NCBI GenBank assembly: GCA_003116995.1
Contig: BDSL01000092.1
Span: forward strand, 310,001-374,000
Origin: Yamagishiella unicocca
Lineage: Eukaryota > Chlorophyta > Chlorophyceae > Chlamydomonadales > Volvocaceae
DNA length: 64,000 nt
Reading direction: 5' to 3'
Shown: positions 1 to 64,000 of the stretch, one piece after another
Layout of the letters: every line of letters begins with the position of its first letter
Position numbering within the stretch: the first letter of the stretch is position 1
Translations under genes and position numbers: made by a program
The notes under the pieces: generated by a model
Databases searched by the model: none
What the model was told of the DNA's origin: nothing
Seen by the model: only the letters and a program-made list of their open reading frames with translations

Positions 1-3000
1 TGTCCGCCTCCGCCTTCGAGGCCGACAACTGCATGCTGGCGACGGGTGCCGGCAGCACCACGGCGACCGCCTGCTCTAGCAGCGCGCCCATGTACGATAA
101 CCAACGGTCCCGTACTTCCTGGTCGCCGTACACTTGTGCCACGGTCTGGAGGGCGCGGCTGTTACTGCCGCGGCAATCCGCCGTGTGCAGCGGGACCCTG
201 CCGGCTCTGCTGCCAAACGCCACCGTCAGCTTGCGCAGGGTGGCGACCAGGGACGCCACCTCCCGCACCGACCCGTGGGTCAGGAACACCGTCCACGCGC
301 CACTGCAGCGCAGCACCTCATTTACGGCGGCCAGGCACACCAAGGGGCCGACCTCCAGGCCCGCAGCCTCGCGCAGCAGCTGCTCCAAGGAGGGCAGCAG
401 GCCGCCGTCCAAGGCGCACCCAATGCTGAACGAGGGCTCGCGGCTGGGATCCCGCTCGATCCCGGTGGCTGGGCAGTGGCGGCGGCGGTGGCAGTAGGGG
501 CGATGACCATCGTGGGCAGCATTAGCGACCGGCGGCGTCCAGGACCCAAGTGCGGTGCATGGGTCCAGCCACGAGTGAGTGATCGAACAGTGCTTGCGGC
601 CCCCCAAACGGGGGATCAAGGTGTCAGGTCGGGATCAGTACTTGCGGCCCCCCCTTAGGGAGATTCGGGTGTCAGGTCAGGATTGCCGGCGGGTATGTGC
701 GGTGGTGACTGGAGGAGGTGAACGGAGGGGGGGTTCGTACACCCTCGCTGCCGGCCCTCTAGGTCCGCCGCAGTGCCCCTGGCAGTGACCCGTGGGTCTA
801 CATGTAACGGCCGCGCACCGCCATCCGCGGATCCCTTCACCCCCAGCCCCTCCACCCCCACTCACCGCGCTACCCACCGCCCACTAACGACCCCGCAGCC
901 CCGGCCGGCTAGACTCTAGACCCTCCCTCCCTGCCCTCCCGTCCCCTCTCCTCCCCCCCCAGCGGTTTTTTCTGGCATCCACGGGTCTCCCTCGAAACCC
1001 CCCCCCCCCAACCCCCTGGAGGCACGCCAGGCACCCTCACCCGCAGCCTCGTCCGCTTCCAACGTCATCCGCAGCAGGTTGCCGACGAAGCCGACGAAGG
1101 CAACCGGTTCGAGCATTTCGAATTTCGCTGCCGGCAGCACCCGAGCCACTGTGCGCCATAGCGCCGGCAGCCGCAGCCGCGCCTGCGGGGGCCGCAGCTC
1201 CATCAGCAGCCGCATCAGGAACAGCGCAGGAAGCAGCAGCTTGTCCATCGACTCCGTGACGGACGCCAGGGTCCCGTGTACGAGATCGTACACTTGTACG
1301 GCAGTGTACGGCAGCCCGGGTTGGACGGGAAGCGGCAGTGCGGCCCACTCTTCCTGGGTCCTGGTCAGCCAGCTGATGCCGGGCTGGGCCAGCTCCGGCG
1401 GGCATGGCCCCGAAATTGTGACCTGAGGCATCAGGGAGGAGGGCCAGCGGGGGGCCGTCCAAGTGGGGTCCAAGTGGGGTCCAAGTGGGGTCCAAGTGGG
1501 CGGTCCCGATGGTGACGGCGTTGGTGGCGGTCGCCGGTGGGCTAAGAGGGGTGCGGCAAGCGGCGAGGCGCATGAGGTGAGTGCAGCCGCGAGCTCGGAA
1601 ACCCAAGCAGCAGCATACGCCATGTCCGTCCCTCCAGGCCCTCCCCCCTCCGCCCCATTTGCCCCTGCCCCGCCTGTCCTCCCCCCACCTACATCCCAAG
1701 CTGACTCATTCCTGCCGCCGCTCCCCACGCACACACAGCAGCCGCCCCGGCCCTCCCACCGTCGCCCCCACCTGCCACACGAACGCCGCCCTGCAGATGC
1801 GGTCTTGCAGGTGCGCCCGCAGCATAGCGGCGCTGATGTCGGTGCCTCCGGCCTTGATGACGCCGCAGCTGCGGTACACCCCCAGCGCCGCAGAGCGCAG
1901 GAACGGGTCCGGCAGGCCGTGGGTTGGCGCCGAGCCGCGCGCGCCGCCCTCCCCCTCGCTCAGCATCCACCGCCCTTCCACCAGCTCCCGACCCACGAAG
2001 AACTGCGACGCGGCCGGGAGGGGGCAAGGCTGACGTGGCCGCAGCCGAGAGCGCAGCAGAGCAGGTCGGAGAAGTTCACGGCAGCCCCTGGGTGACACTA
2101 GGTGCCGCCGCGGGGCCATGTGCGTGGTGCCATGTGGTGCCATGTGGTGCCATGTGGTGCCATGTGGTGCCATGTGGTGCCATGTGGTGCCATGTGGTGC
2201 CACGTGGTGCCATGTGGGGCCGGTGCGTTTCTGTTACCGGTCGGGACTGAAGCCGCCCCTCCCCCCTTCCCCCCGAACCCCTCCCGCCCCGAACCCCTCC
2301 CCCCTCCCGCAGCGCCTCTCCCACTCCCCCCTCCCGTATCTCCGACCCCATTACCTGCACGCACGGTCCGCTCAGCAGCTCCCGCACCACCGGCACCAGC
2401 GGCACCAGCTCAGGCAGCAACAGCCTGCCGCTGCCGGCGGCCGCCACCGTGCACAGCGGCCGGGGGCACAAGGGCCCCCAGCCCGGCCCCGCCGGCGACA
2501 CCAATGGAACCACCACACTAACGACCAGCTCCCACAACAGGTCTGTGGCCACGGGCAGCAGGTGACGAACGCCCTGCGGCCCCGCCAGTGCGGCGTGGCT
2601 GCTGCTGCTGCCTCCCGCCTCCGCCTCCTCTGTCACCGCACTGGCGGCCAGCCGCAGCATCATCAGCACCTTGACAGCGTGCTCCAGCAGCTGGCTGGAA
2701 GACATCGCGTCGAGCCACTCGCCGTACAGCTGCGCATCCAGGGTTGCGGGCGTACCGGGTGCCGGGGGCTCGAAATCCAAGCTGGTGACGGGGCTGCTGC
2801 CCCTCTGCACGGGCGGGGCGGCGATGCTACAGGCGCGGTTGAGGGTGAGGAGGGAGGCCAGCAATACGGAAGCGCCGTGCAGCTGGGGGGGCCTGGCGCC
2901 CTCGCGGTGCATGCGAGCTAGCAGCTGCGAGTGAGCCTGGATGGTGTCGCTGAGGGGAAGGGAGGGGAAGGGAGGGGAGGGGGAAGGGGAAGGGGAGGGG

Positions 3001-3617
3001 AGGCGTAGGTGGAATCGTAGTGGATCGAGTTTCGTGGGTTAGGTTGGGGATGGGATGGGGGACTGTCGGGGAGAGATGGTGGGATGCGATGGGGCTGGGG
3101 CTGGGCCAAGCGAGAAAGGTGTGTGGAGCTAGGGTGTAGGAGTAAAGCCAGAGGAGGGGAGGGGCTGGAATTGAGACTAGGTTGCTGGTTGCTCCATGGA
3201 GGTCGACCCGCGGATTGTGACCTACCTGCGCACCAGCCCCAGAACCACAAAAGCTCGATGCGTCGAATTGGTTGTCAACATGTTCGTGGCCTTCATGAGC
3301 GCAACCGTGTCACAGATAAGCTCGTTCAAAACATTTCTCTGGGTCGTTCCGGCAGTTGAAGCCAGGCATTGGCGCAACGCAGTGGCGTGCAGCGCGACAG
3401 CGCTGGCGCATACGCCCGGCCGGATGTAATCGAGGTGTTGTGCCAGGTCATTGCACGATGTATCCAGCCGGGAAACAAGCCTCCTCAGCGCGGTGTGGTG
3501 ACGAGAAGAACGTGATAGGCCACCGATTCGACGTCCCAGCGCTTGGAGCGCATTGAGGGTCTGGCTAATCTCAACCGCCAAGCTAGCTAACGCCGAACAT
3601 ACATTGTCACGCGGCAT
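1..3617 (-). CDS. Hypothetical helical protein, six exons seen, 3' end beyond the window
   Basis: I do not recognise this protein. Exons read on the minus strand are 3617-3226, 2949-2355, 2097-2035, 2002-1772, 1422-1041 and 468-1. Every join is GT-AG and frame-compatible (phases 2, 0, 0, 0, 1), giving about 710 residues before the window edge. The start is the ATG at 3617-3615. The chain is rich in Ala, Leu and Arg and looks largely alpha-helical (for example FLMRLLMELRPPQARLRLPA in exon 5); no catalytic motif, signal peptide or clear membrane segment is seen. The intron between exons 3 and 4 is only 32 nt with a weak donor (GTCAGC), so that join is the least certain. The introns carry simple repeats listed separately. 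It diverges from the duplicated unit that begins at 3938. Strand and gene reality are well supported by the coherent splicing; function is unknown. Confidence 0.7.
591..686. repeat. Two degenerate 48-bp tandem units
   Basis: Units starting at 591 and 639 share a (t/a)cttgcggcccccc core followed by a ggtgtcaggtc(g/a)gga tail. They lie in the intron between exons 5 and 6 of the minus-strand gene. Confidence 0.7.
1456..1500. repeat. Four 11-bp tandem units in intron
   Basis: The unit gtccaagtggg is repeated four times with almost no change. It sits in the 349-bp intron between exons 4 and 5 of the minus-strand gene. Because 11 is not a multiple of 3, open frames through it are artefacts. Confidence 0.85.
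2131..2220. repeat. Decamer array, nine units
   Basis: The decamer catgtggtgc is repeated nine times with a single cac variant and a diverged last unit. It lies in the 257-bp intron between exons 2 and 3 of the minus-strand gene. Because the period is 10, all three frames stay open and produce spurious long ORFs on both strands. Confidence 0.95.
2950..3005. repeat. Polypurine G-rich tract
   Basis: About 50 bases of GGGGAAGGGA-type repeats on the plus strand. Read on the minus strand this is the long polypyrimidine tract immediately before the CTCAG acceptor of exon 2 (2949). The G-runs could form a quadruplex on the plus strand. Confidence 0.7.
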
Positions 3618-3937
3618 TTGTGGTAGGCTTGGCTCCAGCCTTGCTCGAAACGGTTTGTATCAAGCGCCCATTTTTAGTATGCAGAGGTAAAAGGAAGCGC
3701 GAAATGAAGTTGATCCTCGCAGTTTGCATCTGGAACGTGACATGTCGCCATCGAACTGCTCTTTTCGTGCGCAATGCCGTGTACGGCGGATCATGCTGGG
3801 CAAGACGGATCATGCTGCACAGTTGGTTCCGTAGCTGCTTGCGATGCAAATAGTATTTTATTCAAACTCTGGGGGCTTTCGTACGAACTTTGAGGCAATC
3901 TGCCGAGCTGCAGCGACGCTGGGCATGTGGATCTTAA
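3618..3937. other. Upstream region of the minus-strand gene, no gene seen
   Basis: These 320 bases separate the ATG at 3617 from the left edge of the duplicated unit. They should hold the promoter and 5' UTR of the minus-strand gene. I see no convincing TATA box or coding exon. Confidence 0.5.
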
Positions 3938-5080
3938 AACCAAGAAACGCGGCCACGCACGGCAAGCTGGACGCTGCTCAGAGTTGTTGGCAGCTTGCCG
4001 CGGTGGGTTCCACCTCTTTGACGGGCTTAAGCAAGCTGCCTGTGGGCCAGGGCGACCACCAGTGGGTTCGTAAGTTTCGTATCTCCCCGAGCTCCCCTGG
4101 TTTGTGTGCATTCCAATCGTGACACCTGGTGACACAGGGCCTCGCTCGCCAGTTGTAGCCAGGGATGTCGTGCACGCGAAGCCGACAACGACACAGGTGG
4201 GTGGTGCGCGGTAGCTGGGTTTCTGCGGTACGTCTTTACGAGGTGTCATAAAGGGTCATGGACCCGCAAAGGAATCCCGCCAGATCCCGTCTAGAAATAA
4301 AGCTACCTTCATCCTTCTCCATCCTTACTTCTCCAACAGCTTCCGACTGAGTCAACCTTAGGTTGCCGATAGGTTCTGCAGCTTATTGAGGATAGTACTG
4401 AGCAAAGAACGTGACGCCCGGGCACGTAAAATCACGAGGCCATGGCTGGAGCAGCTGGCACTCCCGACCGTGGCAATGGCGCTATTGATCGTTGCTTCGA
4501 CGCTCGAACCTCCTTCCTTTGGAGTCCTATTTTTGGCTTCCTCTCCCTGGTAGGCACGACGGTTGGCACGACGGTTGGCACGTCTATATGGGTTGTGGCC
4601 AGGTTGTTATGTGTTCTCCACCCTGCCACTGGCCGAATCTCCTTTTGGTCCCGCCGTCCGGGGCTGGGCCTTGGGCTGCTCTACACAGGTTTTCTGTTGT
4701 CACCCTCCCCCGATGTTTCGTGCAGGGTACGTGATCCTCTTCTTTGGTCTGAGCGGCCATAGAGTCGATTGGCTATGGCTGTCGCGTCGTGGATGCCATT
4801 GGGGCAGGGTGACTTCTGTACCTTTCGCCGCTTTTCTGTGCCCTCCAAGGCGTCTGCTGCTTTCATATGGTGAGGCCACGGACATGGGCCCCTTGCATGG
4901 TTTCGCCTGGGCTTGATGACACTGCAAAATCATCATATAATTTTTAATATAAGATGTTTACCCGACGGAAGGCCAGGTCTGCGAAGAGCCAAGCTGGACA
5001 GCAGCTTATTAGGGCCGGCCGGTGGCCATTCTCCCAGGCATCGTCACCCGACCTAGCTTCACACCCAGGACAGCTGCCCG
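3938..5080 (+). repeat. Repeat family R, copy R1 (left edge of duplication copy 1)
   Basis: Homologous to 36119-37289 in direct orientation, and its first ~270 bases are homologous to 56822-57093 in inverted orientation, so at least part of it is a dispersed repeat. It contains a short tandem run of ggcacgacggtt at 4553-4580 (one fewer unit in R2). Open frames starting at 4442 and 36627 are shifted relative to each other, so coding potential is doubtful. It may be the end of an unclassified transposon whose terminus coincides with the duplication edge. Confidence 0.8.
5076..5080. other. Target-site duplication GCCCG, left
   Basis: GCCCG precedes the element and recurs at 10983-10987 after it. 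The empty site in duplication copy 2 (37285-37289) has a single GCCCG in the same flanking sequence, which proves the 5-bp duplication. Confidence 0.97.
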
Positions 5081-5396
5081 TGATGTATACCAGCCAAAGT
5101 CCAGATTTGGTGGTAGTGAGAACTACCGGTTAGAGAAAGAGCTTGCCGTCTTGACACAGCGAGCGCTCGACGTCGTACACACAGTTCGACGTCCTCCAGG
5201 CCTCCACATAGCCAGAACCTCCAACCGATGAAACATCAGTGGGACCACACAGGTCCACTACCAGTAGCCGAAGCTACCACACTGACACATAGTCAGTGCG
5301 CCCGGTTGCCGAAGCATCCGTTGCACTCCACACAGGAGTGACCGTCACGCCACACAGGCGTAACTCTGCACCGTGCCACACAGGCGTGATACAACA
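5081..5396 (-). repeat. 3' LTR of the chromovirus
   Basis: 316 bp, from TGATGTATAC to GATACAACA on the plus strand. By eye it shows about six mismatches over the roughly 315 bases that align with the other LTR. It contains four variants of a ccacacagg(a/c/t) motif. It lacks the 578-bp segment found inside the other LTR. Confidence 0.95.
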
Positions 5397-5412
5397 ACTA
5401 TCCCCCCTCTGG
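5397..5412 (-). promoter_or_regulatory. Polypurine tract next to the 3' LTR
   Basis: On the minus strand AGAGGGGGGATAGT runs directly into the LTR start TGTTG. It is the expected plus-strand DNA primer site, and it overlaps the pol stop codon TAG (5400-5398). Confidence 0.85.
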
Positions 5413-8400
5413 ACGCAGCGTCCTCGCCGAGTCCTTAGCCCGCGTCCGGGCGGCCTCAAGCTCTGCTGCCATGTCCGGAGTAAAGTTCCCTGCCGGTTCC
5501 CAACTGTTGTCCTCCGACGGGTAGCCAGCCCACTTGACCAGGTACTCGTGCACGTTGCGCTTGCGTCGCCCAGAACCAAGCCGTCGAACGCGATAATCCA
5601 AAATGCGCTCCACAGTAAATAACGACTGGTTACTGAGCCAAGCAACAGGAGTGGACTCAACAGCGGGTGTGTCAGCGTCAGAGGGCCCGGCACCGGCTTC
5701 CGCACGGTACGGCCGCAGCAATGACACATGGAAGGTAGGGTGAATGCGCATATCCGCGGGCAACTGCAACTCCGCCGCAACGGAACCCACCATGCGTTTC
5801 ACAGGGTACGGACCCACCCACCTCGGCAACAACTTTCGGGGACCAACCGCCAGGGGACGCAGGTTCTTAGCGCTGAGCAACACCAACTGACCTGGCACAA
5901 AGCGTACGTCCTTCTTGTCGCGGTTGTAGTACTCTGCAGTACGTTGCTGCGCAGCTTCCAAACAACGCTTCGCGTCTGAGAGCCGTTCGGCGAAAGACCG
6001 CACGAACACCTTGGCTGCCGGAACCGGGACATCAATCTCGCGCCACACAGGCACCGCAGGATGATAGCCGTAATTTAGGAAAAAGGGCGACTGTCCCGTC
6101 GACCGGTTCACAGCGTTATTCATGGCAAACTCTGCCGCACTAAGGTACGTATCCCACGCAGTCGGATTGAGGCCGGCGAAGTTATGCAACATATCGCCCA
6201 ACGTCCTGTTCATGCGTTCAGTTTGGCCGTCAGACTGGGGGTGATACGCCGTCGACAGGTTTGTGCGCATGTTCACTAGCGTACCTAACGCGTCCCAAAA
6301 CTTACTCGCAAACTGAGGGCCACGATCCGACACGACAGACTGGGGCACGCCGTGAAGACGTACAACGTTATCGTAAAACAAGCGGGCCGTCTGCTCGGCC
6401 GTAACAGTCGTCGTGCACGGCGCAAAGTGCACTATCTTCGTGAGGCGATCAACAAGCACCAAAATGGCGTCGTATCCCCCCTCAGTTTTGGGAAGCGCAA
6501 CAACGTAATCTAAAGAAACACTCTCCCACGGGTTATTAGGAATTGGCAAAGGTTGCAACAGCCCATGCGGCTTACCGGACAGGGGCTTGTTACGCTGGCA
6601 GGTATCACACAAAGTCACGTAGTTAGCAGCGTCGCGGGCCATCCGAGGCCACCAAAAGACGCGACGAACCATCTCCAGCAGGCGCGTAGAACCCGGGTGC
6701 CCAGCCAACGGATCCTCGTGGTAGCGCGCCAGGATGTGTCGCCGCAGCAAGTCATCATGAGGCACCACCACAAGGCGCTTGTCGCCCTCCGAGCGGAGCC
6801 AAAGACCGTGCTCAGAGACCAGCGAAGCGGTGTTAGCAGGATCAGCAAACCAGGGATCAGACGCATACGCACTGCGAACCCGCTCGGATAAGCCAGCAGG
6901 GGTGACGGCGCGTGCGGACGACTGACGACGTGTGACAGCATTCAGCGCAACTAGGTGCAACGAAGGGTGACGACTCAAAGCGTCAGCGATATTAAGCGTA
7001 CCCGCACAGTACTCCCACGTATAATTAAAACGCGCCATGTACTCCATCCAACGGGCTTGGCGGCGATTAAGAGTAGGGACTCCTTGGAGAAACGTAAGGG
7101 GCTTGTGGTCCGTCTTGACAATAAACGGCCGACCCTCCAGGTAGCAGCGCCACTCTCTCAAGGCGTGCAGTACAGCTAAGAACTCCTGTTCACCTGTGGT
7201 ATAATTACGCTCCGCGGGAGTGAACGTTTTACTGGTGAAGGCGATAGGTCGCCCTTCCTGCAAAAGAACAGCTCCGGAACCGTGCAGTGAAGCGTCGGAA
7301 ACGAGCTCAACACGGAACGGCAGAGAGTAATCAGGGAACCTCAAAACAATATCCTCAGCAACAGCACATTTAATATTTTGAAACGCCTCCTGGCACGCAG
7401 GCGTCCAAGCGTCAGGGGACTTAAAAGCATCCTTACGCGTAAGGGACGTTAGCGGCGCAGCAAGGACGGAATAACGAGCAATAAATTTACGGAAGTAATT
7501 TGTCAACCCCATGAACTTATGCAATTCTTGCAGCGTAGTCGGGGCAGGCCAGTCGCGAACAGCAGCCGTTTTACGCGGATCCATGCGTACCCCATCCGCA
7601 GAAACAATGTGGCCTAGATACTCCACCTGCGGTTGTGCCCAGTGGCACTTGGAGAGCTTTGCGTATAACTGCTCACGACGCAGAATGTCCAGGACCAACC
7701 GTAAGTGCGTCAAATGCTCTTCACGTGTCTTGGAATATATCAGGATATCATCTAGGTAGCACACAACGAACTTATCCAGGTAGGGCCGGAAGATCCTGTT
7801 CATACAGGCCTGGAAAGTGGCGGGCGCGTTAACCAGCCCAAAACTCAAAACAGTATACGAAATGACCGAAAGGCGTAGTGAAAGCAGTCGCGGGGATATC
7901 CGACTCTGCAATGCGGATCTGGTTATACCCCTGCTGCAAGTCGATGGAGCTAAAATACGCCGACCCACTCAAACGATCGAGCAGATCATCTACCCTAGGC
8001 AACGGGTAGCGGTTCTTCACGGTCACAGCGTTTAACCCACGGTAATCAATACACATGCGTAGGGTCCCATCCTTCTTACCCACGAACAAGATGGGCGCAG
8101 AGTACGGAGAAGTGCTAGGCCTAACCATCCCCTTACGCAACAAGTCCGTTACTTGCCTCTTGACCTCATCCAATTCCGGTTGACTCAGCCGATACATGGG
8201 ACGCGACACCGGATGCGTACCAGGCATGAGCGGAATGGTGTGATCCACAGGGCGGACCGGGGGCAGACCTGGAATCTCCCGAAACACATCTGCGTACTCC
8301 TCCAAAACCGCAACAACCTCGGGATTGGGGGTCTCAGGCACAACGGCGTTTCAGCACAGCTTGGGGCGCACCAACAAAGCATGGGCACCTTTGCGAAGCA

Positions 8401-9466
8401 TACGTTTAGCGGCTTTTCGACCCAGGAGGGCGGGAGTTTCCGGGTGTTGGCACAAAGCAGCAGCGGCAAAATTCACGCAGGGTGCCTCCCCCTCAGACGG
8501 GTTGGTCCCCAACCCCGACAGCAAAGGCACGCGACAAACCGTAGCCCCCTTGCGCAGACGCAAGCACCGCGAAGCAAAGTCAAGCACGGCGGCGTACTTC
8601 GACAGGGTTGAGTTACCTAAAATGCACCCAGCAGTATCCGTTAAAGCAGGCAGAACGTACGGCTCAACCGTAACCCGAAGGGAGCCGACAGCTAAGCGAA
8701 CAGTAATTTGGCCCATAATAGCCTGCTTACCGCCATCAGCCAGGTTAACATGCTTCCATTCACACGGACGCACGGCCAGGCGTAGACGATCGACGACCTC
8801 CGCGCTAATGAAGTCATGACTAGCGCCAGAGTCGATCAAGGCAAGTAAAGGCATCCCACCAAGGCGTACGTTAACAAGGGGCAAAGAGAGACCTGCGTCG
8901 GAGGTAGCTTACGCTAGCAAAACCGCAAGGCACGGCTCAGAGGGGACTGGCACGGGAGCGTTAGGGGCATCGTACCAGACCTCAGCGGCATACGGAAAGC
9001 CAGGCAACGCGACCGGACGGCCCTCTAAATTCAGCCCATTAAAAAAAGCAGTACCAGACTCGAAGCGAAGCACTTGGCGCATACCTGAGAGCAGACCAGA
9101 AGCGCGGGCGGCGATGTGAGCAGGTAAAAGCAAACCAATCGCAGTGTCAGGGCGCCGACGCTTGCAGGTACGATAATGCTCTAGGATACGACGCAAATGC
9201 CGAGCTGAGGAGGGGACAGACCAAACAGTGTGCCCACCGAGATCGGCAGAAGATAGGGGCCGGCCTCGCGGGACGAACAAGTTACAGCAGTCCTGAAAGC
9301 CCGCACACACAGCAGTGGCGTCAAACGAGAAACGCCGGCCCACTAACTGTTCGATACGGTCAAGCAAAACTGGAAGGATCGCGCGGACTAAACGACGAGA
9401 AGGAAAGTCCAAAGGCGCGACCGACGACCCAGGGGGCAACCCCTCAATACCAGCCTGGGCAACTTC
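5398..9466 (-). pseudogene. pol: pol of the chromovirus: MTase-like, PR, RT, RNase H, IN, chromodomain; two stops and a frameshift
   Basis: Read downward on the minus strand. 9466-8912 encodes a Dam-like block (see separate entry) ended by TAA (8911-8909). 8908-8354 continues in the same frame with an aspartic protease (active-site LIDSGAS) and ends in TGA (8353-8351). 8350-7858 continues in frame with the RT N-terminal half ([20 protein letters not shown], then CIDYRGLN). Near 7858 the expected HF-x-YTVL junction is broken, consistent with loss of two bases. 7857-5398 then gives RT catalytic YLDDILIYS, RNase H (DASLHGSG, TDHKPL), a zinc-binding H-H-C-C domain (LCDTCQRNK), the integrase core (SLDYVVALP, VVSDRGPQF, and E in DGQTERMN) and a chromodomain (EYLVKWAGYPSEDNSWEP). 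All catalytic motifs remain visible, so the element is damaged but not ancient. Other green-plant chromoviruses encode this as one polyprotein. Confidence 0.95.
8909..9466 (-). pseudogene. Dam-like methyltransferase-derived domain within pol
   Basis: About 185 codons between the gag zinc knuckle and the protease, in the same frame as the protease. Landmarks in order: RRFSFDATAV, a Cys-containing FQDCCNLF segment, SADLGGHTVWSVPSS, ILEHYRTCKRRRPDTAIGLL, then LLSGMRQVLRFESGTAFF and AEVWYDAP. As I know the family, algal retroelements and phages carry a Dam-type N6-adenine methyltransferase-related block of the form FtlDa..., vW.NPPF, l.hy...., vlP.w, gm..l...p.Gt.lF. Here the catalytic D/N-PP-Y/F is replaced by SVPSS, so it would be inactive. 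Assignment rests on motif order from memory and needs a profile search. An alternative is an unrelated element-specific domain. Confidence 0.5.
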
Positions 9467-9984
9467 CTAATCGGCCATCGCATAGTATCGCATCAGCCGC
9501 AGCAGCAGGGGGAGCCTTCTCCTTCTTGCCACGCCCCCGCTGGAACCGATTGCCCTTGCGCTTCTTGTCCTGAGCCGGCTGCGAGCCCGGCGGAGGCCGG
9601 GGCCCCACTACAGAACAATCGGCTGCGATGTGACCCATAACCCCGCACTTGTAGCACTTCTTATCAGCGTGACGGGAGTTTCCACCCGCGGCCGCGGCGG
9701 CGACAACGTTTGCGGCCAGGGGCGGGCTCCTCGTAGCCCTCATCGTTGCTCTCCCGAAAAGGAGCCTCCACCACAGCGGAGCCACGAGACGCGCCGTTGC
9801 CCATCGTGGCAAAGGCCGGGAATCCACCCGTAGCGAGCTCAGAGGCGTCAAGCTGAGTCGCCTTGTCGCTGAAAATAGGGTCAGTGCCCTTGTCGACCAG
9901 GAGAGGCCGACCGCAAATGCACAGCGTCGGCTCAGCGTCTGCAAGAAGCTTGAAAAGTTGCGCGAGCGCAAGAAAAGCAAGCAA
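9444..9984 (-). pseudogene. gag: gag remnant with CCHC zinc knuckle
   Basis: The minus-strand frame ending at 9444 contains a classic C-X2-C-X4-H-X4-C knuckle (CYKCGVMGHIAADC) followed by a Lys/Arg-rich tail (KKRKGNRFQRGRGKKEK), typical of a nucleocapsid. Upstream the more protein-like reading (AEPTLCICGRPLL, FPAFATMGNGASRG) is in another frame, so there is probably a frameshift near 9700. No long capsid domain is present; only about 180 codons separate the primer-binding site from the end of gag. It is therefore a shortened, broken gag. Confidence 0.75.
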
Positions 9985-10070
9985 CGAGCAGGTTACGCGG
10001 CCATACCGGCGAAGTCGTCCATCTCCCAGTCAGACATGTTATGGCGGAAACGTAAAGGATAAATCCCAGA

Positions 10071-10088
10071 AAAGTCGTCTCGATACCA
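10071..10088 (-). promoter_or_regulatory. Primer-binding site
   Basis: Two bases inside the 5' LTR the minus strand reads TGGTATCGAGACGACTTT. The first seven bases match the TGGTATC start of plant-type initiator-Met primer-binding sites; the following bases differ, so the primer tRNA is uncertain. Confidence 0.6.
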
Positions 10089-10090
10089 GT

Positions 10091-10982
10091 TGATGTATAC
10101 CAGCCAAAGTCCAGATTTGGTGGTAGTGAGAACTACCGGTTAGAGAAAGAGCGAGCCGTCTTGACACAGCGAGCGCTCGACGTCGTACACACAGTTCGAC
10201 GTCCTCCAGGCCTCGACATAGCCAGAACCTCCAACCGATGAAACATCAGTGGGACCACACAGGTCCACTACCAGTAGCCGAAGCTACCACACTGACACAC
10301 AGTCAGTGCGCCCGGTTGCCGAAGCATCCGTTGCACTCCACACAGGAGTGCGCCCGATGGTTCTACCTCTTGGTCTGGAACCCACTGGAAACTCCCCAGC
10401 AGCTCCCCATACATGGTATGTTTGGGGGTTCTCGACAGTGGGACAGGGTTACAAGGTTGACAGCCCAGAGGCAAAGCAGCAGCACCCAGCACCCCAGGGG
10501 GGATTTGCGCTATAGGCTCCCTTATTAGGAACCGACCACCAACCAACCTTGAAGACGGCCTCACGATGGAGGAGATCGTGATGTTTGCCAACGGTGCAAC
10601 CGGATGTGCAGCCCTGGCGAGCAGAGGGTGTGTCCGAGTTCTACACGGGCATTGAACATCACCTGGCCAATCAGCAGACGGGTGGTTCGGGCATTGGGGA
10701 TGTCCTCAACGCGGGACTAGGTGCGGTTGCAACACAACCGGTGGGCGCCAGTGGATAGGCTTGCTACCCTAGCAGAGCAGGGCTTGCTACCCTTGCAGAG
10801 CAGGGCTTTCCAGCACAGCGTTGGGGACCACTGCGTCACCGGCCGCACCTGCAGCGCACCTGCTACCGTACCACGTGTGTTACCCTCTTGATGAACGGGT
10901 GGCCATGAAGCACTTCAACGGCTCGCCACGTCACGCCACACAGGCGTAACTCTGCACCGCGCCACACTGGCGTGATACAACA
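10091..10982 (-). repeat. 5' LTR of the chromovirus, with a 578-bp extra segment
   Basis: 10091-10350 and 10929-10982 together match the 316-bp 3' LTR. The segment 10351-10928 interrupts them. Either the segment inserted into this LTR or the other LTR lost it. No target duplication flanks it. Confidence 0.9.
10351..10928. other. Extra segment inside the 5' LTR
   Basis: 578 bp absent from the other LTR. Its first 37 bases (plus two preceding) are identical to 55959-55997 in duplication copy 2. Two 25-bp tandem units (cttgctacccttgcagagcaggg type) lie at 10760-10808. A plus-strand reading around 10625-10757 (FYTGIEHHLANQQTGGSGIG) is protein-like but has no intact start. Probably a nested insertion of an unclassified repeat. 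Confidence 0.6.
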
Positions 10983-10987
10983 GCCCG
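10983..10987. other. Target-site duplication GCCCG, right
   Basis: Second copy of the GCCCG flanking the chromovirus; the following cacctaggtgg continues the pre-insertion sequence, as in 37290-37300. Confidence 0.97.
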
Positions 10988-10998
10988 CACCTAGGTGG

Positions 10999-12907
10999 AT
11001 GTCGACGGACGGACACCACGCATCCCACTTGATCGCAAACGATGGTGCGGCCTGCGGGGTCTGTGGGGGCCGTACCAAACAGGTGGCCCGAATACAACCA
11101 GTATTTAACCGACGTTTTGGCTTTCTGCCGTCGTCTATTTTCTCGTTTTGTATCTCGCGGTTTGTCTCTCGGCAATGTTTAACCTAAGAAGGGATTCAAC
11201 TCCAAACTATGAGCTGCAATCCCAACATTCCGACTCGTGGAAAGCGCCTCATGAGAGGACTAAGCAGAGGGACAAGCATCCGCAGTGGCCACAGCTGGAG
11301 CGGATGGTTTCGGAGCTGCTCGTGCAGGTCCATCAGCCCTGCGCTAAAGGCACGGAGGCAGTTGGCGGGGGTAAAACGAGGAGTTGCGTGCAGCTGATTT
11401 GGAGGGCATGACGCAATGATGTGCGGGCCGCTGACGGATAGGCGTTGGGCGGGACGCGGATGGTGAGGGTATAAGTTAAGGTTGGTTAAGGTTTTGTGCA
11501 TCTGACATTTTGAAAGTGGCGCTGTTGGCAAGGTGGTCGATCGATGTACGGCTTCAGAAAGGCTATAGACCGAACCAGTCGAAAACGATGGACCGGTACC
11601 TTTGCACGGGCCGTGACTATTTCTGTGGCGTAAGATGAAACCGGGTGCGTAGGCACTGCCCTAAACACGAACAACACACAGGTGCAACAGGTGTCATGGC
11701 CGCAACGCTGCACAGCTTGGTATGGCTTGGTAGGTAGAGATTGCCTTGACCGCAAATGTTCCGACACGGGTTGTGGCCTTCTGCGTCAGGCTCAGTAACG
11801 TCGTGTCGTGACGATGACAACTTGCGGAGTCCAGAGTGTCTGTGGCCCCGTAGATGGAACCTAGTAGGTGGACAAGTCCTAATGTGTGTGCGCCGACGCA
11901 AGAGAGCTACGGTGCTCGACCAGATGTCTACTTGCAAAACTCACGGATGTTCGGTCGCTCTCAGATAGCCAGCCCTCATCAGGCCTCGTCCAGCCCTATG
12001 TATTTTCATCTACAGGCACCCGTTATTGCTTTGTGTGGGCGGGACGTTTACAACTCCGTATCACTTACGTCAGGATGGATTGTAATTGGATTCAGGGCTG
12101 TCTGTATGGGCTCAATTGGCGAGCCTCCCAACGAATTTTCAGGGGTCCCGCTTAACGTTGGAACGCAATTCCGGGTTTGGCACGACACTCTTCTGGCACC
12201 AAGCAGTGAAATTTCCACACCATTACTCTGTGTGCAAGGTACGCTTGGATGTACAGCCTCCAAACAGAGATGGATTCCTCTTCGGTCGCGAGTCGACCGC
12301 ACAACATTCCGCGCTTCTTATAAATTCGTACGACTTTGGCGTTATGTCGACTTCATAGCGTTGTGCAGTAGTAGGGCGAGTTTGACAGCCGCTGACTCGC
12401 GCCATGCTGCTGCAACGCAGCCATTCAAGCACCCTGCCAATGCCTCTGTACCGCTATAGCAGAATGCGAGCGAAAATGACAGAAAAAGCGTGTACAGTTC
12501 GGGGCCATACCCAACGGCCGAGGTTCATGTCGTTCAAAGTCGGGGTCTCGAGGGCACGACCCCACGACGGGTCTCGACCATCGTACTAGCAAACCTTCCG
12601 TGACACCCCTATGTGCTGGGAATCCTCTCTGGAGTCATAACCGGTCACAGTAAGAAAAAACGCGGATACTATGCTCCACCGCTAGACGTCACGTCTAGGT
12701 AAAGCTGTTGTAGGCTACATCTAAACGTGTGGTCGCGAACCATAAACCTATGCGGCTTGTTGTTGGCCTATCGCCTTTATCACCTCTCCGTTGTTGATAT
12801 ATCGCCTCTAACGCCTCTATGCGATTCTCCGTAGAGAATAATACACCCATTAGAGATCGCAGCGCGGCAATTGCAGCGCTAATGAACGTAGACGGTGAAT
12901 GGCTTGG
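10999..12907. other. 1.9-kb segment present only in duplication copy 1
   Basis: Duplication copy 2 jumps from ctaggtgg to cgcatgggaacc (37300/37301). Copy 1 has 1,909 bp between them, with tgg at both ends (10996-10998 and 12905-12907). The ends are not inverted repeats, so microhomology-mediated deletion from copy 2 is the simpler reading. Base composition is visibly less GC-rich than the flanks. Open frames (for example 11854-12459) show no family features or repeats, and I support no gene here. Confidence 0.85.
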
Positions 12908-13310
12908 CGCATGGGAACCTTTACTGCACTTGGGAATGACTCGCCTTAATAGCTGCTCCACTCAATGGCTCTCGCAATGAATTTTGGTGAAGATGGAGGT
13001 ATGCGCGATAGGGTACGTAGCGCTAAGCTCAACGGCCAGGCTGCAACGGCATAGGCGCCGCGTTAACTACGAGGTACACAGTAAGCATATAAGTCCTTTC
13101 TAAAGCACAGCTTCGTGCATGATTGCGGACATGATTTTGTTACTGTGACCGTTTGTGACTCCAGGGGAGGGTTCCCAGCACATTGGGGCTTGAGGCGGTG
13201 TCACGGCGGTCGTGCTTCGTACTACGCTATTGATGCGCGCATTATTGCAAGAATGTCATGAGCTATGTAATTCATCGTAGCTGATTGTTCACACGGCTGC
13301 ATCTACTTGA

Positions 13311-13322
13311 CCAATAAATATA
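13311..13322 (+). promoter_or_regulatory. Possible CCAAT/TATA-like element
   Basis: CCAATAAATATA lies about 75 bp before the proposed start codon at 13395. The same sequence is at 37711-37722 before copy 2. It is a plausible core-promoter element only if the 5' UTR is very short. Confidence 0.25.
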
Positions 13323-13394
13323 CCATACTGCGAACATCAGTAATTTTCAGCGTGCGTACAAACTGTAGGAAGTAATTCATATGTAAGAAAGGGC

Positions 13395-16300
13395 ATGACG
13401 CCAGAAGACGACGCCGACGAGCGTCGGTGGCAAACAGGTAGGATGTCTTTGGGTCCCGCGGCGCACACCTGGGTGGGGCTCAGTTACCGAGCATGCTCAG
13501 TACATAAACGTATCCATTACAATGTAGAGCAATATCCTCCGCGGCAAGGAACGTCAGCAACTGGGCGGTTCGCCACTCGTTACTCATCGCGCGCGCAAAG
13601 TATGAAGTCGTCATCTTGCCGCTATTGTATGCCTCATTATGTAGGTGGGAGAAATCCTGGCGTCAGGTCGTCTGCCATCCTACTCGAGCCACCGCCAGCG
13701 GCGGATGGCGGAGCAGGACTCGCCGCGAGCCTGCCGCCGGCAAACCGTCCACCCAGGCCAGCAGCATTAGCAATTCAGCTTGGTAACGTCAGTAATGATA
13801 CAACAAGTATCCTGGCATCACGAAACATGCAGCCATGTAATTCAAGGAGCAGCAGCAGCAACCCCTATGCCGAGGGCAACAAGGGAAACACTTGCACAGC
13901 CGCCATCACCACGCTCCGCACGTCCGGGGATGATGAGTCAGCACCTGCTGTTGCCCTGCTGTGCGACTCCAGTCGCGACAACTTATCTCCCAGATTGAGG
14001 GCAGCACGAGCAGCAGGCTGCTTCAAGGCTACTGCAGCAGCACTTCAAGGCTGCTGTTTGGGTAAAACCCAGCACGAGCCCGACACATGGGACATTAAGC
14101 GACATGGTGCCCGCGCAAAGGCGCTGGCGGTTGCACTACCCTGGCGAAAGAAAGCTTGGGCCTGGCTTGAAAGGGCCTGGAAGACAGCCCTGGTGCAGCG
14201 TATGGTGCGCATAGCAGGCTCGGCACTGTTCGTGTATGACGTGGTGATGGATGCGCTGGTAGCCAAGGTGCGTGTTGGTGCCCAACTAAGCTGCCAAGAA
14301 TGTCTGTCGCTGCTGGTGGTTGGTAGCACCTACCTTACTTTCCTGTGTATCTATCTCGCCCAAGCTACCATTGCAAAATAAACGGCTTTCTTACTCGCGA
14401 GGCCTGCTGGACCTGACACCTATCTCCTGCGTGCTTGCTTGTGTTTTTGCTTGCAGAACATGTTCAGCACCGATGGTTACAGAACCTTCGGCATACTGGT
14501 GGTGGTGTTCATGTTGGTGCATTACCCCTTCACCTACGTGATGCTTCTCTACGCTGCAAACAAGGCTTTTTTTGCCCAGCAAGCCATGCTGCCAATAGCT
14601 GCTGTGGCCAGCATCAAGTCTACTACTGCCACCACATTAGATGGCCAGCCACCCAGCAGCAGCAGTGGTGGTGCTTCAGCCGCACTTGCCACACCTCTTG
14701 TGGTGGTGCTGACGTCCATCCTCAAGTCCCTTCACATGTTCTTCTATGTGCTGCTGATTGTGTTTGGGATTCCACTGATCCCGGTCATGGATGTGTACAT
14801 GGTTCTGGCATCCCTGATGTGGCTGCCTGGCAAAAGCCCTGAGGAGGGTTACATGATGCGCATCGCTGGAGATGTGTGCCGCCATTACGAACGCATCCGG
14901 TTGCCGCTGGAGTGCTTTCTAGAAAGCCTGCCGCAGTTGATTATACAGGTTGGTGGTTACTCGCGAACACCAACTACCAGGTCTCGGGGTCTGCACATGT
15001 GTATCCTACCTAGCTGGTTCATGTACGTCTTATAGTCATATTTATCTATCTGGGGCCGGTTCTAGGGCCCTTCCCCAGTAAGAACCTTTACTTGCTGTGC
15101 GAATTGCTTGCACTTACAAAAAGAGGGTTTGAAGGTCATCAGCAGCTGCTATCACCATACTGAGGCGAACCAGCAAGTTATTCCCAACTTACAGGCTACC
15201 CCATAATATTGCGTCCCATTCTGGTGCTAGCTTGCACACTTCCTGTTGCCGACACTACTCGCTGGCACTCGCTGCCAGGCCCGCATCCCCTACTCACCAC
15301 CCCCCATTACCCCTTTTGATGAAACAACGCAGTCCATAGTGTATTCCCAGAACTTCTCGGACAATGTGCCACCAAAGAGTGTGCGTGTGACAAAGACGTT
15401 CCTGCTTATGTCTATCACCAGCAGTACGGCCCAGCTGGCCATGGTGATGGTCACCCTCATCCTGGCAAAGAGGGCCAGTGGAGGCACTTTCCTGCAGTAC
15501 CTCTGGGCGCTTTGGGGGCTGCAGGTGCGTGGGCGGGGGGGGGATACAGAAAATAACCGGTTACCCGACATGGGAAGTGCAGCTGGTGCATAGCGTGTTT
15601 GGGGAGGGGGCTGAGGAAAGCCTATGAACTAATGAGCCGAGCGAGTAGGAAACAATTTGGTACATGCACACGGGCGGGGGATATGAGAGGAAACTCATGA
15701 GTCTGTGATGGAAACCGATTGCACAAGGGGGGGGGCAATCCAAGCAAAAGGTGTTATGTCAGGGAAGAGCAACTCCATATAGGTACCAGCTCTTTCAGAT
15801 GTAAGCATCGGCACAAACCTGTGAAGAAATCACTTACCTCGTTGCATCAGCCCCACCCATCTACCCACCTGTTCACCCACCACCCAGGGGTTCCATGATG
15901 TGCCCCCCGAGGTCATGTCGATGGCTTCACGCAGGCTGGAGGAGCACCTGGGCAATGGCAGTGGCGACAACGGGCCGGTTGAGCAGCTGGCTGAAGGGGC
16001 CGACCCCACGGCGCAATTGGCCAGAACCCAGTTCACCCTCAGTGGCCCCAACAGCACTGTCAGCCAGCCACTTGTGGCCCTGCCCGACAGCAGCACAGGC
16101 ATGCTGTGGTCGGGTGGTGCTGGCCCGAGAGCATCCACAGCACGTACTAGGACCGGTAACACATCGCCCACCGACAGGTTGTATGGCAGATCCTCCCAGA
16201 TGTACCACAGTGGCAGCAGCCTTACATGGGCCCAGCGGCATTCTGTGTTCCAGCTGGGTGGCCCTGAGGACGCCGCCTACCAGGCGCTGTCCACCATTCA

Positions 16301-19300
16301 GCGTGGCGTGCTGGTCGACGGGCTGTTTGCCAGGGCAGATTTGCATCGGCTGGGTGCCCTCCATCTGCAGCAGCTGGAGCCGGAAGTGGTGTCACGTCTG
16401 TTCCGGAATCCACGCATTGCAACACTGCCGGCATACCTGAAGCTGGAGGACAGCTGGCGGCCAAAGCAGGGCCACCATGGGAGGAGTAGCAGCAGCAGGT
16501 TGCACCTGTCTGCAAGCCACAGCTCCAAGGGAGGGGTGCCAGCATACTTGGACGTGGTGACCAAGTGGCTGCCGGAGGTGGCCCTGGTAGCAGACCCCAG
16601 GTGGAAGCTCAGAGACCTGCACCTGGCACACCTGGAGCTGTGCAGCTGCTCCTCCACTGCAGGCGGTGGAGGCACAGCTGCAAGCAGGGAGGCGGTTCTG
16701 CGGCACTCAGCCACTGTGGGTGTCGCTCTGGCGCAGGTCCTGAGTGTGCAGCACCAGCTGACTTGGCTGCTGGTCGACAGGTGCGACGTGCATGTCCCAG
16801 CCATGTTGGAGGCCCTTGATGAGTGGCTTCTGGTGCAGCCAGTGGTGCTGGGGGCTGGTGATGACAATGAGGGGCTGGAGAGCAGGGTATTCATGAGCGG
16901 TGGCCAACGGCGACAGCAGCAGCAGTGCACACTGGTGGTGGTGCACTCCCAGCAGCAGCAAGACAGAGGTGAGGAGCTGGAGCAGTGGCTCATGGCCCGC
17001 GTGGGGCTGCCAGCAGCAGCAGTGGCAACCCCTGACATCACTGCCAGTCCCACCACATCCCGGAGGCAGCAGGGCCCTGGAGGCACCGCTACCAGCAGGG
17101 CCCTCCCCAGGGTGTGGCTCCGGGAGCTGCACATCATCCAAGACTCCGTCCCCAGCCTGGGACTGGCGGCTGAAGCACAGGTGTGTGTGAGGGGTGTGTG
17201 TGTGTGGAGGGGTAGCATGAAGACCCGGTTACCATACCCTCAGGGTATCATCATGCACACCAGTATATAAAAAAATTAATATCTTGCAAAATTGTGCAGA
17301 AACAAATATTGTTGTCTGGGTGTGCGCGACTTACAAAAATTAATTATCAGGCAGCCTGCACGACTTTGTAAAAACTGTGAGACGCCCCCATACTGTGCCA
17401 GAGTCAGTAGCAACACAAGGGGGGGGGGCCGGTAGCGGTCGACAGTAGTGAAGACGAGGGGCAGCAAGATCGTCAGCGGTGGGGAGGGGGCAGTGGAGGG
17501 GAGATGGTGACTGCTGGGGTAGTGAGGGGGAAGGGGGCAGTAGCCGCATACTTATTATACCGTTCTTCTCCAGACCTCTGTGGACTCTCCTATACTCCAG
17601 GCCTTAACAGGAATTGCTATTCTGATGACTTACTGACTCAGCGCGTCTTGTCACAATAGTAGCCGCGCGACTTTGAAATTAAATCTTGTCAGGGTTGCAC
17701 GACTCCAAAAACAGTCCCTTCCAGGGGTACACGATCTGGAAAATGGTTACGAAATTTAGGAGTGTGTGACGATCACTCGTAGATACTGTACACGATGATA
17801 TAGGAAACGGAGGACAGAAATTAACGGGGGGCTGGAGATAGAGGGGCCCAGCATGCAGGTCTGATGTGTTTTTGTGGTTGGACAGCCCACCACAGCCCCT
17901 TGTATGTGTCAGCCAAATCGTTGCCTGGACAATGGAAAAGCAAGATGATTGGTGTCAGGCCCTGTGGTAGACATGTCCACAATGCCATGGCCCTGTGTGG
18001 TCTTATGTATCACAGCGACTTCTAATGCAACCCCAGCCACATGTAGTACACAGCAGCACCCATCCGTTTCCTATGTCTCCACCCACGCATCCACCTACCT
18101 GCCCAACCTCCTACCTGCCCCATACATACAGGTGCTGGTGGTGCCACACCCGCGTGTCCCTGGTCTGCTAGATGCCCTGCTGCCGCTGCTGAGTGCAGTC
18201 TTGGCTCCAGCTGTACTGGATCTCAACAGTGCCGCCTTTAGCGAGCTGGGCCTGGATGAGGCCGCCCTCATTGGCGCCTGCCTGGTCGTCAACTCCTCAC
18301 TGGAGACCCTCAAGCTGCGAGCCATTGGTCTGCAGCCAGACAGCTTGCCACTTGTGCTGCGGGGGATGGTGACGCACAGCTGCCTGCGGTCCGTCGACCT
18401 GAGCTTCAACAACATTGGTGACAATGGGGTGAAGCTGCTCGCTGACACCATACCACACCTGCCAAACCTGAATGCGATCTTGCTGGTGCGCTACACTATG
18501 TTTGTTTGCGGGCGCGCACAAAAATATGGCCTCACCCGCCTCAGAGATGTGACATCGTATCATAGATGCCATTTGTTTGACACTGCTGGTAGCATTGCAC
18601 TCAGCAATCGAGGCCTTCCTGAGCAGGAATTTAGAAGTAAACGTTCAGTGCACTGGTTATTAGGCTAATCGATTCACTCGTCCATGGATGTGCTGCTGGC
18701 TCTCTGTTCTGTTTTGCAGGCTGGTTGTGGGATGGGTGCAACTGGTGCCAATGCTCTGGCCGGCCAGCTGCTATCCATTGGGGCGCACTCCCAGCTCGTG
18801 GAATTTTCGGTGCATGACAACAAGCTGGAATGCGCCACACCAGCCCTGGAGTGGGTGTGCTTCCTATTCAAGCAACGGACGGAGAAGTCGGCCAAATTGA
18901 CTCCGTCCCCATGCCTCGATGTAAGCAGAGTGGTGTGGCAGCATCTCGTTATGGCATTACTTGCTGGATTTACTACCCTGATTATTGGCCAGAGCCCGAG
19001 GATAGCCGTGGTGCATGCATGGAAATGTGGGAAGGCGGTTGTCATCTGAGCATTATTATCATCAGTCATTTCAGGAAACAGTGCTGGAGGATTTACTGAG
19101 CAACAAAGGTTTTTGGGCATTTGGGCGTAACTGGAATATGTCACATTAATTGATCGCCGATTGGGGCAGGATCCAGTTGAGCTGCTATGCATGATTCTCT
19201 CTTAGCTTGTATCATTGCTCTGTTGAGTTCTGCAATTTGTCTGCGAATTCTCTCATGGTCTGCATGCGCCTGCAGGGATTCCCAGACATCCCGACCTTTG

Positions 19301-22300
19301 GCCTAGATGCAGCGGCGCAGCAGGCCTGCTTCCAAGCTGTGCGCAGCAAGTCCCTATCAGTCTCTGGTGCGGGCTCAGTTGTGGTGGCTGGTCTGCAACC
19401 AGAGACACCTGCTGCTGGGAAAGGCCATAGCAACCAGCAGCTGGTGATGGGGTCTGGTGGCAAGTGGTACAATCAGGCTGCTAACAGGAAAGCACTGTTG
19501 TGCCTGCCTCCCAGGGCCGCCTTTGACCTTCGCCACCTGGTCATGGTGGCCGCTACAGCTGCTGTGGCACCCTCCCCAGTGGCGCTCGATGTCTCATCCT
19601 GGCTCGCCAGCAGTGGTGGCATGGGGGATGATGAAGGCCCCCCTCTGCTGAGTGAGCAGCAGCTCCTCCCTGGCTTCCAAACCCCGGGGGGTGCAGCAAC
19701 ACTGCTGGTGGCTGTAGCAGGTAGCTTGCTACATGCCGCTACTGTGCACCAGAGCACCACCCACCTTCACCTGCTGGATCTGTCTTTTGTGGATTTCTCA
19801 ACGCCCAAGGTCCGTTTGGACAGCCAACCCAGGGCTACTGGTCAGAGTATCATGCTGACAGGAGCCACTGCCACCATCACCAGTGGCCACAGCAGCAGTG
19901 CACCATACCTGCTCTCCACGCTGGAGCACCTGTGCCGGGGCCTGGCCAACAACAGGACACTGCAAGTGCTGCGGCTGGTGGGCTGTCAGCTCAGCAGCGA
20001 GGCTGCTGTGGTGTTGTGCAGTGAGCTGAGGAATGGCAGCTGCCCAGGCCTGCAGCACCTGGAGCTGCATCGGAACCCCAAGCTAGGCCACTGGGGTATG
20101 CAGAAGGGTGTGGTACCTCTCCTGGCAGCAGCTGCAGCAGGCCGCCATTTGTTGCGGCATGTCACCATCACACAAGGAGGTGAATCTGAGTGCAAGTATG
20201 GTGGGGAGCCACTGACAATCACCGCTGATGCAGATGTCTGGCAGTCAAACCCCAGCACCATACCAATGCTGCTGCACTCTGCTGCAGCGGGTTGGGCTGA
20301 TGATGGTGGCCACCACAGCAACAATCAGCAGGGCAGTCACAGGTTCACCAGCAGTGGCTTGCCTGCAGTAGCTGCTGCAGCTCCAGGGGGGTCACATGCC
20401 GGTTCTGGCAGCCATTCAGCTGCTGCTGGCCACAGAGCTGTCACACTGCTGGCACACTTGCAGCTGATCACTGGTGATGCTGTGGTGGACACACTAGTGC
20501 GATCCATGTGGCAGTGCAGCATGGCTGCCCCAGCTGATGTAATAGATGATGAAGCACCCTCCATCCCAGGGGTCGCAGCTGATGAAATACCCTCAGTTAC
20601 CCTGTTGGACACTCCAGCAGCAGCAGCAGTGGACTGTGCACGGGGTGTTGTGGCAGCCATCAAGATGGGCTCCTGCCCAGCTGGTGGCTCCAGCAACATG
20701 TTACCATCATCGGCTTTTACACCTGACACCTGCTGCACTGATGCCGGTGCTTCTGGTGATGGTACTGCCACCGGATCCCTGAACAGCATCTCGCTCCAGG
20801 TCTCCCGGGACAGCCAGATTGCAGCTGTGGCCCTCTCACTGGCCCAGACAGCCCCCCATGGCCTGGCAGCAAAGGTAAAAACACAATGCAAAGGCAGCCC
20901 TTTTGTGCCAGCCATGTCGTAGATGTAATAAGAGAAGAAAAATGTTTGTGTTAAGGATGCACACATGAAAAATGAATTTTGGATTACGTATGTACATATC
21001 TTGCATCATGCATCATTTTGCAATGATTTATATGTGCCTTGTCCATCCAATGGCAGTGCCACAACCACAAGTGTGTCACGTGTACATTGACACTCCATTG
21101 TAGTGCAAAGCAAGCAGCACCACCATTCGACAGCAGCCGCAGGTTCAAGCTGCCACACCTACCAACCAACCCATGATGTTCAACTCCATTCATTGTTCAA
21201 CTTAACCTCATTTGATGTTTGACTCTTTTGAATTCCTTTATCACTGTCACCTACCCACACACCAGGAAATCAATGTACGATGCCATGATGGGCATGTGCT
21301 CTCAAGCACCGCTGCAGAGTGGTTGGTTCAGGCACTTGGCAGCTGCACCTCAGTGGTGGGGGCATGCCGCCATGTCACCAATGGCACCACTGTTCCAGTA
21401 GGAGAAAGCCACCGCCATGTCCTATGTCTAGGCCCCGTGCAGCCCTCCGCCTCACTGGTGCGGTCCTTGGCAAGGCTAAGTGGGCTGCAGTCATGGGCAG
21501 GTGATGATGATGGTGATGCCCAGCAGCAGCAGGTGGGTGTGCAGAGTGTACAGACACCGGGCAGCACTGGTGCTGGCAGGCCATTGGTGAAGTGAGCAAC
21601 ACACTGATTAGCAGGTGGCGCTTCTGTGTTGCTGTGTTGCTGTTTTTGTTGGTTGTATGTATGGAAGTGTTGTGCAAACAATTTATCCATGGAGCTTACA
21701 TACATCAGATGTGTCATTCATCATAAGGTTCTGCCTATATGCACCCTCTAAGGGGCATATATCTGTGCACTATGTACAGGATTCATGTCAGCTAGCTGCC
21801 CCAAATATGCCGATAGTTGAGGTTGTCTAATCAACTTTTGTGAGTCACCCTGTGTGTGTACCAGCCATACATACATGCGGGTGGCCACAGTGGTGTCCTA
21901 CCTACCTAAGCTACCCCTATGTACCTAGGTAGTATCCTCATGTCTGCTGCCACCACTGCTATAACCTCTACAGGGTGCAATCACATTTGGCACCCCTGCT
22001 GCTGGGAGATCTGGAAAGGGTGGTGGCAGCAGCTGCTGTGCTTGGAGCATCCAGCTCTACTCGGGCAGCACTGAGGTGGATGCCTGCTGCAACGCCTTCC
22101 TGAACTATTGTCAGAAGCAGCAGAAACAGCAACAGGGTCATGATGCTGGAGATAATGGTGCCCCAGTTCACTCCCCAGCTGCAGGGGGGTCGCCCAACAA
22201 TATTGATAATTTCGTTAAACTGGAGCCTGCTGCAGTGCATCACCCGACCCTGCCAGTGAGCCCGGGTGTGATGCCCATGTCCATGAGGCCAGAGAGCACC

Positions 22301-25300
22301 ATGGCCCTGACCTGGGCCATCTGCCGCCAGCAGCAGCGACAGCAACAACATGTAAGGCAACAACAGATTGCATGTGGTGCTGCCTCTTCCAAGGGCAGCC
22401 TCTCTGGACCACAGGCCCATCAGCATCAGCAACAGCCCATGGAGCTGCAGGCTTGCCTTCCTGTGACGGCCCTGCTGATCCCGGTGCCAGCAGGACCCCA
22501 GGAGGAGGAGGTGAAGGTGCACGGGGGCTGTGAGAAGGTGGGAGGCAATGCTGCCATCAGCAATACGGCAGCCGCCCTGCTGGAGGCCTGCAAGGTCTGC
22601 AACCAGATGCAGCAGCAGCAGCTCCCAATGGTGGCCATTGGTGGTGGTGGTGCTCTAGCCGGTGCTCAGGTAGTGGTGCAGGGTGCACATCGGCTGACAG
22701 ATAATGATGCTGCAGTGCTGGCTGTGGCGCTGCTGCCCGGTGACATGGGGTGTGTGCATCAGCTGGTGTTCAGGAATGTGGAGCTCTCACCCACAGGCAA
22801 GAGAGAGAAGTGGGGTACATGCATGGTAGTGGTGGGGAGGTGCATGCGGCGGGCATACTTGGGCCTCCCCCAGGATGTCATCCGGATTAAGGGAATCCTC
22901 ACCATAAACCCGTACAATGAATGCGTCTGTCACGGTTTATGTCATCGCCTGGCAATTTAGTTGGCTGCAAACTGTAAAGCTGATTGGTTGTTATTGAGTA
23001 TGTGGGCACCTGGCAACAGGTAGGGCACCTGGCAACAGGTAAGGCGCTTGGTCTGATGACATTCCACCTATTATGATTGTTGGTAGCTAGTTTATACTAC
23101 CACTATTGTGACCATTATTGGTAGTTTGTACCACCACTACTGTGACATGGGTCAGACATAGTACACCACAACACATGCACCATCTCTCACCCTGCCCCAC
23201 CCCACTGTCCCCCCACAGGGTCATCCACACTGCTGCAGCTGCTGCCACTGCACGGCCGCACGCTGCACCACTTGGACGTGTCGGGCTGCAGGCTGGTTCC
23301 AGAGCTGCTGGCAGCTGCCCTGCTGCCCTGCAGCAGCCTGGAGCAGCTGCTGGTGGGTGGCTGGCAAGAGGCGCTGGCCCTTAAGGGCACGGGGCTGCTG
23401 CCAGAGAGCGCCACCAGCTGCCTACAGTTCAGGTACTTCCGAGAAGACTTCTCAGTGCGAGATGCGAAGACAGAGGATGAGGTGGGTGCAGACTGGGACG
23501 GGCGATGGATGGAGTAGGTGATACACATCATCAGCTGCTGCTAATTCTAGCACACACTCAGTGAAGATAAGCTCGGACCTCATAATGTATGCATGTCTGG
23601 TGGCAGGCGCTCCAAATGGCATTCTGAAGCTGCTGCCGACCATCTGATCCTTGTTGACTGCTCCTCTATCTCCCTGTTATACCATTTTGCCTTCAACACA
23701 CCCATCCTACCTTGCAGACGGCTCTGCTTTTGGCCAGCCACAGCGGCGACCTGGTGGCTGTGATGCGGCTGCTCAAGGCCAATGGAGTCAACCCTAACAT
23801 CATGGCCACGGTTAGCACCTGGCTGGTGGTGGTGGTGGTGATGGTGGTGGTGATGGGGGCTGACCAGGGGTGCAGCCAGCTTATACATCTTGGCCGTTGT
23901 GATTGATGCTAAGTAGGAAGGCGGCTTTCGTACACAAGAAAAGCAGTCTTCTGTACCCGCCTGCACCTCTTTCTGTCACTAACAATTGGCCCCCCAAGTC
24001 CTATCCTCCCATACTTATCGCGCCCACTGCTTCACTTCCCCCATCGCACGGTCTTGTGTGTAGCCACGGTGTGGGGTGCAGGCGACGTACACAGCCCTGC
24101 ACTGCGCCGTCAATGCGGGCCACAAGGGGGTGGCAGAGGCACTACTGTGGGCGGGGGCAGAGGCAGCTGTGAAGGATGACACCAAGGTGCGCTTGTCGAG
24201 TGTGTGCATGGGTGTGGTGGGTCTCATCACTTACTCATCAGCGGTTAGCCTCCACCATAGCTAGTGGCGGTGTTCCACCACTACACACTGCATGAGGCTG
24301 CCATCATGGTCTACTAGCTGCTGGTAGACGAGGGCATGGCGCTATCGATCTGTCTGTGTGCCTTGGCACTACATACGTACCCTCCTCCCTTCACACCCCC
24401 AGTGCTGCACCCCTGGCCTCTCCACAACCCCGGTGCTGTGATGCACCACTTATCACCCGTGAACCTGCATGGAGCGATGTGGTCCGCTGCTGCTGCCACT
24501 GCTGCCAGGTATCCATTCTTGCCCCCCTCATGCATCCCGCCCTCTCTCCCACCTTCCCTATCTCCCTGCCCACCCCAACTGAAGGATGGCAACCTCCCGT
24601 CACATGTAGCCTGCATCAAGGGCCGAATGGATCTCCTGGAAATGCTGCTGAGGTCGGAGGTGGACATTGAAGCCCGAAACACGGTGGGCGTGTGGCAGGC
24701 AGGCACCTGCACGAACAGCGTTATTAGTTGGTGTATGTGGTGAAAATGAGCGCACTGTTGTATGCCTTTATCTGGGCGGCGGGAAGTTTCCAAGTAAACC
24801 AATATGTGTTGGGGCTGCTGCACGGCCCTTGCATGAGTGGCTGCTGCACATATGGCGCCCCATGATCCACTGGTCATCCAACTCCTCACTGCTATCACCT
24901 AAGACGGCACCTGAGAGTCAGGGTGTCTAACCACAGATTGTTTACCAACAATCGCTGGTTCGATTCTGACCTCTAATGGCCTGCTTTTCAGTGAGAACTG
25001 GGGAGGGAGATGGGTCTGCTGGGGGCCCTGGTATGGGTAGAGCAGCATGGATCGCGCGGCTCTTCAGCTGTGTCCATGTCCACTCATACTGGCAGGACTC
25101 AATAGTTAAAATTTTTATATTTAAAAAATTATAAACCCCTAAATGCTCCGCCCGGGAAGTGCGGATCCAAGGCCCTAATAATGAGGTGACCTTGTGATAC
25201 GGGATGGCTGATACCCATCTAAAGGCCAGCGGGTCCAGAGCACATGGCTAGGGGCTGCAGAGGTACGGAGAATGTGTGTAAACAAACAACTGAGTAATCC

Positions 25301-28300
25301 CTAGTGGCCTCAAATCTGAGAGCTATGCGCCAGACGGTATAACTCCCGGGGATTCCTATAAACCACGCCAGGCTTCGGCCGGAGTACGGATCACTATTAT
25401 TATTATTATTAATTATTGCTCCTCACTGCTCCGTCTCTCATTCTATCACCGCTGCGTGCTCGCCCCACCACTACCTCGCTTACCACTTGTTTCTTCCTCT
25501 TCACCTCCCCTCTCTCCCCGTTGCAGCAAGGCCTGTCCCACCTACACTTGGCCAGTCTCCATGGAATGAAGGATGTGGTGGGTCTGCTGCTGCAGAGGGG
25601 CGCGAAGCTGACCAGTTTGGACAAGGTAGGGATGAGGGCGACACGCCACACACACCACCGTACACAGCGCCGTACATGCAGTTCACGTGTCTGCACTGCC
25701 GCTCCTCTATTGCGCTGGTGATGTGGTGGTGACGACGGGGTACTTTCGCCGCCGCCTCGAACTGCCCCCCTCGGTCATCATTACTCTCACCCCCGCTACA
25801 CACATCACCCCTGCAGAACGGGTCCACACCGCTGCATGTAGCCTGCAGCTCCGGCCACTTGGAGGTGGTGGAAATGCTCCTGCGGTGGGGGGCGGACGTG
25901 ACGATCCCAGACTGGGTATGTACGTGTATGTACGGCTACACATACCCACAGGGTGGGCGGGTGGGTGATGGCCATATCAGCCCAGTCTTGGCCCTCAGAC
26001 AGATCACTCTGAACAGACCTTGCAGTGGATCGTGGAGGTCCCTCGGAGCCCTGAGCGCACTGGCCTGTCCGTCGCATGTGTGTATGTTGTAACTTGCTTG
26101 GTAGCATTGCGGCCCCCTCCATCGCTGTGCCACACCCTGCGGCCTGCTGCCGGCAGAGGGTGAAGACACTGTCCCAGCAGTAGCTAGTGTCAGCCTGAGT
26201 GCGCCGTGTGGCGGCAGCAGCAGCCCCCCCAATCTGCTCCGGCACATGCAGCGGTCTACCTATCTGCTCCCGCATGCTGATGTGTTTATGCCATACCGTA
26301 TGATGACACACCCTGTCACCACCCGCAGACCAGCAACACACCGTTCCATGTGTCCGTTGACAAGGGGCACGTGAAAGTCGTTGAGCGGCTTCTGTCTGCA
26401 CCTGGGGTGGATGTGAACGATAAGAACAAGGTGGGTAGGCAGCCAAGGCTCTTGGGCGAGCGGAGGTGGAGGGGGAGGCGGGCTCACGGCGCCCAGCACG
26501 TGCTACCATGTCTGTGGAGGGGTTGTGAGGAGGGGGGGACGGGCTTATGGCGCCCAGCACGTGCGGAGGCATTGATTGGTCTGGTTTATGGGGAACATCG
26601 AATATAAGGTTTCAACTAGCCAGGAGGCCAATGTCACATGGACTTCGGGATATGGATGGACGTATACTTGGGCGTAAGGACCCGCATCAAGCTCGTGATT
26701 GCTGGGCATACACACGTCGGCATACACACGTTGTGTTGCAAACGCAAGTTTCACTGTTGCTAATTGCGCCCGCCGATCGATCCAATTCTCTCAAGGGTTC
26801 CTCCTGCCCACCCACGCACCCCGGACTCCAAACGTATGTCACAAACGGTTTTTCCTTGTCTATGTGTTCTCCGCACAAACCCGCGCGCCTGGGCCCCGCC
26901 CGAGCATCCAAGCAACGAACCCGAACCCCGGAATTGCTTCTTTGGCTGCGTCAGAAAAGCCTCCGGAACGGGCTACACAAGGCGAGCCACCGGGGGTATC
27001 ACGAGCTGGTGGAGTTGCTCATTGGAGCAGGCGGCAACGTGAACGACAAGGACTCGGTGCGTACTACCAACCCGGCTGGCCGTCTATCTCCTTGATTTCG
27101 GCTCTTCGCCTGTGAAGCAGCAGCAAGGCAGCAGCAAGGCCCAGCGAGCAAGGCAGCAAGGCAACAAGGCAGGCCTGCTGTGTGGTGGCTCGCCTGATAG
27201 AGGGTCGAGCATGAGTTGCAGTCCGGGAGGGGTAATGATGAAGCCTTTACAGTCGGCCATGATGAGGGTCATGGAAGATGAACCGACGATGAGACCTTAG
27301 ACATACCCAGGATATCTATCTCCACAGCGAGCCACCGTAGTGAAGCGGAAGCGGCTACTCGTCTTACAACGGCCCAAGAGTATAAGGTGTACAGCCAAAT
27401 AATACTATCTAGTGATAATTGTTCGGTGCGCGTCAACCGGATATCATGACTACAGCGACCATGCTTTCGCATTAAACGGTCACGTCTGATGTTACACGCA
27501 ATGTAGAACCGTCCTATCTTCAGATATGTCCGAGTCATTGCAGAAGGCAGGGCCCATCAGAGGCCGCTGAGCCAGGGTCAGCAGCATGCATAGGCATGCG
27601 GGTTCATCAGAAAGCCCCGATCCCGCAACTAGCATTCATGCTGCCCGCGACGCGACGTTTACCAATGTGGCCGCCAGTAGGCAGCAGCATCACACATGGA
27701 CCTTACCTCCCCTCTCCTTGTCACGTGCATTGATGCGCCATCGTGTCGACCCGCAGGCACAGGACACTCCGCTGCACGACTCCTGCTTGGCAGGCCATCC
27801 CCACGTGGTGCGGATGCTGCTGGACGCGGGCGCGGAGGTGGAGGCCAAGAACAAGGCACGTGTATGTGTAAGGGGGGAGGATCAATATCTCGGTCTGGGA
27901 TGATGGCAATCGTGGTGCTGCACTGTGCTGCCGAGAATCATCGGGTTCCATTTGTCGGTACCCGCCGCCCTGGCTATCCAGCTAGGTAGCCTGCGTATCT
28001 TGTGACCTTACGTGTGTGAGTGTGCGCGCGTGCTCACTACCCCCGCTCGCAGGATGGTTCGACACCTCTAATGCTGGCAAGCAACGGCGGGCACCAGGAG
28101 GTGGCGAGGATGCTTTTGCGCAAGGGGGCAGATGTGCACGCCAAGGGGGTGAGCAGCAGCAGTCCTCGTCAGGGAGTAAACAAGCAATCACACGGCGGGA
28201 TACCTGGCGGGGCCGTGCGTTCATTCCGAGTGTTGCCAAGCAAGATGCCCATTGCCAGACCTCAGTTGTTGCCAGCAATTGTGAGCTTGCCAAACGCCGG

Positions 28301-30325
28301 ATGTGCGCCAAACACGTGCGGATTTCCCCTCCTTGGCGTGTCTTGTTAAAATATAGCAGAAACGAGGAACAATGCTGAAACCTTCTTGTGTCAGTATACC
28401 GCTAATAAGCCGCGACACTTCACGGACAATGGATGTGTCAGGCCTCAGCACGGACCGCCCTGCACAAGGCAAGCGTCCGCGGCAATCTGCAAATGGCAGA
28501 GCTGCTACTTAGGGAGGGAGGCGCGGACGTCAACGCCACGGACGCGGTGGGTGATGGGTCGTACGCTCATGGGTCGTACTCTCACGGCGGGTCGTACACG
28601 GTCGGTCGCGGACGTGTTCGGGCGCCTGACTATCGGGTTATTAGCGATGTGCAGCTTCCACGGGTATGGGCGGGGCGTGCGGGTGACAGACTAGCAGCAT
28701 AGCAATGGTGGTGACGAGGGGCGGGCAAATCCTCGACGCCTCAAGATCCCCGTAAGCTGGGGTCCTTACACCGCCTGTCATCCACGGTGTCGCCTTTTCA
28801 TGCATGCTTACACTCCCACTGTGCGGCGGGTGTACGAACGTGGCGCCACGATGGTTGTACGACGCTACGCGACGCGCAGTTCGGAAATGAAGGCGGGGAT
28901 GGACATGGGGGAGGAACTAAAGGGGCGTGGGGCATTGGAGCCAAGCTCAGCACGGTGTGTATATGGTTGGAAGCAAGGGAGGTGGCTTGGCTCCATCCTT
29001 CCACGGAAGCCACAGCATCAGCGTTTACGTAGGGTACTCTTGGGAGTTCCTTAGGAGGTCAGGCATGCCTGTCGTGTGCTGGTGGATGGGAAAAGGGACA
29101 ACGCATGGCCGCTCGCCCTGCACTACTTACTCCTAGTCATTGTGTCGGCACTCACCCAGGCTCGGCCCCGCGCCTCCCTTCCCTCCTCATGCAGGGTGGG
29201 GATACCGCGCTGCACGACGCCTCCCGTGCCGGCCACGCGGACGTTGTGGAGATGCTGATCGGCAGGAAGGCAGATATTGACGTGTGCAACAAGGTGGGGG
29301 TGGGGTTTTAGGGTTTTAAGGGTGGGGTTGGTAGTATGGCAGATGGTTGCGTGATGCTGCCGAGTAGTGGGTGTGCGGCACATCAGCGGCTGCTTCCATT
29401 GGCCAATCAAGTGGGGCATTTGCGGCAGCAGGGGAGGTGTCCGAGTAGGCCTTCTCGGATTTAAAGGGTGGTGGACAGCGCTTTGTGGCATCCATTCAGC
29501 TAGCAGGGGGCCCGACGGATAGTGACAGCTCGCACGAGGCGCTAGGGGGGGAAGATTCCAAATTTTCAAATTTTGCCAGCCGTGAAAGAAAGCGTTAAGC
29601 CAGTTTCCGTGCATGGTAAGCTGCCCTTGAATCTGTTTAACGGGCCCGCCGTCCTGCCGTTTCTCAGCCTGTTAAGTTGCTAAATCATTGATTTAACCCA
29701 TATAGCCGTTTGGTAGGGCGCTGTACACCCCTCCCTGCCTTAACAACCTTTGTTGCTGTCACATGGCAGGACGGCAACACGGCCCTCCACCTGGCCGCAC
29801 AAGAGGAGTGGAATCCGGTAATCAAGAGCCTGGTGGAGGCGGGCGCGAATTTGAAAATCCTTAACAACGTACGTGGTCCCCCAGCACCAGTGGCTACCGG
29901 CAAGCGGCCCCACGCTAAGCGGAACACCTTGTTGCCGTAGCGTTGTGGCTGTTGTGGGCAGCACCCCTCGGATCGGCCGCTTTCCGCTGCTCGGCCGCGA
30001 CGCATGCTTCCTGCCGCCTAGCGTGGCTCGTGCTACGTACCCCCCTTGCCGTACCGCCCATGACTCATGCTCCGCTCCTCGCCTTACCGCCCCTGACCCA
30101 TGCCCACCTCCTATCCTTACCACGTGCTACTGCTGTGTGCATTTCCATGCCGTTGCCTCTGTCTTGCCTTCTTCCAATGACTGCCCCTTGTGGTGCCCAT
30201 TGTGATCCCACTGCTGATGCCACCGCCCGGCTGCACAGGATGGCAAAGGTCCCGCAGACATAAATGCCAAAGTAAGAGTCACAGCCTTACGAATCCGAAG
30301 CCGAAGGCTTGCCAACCATGGCTGA
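13395..30325 (+). CDS. XKR-like membrane protein with LRR and ankyrin arrays, copy 1 (23 exons, 2570 codons)
   Basis: Exons: 13395-14267, 14457-14948, 15279-15524, 15888-17180, 18132-18485, 18720-18920, 19276-20874, 21266-21532, 21974-22814, 23219-23481, twelve ankyrin exons (separate entry), and 30239-30325 with TGA. All joins keep frame; all introns are phase 0 except the one after 22814 (phase 1). Residues ~270-540 look XKR-like: FVYDVVMDALVAK joins NMFSTDGYRTFGILVVVFML across intron 1, then hydrophobic helices, the signature-like LPLECFLESLPQLIIQ, and another helix in exon 3 (AQLAMVMVTLIL). Exons 5-10 carry ribonuclease-inhibitor-type LRRs (LRSVDLSFNNIGDNGVKLLA; the exon 5/6 join gives LNAILLAGCGMGATGANALA; exon 7 LQVLRLVGCQLSSEAA; the exon 9/10 join restores another). 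Exon 9 has Gln-rich runs. The first ~250 residues are low complexity. Likely an integral membrane protein with large binding arrays; the sensor role is inference. Confidence 0.82.
14457..15524 (+). other. XKR-like transmembrane module, copy 1 (exons 2-3)
   Basis: Exon 2 (164 codons) contains hydrophobic stretches TFGILVVVFMLVHYPFTYVM and LHMFFYVLLIVFGIPLIPVM, a spacer with poly-Ser, and RLPLECFLESLPQLIIQ. XK-related proteins characteristically have an E-x-x-LES-x-PQL-x-x-Q element after the first helices, which this matches. Exon 3 (82 codons) adds VTKTFLLMSITSSTAQLAMV and a further hydrophobic segment ending LWALWGLQ. The module is shorter than a full metazoan XKR, so the fold may be partial. 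Confidence 0.6.
18132..23481 (+). other. Leucine-rich repeat region, copy 1 (exons 5-10)
   Basis: LRRs of the ribonuclease-inhibitor/NLRC type (L-x-x-L-x-L-x-x-(N/C)-x-(I/L)-x-x-x-(G/A)) occur in exon 5 (LETLKLRAIGL, LRSVDLSFNNIGDNG), across exons 5/6, in exon 7 (LQVLRLVGCQLSSEA, LQHLELHRNPKLGHWG), across exons 9/10 and in exon 10 (LHHLDVSGCRLVPE, LEQLLVGG). Long Ser/Ala/Gln-rich insertions separate the canonical repeats in exons 7-9, so the solenoid is interrupted or the insertions loop out. Confidence 0.8.
23718..29868 (+). other. Ankyrin array, one repeat per exon, copy 1 (12 exons)
   Basis: Exons: 23718-23810, 24082-24186, 24585-24683, 25527-25625, 25817-25915, 26329-26430, 26955-27056, 27757-27855, 28053-28148, 28442-28546, 29195-29293, 29770-29868. 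Lengths are 93-105 nt, mostly 99 (33 codons). Each encodes one ankyrin repeat from the x-G-x-T-P/A-L-H start to the ADVN-type end, for example NGSTPLHVACSSGHLEVVEM and DGNTALHLAA. Every exon starts and ends in phase 0, so any can be skipped or duplicated without breaking frame. The donor of the exon ending at 27855 is AAG|GCACGT, a possible GC-AG intron; a GT donor 12 nt downstream (27868) is the alternative and would add ARVC to the repeat. Confidence 0.9.
24905..25418 (+). repeat. Candidate tRNA-headed retroposon with (ATT)n tail, in an ankyrin intron
   Basis: Within intron 13 (24684-25526). The head has a B-box-like GGTTCGATTCT (24957-24967) just after a perfect hairpin gattgtt-tacc-aacaatc (24936-24953). 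The tail is ctattattattattattaattatt (25393-25418). Together these resemble a tRNA-derived SINE, although the A box is poor and 24985-25110 could be unrelated. The same insertion is in copy 2 (49618-50133), so it predates the duplication. Confidence 0.4.
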
Positions 30326-30724
30326 GGAAACGACTGACATGTAGCGCCACATGACATTATGCCGTGCCAGCAACAGCAGCAGCAGGGACTGCAGCAACGG
30401 GACCAGCAGCAGCCAGACGGTATTGAGGCTGGGCTGTCAAGGCAGCCCACAGCTGGCGCCACGTATGTATGTTTATTGTGAAGTCACTACTGACTTTGAA
30501 ACGCATGGATATGTATGGCAAGTCGTGCTCCTTGGCGCTAGGGTGGCAAATGGATGTCTTCACCATTCAGCCTGTACCGGTACGACTGAGAGGCTTGTGA
30601 CACGTATGTGCGGCTGCTGGCTGGGTAGGTATATGAATGAACGTGTCCAGCGCCTGCCCGGTGTGCACGCATACATGGGGGTTCCATTCGTAGCCCAATA
30701 AAAGAAGTTCCTGAACTCGAGTAG

Positions 30725-30729
30725 TGTAA
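30725..30729 (+). terminator. Possible UGUAA polyadenylation signal
   Basis: TGTAA is the usual poly(A) signal of volvocine algae. This one, about 400 bp after the stop at 30325, is the first I see downstream on the plus strand. Copy 2 has the same at 55524-55528. Confidence 0.3.
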
Positions 30730-31189
30730 CCTCGGCTGTCCTCCATTCTAAGACTGACATATAACCGCTGGTTCGGAATAGATAGCTTCAAGCACCACGC
30801 GTACGTACGTGTGGCCTACCTTCTGTGCGTACCCTATGGGCCAGAGGAAGGCGGGGTGATGGCGGCTTATGACAGGGCGGGTGAGCAATTGCGCTTGTGG
30901 ACGGATGAGGCTCCTACCGTCCTGCACTATTCGGTTGGAGGTTTTTTATTTAGAGGGGCGGCGGGACACGAGGGGCGATGGCCCGACACTGCCGCTGGAT
31001 GTTGACGTTGGTGTGTATGTGTTCCTTATTACTCCATAGAACACATGTGGCAGGTTGTGTGAGACATGTAGCTGCTGTTTGTGGACCCCTGGCTACTGAC
31101 ATTGTGGTCGTCGCTCACATGGCATCACTTGTGAGGTTACTGTGTTTGCACTAAGGCTTACCCTGCATGAACAGTCTACACGACCTTCA

Positions 31190-31370
31190 GACAGTGCGGT
31201 TCATCCCTCCTCTCCCCCCTGCGGTAGCCTTTGGGACAGCGTGCTTCGTTCCTTCTCTCACCCTGTGGTAGCCCCTTGGACAGCGCGGTTCATCCCTGCT
31301 TTCCCCTTACGGTAGCCTTTTGGATAGCGCGGTTCATCCCCCCTTTCCCCTAGCGACTGCTCTTTGGGAG
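31190..31370. repeat. ~40-bp minisatellite, about four units (copy 1)
   Basis: Units of the form ggacagcgcggttcatccc + pyrimidine run + ggtagcctttt. Copy 2 has about ten units at 56326-56830, so the array has changed length since duplication. Confidence 0.85.
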
Positions 31371-31469
31371 CCAGCCATGTGAGAGGAGGACGACCAGGCG
31401 CCAGTAAGCGAACGGACGGAGGGGGTTGGGAGGAGGACCTGGAAAGGCGTGTAGAGCGAGCAGCGACCC

Positions 31470-31990
31470 GTGGGGCCCAGGGGTGAAAGCACAGCCAACG
31501 CCGCCAGGCCTGAGTGCCTACTACGACGCGGTGCTGGACCCGCCGGCTGGCTGGGAGGCGCGGGCGGACCGGCGGGATGGGGCTGGCAACGGGTCCAGGA
31601 GGCGGGATGGGAGCTGGCAACGGGTCCAGGAGGCGGGTTGGGAGCTGGCAGTGTGGCGGGGTGGGAGCTGACAGTGTGGCGGCAGACCGTGCGGCCGGGC
31701 CTGACGCTGCAGACGTGCAGCCCAGCAGCGGATGTGCTGTCGTACATAAAGGACTATTGGTGTCGCTCGCACCCGGGCCACGTGGTGCAGACACGCGACC
31801 CAGTAGTCCGGGCGGCCTGCAGGGGCAGCTGTCGCATCTCTCAATGGTGGTCACGTTGGTGGGGCGGCAGGGGCCGTACTGCCGGCTGGGCTGCACGAGC
31901 AGCAGCGGGAATCCGTGCGAGTCAGCTGCAGCGGTGCCTCAGGGCTACCGTAAGGGATGCACTAAGGCAGCCAGCCGTGAGGCAGTGATT
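31470..31990 (+). CDS. Possible Argonaute-like fragment, copy 1 (uncertain)
   Basis: No complete gene is visible. A plus-strand reading contains VWRQTVRPGLTLQTCSPAAD followed by VLSYIKD; this faintly recalls the Argonaute linker-1 pattern W-x-G-x-x-Q-S-(V/L)-R-P-x-x-G-L-x-L preceding the PAZ domain. After a frame change near 31800 the text MVVTLVGRQGPYCRLGCTSS resembles the PAZ-type V-x-V-x-x-x-G-R-x-Y-R-(V/I) stretch. A 23-bp repeat (two units at 31639-31682) lies just upstream and changes frame with copy number. The block recurs at 57684-58338. It may be a pseudogene fragment, or unrelated non-coding DNA that happens to stay open. The minus-strand open frames across it are shadows. Confidence 0.25.
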
Positions 31991-32165
31991 TTTTTGAGGA
32001 ATAATCTTTTTAGGGATAAATCGGGTTTCTTGGGCTGGAAAAAAGGAATCGAGCGCAGTCCAGCCGTACGTTTTCGTTTTTTTCGAAAATTGCCTGTTTT
32101 CGCGAAGGCCCACCTAATTTATACTAAAAGGAGTCATGAAATCACTTTAGGATTAATGGTGAACC

Positions 32166-32654
32166 ATGCATTGCTCTAAGAAGGTCATGCCTGGAAGTCA
32201 ACGGGGCATAGGAACATTTTTGACTGGTCTGAACGCGGCAAAGTACTCTGGTCCTAAGCTTCCCAAGCGCAGAAGGCCACCTAAGGAACAAAATAACGCC
32301 GACAGTAAACAATGCGAAGACCTTTCGGAAGCCGCTGGGGACGACATGGGCAACGCTGCAGCATTGCTGCAGCCGCAGCTCGTGACAGCCGACTCCAACA
32401 TCCTTACCCCAAGCGCTCACGATGACCGTCATGTGCGTAAACGTCAGCTTAATGAGGCCGATGAACTTAGCGACGACGGCGACGGCGATGAGGACCGCGA
32501 GGGGGACCGCAACCGGGAGATGAGGGGGCAGCAACCCAAACCCCCAGGACGCCCACCACCAAGAAACCCCGACAGCAGAGCCGGCCACAAACGCAGCGCG
32601 TGCGCAAGGGCCAAAGCGATGGTGCGTGGATGGGCACTCATTTTTGACTTGTAA
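32166..32654 (+). CDS. Hypothetical 162-codon protein with nuclear-localisation-like clusters
   Basis: ATG at 32166, stop at 32652-32654. The sequence has a basic cluster KLPKRRRPPK, an acidic run DELSDDGDGDEDREGDRNRE and a second basic C-terminal part (GHKRSACARAKA). There are no domain motifs. It lies just right of duplication copy 1 and has no counterpart in copy 2, so it belongs to the spacer. Its charge pattern suggests a nuclear or nucleic-acid-binding protein or a transposon-derived exon. Downstream at 32748-32758 is an 11-nt A run preceded by ggttcttc, compatible with a retroposed 3' end. Gene reality is uncertain because there are no introns and no family support. Confidence 0.35.
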   Translation: MHCSKKVMPGSQRGIGTFLTGLNAAKYSGPKLPKRRRPPKEQNNADSKQCEDLSEAAGDDMGNAAALLQPQLVTADSNILTPSAHDDRHVRKRQLNEADELSDDGDGDEDREGDRNREMRGQQPKPPGRPPPRNPDSRAGHKRSACARAKAMVRGWALIFDL

Positions 32655-34800
32655 TTTAAGGGGGGGTTCTGGGGGGGGCCGAAGCCCCCCCCAGCGCCTC
32701 ACAGAAAAGGAACAGAAAATTAGTCCGGACGGAAAACTGGTTCTTCAAAAAAAAAAAACGGCGTGAGGGGTATAAGGAGCATGGAGTGGTGCCGATGATG
32801 GAAACCTAGGTGCGGCGGCTGGCGGCATACCTGCACCAAGTCTCCACTGCGGCCACTGCGTCAATTAGCAGAGCCGGTGTTGGCCCCACGGTGTGTACAC
32901 TGACGTGGCATACACGGATCCGAGGTAGGGCATGATGTAGGCGAAGTTGGTACTGCAGGATTTCCGGGAGCCGGGCAAGCCCCGGCGGCTGTACAGCCGC
33001 TTCCCGCTGCCGCTGCCCTGGCCCGGGCGGCATGTACTCAGCAGAGCGCAGTTTGCTGGCCGCGGAGCCGGGCACCAAGACCGTGACTGCCTGCGCAGCT
33101 GCAACATGGTGTCGTGCCTAATCCGGCGGCAGAGGGAGGACCGGCGGGGTTGCAGGGCCATGCTGTTGAGCACATCGTGTCCGGACCAGCGGCTGCGTCT
33201 GCACCTGGAGATTGTACGAGGGGGAGGCCGTGCACATACACTTACAAGCGGGGGGGCACTGCAGCATGCGCAGGCACGCGGGACAAGCCGGGCCGAGCTG
33301 CATGAGTTGGGGCAGATCAAATCGCCTGCTATGCTGCTTGCACGGTACCTGCGCTCCACGCGGCAAGAGCAGGGGTCGTGGAGGGTTTGTCGCTCGGGTA
33401 GTTGAGCTGTTGGGCTCCTAGGAAACTGCAAGGAGCAGCTGCTCTGTCCTGGGCTGGTTAGCCCATCGCCGTACGCTCCCTAGCCCGGCCGTTGCGAGGG
33501 ACCCAGGGGTTAAGGTACCGTCATCTCGATACTCTCCTGCTATCTATCTGTGTGATATGAATGAAAGGTTTCAGGCCAGGTGGCTGCATTCACTTCCAAC
33601 CGTTACTATTAACTCGCACGTAGCCCGGCGGGCCAGGCAGCGATGCACTTGATTTGGCAAAACGGACACCTTTCAGAACCGACGCCCTGAGGACGCCCGC
33701 AACCACCTGGGCTATTGGAGGCACGGGTATCAACTAGCCATACATCGGCCTTCCGATCCCCCTTCCCTCGCGCGACTTGGCCCAATAAGGTCGTGCGTGC
33801 GGAGATGCTCCGCAATCACGGCTCTTTAGCCAAGTCGCCAAGTCCTGGTTCCTCGAGTCGTATCTAGCCGCGTGTTTGGTTTATCGGATTGCTGCGGAGC
33901 CCGTTGTTTGCCGACTGCGTATAAGCGACATGCCGCTGTCGTTTGTACGCGCTCGCCCTTGCCCCCAAAATGTCGGTCAGCAACAAATGCTGCCCTGGGC
34001 TCGTGCTCAGCGAGTCTCCAAGAAAGAGTGTTGCCGTACATGCGTACATAACGCGGGTGTGCGCGAGCCCTCCTCCGTCGGAACAACCGCCTAGCTCGTC
34101 GAACGTAGCATGGTGGTTGATGATCGTGCCCGCCCACCACCATGCGCCTGCCTCCTCTGTCCTCTGCTCCGTCCCTCCGCTCCGTCCTGCGCGCGGCCTT
34201 ACTCGCTCCCTTCGACCTAGGGTGGGTCCGTCCGTCAGTCAGGTTGCCTCGCGATGCAGCCATGGGCCGCGTCCCGCCACACCGCTCCGCACCCGCGTGC
34301 AGCCGGCGCCCCCTCACGTCCCGCCCTCCCTCGCTCCGGCGAACACAGGTCAGCCCCACAGCTCAGCCTGCCGCCTACTGCTCTGTGTCTGTCTGTTCTA
34401 TACGCACACGTCCACCGTGTGGCTCCAGTGCGGCTCCAGCGCAGCGCGCTGGCGGAGTGTACGGACCCCCCCCTCCCGCGGCCGCACTTGCCCGAGAGGC
34501 AGCCCCGCCTCGCCCCTGGGCTTCCTCTCATTTCCCCGCCCATGTTGCTGCAGTGCCTCCTAATCTCCCCAACCTCGTCAACACACAGGTACACCAGGCG
34601 CCGTCCAGGGCCCCAATCCCCCATTACTAAGAGTGATCGACTACATGCACGTGCGCAGAGTACGTCAGGCCGTACGTGCAGCTGTACTCGCCTGAGCGTT
34701 CGTCACGTGTTGTGGTTTGGACGCGGAGCAGTGAGCGCGCGGCCGCCACGCTACGGTCGCCCTGTCAATCGCACCGACATCGTCACGGCGACCCATGGGT
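32655..34800. other. Spacer without a supported gene
   Basis: Open frames exist on both strands (for example minus 32806-33078 with PEILQYQLRLHHALPRIRV, and plus 34142-34630), but none shows a family motif, consistent splicing or codon pattern that I can defend. GC-rich Pro/Arg frames around 34140-34640 are typical shadows of composition. Confidence 0.4.
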
Positions 34801-34802
34801 CA

Positions 34803-36110
34803 TCAGCCGTCCCCCACGAGTCCCCCGCCCGCCCCCAACGCCCCCTGTAAATCCTCCCCTTCCAGAGGCGCCGGTCCCATCGACCCCGCGATTGCTGCTC
34901 CAGTCAGTATTGGGCCCCCGGGCCCCCCGACCAGATTCCCGCTTCCGCTTTCGCGCAAGCCGCCCCCGCCGCCCGCCCCGGGCGGCTGCGGAGGCGCGCC
35001 CGATGGGAAGCCGTCCATGGGCGGTAGCCGCTCGCGACTTATGGGCCGCGGCACCACCATGGCTTCGAGCTGTTTGATGCGGGCCTCTTTTACAATCATC
35101 TGGGGAGCAGGAGCAGGAGAGGGAGGAAGGGGGAGGAGGCGGGACAAGCTGCCGGTCAGCACCATCATCACAGTCATCGTCAGCATCATCATCATAACCA
35201 TTGTCACAGTCATCGGCAGAATCTCGGACCGACAATGGGGATTGCTGGGAGCCGGCAGTGGCGGACAGGGCACAAAGGCGATACAGAGATGTTGCGGCAA
35301 GCCTGCAGAGATAGCATGCACCTCCGTCTCCCCAACATGACATACATCCATATGACACACCCACATGCGAAGTTCACGAAGCTGCCCCCTTCACCCACCT
35401 CTCCGTCCCCTTCCCGCCGACCCGCACCCACCTTCTCTCTCAACCGCGCGATGAGGTCTCGCTGCATCTCCAGCTCGCGCCGGAGGCTCTCCGCCTGGCT
35501 GCCGTCCGGACTGCCCAGCCGCCCGCCGCGGCCCTGGCTGGCCTTGTTGGCGACCACCGCCGCCGCCGCCGCCGCCCATCCCCTTGAGTGTTTTTATCTC
35601 TCGGCGCAGCTCGTTGATCTCCTTGATCAGCGCGGTGTTCTCCTGTGTGGGGGAGGAAGGTAGGGGCGACAGGGACGCTTGGTGGTTTCGGAGGATGTTG
35701 TGACGGCGCACAGGGGGCGTGTGTCCATGTCGGGGTGAAAGGACCAGCCAGGCCGCGGGGCACCTCATCCTTCCAAACAAAACTCCCCCAGCCAAGCTCG
35801 GACCGCTGGGTCCCAGGGGCTTCCCGCCTCTCCCCATAGCCACCCAAGCTGCCAGCTGCCCCCACCTGCATAATCCGCAGTTCGGTGCAGCTCACTGTCC
35901 TTCGCCAGCTTGCACTTGAGGCTGTCCACCTGGGGGGGGGAAGCCGGAGGGGGATACGTTCAACCCAAGCACCCCAAGCTTCAGGTCAGATTGCCCCTGC
36001 TGCAGGCCGGCGAGTCGAGTCAGGCAGGCTTCCATACGCCCCCTCTCCCTCCCTCTCCCCTCTTCCTGACGCCCAGCCGCGCACCGTCTTCTCCAGGTAC
36101 TCCCGCTGCC
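34803..36110 (-). pseudogene. C-terminal fragment of a CFAP57/FAP57-like ciliary coiled-coil protein
   Basis: Minus-strand pieces: up to 36110-36085 (RQREYLEKT), 35929-35875 (VDSLKCKLAKDSELHR), 35642-35432 (ENTALIKEINELRREIKTLK ... SLRRELEMQRDLIARLREK) and 35099-34803 (IVKEARIKQLEAMVVPRP, SRERLPPMDGFP, Gly/Pro-rich tail, TGA). The joins 36085/35929 and 35432/35099 are GT-AG and in frame. The coiled-coil pattern LEKTVDSLK-x-KLAKD ... EN-x-x-LI-x-EIN-x-LRRE is what I recall from the C-terminus of WDR65/CFAP57, an inner-dynein-arm-associated axonemal protein. Two frame breaks are seen: between HR and the following ELRIMQ-type text (bases apparently missing near 35885), and in the GGC run near 35570. 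Coding text stops at the duplication border 36119, and no upstream WD40 part is seen, so this looks like a truncated remnant. Confidence 0.5.
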
Positions 36111-36118
36111 TGGATCGT

Positions 36119-37289
36119 ATAACCAAGAAACGCGGCCACGCACGGCAAGCTGAACGCCGTTAAGTGTTGTTGGCAGCTTGCCGCTGTGGATTCCACCTCC
36201 TTGACGGGCTTGAGCAAGCTGTCTGTGGGACAGGGCGACCAGAAGTGGGTTCGTAAGGTTCATAACTTCATATCTCCCCCATCTCCCCTGGTTTGTGTGC
36301 ATTCCAATCGTGACACAGGGCCTCGCTCGGCAGTGGTAACCAGGGATGTCGTGCACGCGAAGCCGATAACGACACAGGTGAGTGTTGCGCGGTAGCTGGG
36401 TTTCTGCGGTACGCCTTTACAAGGTGTCATGAAGGGTCATGGACCCGCAAAGGAATCCCGCCAGATCCCGCTAGAAATAAAGCTACCTTCATCCTTCTCC
36501 ATCCTTACTTCTCCAACAGCTTCCGACTGAGTCAACCTTAGGTTGCCGATAGGTTCTGCAGCTTATTGAGGCAGGATAGTACTGAGCAAAGAACGTGACG
36601 CTCAGGGCACGTAAAATCACGAGGCCATGGCTGGAGCAGCTGGCACTCCCGCCGACCGTGGCAATGGCGCCATTGCTCGTTGCTTCGACGCCCGAACCTC
36701 CTTTCTTTGGAGTGCCCTTAACGTTTGGCTTCCTTTCGCTGGTAGGCACGACGGTTGGCACGTCTATATGGGTTGTGGCCAGGTTGTTATGTGTTCTCCA
36801 CCCTGCCACTGGCCGACTCTCCTTTTGGTCCTGCCGTCCGGGGCTGGGCCTTGGGCTGCTCTACAAAGGTTTTCTGTTGTCACCCTCCCCCGCTGTTTCG
36901 TGCAGGGTATGTGATCCTTTTTCTTTGTGCTTGGCGGCCATAGAGTCGGTTGGCTATGGCTGTCGCGTCGTGGCTGCCATTGGGGCAGGGTGACTTCTGT
37001 ACCTTTCGCCGCTTTTCTGTGCCCTCCAAGTGCTTTCCAAGGTGTCTGCTGGCTTCAGTCCCGGCTTTCATATGGTGAGGCCACGGACATGGGCCCCTTG
37101 CATGGTTTCGCCTGGTTTCGCCTGGGCTTGATGACACTGCAAAATCATCATATGACTATAAAATGTTTACCCGACGGAAGGCCAGGTCTGTGAAGAGCCA
37201 AGCTGAACAGCAGCTCATTAGGGCCGGCCGGAGGTCATTGTCCCAGGCACCGTCACCCTACCTAGCTTCACACCCAGAACAGCTGCCCG
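36119..37289 (+). repeat. Repeat family R, copy R2 (left edge of duplication copy 2)
   Basis: Counterpart of 3938-5080. It ends with the undisturbed integration site of the chromovirus: agct-GCCCG-cacctagg at 37281-37297. It abuts the truncated coiled-coil gene on its left. Confidence 0.85.
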
Positions 37290-37794
37290 CACCTAGGTGG
37301 CGCATGGGAACCTTTACTGCACTTGGGAATGACTCTCCTTAATAACTGCTCCACTCATTGGCTCTCGCAATGAATTTTGGTAAAGATGGAGGTATGCGCG
37401 ATAGGGTACGTAGCGCTAAGCTCAACGGCCAGGCTGCAACGGCATAGGTGCCGCGTTAACCACGAGGTACACAGTAAGCATATACGTCCTTTCTAAAGCA
37501 GAGCTTCGTGCATGATTGCGGACATGGTTTTGTTACTGTGACCGTTTGTGACTCCAGGGGAGGGTTCCCAGCACATTGGGGTGTCACGCTTGAGGCGGTG
37601 TCACGGCGGTCGTGCTTCGTACTACGCTATTGATGCGCGCATTATTGCAAGAATGTCATGAGCTATGTAATTCATCGTAGCTGATTGTTCACACGGCTGC
37701 ATCTACTTGACCAATAAATATACCATACTGCGAACATCAGTAATTTTCAGCGTGCGTACAAACTGTAGGAAGTAATTCATATGTAAGAAAGGGC

Positions 37795-40700
37795 ATGACG
37801 CCAGAAGACGACGCCGACGAGCGTCGGTGGCAAACAGGTAGGATGTCTTTGGGTCCCGCGGCGCACACCTGGGTGGGGCTCAGTTACCGAGCATGCTCAA
37901 TACATAAACGTATCCATTACAATGTAGAGCAATATCCTCCGCGGCAAGGAACGTCAGCAACTGGGCGGTTCGCCACTCGTTACTCATCGCGCGCGCAAAG
38001 TATGAAGTCGTCATCTTGCCGCAATTGTATGCCTCATTATGTAGGTGGGAGAAATCCTGGCGTCAGGTCGTCTGCCATCCTACTCGAGCCACCGCCAGCG
38101 GCGGATGGCGGAGCAGGACTCGCCGCGAGCCTGCCGCCGGCAAACCGTCCACCCAGGCCAGCAGCATTAGCAATTCAGCTTGGTAACGTCAGTAATGATA
38201 CAACAAGTATCCTGGCATCACGAAACATGCAGCCATGTAATTCAAGGAGCAGCAGCAGCAACCCCTATGCCGAGGGCAACAAGGGAAACACTTGCACAGC
38301 CGCCATCACCACGCTCCGCACGTCCGGGGATGATGAGTCAGCACCTGCTGTTGCCCTGCTGTGCGACTCCAGTCGCGACAACTTATCTCCCAGATTGAGG
38401 GCAGCACGAGCAGCAGGCTGCTTCAAGGCTACTGCAGCAGCACTTCAAGGCTGCTGTTTGGGTAAAACCCAGCACGAGCCCGACACATGGGACATTAAGC
38501 GACATGGTGCCCGCGCAAAGGCGCTGGCGGTTGCACTACCCTGGCGAAAGAAAGCTTGGGCCTGGCTTGAAAGGGCCTGGAAGACAGCCCTGGTGCAGCG
38601 TATGGTGCGCATAGCAGGCTCGGCACTGTTCGTGTATGACGTGGTGATGGATGCGCTGGTAGCCAAGGTGCGTGTTGGTGCCCAACTAAGCTGCCAAGAA
38701 TGTCTGTCGCTGCTGGTGGTTGGTGAGGCACACGAATGGCAACAGAGGGGTTAGGGTTTTGTGGCAGCAACATGCTCATCATCATAAACATGGTGGGAAC
38801 CACCTACCTTACTTTCCTGTGTATCTATCTCGCCCAAGCTACCATTGCAAAATAAACGGCTTTCTTACTTGCGAGGCCTGCTGGACCTGACACCTATCTC
38901 CTGCGTGCTTGCTTGTGTTTTTGCTTGCAGAACATGTTCAGCACCGATGGTTACAGAACCTTCGGCATACTGGTGGTGGTGTTCATGTTGGTGCATTACC
39001 CCTTCACCTACGTGATGCTTCTCTACGCTGCAAACAAGGCTTTTTTTGCCCAGCAAGCCATGCTGCCAATAGCTGCTGTGGCCAGCATCAAGTCTACTAC
39101 TGCCACCACATTAGATGGCCAGCCACCCAGCAGCAGCAGTGGTGGTGCTTCAGCCGCACTTGCCACACCTCTTGTGGTGGTGCTGACGTCCATCCTCAAG
39201 TCCCTTCACATGTTCTTCTATGTGCTGCTGATTGTGTTTGGGATTCCACTGATCCCGGTCATGGATTTGTACATGGTTCTGGCATCCCTGATGTGGCTGC
39301 CTGGCAAAAGCCCTGAGGAGGGTTACATGATGCGCATCGCTGGAGATGTGTGCCGCCATTACGAACGCATCCGGTTGCCGCTGGAGTGCTTTCTAGAAAG
39401 CCTGCCGCAGTTGATTATACAGGTTGGTGGTTACTCGCGAACACCAACTACCAGGTCTCGGGGTCTGCACATGTGTATCCTACCTAGCTGGTTCATGTAC
39501 GTCTTATAGTCATATTTATCTATCTGGGGCCGGTTCTAGGGCCCTTCCCCAGTAAGAACCTTTACTTGCTGTGCGAATTGCTTGCACTTACAAAAAGAGG
39601 GTTTGAAGGTCATCAGCAGCTGCTATCACCATACTTGTAGCGAACCAGCAAGTTATTCCCAACTTACAGGCTACCCCATAATGTTGCGTCCCATTCTGGT
39701 GCTAGCTTGCACACTTCCTGTTGCCGACACTACTCGCTGGCACTCGCTGCCAGGCCCGCATCCCCTACTCACCACCCCCCATTACCCCTTTTGATGAAAC
39801 AACGCAGTCCATAGTGTATTCCCAGAACTTCTCGGACAATGTGCCACCAAAGAGTGTGCGTGTGACAAAGACGGTCCTGCTTATGTCTATCACCAGCAGT
39901 ACGGCCCAGCTGGCCATGGTGATGATCACCCTCATCCTGGCAAAGAGGGCCAGTGGAGGCACTTTCCTGCAGTACCTCTGGGCGCTTTGGGGGCTGCAGG
40001 TGCGTGGGCGGGGGGGGGATACAGAAAATAACCGGTTACCCGACATGGGAAGTGCAGCTGGTGCATAGTGTGTTTGGGGAGGGGGCTGAGGAAAGCCCAT
40101 GAACTAATGAGCCGAGCGAGTAGGAAACAATTTGGTACATGCACACGGGCGGGGGATATGAGAGGAAACTCATGAGTCTGTGATGGAAACCGATTGCACA
40201 AGGGGGGGGCAATCCAAGCAAAAGGTGTTATGTCAGGGAAGAGCAACTCCATATAGGTACCAGCTCTTTCAGATGTAAGCATCGGCACAAACCTGTGAAG
40301 AAATCACTTACCTCGTTGCATCAGCCCCACCCATCTACCCACCTGTTCACCCACCACCCAGGGGTTCCATGATGTGCCCCCCGAGGTCATGTCGATGGCT
40401 TCACGCAGGCTGGAGGAGCACCTGGGCGATGGCAGTGGTGACAACGGGCCGGTTGAGCAGCTGGCTGAAGGGGCCGACCCGGTGGTGCAATTGGCCACAA
40501 CCCAGTTCACCCTCAGGGGCCCCAACAGCACTGTCGGCCAGCCACTTGTGGCCCTGCCCGATGGCAACACAGGCATGCTGTGGTCGGGTGGTGCTGGCCC
40601 GAGAGCATCCACAGCACGTACTAGGACCGGTAACACATCGACCACTGGCAGGTTGTATGGCAGATCCTCCCAGATCTATGGCACTGGCAGCAGCCTTACA

Positions 40701-43700
40701 TGGGCCCAGCGGCATTCTGTGTTCCGGCTGGGCAGCCCTGAGGACACCGCCTACCAAGCGCTGTCCACCATTCAGCGTGGCGTGCTGGTAGATGGGCTGT
40801 TCGCCAGGGCAGATTTGCACCGGCTGGGTGGCCTCCACCTGCAGCAGCTGGAGCCGGAAGTAGTGTCACGGCTGTTCCGGAATCCACGCATTGCGACAAT
40901 GCCGGCATACCTGAAGCTGGAGGACAGCTGGCGGCCAAAGCAGGGCCACCACGGGAGGAGCAGCAGCAGCAGGTTGCACCTGTCTGCAAGCAGCAGCTCC
41001 AAGGGAGGGGTGCCAGCATACTTGGACGTGGTGACCAAGTGGCTGCCAGAGGCGGCCCTGGTAGCAGACCCCAGGTGGAAGCTCAGAGACCTGCACCTGG
41101 CACACCTGGAGCTGTGCAGCTGCTCCTCCACTGCAGGCGGTGGAGGCACAGCTGCGAGCAGGGAGGCGGTCCTGCGGAACTCAGCCACTGTGGGCGTCGC
41201 TCTGGCGCAGGTCCTGAGTGTGCAGCACCAGCTGACTTGGCTGCTGGTCGACAGGTGCGATGTGCATGTCCCAGCCATGTTGAAGGCCCTTGAGGGGTGG
41301 CTTCTTGCGCAGCCAGTGGTGCTGGGGGCTGGTGATGACAATGAGGGGCTGGAGAGCAGGGTATTCATGAGCGGTGGCCAACAGCGACAGCAGCAGCAGT
41401 GCACACTGGTGGTGGTGCACTCCCAGCAGCAGCAAGACAGAGGTGAGGAGCTGGAGCAGTGGCTCATGGCCCGTGTGGGGCTGCCAGCAGCAGCAGTGGC
41501 AACCCCTGACATCACTGCCAGTCCCACCACATCCCGGAGGCAGCAGGGCCCTGTAGGCGCCACTACCAGCAGGGCCCTCCCCAGGGTGTGGCTCCGGGAG
41601 CTGCACATCATCCAAGACTCCATCCCCAGCCTGGGACTGGCGGCTGAAGCACAGGTGTGTGTGGAGCATGAAGACCCGGTTACCATACCCTCAGGGTATC
41701 ATCATGCATACCAGTATATATGTAAATAATTTAATATCATGCAAAATTGTGCAGAAACAAATATTGTTGTCTGGATGTGTGCGACTTACAAAAATTATCA
41801 GGCAGCCTGCATGACTTTGTAAAAACTGTGAGACACCCCCATATCCATACTGTGCCGGAGTCAGTAGCAACACAAGGGGGGGGGGCCGGTAGCGGTCGAC
41901 AGTAGTGAAGGTGAAGGGCAGCAAGATCGTCAGCAGCGGGGAGGGGGGCAGTGGAGGGGAGATCATGACTGCTGGGGTAGTGAGGGGGAAGGGGGCAGTA
42001 GCCACACACTTATAGCTTTCTTCTCCAGACCTCTGCGGACTCTCCTATAGTCCAGGCCTTAACAGGAATTGCTATTCTGATGACTTACTGACTCAGCGAG
42101 TCTTGTCACAATAGTAGCCGCGCGACTTTGAAATTAAATCTTGTCAGGGTTGCATGACTCCAAAACCTAGTCACTTTCAGGGGTACGCGATTTGGAAAAT
42201 GGTTACGAAATTTAGGAGTGTGCGTGTGACGATCATTTGTAGATACTGTACACGATGACATAGGAAATGGAGGACAGAAATTAACCAGGGGCTGGAGAGG
42301 GGCCCAGCATGCAGGTCCGATGTGTTTTCGTGTTTGGACAGCCCACCACAGCCCCTTGTATGTGTCAGCCAAGTCGTTGCCTGGACAATGGAAAAGCAAG
42401 ATGGTTGGTGTCAGGCCCTGTGGTAGACATGTCCACAATGCCACGGCCCTGTGTGGTCTTATGTATCACAGCGACTTCAAATGCAACCCCAGCCACATGT
42501 AGTACACAGCAACACCCGTCCATTTCCTATGTCTCCACCTATGCATCCACCTACCTGCCCAACCTCTTACCTGCCCCATACATACAGGTGCTGGTGGTGC
42601 CGCACCCGCGTGTCCCCGGTCTGCTAGATGCCCTGCTGCCGCTGCTGAGCACAGTCTTGGCTCCAGCTGTACTGGATCTCAACACTGCTGCCTTTAGCGA
42701 GCTGGGCCTGGATGAGGCCGCCCTCATTGGCGCCTGCCTGGTCGTCAACTCCTCACTGGAGACCCTCAAGCTGCGAGCCATTGGTCTGCGGCCAGACAGC
42801 TTGCCACTTGTGCTGCGGGGGATGGTGACGCACAGCTGCCTGCGGTCCGTCGACCTGAGCTTCAACAACATTGGTGACAATGGGGTGAAGCTGCTCGCTG
42901 ACACCATACCACACCTGCCAAACTTGAATGCGATCTTGCTGGTGCGCTACACTATGTTTGTTTGCGGGCCCGTACAAAAATATGGCCTCACCCATGTCTA
43001 TCACCAAGGATTTGCGTGTAATGGGTGATCAGGACATGGCAGCAGCAACTTGGTATGTAGGGCTGCTTACTTGCTGCCACAGTCCTGCACCTGACTTGCG
43101 CGTGTAGATGGACTCACGAGCTGGCTTCCAGCCTTGCTCCCCGTGCTAGCTGGCAGCAGGGAGGATATGAGGCGGCAGCGTCCATGCAGGCAGGCAGCGA
43201 GTGGCTGCCATTTATTTGACACTGCTGGTAGCATTGCACTCAGCAATTGAGGCCTTCCTGAGCCCTTCCTGATTTTAGCAGTGAACGTTCAGTGCACTGG
43301 TTAGGCTAATCGATTCACTCATCCATGGGTGGGCTGCTGGCTCTCTGTTCTGTTTTGCAGGCTGGTTGTGGGATGGGTGCAAATGGCGCCAATGCTCTGG
43401 CTGGCCAGCTGCTATCCATTGGGGCGCACTCCCAGCTCGTGGAATTTTCGGTGCACGACAACAAGCCAGAATGCGCCACACCGGCCCTGGAGTGGGTGTG
43501 CTTCCTATTCAAGCAACGGACGGAGAAGTCGGCCAAACCGACACCGTCCCCATGCCTCGAGGTAAGGGGAGTGGTGTGGCAGCATCTTGTTATGGCATTA
43601 CTTGATGGATTTACTACCCTGATTGGCCAGAGCCCGAGGATAGCTGTGGTGCGTGCATGGAAATGTGGGAAGGCGGTTGTCATCTAAGCATTATTATCAT

Positions 43701-46700
43701 CAGTTATTTCCACTTTAAGAAAACAGTGCTGGAGGCTTTACTGAGCAACAAAGGTTTTTGCTGCGTAATCCTGCGCAACTGGAATATATGTGACATTAAT
43801 TGATCGCTGATTGTAACAGGATCCAGTTGAGCTGTTTGATTCTCTCTTAGCTTGTATCACTGCTCTGTTGAATTCTCTCGTGGTCTGCATGTGTCTGCAG
43901 GGATTCCCAGACATCCCGACCTTTGGCCTAGATGCAGCGGCACAGCAGTCCTGCTTCCAAGCTGTGTGCAGCAAGTCCCTATCAGTCTCTGATGCGGGCC
44001 CAGTTGTGGTGGCTGGTCTGCAACCAGAGACACCTGCTGCTGGGAAAGGCCATAGCAACCAGGAGCTGGTGATTGGGTCTGGTGGCAAGTTGTACAATCA
44101 GGCTGCTGACAGGAAAGCACTGCTGTGCCTGCCTCCCAGGGCTGCCTTTGACCTTCGCTACCTGGTCATGGTGGCCGCTACAGCCGCTGTGGCACCCTCC
44201 CCGGTTGCGCTCGATGTCTCATCCTGGCTCGCCAGCAGTGGTGGCAGGGGGGACGATGAAGGCCCCCCTCTGCTGAGTCAGCAGCAACTCCTCCCTGGCT
44301 TCCAACACCCGGGGGGTGCAGCGACACTGCTGGTGGCTGTAGCAGGTAGCTTGCTACATGCCACTACTGTGCACCAGAGCACCACCCACCTTCACCTGCT
44401 GGATCTGTCTTTTGTGGATTTCTCAACACCCAAGGTCAGTTTGGAGAGCCAATCCTTGGTAGCCAGGGCTACTGGTCAGAGTATCATGCCAACAGGAGCC
44501 ATTGCTGCCACGATCACCAGTGGCCGCAGCAGCAGTGCACCATACCTGCTCTCCACACTGGAGCACCTGTGCAGGGGCCTGGCCAACAACAGGACACTGC
44601 GAGTGCTGCGGCTGGTGGGCTGCCAGCTCAGCAGTGAGGCTGCTGTGGTGTTGTGCAGTGAGCTGAGGAATGGCAGCTGCCCAGGCCTGCAGCACCTGGA
44701 GCTGCATCAGAACCCCAAGCTAGGCCACTGGGGTATGCAGAAAGGTGTGGTACCTCTCCTGGCAGCAGCTGCAGCAGGCCGCCATTTGTTGCGGCATGTC
44801 ACCATCACACAAGGAGGTGAAACTGAGTGCAAGTATGGTGGGAAGCCACTGACAATCACTGCTGATGCAGATGTCTGGCAGTCAAACCCCAGGACCATAC
44901 CAATGCTGCTGCAGTCTGCTGCAGCCGGTTGGGCTGATGATGGTGGCCACCATAGCAACAATCAGCAGGGCAGTCACAGTTTCACCAGCACTGGCTTGGT
45001 TGCAGTAGCTGCTGCAGCTCCAGGGGGGTCACATGTCGGTTCTGGCAGCCATACAGCTGCTGCTGGTCACAGAGCTGTCACACCGCTGGCGCACTTGCAG
45101 CTGATCACTGGTGATGCTGTGGTGGATACACTAGTGCGATCCATGTGGCAGTGCAGCATGGCTGCCCCAGCTGATGTAATAGATGATGAAGCACCCTCCA
45201 TCCCATGGGTCACAGCTGATGAAACACCCTCAGTCACCCTGTTGGACACTCCAGCAGCAGCAGCAGTGGACCGTGCACGGGGTGTTGTGGCAGCCATCAA
45301 GGTGGGCTCCTGCCCAGCTGGTGGCTCCAGCAACATGTTACCATCATCGGATTTTACACCTGACACCTGCTGCACTGATGCCAGTGCTTATGGTGATGGT
45401 ACTGCCACCAGATCCCTGAACAGCATCTCACTCCAGGTCTCCCGGGACAGCCAGATTGCAGCTGTGGCCCTCACACTGGCCCAGACAGCCCCCCATGGCC
45501 TGGCAGCAAAGGTAAAAACACAATGCAAAGGCAGCCCTTTTGAGCCAGCCATGTCATAGATGTAAGAAGAGAAGAAAAATGTATGTGTTAAGGATGCACA
45601 CATGAAATATGAATTTGAATTACATATGTACGTATCTTTAGCACCATGCATCATTTTGCAATGATGTATATGCGCCTTGTCCATCCAATGGCAGTGCCAC
45701 AACCACAAGCATGCCACATGTACATCAACACTCCATTGTGGTGCAAAGCAAGCAGCACCACCATTAGACATCAGCCACAGGTTCAAGCTGCCACACCTAC
45801 CAACTAACCCATGATATTCAACTCCATTCATTGTTCAACTCAACCTCAATTGATGTTCGACTCTTTTAAATTCCTGTCACCTACGTACCCACACACCAGG
45901 AAATCAATGTACGATGCCGTGATGGGCATGTGCTCTCAAGTGCCGCTGCAGAGTGGCTGGTTCAGGCACTTGGCAGCTGCACCTCAGTGGTGGGGGCGTG
46001 CCACCATGTCACCACTGGCACCACCATTCCAGTAGGAGAAAGCCACCACCATGTCCTGTGTCTAGGCCCCGTGCAGCCCTCTGCCTCACTGGTGCAGTCC
46101 TTGGCAAGGCTAAGTGGGCTGCAGCCATGGGCAGGTGATGATGATGGTGATGCCCAGCAGCAGCAGGTGGGTGTGCAGATTGTAGAGACACTGGGCAGCA
46201 TTGGTGCTGGCAGGCCGTTGGTGAAGTGAGCAACACACTGATTAGCAGGTGGCGCTTCTGTGTTGCTGTTTGTTTGTTTGTTTGTTGATTGTATGTATGG
46301 AAGTGTTGTGCAAACAATTTATCCATGGAGCTTACATACATCAGATGTGTCATTCATCATAAGGTTCTGCCTATATGCACCCTCTAAGGGGCATATATCT
46401 GTGCACTATGTACAGGATTCATGTCAGCTAGCTGCCCCAAATATGCCGATAGTTGAGGTTGTCTAATCAACTTTTGTGAGTCACCCTGTGTGTGTACCAG
46501 CCATACATACATGCGGGTGGCCACAGTGGTGTCCTACCTACCTAAGCTACCCCTATGTACCTAGGTAGTATCCTCATGTCTGCTGCCACCACTGCTATAA
46601 CCTCTACAGGGTGCAATCACATTTGGCACCCCTGCTGCTGGGAGATCTGGAAAGGGTGGTGGCAGCAGCTGCTGTGCTTGGAGCATCCAGCTCTACTCGG

Positions 46701-49700
46701 GCAGCACTGAGGTGGATGCCTGCTGCAACGCCTTCCTGAACTATTGTCAGAAGCAGCAGAAACAGCAACAGGGTCATGATGCTGGAGATAATGGTGCCCC
46801 AGTTCACTCCCCAGCTGCAGGGGGGTCGCCCAACAATATTGATAATTTCGTTAAACTGGAGCCTGCTGCAGTGCATCACCCGACCCTGCCAGTGAGCCCG
46901 GGTGTGATGCCCATGTCCATGAGGCCAGAGAGCACCATGGCCCTGACCTGGGCCATCTGCCGCCAGCAGCAGCGACAGCAACAACATGTAAGGCAACAAC
47001 AGATTGCATGTGGTGCTGCCTCTTCCAAGGGCAGCCTCTCTGGACCACAGGCCCATCAGCATCAGCAACAGCCCATGGAGCTGCAGGCTTGCCTTCCTGT
47101 GACGGCCCTGCTGATCCCGGCGCCAGCAGGACCCCAGGAGGAGGAGGTGAAGGTGCAGGGGGGCTGTGAGAAGGTGGGAGGCAATGCTGCCATCAGCAAT
47201 ATGGCAGCCGCCCTGCTGGAGGCCTGCAAGGTCTGCAACCAGATGCAGCAGCAGCAGCTCCCAATGGTGGCCGCCGGTGGTGGTGGTGCTCTAGCCGGTG
47301 CTCAGGTAGTGGTGCAGGGTGCGCATTGGCTGACAGATGATGATGCTACAGTGCTGGCTGTGGCGCTGCTGCCCGGTGACATGGGGTGTGTGCATCAGCT
47401 GGTGTTCAGGAATGTGGAGCTCTCACCCACAGGCAAGAGAGAGAAGTGGGGTACATGCACGGTAGTGGTGGGGAGGTGCATGCGGCGGGCATACTTGGGC
47501 CTCCCCCAGGATGTCATCCTTATTAAGGGAATCCTCATCATAAACCCGTACAATGAGTGCATTGGTCACGGTTTATTTCATCACCTGGCAATATAGTTGG
47601 CTGCAAACTGTGAAGCTGATTGGTTGTTAATGAGTATGTGGGCACCTGGCAACAGGTAGGGCACCTAGCAACAGGTAAGGTGCTTGGTCTGATGACATTC
47701 CACCTATTATGATTGTTGGTAGCTAGTTTATAAACTATCACTATTGTGACCATTATTGGTAGTTGGTACCACCACCACATAATACACACCACAACATGTG
47801 CACCCACTGCCCCACCCCACTGTCCCCCTACAGGGTCATCCACACTGCTGCAGCTGCTGCCACTGCATGGCCGCACGCTGCGCCACTTGGATGTGTCGGG
47901 CTGCAGGCTGGTTCCGGAGCTGCTGGCAGCTGCACTGCTGCCCTGCAGCAGCCTGGAGCAGCTGCTGGTGGGTGGCCAGCAAGAGGCGCTGGCCCTTAAG
48001 GGCACGGGGCTGCTGCCAGAGAGCGCCACCAGCTGCCTACAGTTCAGGTACTTCCGAGAAGACTTCTCAGTGCGAGATGCGAAGACAGAGGATGAGGTGG
48101 GTGCAGACTGGGATGGGCGATGGATGGGCGATGGGTAGGTGATACACATCACCAGCTGCTGCTAACTCTAGCACACACTCATTGAAGATATGCTCGGACC
48201 TCATAAGATATGCATGTCTATATAGTATATATATACTAGACCATGATGGCAGGTACTCCACATGGCGTTCTGAAGCTGGTGCTGACCATCCGATCCTTGT
48301 TGACTGCACCTCTATCTCCCTGTTATACCATTTGGCCTTCAACACTCCCATCGTACCTTGCAGATGACTCTGCTTTTGGCCAGCCACAGCGGCGACCTGG
48401 TGGCTGTGATGCGGCTGCTCAAGGACAAAGGAGTCAACCCTAACATCATGGCCACGGTTAGCACCTGGCTGTTGGTGGTGGTGGTGATGGGGGGTGACCA
48501 GGGGTGCAGCCAGCTTATACATCTTGGCCGTTGTGATTGATGCTAAGTAGGAAGATGGCTTTCTTACACATGAAAAACAGTCTTCTGTACCCGCCCGCCC
48601 CTCTTTATTTCTGTCACTAACAATCACCCCCCCAAGTCCTATCCTCCCGTACTTATCATGCCCACTGCTTTACTTCCCCCATCGCACGGTCTATCTTGTG
48701 TATAGCCACGGTGTGGGGTGCAGGCGACGTACACAGCCCTGCACTGCGCCGTCAATGCGGGCCACAAGGGGGTGGCAGAGGCACTACTGTGGGCGGGGGC
48801 AGAGGCGGCTGTGAAGGATGACACCAAGGTGCGCTTGTCGAGTGTGTGCATGGGTGTGGTGGGTCTCATCACTTACTCATCAGCGGTTAGCCTCCACCAT
48901 AGCTAGTGGCGGTGTTCCACCACTACACACTGCATGAGGCTGCCATCACGGTCTACTAGCTGCTGGGTGATGAGGGCATGGCGCTATCGATCTGTCGGTG
49001 TGCCTTGGCACTACATACATACCCTCCTCCCTCCACACCCCCAGTGCTGCACCCCTGGCCTCTCCACAACCCGGTGCTGTGATGCACCACTTATCACCCG
49101 CGAACCAGCTGCATGGAGCGATGTGGTCTGCTGCTGCTGCCACTGCTGCCAGGTATCCATTCTTGCCCCCCCCCCATCCCTCCCTCTCTCCCACCTTCCC
49201 TATCTCCCTTCACCCCAACTGAAGGATGGCAACCTCCCGTCACATGTAGCCTGCATCAAGGGCCGAATGGATCTCCTGGAAATGCTGCTGAGGTCGGAGG
49301 TGGACATTGAAGCCCGAAACACGGTGGGCATGTGGAAGGCAGGCACCTGCACGAACAGCGTTATTAGTTGGTGTATGTGGTGGAAATGAGCGCACTGTTG
49401 TATGTCTTTATCTGGGCGGCGGGAAGTTTCCAAGCAAATCTAAGTTGACTACTCGGCAGGATAGGTGGAGATATGACATACAACCCTGCCTCCTTAGAAC
49501 ATATGTGTGTATACCAAAATGTGTTGGGGCTGCTGCATGGCCCTTGCATGAGTGGCTGCTGCACATATGGCTCCTCATGATCCACTGGTCATCCAACTCC
49601 TCACTGCTATCCCCTAAGACGGCACCTGAGAGTCAGGGTGTCTAACCACAGATTGTTTACCAACAATCGCTGGTTCGATTCTGACCTCCAATGGCCTGCT

Positions 49701-52700
49701 TTTCAGTGAGAACCGGGGAGGGAGATGGGTCTGCTGGGGGCCCTGGTATGGGTAGAGTAGCATGGATCGCGCGGCTCTTCAGCTGTGTCCATGTCCACTC
49801 ATACTGGCAGGACTCAATATTTAAAATTTTTACTGTTAAAAAAAATATAAACCCCTAAATGCTCCGCCCGGGAAGTGCGGATCCAAGGCCCTAATAATGA
49901 GGTGACCCTGTGATATGGGATGGCTGATACCCATCTAAAGGCCAGCGGGTCCAGAAGGTGCTGGCACATGGATAGGGGCCGCAGAGATACGGAGAATGTG
50001 TGTAAGCAAACAACTGAGTAATCCCTAGTGGCCTCAAATCTGAGAGCTATGCGCCGGACGGCATAAATCCCGGGGATTCCTATAAACCCGCTTCGGCCGG
50101 AGTACGGATCATTATTATTATTATTAATTATTGCTCCTCACTGCTCCGTCTCTCATTCTATTACCGCTGTGTGCTCGCCCCACCACTACCTCGCTTACCA
50201 CTTGTTTCTTCCTCTTCACCTCCCCTCTATCTCTCCCCGTTGCAGCAAGGCCTGTCCCACCTACACTTGGCCAGTCTCCATGGAATGAAGGATGTGGTGG
50301 GTCTGCTGCTGCAGAGGGGCGCGAAGCTGACCAGTTTGGATAAGGTAGGGATGAGGGCGACATGCCACACGCACACCACCATACACAGCGCCGTACATGC
50401 AGTTCACGTGTCTGCACTGCCGCTCCTCTATTGCGCTGGTGATGTGGTGGTGACGACGGGGTACTGTCGCCGCCGCCTCGAACTGCCCCCCTCGGTCATC
50501 ATTACTCTCACCCCCGCTACACACGTCACCCCTGCAGAACGGGTCCACACCGCTGCATGTAGCCTGCAGCTCCGGCCACTTGGAGGTGGTGGAAATGCTC
50601 CTGCGGTGGGGGGCGGACGTGACGATCCCAGACTGGGTATGTACGTGTATGTACGGCTACACATACCCACAGGGTGGGCGGGTGGGTGATGGCCATATCA
50701 GCCCAGCCCTGGCCCTCAGACAGCAGATAGAGCACCCTGAACAGACCTTGCAGTGGATCGTGGAGGTCCCTCGGAGCCATGAGCGCACTGGCCTGTTTGT
50801 CGCATGTGTGTATGTTGTAACTTGCTTGGTAGCATTGCGGTCCCCTCCATCGCTGTGCCACACCCTGCAGCCTGCTGCTGGCAGAGGGTGAAGACACTGT
50901 CCCAGCAGTAGCTAGTGTCAGCCTGAGCGCGCCGTGTGGTGGCAGCAGCAGCCCCCACAGTCTGCTCCGGCACATGCAGCAGTCTACCTATCTGCTCGCG
51001 CATGCTGATGTGTTTATGCCATACCGTATGATGACACACCCTGTCACCACCCGCAGACCAGCAACACACCGTTCCATGTGTCCGTTGACAAGGGGCACGT
51101 GAAAGTCGTTGAGCGGCTTCTGTCTGCACCAGGGGTGGATGTGAACGATAAGAACAAGGTGGGTAGGCAGCCAAGGCTCTTGGGCGAGCGGAGGTGGAGG
51201 GGGAGGGGGGCATTGGTCTGGTTTATGGGAAACATCGAACATAAGGTTTAAACTAGCCAGGAGGCCAATGTCACACGGACTTCGGGATATGGATGGACGT
51301 ATACTTGGGCGCAAGGACCCTGGCATCAAGCTCGTGATTGCTGGGCATACATACGTCGGCATACACACATTGTGTGGCAAATGCAAGTTTCACTGTTGCT
51401 AATTGCGCCCGCCGAGCGATCCAATGCTCTCAAGGGTTCCTCCTGCCCACCCACGCATCCTGGACTCCAAACATATGTCACAAACGGTTTTTCCTTGTCT
51501 ATGGGTTCTTCGCACAACCCCGCGCGCCTGGACCCCGCCCGAGCATCCAAGCAACGAACCCGAACCCCGGAATTGCTTCTTTGGCTGCGTCAGGAAAGCC
51601 TCCGGAACGGGCTACACAAGGCGAGCCACCGGGGGTATCACCAGCTGGTGGAGTTGCTCATTGGAGCAGGCGGCAACGTGAACGACAAGGACTCGGTGCG
51701 TACTACCGACCCGGCTGGCCGTCTATCTCCTTGATTTCGGCTCTTCGCCTGTGAAGCAGCAGCAAGGCAGCAGCAAGGCAGCAGCAAGGCAGCAGCAAGG
51801 CCCAGCGCGCAAGGCAGCAAGGCAACAAGGCAGGCCTGCTGTGTGGTGGCTCGCCTGATAGAGGGTCAAAGCATAAGTTGCAGTCCGGGAGGGGTTATGA
51901 TAACTACTGAATGGATAAAGCCTTGACTGTTTACAGTCGGCCATGATGAGGGTCATGGAAGGTGAACCGACTATGAGACCTTAGGCATACCCAGGATATC
52001 TATCTCCACAGCGAGCCACCGTAGTGAAGCGGAAGCGGCTACTCGTCTTACAAGGGCCCTTACTCCAATGAGTGTAAGGTGTACAGCCAAATACTAGTGA
52101 TAATTGTTCGGTGCGCGTCAACCGGATATCATGACTACAGCAATAATCATGCTCTCGCATTAACCTAAGCGCTCACGTCTGATGTTACACGCAATGTAGA
52201 ACCGTCTTATCTTCAGATATGTCCGAGTCATTGCAGAAGGCAGGGCCCATCAGAGGCCGCTGAGCGAGGGTTAGCAACATAGGCATGCGGGTTCACTGGA
52301 TCCCACCTCTGCATGTCCCATCCCCCCCCGGCACCCCCCCCCCTACCGTACGTATCCCCCCCGATCCCGCAACTAATATGCATGCTGCCCGCGACGCGAC
52401 GTTTACCAATGTGGCCGCCAGTAGGCAGCAGCATCACACATGAACCTTACCTCCCCTCTCCTTGTCACGTGCATTGATGCGCCGTCGTGTCGACCCGCAG
52501 GCACAGGACACTCCGCTGCACGGCTCCTGCTCCGCAGGCCATCCCCACGTGGTGCGGATGCTGCTGGACGCGGGCGCGGAGGTGGAGGCCAAGAACAAGG
52601 CACGTGTATGTGTAAGGGGGGAGGATCAATATCTCGGTCTGGGGTGATGGCAATCGTGGTGTTGCACTGTGCTGCAGAGAATCGGGTTCCAATTGTCGGT

Positions 52701-55098
52701 ACCCGCCGCCGTGGCTATCCAGCTAGGTAGCTTGCGTATGTTGTGACCTTACGTGTGTGAGTGTGCGCGCGTGCTCACTACCCCCGCTCGCAGGATGGTT
52801 CGACACCTCTAATGCTGGCAAGCAACGGCGGGCACCAGGAGGTGGCGAGGATGCTTTTGCGCAAGGGGGCAGATGTGCACGCCAAGGGGGTGAGCAGCAA
52901 CAGTCGTCGTTGGGGAGTAAACAAGCAATCACACGGCGGGATACCTGGCGGGGCCATGCGTGCATTCCGAGTGTTGCCAAGCAAGATGCCCGTTGCCAGA
53001 CCTCAGTTGTTGCCTGCAATTGAGAGCTTGCCAAACGCCGGATGTGCGCCAAACACATGCGGATTTCCCCTCCTTTGCGTGTCTTAAAAAAAATAGCAGA
53101 AACGAGGAACAATGCTGAAACCTTCTTGTGTTAATATACCGCTAATAAGCCGCGACACTTTACGGACAATGGATGTGTCAGGCCTCAGCACGGACCGCCC
53201 TGCACAAGGCAAGCGTCCGCGGCAATCTACAACTGGCAGAACTGCTACTTAGGGAGGGAGGCGCGGACGTCAACGCCACGGACGCGGTGGGTGATGGGGC
53301 GTGCCTGGGCCGTACCTCGCGGGTCGTACGCTCACGGGTCGTACTCTCCCGGCGGGTCGTACACGGTCGGTCGCGGACGTGTTCGGGCGCCTGACTATCG
53401 GGTTATTAGCGATGTGCAGCTTCCACGGGTATTGGCGGGGCGTGCGGGTGACAGACTAGCAGCATAGCAATGGTGGTGACGAGGGGCGGGCAAATCCGCG
53501 ACGCCTCAAGATCCCTGTAAGCTGGGGTCCTTACACCGCCTGTCATCTGCGGTATCGCCTTTTCATGCATGCTTACACTCCCACTGTGCGGCGGGTGTAC
53601 GAACGTGGCGCCACGATGGTTGTACGACGCTACGCGACGCGCAGTTCGGAAATGAAGGCGGGGATGGACATGGGGGAGGAACTAAAGGGGCATTGGAGCC
53701 AGGCTCAGCATGGTGTGTATATGATTGGAAGCAAGGGAGGTGGCTTGGCTCCTTCCACGGAAGCCACAGCATCAGCGTTTAGGGTACTCTTGGGAGTTCC
53801 TTAGGAGGTCAGGTATGCCTGTCGTGTGCTGGTGGATGGGAAAAGGGACAACGGCCGCTCGCCCTGCACTACGTACTCCGAGTCATTGTGTCGGCACTCA
53901 CCCAGGCTCGGCCCCTCCGTCCCCTTCTTTCCCTCCTCATGCAGGATAGGGAGACCGCGCTGCACGCCGCCTCCCGTGCCGGCCACGCGGACGTTGTGGA
54001 GATGCTGATCGGCAGGAAGGCAGATATTGACGCGTGCAACAAGGTGGGGGTGGGGTTTTAGGGTTTTAAGGGTGGGGTTGGTAATAAGGCAGATGGTTGC
54101 ACGATGCTGCCGAGTAGTGGGTGTGCGGCACATCAGCGGCTGCTTCCATTGGCCAATTAAGGGGGGATTTGCGACAGCAGGGGAGGTGTCCGAGTAGGCC
54201 TTCTCGCAGCACGGATTTAAAGGGTAGTGGACAGCGCATTGTGGCATCCATACAGCGAGCAGGGGGGCCGATGGATAGTGACAGCTCGCACGAGGGCCTA
54301 AGGGGGGGGGAAGATTCCAAATTTCCAAATGTTGCCAGCTGTGAAAGGAAGCGTTTAGCCAGTTTCCGTGCATGGTAAGCTGCCCTTGAGTCTGTTTACC
54401 GGGCCCGCCGTCCTGCCATTTCTCAGCCTGTTAAGTTGCTAAATCATTGATTTAACCCATATAGCCGTTTGGTAGGGGCTGTACACCCCCCCCCCCTTAC
54501 TAACCTTTGTTGCTGTTAATGGCAGGACGGCAACACGGCCCTCCACCTGGCCGCACAAGAGGGGTGGGATCCGGTAATCAAGAGCCTGGTGGAGGCGGGC
54601 GCGAATTTGAACATCGTTAACAACGTACGTGGTCCCCCAGCACCAGTGGCTACCGGCAAGCGGCAACACCTTGTTGCCGTACCGTTGTGGCTGTTGTGGG
54701 CAGCACCCCTCGGATCGGCCGCTTTCCGCTGCTCGGCCGCGACGCATGCTTCCTGCGGCCTAGCGTGACTTATGCTACATACCCCCCGTACCGCCCATGA
54801 TTTCTGCTCCCCTCCTCGCCTTACCGCCCCTGACCCATGCTCACCTCCTATCCGTACCACGTGCTACTGCTGTGTGCATTGCCATGCCGTTGCCTCTGTC
54901 TTGCCTTCTTCCAATGACTGCCCCTTGTGGTGCCCATTGTGATCCCACTGCTGATGCCGCCGCCCGGCTGCACAGGATGGCAACGGTGTCCTAGACATTA
55001 CACTTAAACCAGATGCAGAGGAAATTCGGTTCAAAAACAGCAAAGCCAGAGCCAAAGCCGAACGAATCCAACGCCAAAACCTTGCCGACGATGGCTGA
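37795..55098 (+). CDS. XKR-like membrane protein with LRR and ankyrin arrays, copy 2 (23 exons, 2586 codons)
   Basis: Exons: 37795-38667, 38931-39422, 39754-39999, 40362-41654, 42588-42941, 43361-43561, 43901-45511, 45900-46166, 46610-47450, 47834-48096, twelve ankyrin exons (separate entry) and 54976-55098 with TGA. Exon borders, phases and sizes equal copy 1 except exon 7 (1611 against 1599 nt) and the last exon. The last exon here is 41 codons including the stop, ending in a charged helix-like tail (EEIRFKNSKARAKAERIQRQ), while copy 1 has 29 codons and a diverged tail; copy 1 appears to have lost about 36 nt. No stop or frameshift is seen, and many differences are conservative. Architecture: low-complexity N-terminus, XKR-like helices with LPLECFLESLPQLIIQ, interrupted RI-type LRRs, Gln-rich stretch, 12 ankyrin repeats. 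Both paralogues are therefore plausibly functional. Confidence 0.82.
48364..54624 (+). other. Ankyrin array, one repeat per exon, copy 2 (12 exons)
   Basis: Exons: 48364-48456, 48724-48828, 49225-49323, 50246-50344, 50538-50636, 51057-51158, 51594-51695, 52501-52599, 52794-52889, 53182-53286, 53945-54043, 54526-54624. Sizes and phases equal copy 1. Examples: NGSTPLHVACSSGHLEVVEM and DRETALHAASRAGHADVVEM (copy 1 has GGDTALHDAS at the same place). The possible GC donor after 52599 is conserved. Confidence 0.9.
49618..50133 (+). repeat. Candidate tRNA-headed retroposon with (ATT)n tail, copy 2
   Basis: Counterpart of 24905-25418 in the same intron, with the same hairpin and B-box-like sequence and a shorter attattattattattaattatt tail. 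Confidence 0.4.
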
Positions 55099-55849
55099 GG
55101 AAGCGACTGACATGTAGCGCCACACGACACGACATTATGCGACTGACATGTAGCGCCACACGACACGACATTATGCCGCATCAGCAACAGCAGCAGCAGG
55201 GACTGCAGCAACGGGAGCAGCATCATGCAGACGGTATTGAGGCTGCGGCTGCTTTGAGGCTGCGGCTGCCTTGAGACGGTATTGAGGCTGCGGCTGCCTT
55301 GACAGCCCAAGGCTGGCGCCACGTATGTATGTTTATTGTGAAGTCACTACTGACTTTGAAACGCCGTTCAGCCTGTACCGGTACGACTGAGAGGCTTGTG
55401 ACACGTATGTGCGGCTGCTGGCTGGGTAGGTGTGAATGAACGTGTCCAGCGCCTGCCCGGTGTGCACGCATACATGGGGGTTCCATTCGTAGCCCAATAA
55501 AAGAAGTTCCTGAACTCGAGTAGTGTAACCTCGGCTGTCCTCCATTCTAAGACTGACATATAACCGCTGGTTCGGAATAGATAGCTTCAAGCACCACGCG
55601 TACGTACGTGTGGCCTACCTTCTGTGCGTACCCTATGGGCCAGAGGACGGCGGGGTGATGGCGGCTTATGACAGGGCGGGTGAGCAACTGCGCTTCTGGA
55701 CGGATGAGGCTCCTACCGTCCTGCACAATTCGGTTGGAGGGTGTTTATTTAGAGGGGCGGCGGGACACGAGGGGCGATGGCCACTGCCGCTGGATGTTGA
55801 CGTTGGTGTGTATGTGTTCATTATTACTCCATAGAGCACATGTGGTGCT

Positions 55850-56189
55850 GGCTGCTGCTCTGTATGCCTACGGCCTGTCAATTTGGTGTTCTGGTGGTTT
55901 GCCTTTGTTTCGGTGCATGTCGGTATTTGTTTCCTCCGTCTTGTTCAGTGTCAGGCGATGCGCCCGATGGTTCTACCTCTTGGTCTGGAACCCACTGTAA
56001 CCGTTACAACAACAACAATGATAATGATTGGGTGTCTTGCCATGGTTACAGGGACCCACTTGAAACTTTGTTTCCTTCCCTTTTCCGCATTGTTTTCGGC
56101 CACTTTGTAGAGATCGATCTACGGCAGTGCACTTTCTTGCGTTTGGGACCCACTGTTGCTGCGAAGCACTTGCAATTGGGGCCGTACCG
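55850..56189. other. ~340-bp insertion specific to copy 2
   Basis: Copy 1 reads catgtgg-ca-ggttgtgtgag at 31042-31060, while copy 2 has about 340 bp between the same flanks. It contains the 39-bp sequence (55959-55997) that also begins the extra segment inside the chromovirus LTR. No terminal repeats or target duplication are evident. Confidence 0.7.
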
Positions 56190-56325
56190 GTTGTGTGAGA
56201 CATGTAGCTGCTGTTTGTGGACCCCTGGCTACTGACATTGTGGTCGTCGCTCACATGGCATCACTTGTAAGGTTACTGTGTTTGCACTAAGGCTAACCCT
56301 GCAGGAACAGTCTACACGACCTTCA

Positions 56326-56830
56326 GACAGTGCGGTTCATCCCTCCTCTCCCCCCTGCGGTAGCCTTTGGGACAGCGTGCTTCGTTCCTTCTCTCACCCT
56401 GTGGTAGCCCCTTGGACAGCGCGGTTCATCCCTGCTTTCCCCTTACGGTAGCCTTTTGGATAGCGCGGTTCATCCCCCCTTTCCCCCAGCGACTGCTCTT
56501 TGGACGGCGCGGTTCATCCCTCCTCTAAACCCCCCCGGGAGGCTATGCACCCACTGCATTTCCCCAGTCACGTTACCGGTTCCTTTATTGTAACCCCCCT
56601 TTGGAGAGCGCGGCTCGTCCCTTCTCTCCCCCTGCGGTAGCCTTTCGAACAGCGCGGTTCATCCCTCATATCCCCCAGTGACTGCCATTTGGACAGTGCG
56701 GTTCACCCCTCCTTTAACCTCCGCGCTATCCCTTAGAACAGCGCGGTTCGTCAATTCTCTCACCCTATGGAAGCCCGTTGGACAGCGCGCTTCATCCCTT
56801 CTGTCCCCATGCGGCAGCCTTTTGGACCTC
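56326..56830. repeat. ~40-bp minisatellite, about ten units (copy 2)
   Basis: Expanded and interrupted version of 31190-31370; one interruption at about 56520-56600 is unrelated sequence. Confidence 0.85.
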
Positions 56831-57093
56831 ATAACGACGTTCCGCCGGACCCAGCTACCACGCACTACCCGCCCGTGTCATTATCGGCTTCGCGTGTACG
56901 ATATCTCTGGTTGCGACTGCCGAGTGAGGGCCTGTGTCACGATTGGAATGCACACAAACCAGGGGAGATACAAAGCCATGGGTGGCCGCCCTGGCCCACA
57001 GATAGCTTGCCAAGCCAGTCGAAAGAATGGAACCCACCGCTGCAAGCTGCCAGCATTTCTTAACGGCGTGCGTTCAGCTTGGAGCGTGTGTGG
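56822..57093 (-). repeat. Repeat family R, inverted partial copy R3
   Basis: The reverse complement matches about 3940-4240 and 36120-36425 with substitutions and small gaps (shared blocks include the complement of ggtttgtgtgcattccaatc). It is more diverged than R1 and R2 are from each other, so it is an older, independent copy. Confidence 0.8.
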
Positions 57094-57683
57094 CTGCGTC
57101 TCTGTGGTTGTGATCGAAATGCCCAGCATTTCCTGAAGCGCAATTGCTTATGCGCCGTACGGACCACTAGGGAGGTGTGGCGGCAGCCTCTGCGGCCCAC
57201 CCTACCTGTAAGCCTATTTGCCTCAGATCCTCAATACGCCCATCCCACCCGCCCCCGCAACGGGGAAAGACGGAGGAGGAAGCAGTGACCTGTACAGCCG
57301 TAGGCCCGGCACACCGGCAAGCATGGACAAGCGCAGGGCGGCAATGTAATCTATCACATTGAAACGGTCGGACGGCAAGGAATGGGTGAGCACCGGCCGC
57401 ACATGGGACACGGCGACCCAGGGGGCGGGCCGGAAAATGGGCTGGTGCAGCTGGTGCATGTCACGGAGGGAGCCGGGCCGGCCAGCCATGGTGTAGTAAC
57501 GGTGGTGTGGCAGCCACACGCATAGCCAGGCGCCCGACGGCAGCGGTGGCCCCACGAGACCAGGCCATGGAGTGGCGGGGAATCGCCGCCGTCTCGACGG
57601 AGGAGCCAGCCATGTGAGAGGAGGACGACCAGGCGCCAGTAAGCGAACGGACGGAGGGGGTTGGGAGGAGGACCTGGAAAGGC

Positions 57684-58338
57684 GTGCAGAGCGAGCAGCG
57701 ACCCGTGGGGCCCAGGGGTGCAAGCACAGCCAACGCCGCCAGGCCTGACTGCCTACTACGACGCAGTGCTGGACCCGCCGGCTGGCTGGGAGGCGCGGGC
57801 GGACCGGCGGGATGGGGCTGGCAACGGGTCCAGGAGGCGGGATGGGAGCTGGCAACGGGTCCAGGAGGCTGGGTGGGAGCTGGCAGTGTGGCGGGTTGGG
57901 AGCTGGCAGTGTGGCGGGTTGGGAGCTGGCAGTGTGGCGGGTTGGGAGCTGGCAGTGTGGCGGGTTGGGAGCTGGCAGTGTGGCGGGTTGGGAGCTGGCA
58001 GTGTGGCGGGGTGGGAGCTGGCAGTGTGGCGGCAGACCGTGCGGCCGGGCCTGACGCTGCAGACGTGCAGCCCAGCAGCGGATGTGCTGTCGTACATAAA
58101 GGACCACTGGTGTCGCTCGCACCCGGGCCACGTGGTGCAGACACGCGACCCAGTAGTCCGGGCGGCCTGCAGGGGCAGCTGTCGCATCTCTCAATGGTGG
58201 TCACTTTGGTGGGGCGGCAGGGGCCGTACTGCCGGCTGGGCTGCACGAGCAGCAGCGGGAATCCGTGCGAGTCAGCTGCAGCGGTGCCTCAGGGCTACCG
58301 TAAGGGATGCACTAAGGCAGCCAGCCGTGAGGCCGTGA
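57684..58338 (+). CDS. Possible Argonaute-like fragment, copy 2 (uncertain)
   Basis: Counterpart of 31470-31990 with KDHW in place of KDYW. The upstream 23-bp repeat has seven units here instead of two, which shifts the frame relative to the downstream block (the net change is 5 x 23 = 115 bp, not a multiple of 3). If the block were coding across the repeat in copy 1, it could not be in copy 2. This argues for a degenerate fragment or for coding that begins after the repeat. Confidence 0.22.
57873..58031. repeat. 23-bp VNTR, seven units
   Basis: The unit tgggagctggcagtgtggcgggt is repeated seven times almost perfectly; copy 1 has two units (31639-31682). Confidence 0.95.
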
Positions 58339-58437
58339 TTTTTTTTGAGGAATATATTCCTTTTTAGGGATAAATCGGGTTTCTTGGGCTGGAAAAAAAG
58401 GAACCGAGCGCAGTCCAGCCGCACGTCTTCGTTTTTT

Positions 58438-60090
58438 GCGGCACAGGCACGCTAGGGGGAACTTGCGAGTGACGTACTTGGACGATGTGTGAGAGAACGT
58501 ATCTTCCTCAATCCTTTGTGTCTTGTAATTCTAAAAATATACACCGTGGTGATCTAGTGAAGCCGCTGCACGGGAATTTCCTAGATGCGACTGGCAGCCC
58601 TGAGAGGCGTAGACGTGTGGAGTGCATTTCCTGGTCTGAGCGAGCGTTTGGTGAAAGAGGCGAGACGAATGGAGTCAGGCGCGAATGAAAGTTACATAAG
58701 TGGTGGAAAGCTGTAGAGAAGTCGGCCTGTATGCAGCGTTATCGGGAAGCGAGCCTGGCTGCTACGGTGAGGCCGGCTGAAATGAAGGAATGAAGATCGG
58801 GTCTTTGGAAGAGGCAGGAAGCAAGGATACAAGAAAGGATGAATGTTACAAGACATGAAGATATGAAGCCATGTAAGCGAGCGACATCGCAGCTATGTTA
58901 ACACGCTGAGACGAGGACGGCACATCAGGATAAAATATTAACGGCATAACGGTGAAGAGCGGCTTAAAAAGAAAAGTGTCGACGGGGATGCAAACAAACA
59001 GGAACGGACGGGGAGACAAACAAACAAGAACGGACGTGAGTGCAGGGCGACTCGCACGCATAGGAACGCAAATCTGCGGAAAAGACTTGAACGCATTTCT
59101 GAGGGCACCACTGGATGGAGGAGGTTAGCGCGGCTGGGTTTGTCGAGCGATGCGCGACATGCGGACCGACCTAGAGCGCAGGAGGTGTCCGTCAGCAACT
59201 GTGCTTGTGGAGACGCCACATGCCATGACGCAGGCGCTCTTACCAGAGGAAGCTGCCAACGTGACAAGGCGTTGCGCATCGCTGGAAGTCCGAATGGCTA
59301 ACGTGCGACATCCGCGCCTGCCAGAGCCATGAGTTCCTAAGCTTAACTCATCCCCTTTTATGTATAGAAATGTGGCCAGCTGTCCGTCAAACTATCATTC
59401 GGCAGGACTACTTCCAGAAGCGACTTCGCTTGAATCGCTCTATCGCGGCGCCACTGTTCCGCAAGACTCATTCTTACTTTAGCCGCCTGAAAAACTTGCA
59501 TACCACGCAGTGAAGTACGCTTTTCTTGTCCCTTCTATGTTGAGCCGGCCGCTTTAGTGGGTCGCAGTCGTAATAACCGCTGCCAGTGCGCCAGTGTAGG
59601 AAGGCGTCCTTCCAAACGAAACATATGCTGATATACAGAATTCATCGGCGATCCCGATCATGTGTGCTGCGTGACATAGCCATGCCTGTGCAGAAAGTGT
59701 ACGGGTTTTTTATGCATGGGGAATACGACTCTTATGCCATCTCGTCCCACCGGCGTAATTCAGCGAGGGGCGGCTTAACCAGATGGAGCTTGCAACAAGC
59801 AAAGAAGGCTAACGAAAAACGCGCCGCATTTCATGGCGAGTTACAAGGGAATGGCGGGAAGACGCAAAGCCTAGAACTTCGCAAAACAATTGATAAGACA
59901 TTAAAACCTATACGCTAATTAGATTATGGAATAATGGAGGAGCTGTCACTGTACACCTGGGACCACCCGTACCTTACGCAAGTATGCAAGTAAAATATCT
60001 TGTGCGAGCTAACACAGCGCGAAGGAAATGATAAGCAAGCTTTAATTATTGGCGAAAGGCGCGCTAGATATACAGAGGCTGCTCAGTAAC
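58438..60090. other. No supported gene
   Basis: About 1.65 kb right of the duplication. The longest plus frame (59586-59918, containing QKVYGFFMHGEYDSYAISS) has no family resemblance and no flanking splice pattern. A ggacgggga-type short repeat occurs at 58979-59035. Confidence 0.4.
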
Positions 60091-60094
60091 AGCG

Positions 60095-60420
60095 AACCGG
60101 AGCCCTCGGATCGGATGGGGCTCTGGGCCGGGGTTGGAGGGCCGTGGGAGAGCTACCCTCGAAACGCGCGAGCCCATATCTCCCCAGCCCCAACGAATCT
60201 AGAAAAACCGCGCACACAACCGTTCTCAGAAGGTCGCAAATATTATGACAGTGTTCGTAACTCAAATCAGCCAACGGGAGCCCTTGGGTCGGATGGGCCT
60301 CTGGGCCAGGGTTGGGAGGCCATCTGGCAGCAACCCTCGAAACACGCGAGCCTGTATTACCCCAGCGCCAACGAATCTAGCAAAACCGCGCGCACCACCA
60401 TTCTCAGAACGGTGCAATTA
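60095..60420. repeat. Two diverged ~180-bp tandem units
   Basis: 60095-60240 and 60275-60420 share the order gcg-aaccggagccct-cggatcggatggg ... ctctgggcc ... ccctcgaaac(g/a)cgcgag ... caacgaatctag ... attctcaga. Divergence is about 15-20% by eye. Confidence 0.85.
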
Positions 60421-60477
60421 TGTCAGCTAAAAAGACGATTGTTGATTTTCTTCTTCTAGGTTGACCAAGGGGACCTC

Positions 60478-60502
60478 CCCTATGGGAGTACTTGCCCCGG
60501 TT
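60478..60502 (+). repeat. Left terminal inverted repeat
   Basis: 25 bp, perfect partner of 63479-63503. Confidence 0.95.
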
Positions 60503-60524
60503 TGGTGCCGGTTTGCCCTCTTTG

Positions 60525-60830
60525 CCCGGTTACCGGGGACGGTTACCGGGGCCGGTAACCGTCCCCCGGTTGGCCAGCAGCCCGGTAACCGCCCCATCCC
60601 AGTAACCGACCCCCTTACTCGGTTACCGGGGCCGGTAATCGGCCCGGTAACCGACCCAGTTAGGCATGCCACCCGGTTACAGACCCCTCCCTCCAACCGA
60701 CCCCTTTGCCCAGTTACCGGGGTCGGTAATCGGCCCCGGTAACCGCCCCCCGGTTGGCCAGCCACCCAGTAACGGACCACTTGCACTAACTGCACCCCCT
60801 TGCCCGGTTACTGGGGCCGGTTACCGGTGG
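60525..60830. repeat. Left CCGGTTACCGG palindrome array
   Basis: More than a dozen copies of (c)ccggttaccgg or its degenerate ggccggtaaccg form. A matching array lies at 63155-63460 near the other end; such subterminal arrays are typical transposase-binding regions. Confidence 0.85.
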
Positions 60831-61489
60831 GATGGTCTCGGGAGAGACCATTTGATATCGGGTGAAATGCTAAGCTTTCGTCATGCTAAGCTCTCGCCGT
60901 TCTGAGGATATATTAATGCTTTTAGGTTCAAGATCATATATTGAGTTTGGGAGTCTTTATACTTGCAAACATGGAACATAGGCACAGGTTGCCGTCTTGC
61001 TTATCAGGTGCGTGGTTACAATTTATAAAAATACTCTGAAAATAGCTGAAGCTAGAGCTGGAGCCACGGGCCTCAACCTCCATCTGATCCAAGGAGCCTA
61101 TCGGTGGAGTAACTGGCCCCCTTGCCCGGTTACCGGGGCCGGTTACCGGTGGGATGGTCTCGGGAGAGACCATTTGATATCGGGTGAAACACTACGGTTC
61201 CGTCCTGCTTTTATTGAAGCGTGTAATGCCTTAAGATTCAAGAACATATATCGAGTTTTAAAGACTTTATACTACGTACGGTCCAACTACAAATTATGCC
61301 CTACCAAAGCCACACAGCCAAATTATACCCATAGTCTTGAGGTTCTCCTCCACCTTCTCTAGGTAATTTTCCCATGGCCTGTGTGTGCGTGCGTGCGCGA
61401 GTGCAAGCCCCCCCCCCCCGCCCACCAGCGGCGGGTCCCACACCTCGTCGGGCCAGCCAGCAGCCCCAGACCCCCCTGCCGGCCCCGGC

Positions 61490-61679
61490 GTCCAGCAGCC
61501 ACAGCAGCCGCAGCACCCAGCCCCGGCGTCCAGCAGCCACAGCAGCCGCAGCACCCAGCCCCGGCGTCCAGCAGCCACAGCAGCCGCAGCACCCAGCCCC
61601 GGCGTCCAGCAGCCACAGCAGCCGCAGCACCCACCCCCGGCGTCCAGCAGCCACCGCAGCCGCAGCACCCAGCCCCGGC
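61490..61679. repeat. 38-bp minisatellite, five units
   Basis: Units start with gtccagcagcc at 61490, 61528, 61566, 61604 and 61642. The period of 38 is not a multiple of 3, so Pro/Gln/Ser-rich frames on the plus strand and Gly/Cys/Trp-rich frames on the minus strand are artefacts. Confidence 0.97.
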
Positions 61680-62127
61680 GCCCCGCCGCCGTCCCGGCGG
61701 CCCGCGGCCGCCGCCGTCGCCCCAGCGTACCCCGCACTTGTAATACGCCGCCGGCCTCCCTTCGCGCCCCCTCCCTCCCTCCGCACCTCATCCCGCGCTA
61801 GCCCCTCCGCCCCCTCCACGCCCCCAACACCCCCCCAACCGCGACCGAAACACTCCTAGGAAACTGTTCCCGCCGCCTCGCTCTCCGCCCCCCCCCGCCC
61901 CTTCGCCCACCCGCGCACCCGCCATTCGCACACTGTCTCCTCCCACAGCCCCTTCTCCCCCTCCCCGCCTGGACCGCCGCTCTCCCCCGCGTCCCTCGCC
62001 GCCGGCGTCGCACTGTGGCGGCGCCGTCCTCGCTGTGGCAGTGCTGTGGGGATCCGACCAGCCCGGACCGCGCACTGCCTCCCCCCGGTATCCCTGTCTT
62101 AACTTTAAGGACTTAATGTGAATGCAG

Positions 62128-62280
62128 GGGCTTGATGCCAGGCTGGTGGAGGTAACGCATGTTTACTCCTCCTGGGAGGGGATGAGCTGCAACCAGAGGG
62201 ACCAGGACCATGACCTAACCCTTCACGAAATCATTGTCCAGGCCATGAACAGATGCGAAACCACATCAGGGTTGCGGAAT
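62128..62280 (+). CDS. Candidate captured exon inside the DNA transposon
   Basis: Flanked by an acceptor (aatgcag, 62121-62127) and a strong donor (GTGAGT, 62281). It encodes 51 codons in phase 0: GLDARLVEVTHVYSSWEGMS followed by an acidic/His stretch and LHEIIVQAMNRCETTSGLRN. The sequence is protein-like and unlike the low-complexity surroundings. I do not recognise the family. It may be a host exon captured by the transposon or part of a degraded transposase gene. Confidence 0.4.
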
Positions 62281-62692
62281 GTGAGTACATCTCTTGAACT
62301 GTTCATAATAGCTTTCTTTGCTTCGTCATTTGATACTTTGCGATGATTGTGCGTGCAGGGAACCAGAAGAAGACAACAGGAACCACTTCCGCGGCTATGG
62401 TGGTGACAGTGGCGACAGTTGCCACGGGGACAAATGCCGCTGGCGCTGCAGTGCTGGCGCTGCAACGGCCTTCGATGCTATGGGCGGCAGTGCAGCGGCG
62501 GTGGGCGCAGGGGCGTCGATGGGCGGCGGTGCAGCGGTGGTGGGGGCAGGGCCTTTGATAGGCGGCGGTGCAGCGGCGGCGGGGGCAGGGACTTTGGCCA
62601 GATGCAGCGATGACAAGTGGATAGCGTCTGGACGAGGACGCGGGCGCAGCAGCATCTGGACGAGGACGCGCGTGGAAATAAGCAACGTAATT

Positions 62693-63054
62693 TTGGTCTC
62701 TAGGGAGACCATTTAGGTACTTGAACTGGGAGGCAATTACTGGTCTCTGGGGAGACCATTTAGGAACTTGAACTGGCTGGGAGGCAGCAGTTACTGGTCT
62801 CTGGGGAGACCATTTCGGTATTGAACTGGCTGAGAGGCGAAGTTTGGTCTCTGGGGGGGACCATTTAGGGACTTGAATTGTGAGGCGATTTTTGGCTCTC
62901 CAGGGAGACCGTTTACGGACTTGAACTGGGAGGTAGATTATGGTCTCTGGGGAGACCATTTAGGGACTGGCTGGGAGGCAGATTTTGGTCTCGGTAGAGA
63001 CCGTTTGGGCCCTTGAACTGAGAGGCAGATTTTGGTCTCGGGAGAGACCATTTC
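62693..63054. repeat. Array of eight GGTCTC/GAGACC hairpin units
   Basis: Units of about 45-54 bp start at 62695, 62742, 62796, 62846, 62893, 62942, 62987 and 63033. Each has an interrupted palindrome ggtctc(t/c)gggagacc followed by atttaggnacttgaactgg(ctgg)gaggca. Two further single copies (atggtctcgggagagaccat) lie at 60834-60853 and 61154-61173. Confidence 0.95.
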
Positions 63055-63154
63055 ATGGATTATTCTATCCATTAATAAAGCAGTGTAACAAATCATAAAT
63101 ATTGATCCCAGCTGCCGCAAATGCATGCAAACAACCAAGGGAATAACCGGGCAT

Positions 63155-63460
63155 AACAAGGAATGGGTAACCGGCCTACCCCGATCACTGGCTGCCCCAG
63201 CAAACTGGCCGGTAACCGGCCTGCCCGGTTAACGATTTTACGGAACGAGCTACTGGCCGGTAACCGACCTGCCCGGTTACCGGTTTTACGGAACGAGCTA
63301 CTGGCCGATAACCGGCCTGCCCGGTTACCGGTTTTTGGTAACCGGCCTGCCCGGTTACCCACCGGTTTACGGAACGAGCTGACCGGGGGGTTACCGGGAA
63401 AGTCGGTAACCCCCCGTTTTGGTGCCGGTTAGATAACACCCGGTTACCGGTCGTGAAACT
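63155..63460. repeat. Right CCGGTTACCGG palindrome array
   Basis: Includes three units with ggtaaccggcctgcccggttaccggttttacggaacgagctactg-type structure at about 63210-63380. Confidence 0.85.
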
Positions 63461-63478
63461 GGCCCGCAACTGGCCCGC

Positions 63479-63503
63479 AACCGGGGCAAGTACTCCCATA
63501 GGG
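63479..63503 (-). repeat. Right terminal inverted repeat
   Basis: 25 bp, perfect partner of 60478-60502. Confidence 0.95.
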
Positions 63504-63571
63504 CTCTGTGATGTCATCCCTTGGTTGCCGCTGCCAGGACTGCAGTGGATAGGAGTGGATGTGTACAGCGA

Positions 63572-64000
63572 TCACCTGCACTCCGCTGTCCCAGATGGCA
63601 GCGGGATCCTGGTATCGATTCGAGCGCGAGCGGCTTGAGCAGATCCCGGCCATCCACAGCTGAGGCGCCCTGTTGTGCTGTTATTGCAGCTGCAGTGGAT
63701 GTGGCTGGATGCTGTTGTCCCCCTATCCCCCACCGCTTCTCCCCCCACCGTCACTGCGGCAGGTGTGTCAAGAGGCATTTCTCGTATCAGATCCGGCAAC
63801 TCTTCCATCTTCTGCTCGACAAGGGACCTCTGCTCAGCAGAGAAAGTTGACCCACGCTGATTGTATGCGTGTTCAAGCGACTCAACAGCAGAGTGTGCTT
63901 CCAGCAGCCTTGCCTTCGCACCCTGACACCGCCGCGTATCGCCAATGCCGCGCAGTTCCCTTTCTCCAAGTGATAGGATAGCAGCGGTCATGTCATGCAT
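63572..64000 (-). CDS. Hypothetical protein, partial (helical segment)
   Basis: The minus-strand frame is open at the right window edge and runs to a stop at 63572. The part 64000-63755 is protein-like and helical, with charged heptad-like spacing (LGERELRGIGDTRR, EAHSAVESLEHAYNQRGSTF, AEQRSLVEQKMEELPDLIRE). After about 63750 the text becomes low-complexity (SSHIHCSCNNSTTG), so an exon end (a GTGACG donor near 63754 is possible) is likely before the stop. No family is recognised. It lies just outside the DNA transposon and may be its interrupted host gene. Confidence 0.4.
   Translation of the reverse strand: MHDMTAAILSLGERELRGIGDTRRCQGAKARLLEAHSAVESLEHAYNQRGSTFSAEQRSLVEQKMEELPDLIREMPLDTPAAVTVGGEAVGDRGTTASSHIHCSCNNSTTGRLSCGWPGSAQAARARIDTRIPLPSGTAECR

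Follow-up and report, generated by a model that had tools for sequence, protein, structure and literature searches.

Two adjacent genes of Yamagishiella unicocca are each predicted to encode one large membrane protein, in which one half of an XK-related (XKR) module would anchor a cytosolic LRR/ankyrin sensor or scaffold; we give this reading a probability of about 0.6. The window, i.e. the whole stretch of DNA analyzed, spans 64,000 nt (assembly GCA_003116995.1, contig BDSL01000092.1, positions 310,001-374,000, forward strand). The genome contains three near-identical giant genes: A (13395-30481, plus strand) and B (37795-55274, plus strand) lie in tandem in the window, and C is dispersed on contig C129. 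A and B are collinear in blocks extending from about 12905/37298 to 32085/58440, with an identity of 83.6-98.7%. The gene model was drawn by hand and consists of 23 exons and 22 GT-AG introns, with the exon 1 donor at 14267. Its features are as follows.

13395-14267, plus strand: A exon 1, low-complexity N-terminal region followed by XKR-type TM1 (SALFVYDVVMDALVAK; D282, D286); first ~160 nt uncertain, donor at 13438 possible
14457-14948, plus strand: A exon 2, TM2 of XKR type (DG-x3-FG), then a long hydrophobic stretch where XKRs have IH1, and TM3 ECFLESLPQL with E443, E447, P450 and Q451
15333-15524, plus strand: A exon 3, post-TM3 loop and TM4, end of the XKR-like half
15888-17180, plus strand: A exon 4, 431-residue linker without Pfam, NCBIfam or PADLOC match
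18132-18485, plus strand: A exon 5, ribonuclease-inhibitor-type LRR (PDB matches of exons 5+6)
18720-18854, plus strand: A exon 6, LRR continuing over the 5/6 join (PDB matches of exons 5+6)
19276-20874, plus strand: A exon 7, low-complexity sequence containing weak LRR units
21266-21586, plus strand: A exon 8
21974-22814, plus strand: A exon 9, Q-rich segment, then an LRR-like start (by eye); the sole phase-1 donor
23219-23481, plus strand: A exon 10, LRR-like sequence resuming after the 9/10 join (by eye)
23718-29868, plus strand: A exons 11-22, 12 ankyrin repeats, one per exon; exons of 93-105 nt, all phase 0
30371-30481, plus strand: A exon 23, stop codon preceded by a short Q-rich tail; exon boundary tentative
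37795-38667, plus strand: B exon 1
38931-39422, plus strand: B exon 2, XKR-type TM2-TM3
39808-39999, plus strand: B exon 3, TM4
40362-48096, plus strand: B exons 4-10, linker and LRR region
48364-54624, plus strand: B exons 11-22, 12 ankyrin repeats
55185-55274, plus strand: B exon 23 including the stop

With this model each copy is a single open frame, of 2,558 residues in A and 2,555 in B. The preliminary description of two tandem 23-exon genes was thus confirmed at the level of a sequence-based model, and its protein size of ~2,570 residues was about right; its end of copy B at 55098 has to be moved to the stop codon at 55272-55274. Intron 9 is phase 1 and every other intron phase 0; the acceptors in A and B read cag, or aag at exon 13. 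The exon 1 donor AAG/GTGCGT is kept in A, B and C. Copy C, outside the window, has the same domain order, and its exons 2-22 are open at the homologous splice sites. Compared with A and B, the opening ~160 nt of exon 1 in C contain a frameshift, so that an additional small intron or a start codon further downstream is likely and the first ~50-70 residues are uncertain. A gene-finding script agreed with the hand model at both boundaries in only 10 of 23 exons, and its best model omitted 13438-14217 and several ankyrin exons. TGTAA signals were listed, and the gene models were made without them.

The putative membrane module would be a four-helix unit related to the XKR N-terminal domain, in which TM1 and TM2 are followed by a hydrophobic stretch within the membrane, by TM3 with a PQ kink and by TM4. 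The TM1 motif DxxxD, present in A, B and C, and the TM3 motif ExxxExxPQ both align with XKR8, XKR9 and XKR4. The residues D282, D286, E443 and E447 correspond to D26, D30, E137 and E141 of XKR8, and P450-Q451 to the PQL of XKR9; the TM3 motif reads PQL in A and B and PQF in C. According to PMC8500837, these four XKR8 residues are required for scrambling, and Arg183 in the second half of that protein is essential. The PQL of XKR9 is described as a TM3 kink motif in PMC8298096.

The match to the XK-related profile PF09815 covers profile positions 4-202 of 337, i.e. the N-terminal four-helix half only, and positions 203-337 are unmatched. The C-terminal half was found neither with the profile nor as hydrophobic windows in exon 4 or intron 3, and intron 4 contains one marginal window. 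The two four-helix repeats (eight TM helices) that define an XKR are therefore not present together, and the scramblase-like output proposed earlier is unsupported by this anatomy. The position of R183 falls in the absent half, and R439 precedes E443 by four residues, whereas R134 of XKR8 precedes E137 by three. Eight further hydrophobic windows occur after TM4 in the LRR region, and we take them to be LRR or low-complexity sequence rather than helices. As judged from its predicted sequence, the membrane module is a half-XKR and not a canonical scramblase.

By analogy with XKR9, the N-terminus and the sequence following TM4 would be cytosolic, and the half-XKR would thus anchor a cytosolic LRR/ankyrin array. 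This array may bind an intracellular partner or ligand, and the module may couple binding to the membrane as an anchor, as an oligomerization unit or, less certainly, as a lipid-moving element formed from two paired halves. It is possible, though we would not favor it, that the module is a domesticated XKR fragment acting as an anchor only and the protein nothing more than an ankyrin/LRR scaffold. The unmatched C-terminal half and the modest constraint (Ka/Ks ~0.5) are in line with such a protein, but the copies agree in PQ and in all four acidic residues despite ~23.5 non-synonymous differences in exons 2-3 (A-C and B-C).

Scrambling would need pairing of halves. We consider it unlikely that the half-XKR modules pair, as a homodimer or as A with B or C, to form a two-repeat XKR-like fold and thus a scramblase that the cytosolic LRR/ankyrin array would gate. 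XKR9 is built of two structurally related four-helix repeats, so that a half could pair, but it is described as a monomer (both from PMC8298096). All three copies retain the acidic TM1 and TM3 residues that XKR8 requires, yet Arg183 has no counterpart and R439 is offset by one position relative to R134 of XKR8. That dimerizing algal half-XKRs represent a single-chain sensor-to-scramblase, directly gated by its LRR and ankyrin array, and a living single-repeat XKR outside animals is a quite unlikely, speculative extension.

The assignment to the XKR family was evaluated against the curated Pfam cut-off for PF09815, 24.8 bits. With the donor at 14267, the isolated modules of A, B and C scored 28.0, 28.2 and 26.5 bits (E 1.4e-6, 1.2e-6 and 3.9e-6), all above the cut-off; the full 2,558-residue A chain scored 23.3 bits and fell below it. 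The first hand model had placed the exon 1 donor at 14318. This donor was dropped because the resulting older module scored below the cut-off (A 17.8, B 13.2, C 11.0 bits) and its TM1-TM2 loop was 17 residues longer. The gene-finding script had used 14267 before the XKR alignments were made, though after XKR had been named; since XKR had already been named and the script's best model otherwise differs from ours, the choice is only partly independent. The proposed XKR relationship accordingly held for the isolated module and failed for the full chain and for the older donor, and the homology call, itself sequence-based, rests on one predicted splice donor (14267) picked partly for fit.

Control searches were carried out for both modules. 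PF09815 matched none of nine shuffled versions and not the one reversed version of the corrected module, and the best chance E for any family among these ten was 0.038. When an HMM of three solved XKRs was used, the whole score of A was reached by 1/5000 and 1/5000 shuffles and its best-domain score by 9/5000 and 2/5000; for C the corresponding numbers were 8 and 15 (whole) and 13 and 3 (best-domain) of 5000. With the older module, the score of A was equalled or exceeded by 1255 and 904 of 5000 shuffles. Two of eight shuffled or reversed older modules matched other families at E 0.04-0.27, and the older-module values of B (0.045) and C (0.20) are therefore meaningless by themselves. A two-block test of the older module was equalled by only 2, 2 and 1 of 1000 shuffles; its TM1 block alone is weak (86-91 of 1000 shuffles do as well). 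In a six-frame translation of the window (127,996 residues), the pattern E...E..PQ was seen nowhere but in exon 2 of A and of B. A FLES-PQL match on C18 was taken as chance, the surrounding stretch being hydrophilic.

Several observations would also suit a module unrelated to XKR, i.e. another four-helix membrane segment in which LExFLESxPQL arose by chance. The XKR signal sits mainly in two short blocks, the full A chain misses the cut-off, and no XKR was found in single-sequence and profile searches of PDB with the older and corrected modules. Moreover, A, B and C were absent from the five weak places (E 0.08-2.7) found in the genome with a fox XKR4 query (P0064). Such an origin is nevertheless improbable, given the distance between the isolated-module E values and the best chance value, the two-block test and the restriction of E...E..PQ to exon 2. 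Because the fox query missed A, B and C themselves, other XKR-like genes in the genome are possible; three of its five places (L028, L031 and L032) were inspected and appeared implausible by eye. A PF09815 family search of the genome gave no match anywhere and was uninformative, its controls being equally silent. An AlphaFold2 model of exon 2 alone (pLDDT 51) was uninterpretable. A database search using an alignment that contained animal XKRs yielded 263 matches; the 120 listed all carry PF09815 and all organisms named among them are vertebrates, which is uninformative on algal relatives. Protein database searches with queries of 1130 and 278 residues gave no match within a scope of 0.55-1.75 times query length, a range outside which full-length relatives (~2,550 residues) fall, and a nucleotide search of phage records likewise gave none.

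Searching the spliced A protein against XK-related, LRR_6 and Ank, as had been suggested, yielded matches to all three (XK-related above its cut-off in the isolated module only). LRR_6 scored 29 bits (cut-off 23.4) and Ank_2 295 bits, and 12 Ank stretches were detected at a permissive E of 10 and nine at 0.05. The best PDB matches of the ankyrin array were NOMPC and ankyrin, and exons 5+6 matched an NLRP LRR (E 1.3e-13) and ribonuclease inhibitor (E 3.5e-12). The described order of XKR-like module, ribonuclease-inhibitor-type LRRs and 12 ankyrin repeats in one predicted frame is correct. The LRRs were also said to be restored across two exon joins: at 5/6 this is supported by the PDB matches, and the sequence at 9/10 is LRR-like by eye only. 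All exon junctions are sequence-predicted, and a membrane-LRR gene could have been misjoined to a separate ankyrin gene. We regard this as very improbable: intron 10, at the LRR/ankyrin boundary, is just 236 nt long in A, its gtgggt donor and cag acceptor are kept in the three copies, and exon order is identical at three loci.

Coding constraint on the family is clear. Ka/Ks was 0.54 for A-B, 0.45 for A-C and 0.51 for B-C, with a significant synonymous excess in each pair (Fisher p 4e-5, 8e-11 and 9e-7). Both indels in exons 2-22 of A-B, and both of A-C, are multiples of three, whereas 54 of 71 (A-B) and 71 of 100 (A-C) intron indels are not. In-frame indels together with Ka/Ks below 1 indicate that the open frames exceed chance. 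Decaying, functionless tandem duplicates, to which the exon 1 frameshift of C and an A-B Ka/Ks of 1.1 across the ankyrin exons (5.5 synonymous against 18.5 non-synonymous changes) might point, are hardly credible in view of this excess, the exclusively in-frame coding indels and the three open copies of exons 2-22. The family probably grew by tandem duplication (A, B) and a dispersed copy (C), with probable gene conversion, and the ankyrin array presumably by a one-repeat-per-exon expansion.

XKR scramblases are known mainly in animals. A half-XKR that retains the key acidic residues, in what seems to be an algal genome, would bear on the origin of the two-repeat XKR fold and on whether a single repeat can function by itself, and its fusion to LRRs and ankyrin repeats would make a testable single-chain sensor-membrane protein. 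The statement that no protein with this order has been described was not contradicted by literature searches: none appeared in the titles and abstract beginnings among the matches listed, and nothing was found there joining XK-related with Chlamydomonas, or XKR, scramblase and choanoflagellate.

Compared with known systems, the proteins resemble XKR8, XKR9 and XKR4 in TM1-TM4 order and in the TM1 and TM3 motifs, with the isolated module above the PF09815 cut-off; they differ in having the N-terminal half only, a longer TM2-TM3 hydrophobic segment, and an LRR/ankyrin extension where the C-terminal half would otherwise follow. With NLRs of the NLRP family they share ribonuclease-inhibitor-type LRRs, exons 5-6 matching an NLRP chain best in PDB, but they are predicted to be membrane-anchored, and no NACHT or NB-ARC was detected in full-chain Pfam scans. 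Plant ACD6-type proteins likewise combine ankyrin repeats with membrane helices; we know of no LRR or XKR-like residues in them. Of the proposed analogy to an NLR- or TRPA-type membrane receptor, the latter part fits better. In contrast to TRPA1 and NOMPC (TRPN), the array is C-terminal, LRRs are added, and the scans revealed no six-helix Ion_trans pore domain. As in those channels, however, a large ankyrin array is tied to a membrane domain, and since XKR topology would place the arrays in the cytosol, the proteins appear closer to TRPA/NOMPC-type cytosolic arrays than to a surface receptor.

The hand model of gene A, the first of two tandem genes in the window, which spans C92:310001-374000, was built from splice sites and exon peptides. 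It comprises 23 exons: exons 1-3 encode an XK-related (XKR)-like membrane module (TM1-TM4), exon 4 a linker, exons 5-10 an LRR region, exons 11-22 the ankyrin repeats and exon 23 the tail.

13395-30481, + strand: gene A, 2,558 residues with the exon 1 donor at 14267
23718-29868, + strand: ankyrin exons 11-22 of gene A, 12 exons of 93-105 nt with one repeat apiece
37795-55274, + strand: gene B, 2,555 residues in the donor 14267 model

In this model, all 22 introns of each gene are bounded by GT-AG and lie in phase 0 apart from intron 9. The two 23-exon genes of the preliminary description, put at ~2,570 residues, were recovered as predicted open frames. A simple gene-finding script agreed at both boundaries for 10 of the 23 gene A exons and also placed the donor before exon 2 at 14267; its model otherwise differed, leaving out 13438-14217 and several ankyrin exons. 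The first 50-70 residues are uncertain because exon 1 carries a donor-like CAG/GTAGGA at 13438, because the frame shared by all three copies is open from a Met codon at 13602 to 14267, and because the third copy, copy C on contig C129, is frameshifted against A and B over the initial ~160 nt of exon 1 (C129:41567-40649, - strand). The last exon boundary is likewise uncertain.

Searching the genome (1,415 contigs; 133,378,104 bases) with exons 1, 2, 4 and 7 yielded strong matches at three loci, namely A, B and C; exon 4 (E 0.056) and exon 7 (E 0.09) each had a single weak match besides. Exons 2-22 of copy C are open and stop-free over 2,233 residues. Across these exons Ka/Ks was 0.54 (A-B), 0.45 (A-C) and 0.51 (B-C), with a synonymous excess (Fisher p 4e-5, 8e-11 and 9e-7, respectively). 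Coding indels in exons 2-22, counted for A-B and A-C, were multiples of three in 2/2 and 2/2 cases; 54/71 and 71/100 intron indels were not. A single constrained frame joins the module, LRR and ankyrin parts in three copies. For the ankyrin exons alone, A-B Ka/Ks was 1.1, calculated from 5.5 synonymous and 18.5 non-synonymous changes. A-B identity in 1-kb steps was 98.9-99.6% in the first three windows (12905-15904 versus 37298 onward) and 93.9-98.6% past 15904; the higher 5' identity is thus read as probable recent gene conversion.

Upstream, 5398-7968 (- strand) holds part of a Ty3-type retroelement polyprotein, with RT, RNase H, integrase and chromodomain, and the DNA at 5081-5857 and 8392-10350 shares 96-99% identity with sequence that precedes copy C on C129. 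Tandem arrays of 23 bp (31586-31705; 57867-58032) and 44 bp (31190-31350; 56326-56827) follow A and B, longer after B. Between the genes, outside the duplicated unit, 34800-36000 (- strand) contains open frames, coiled-coil-looking by eye; four pieces matched no Pfam family over cut-off.

With the donor of the first hand model, 14318, the modules of A, B and C scored 17.8, 13.2 and 11.0 bits against PF09815, the Pfam XK-related family (cut-off 24.8); 0/7 shuffles and 0/1 reversed sequence matched it. A two-block test was equalled by 2, 2 and 1 per 1000 shuffles, and a whole HMM of XKR8, XKR9 and XKR4 did not separate this module from shuffles. With the adopted donor, 14267, scores were 28.0 bits for A (E 1.4e-6), 28.2 for B (E 1.2e-6) and 26.5 for C (E 3.9e-6), covering profile positions 4 to 182-202 of 337. 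None of 9 shuffles and 0/1 reversed sequence matched PF09815, and their best chance match to any family had E 0.038. On the three-XKR HMM, the whole score was equalled by 1/5000 and 1/5000 shuffles for A and 8/5000 and 15/5000 for C, the best-domain score by 9/5000 and 2/5000 and by 13/5000 and 3/5000. PDB sequence searches with this module gave no match, and structure prediction of exon 2 alone gave an uninformative model (pLDDT 51). Relationship to the XKR N-terminal half is well supported: the XKR relationship proposed earlier held in the PF09815 comparison for the isolated module, but the full gene A chain scored 23.3 bits, slightly below cut-off.

The claimed XK-related membrane module also stood only in part, as nothing downstream of TM4 matched the second XKR repeat in the PF09815 comparison. 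Exon 4 and intron 3 contained no hydrophobic window over the limit used, and exon 4 had no match in Pfam, NCBIfam or PADLOC. Eight such windows lie in the LRR region and others in introns 1, 2, 5-8 and 10, with a marginal one in intron 4; judged by eye, none is a second XKR half. The module is an XKR-derived half, not a canonical XKR.

XKR topology would place the LRR and ankyrin arrays in the cytosol, and the best reading of the protein would be a cytosolic sensor or scaffold tethered to the membrane. Less certainly, the module might move lipids, either alone or as a pair. The ankyrin exons are all symmetric phase 0, one repeat apiece; arranged in this way, the array could expand by exon duplication.

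The ribonuclease-inhibitor LRRs and 12 ankyrin repeats described earlier were confirmed. Exons 5-6 matched NLRP LRRs (E 1.3e-13) and ribonuclease inhibitor (E 3.5e-12) in the PDB; exons 7 and 9 matched no family over cut-off. The LRRs of exons 5-6 resemble those of NLRP, and for the ankyrin array the PDB matches were NOMPC and ankyrin, but full-chain Pfam scans found no NACHT, NB-ARC or channel domain. XKR9 has two structurally related four-helix repeats, according to passages of PMC8298096, whereas the module of genes A-C lacks a match to the second. The same passages describe a TM3 kink at the conserved PQL, with which P450-Q451 (gene A numbering) align in comparison with the solved XKR8, XKR9 and XKR4 sequences. 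Passages of PMC8500837 state that XKR8 scrambling requires D26, D30, E137, E141, R134 (mouse K134) and R183. R183 has no counterpart, since the second half is missing; the likeness to XKR8 lies in the four acidic residues, D282/D286 aligning with D26/D30 and E443/E447 with E137/E141.
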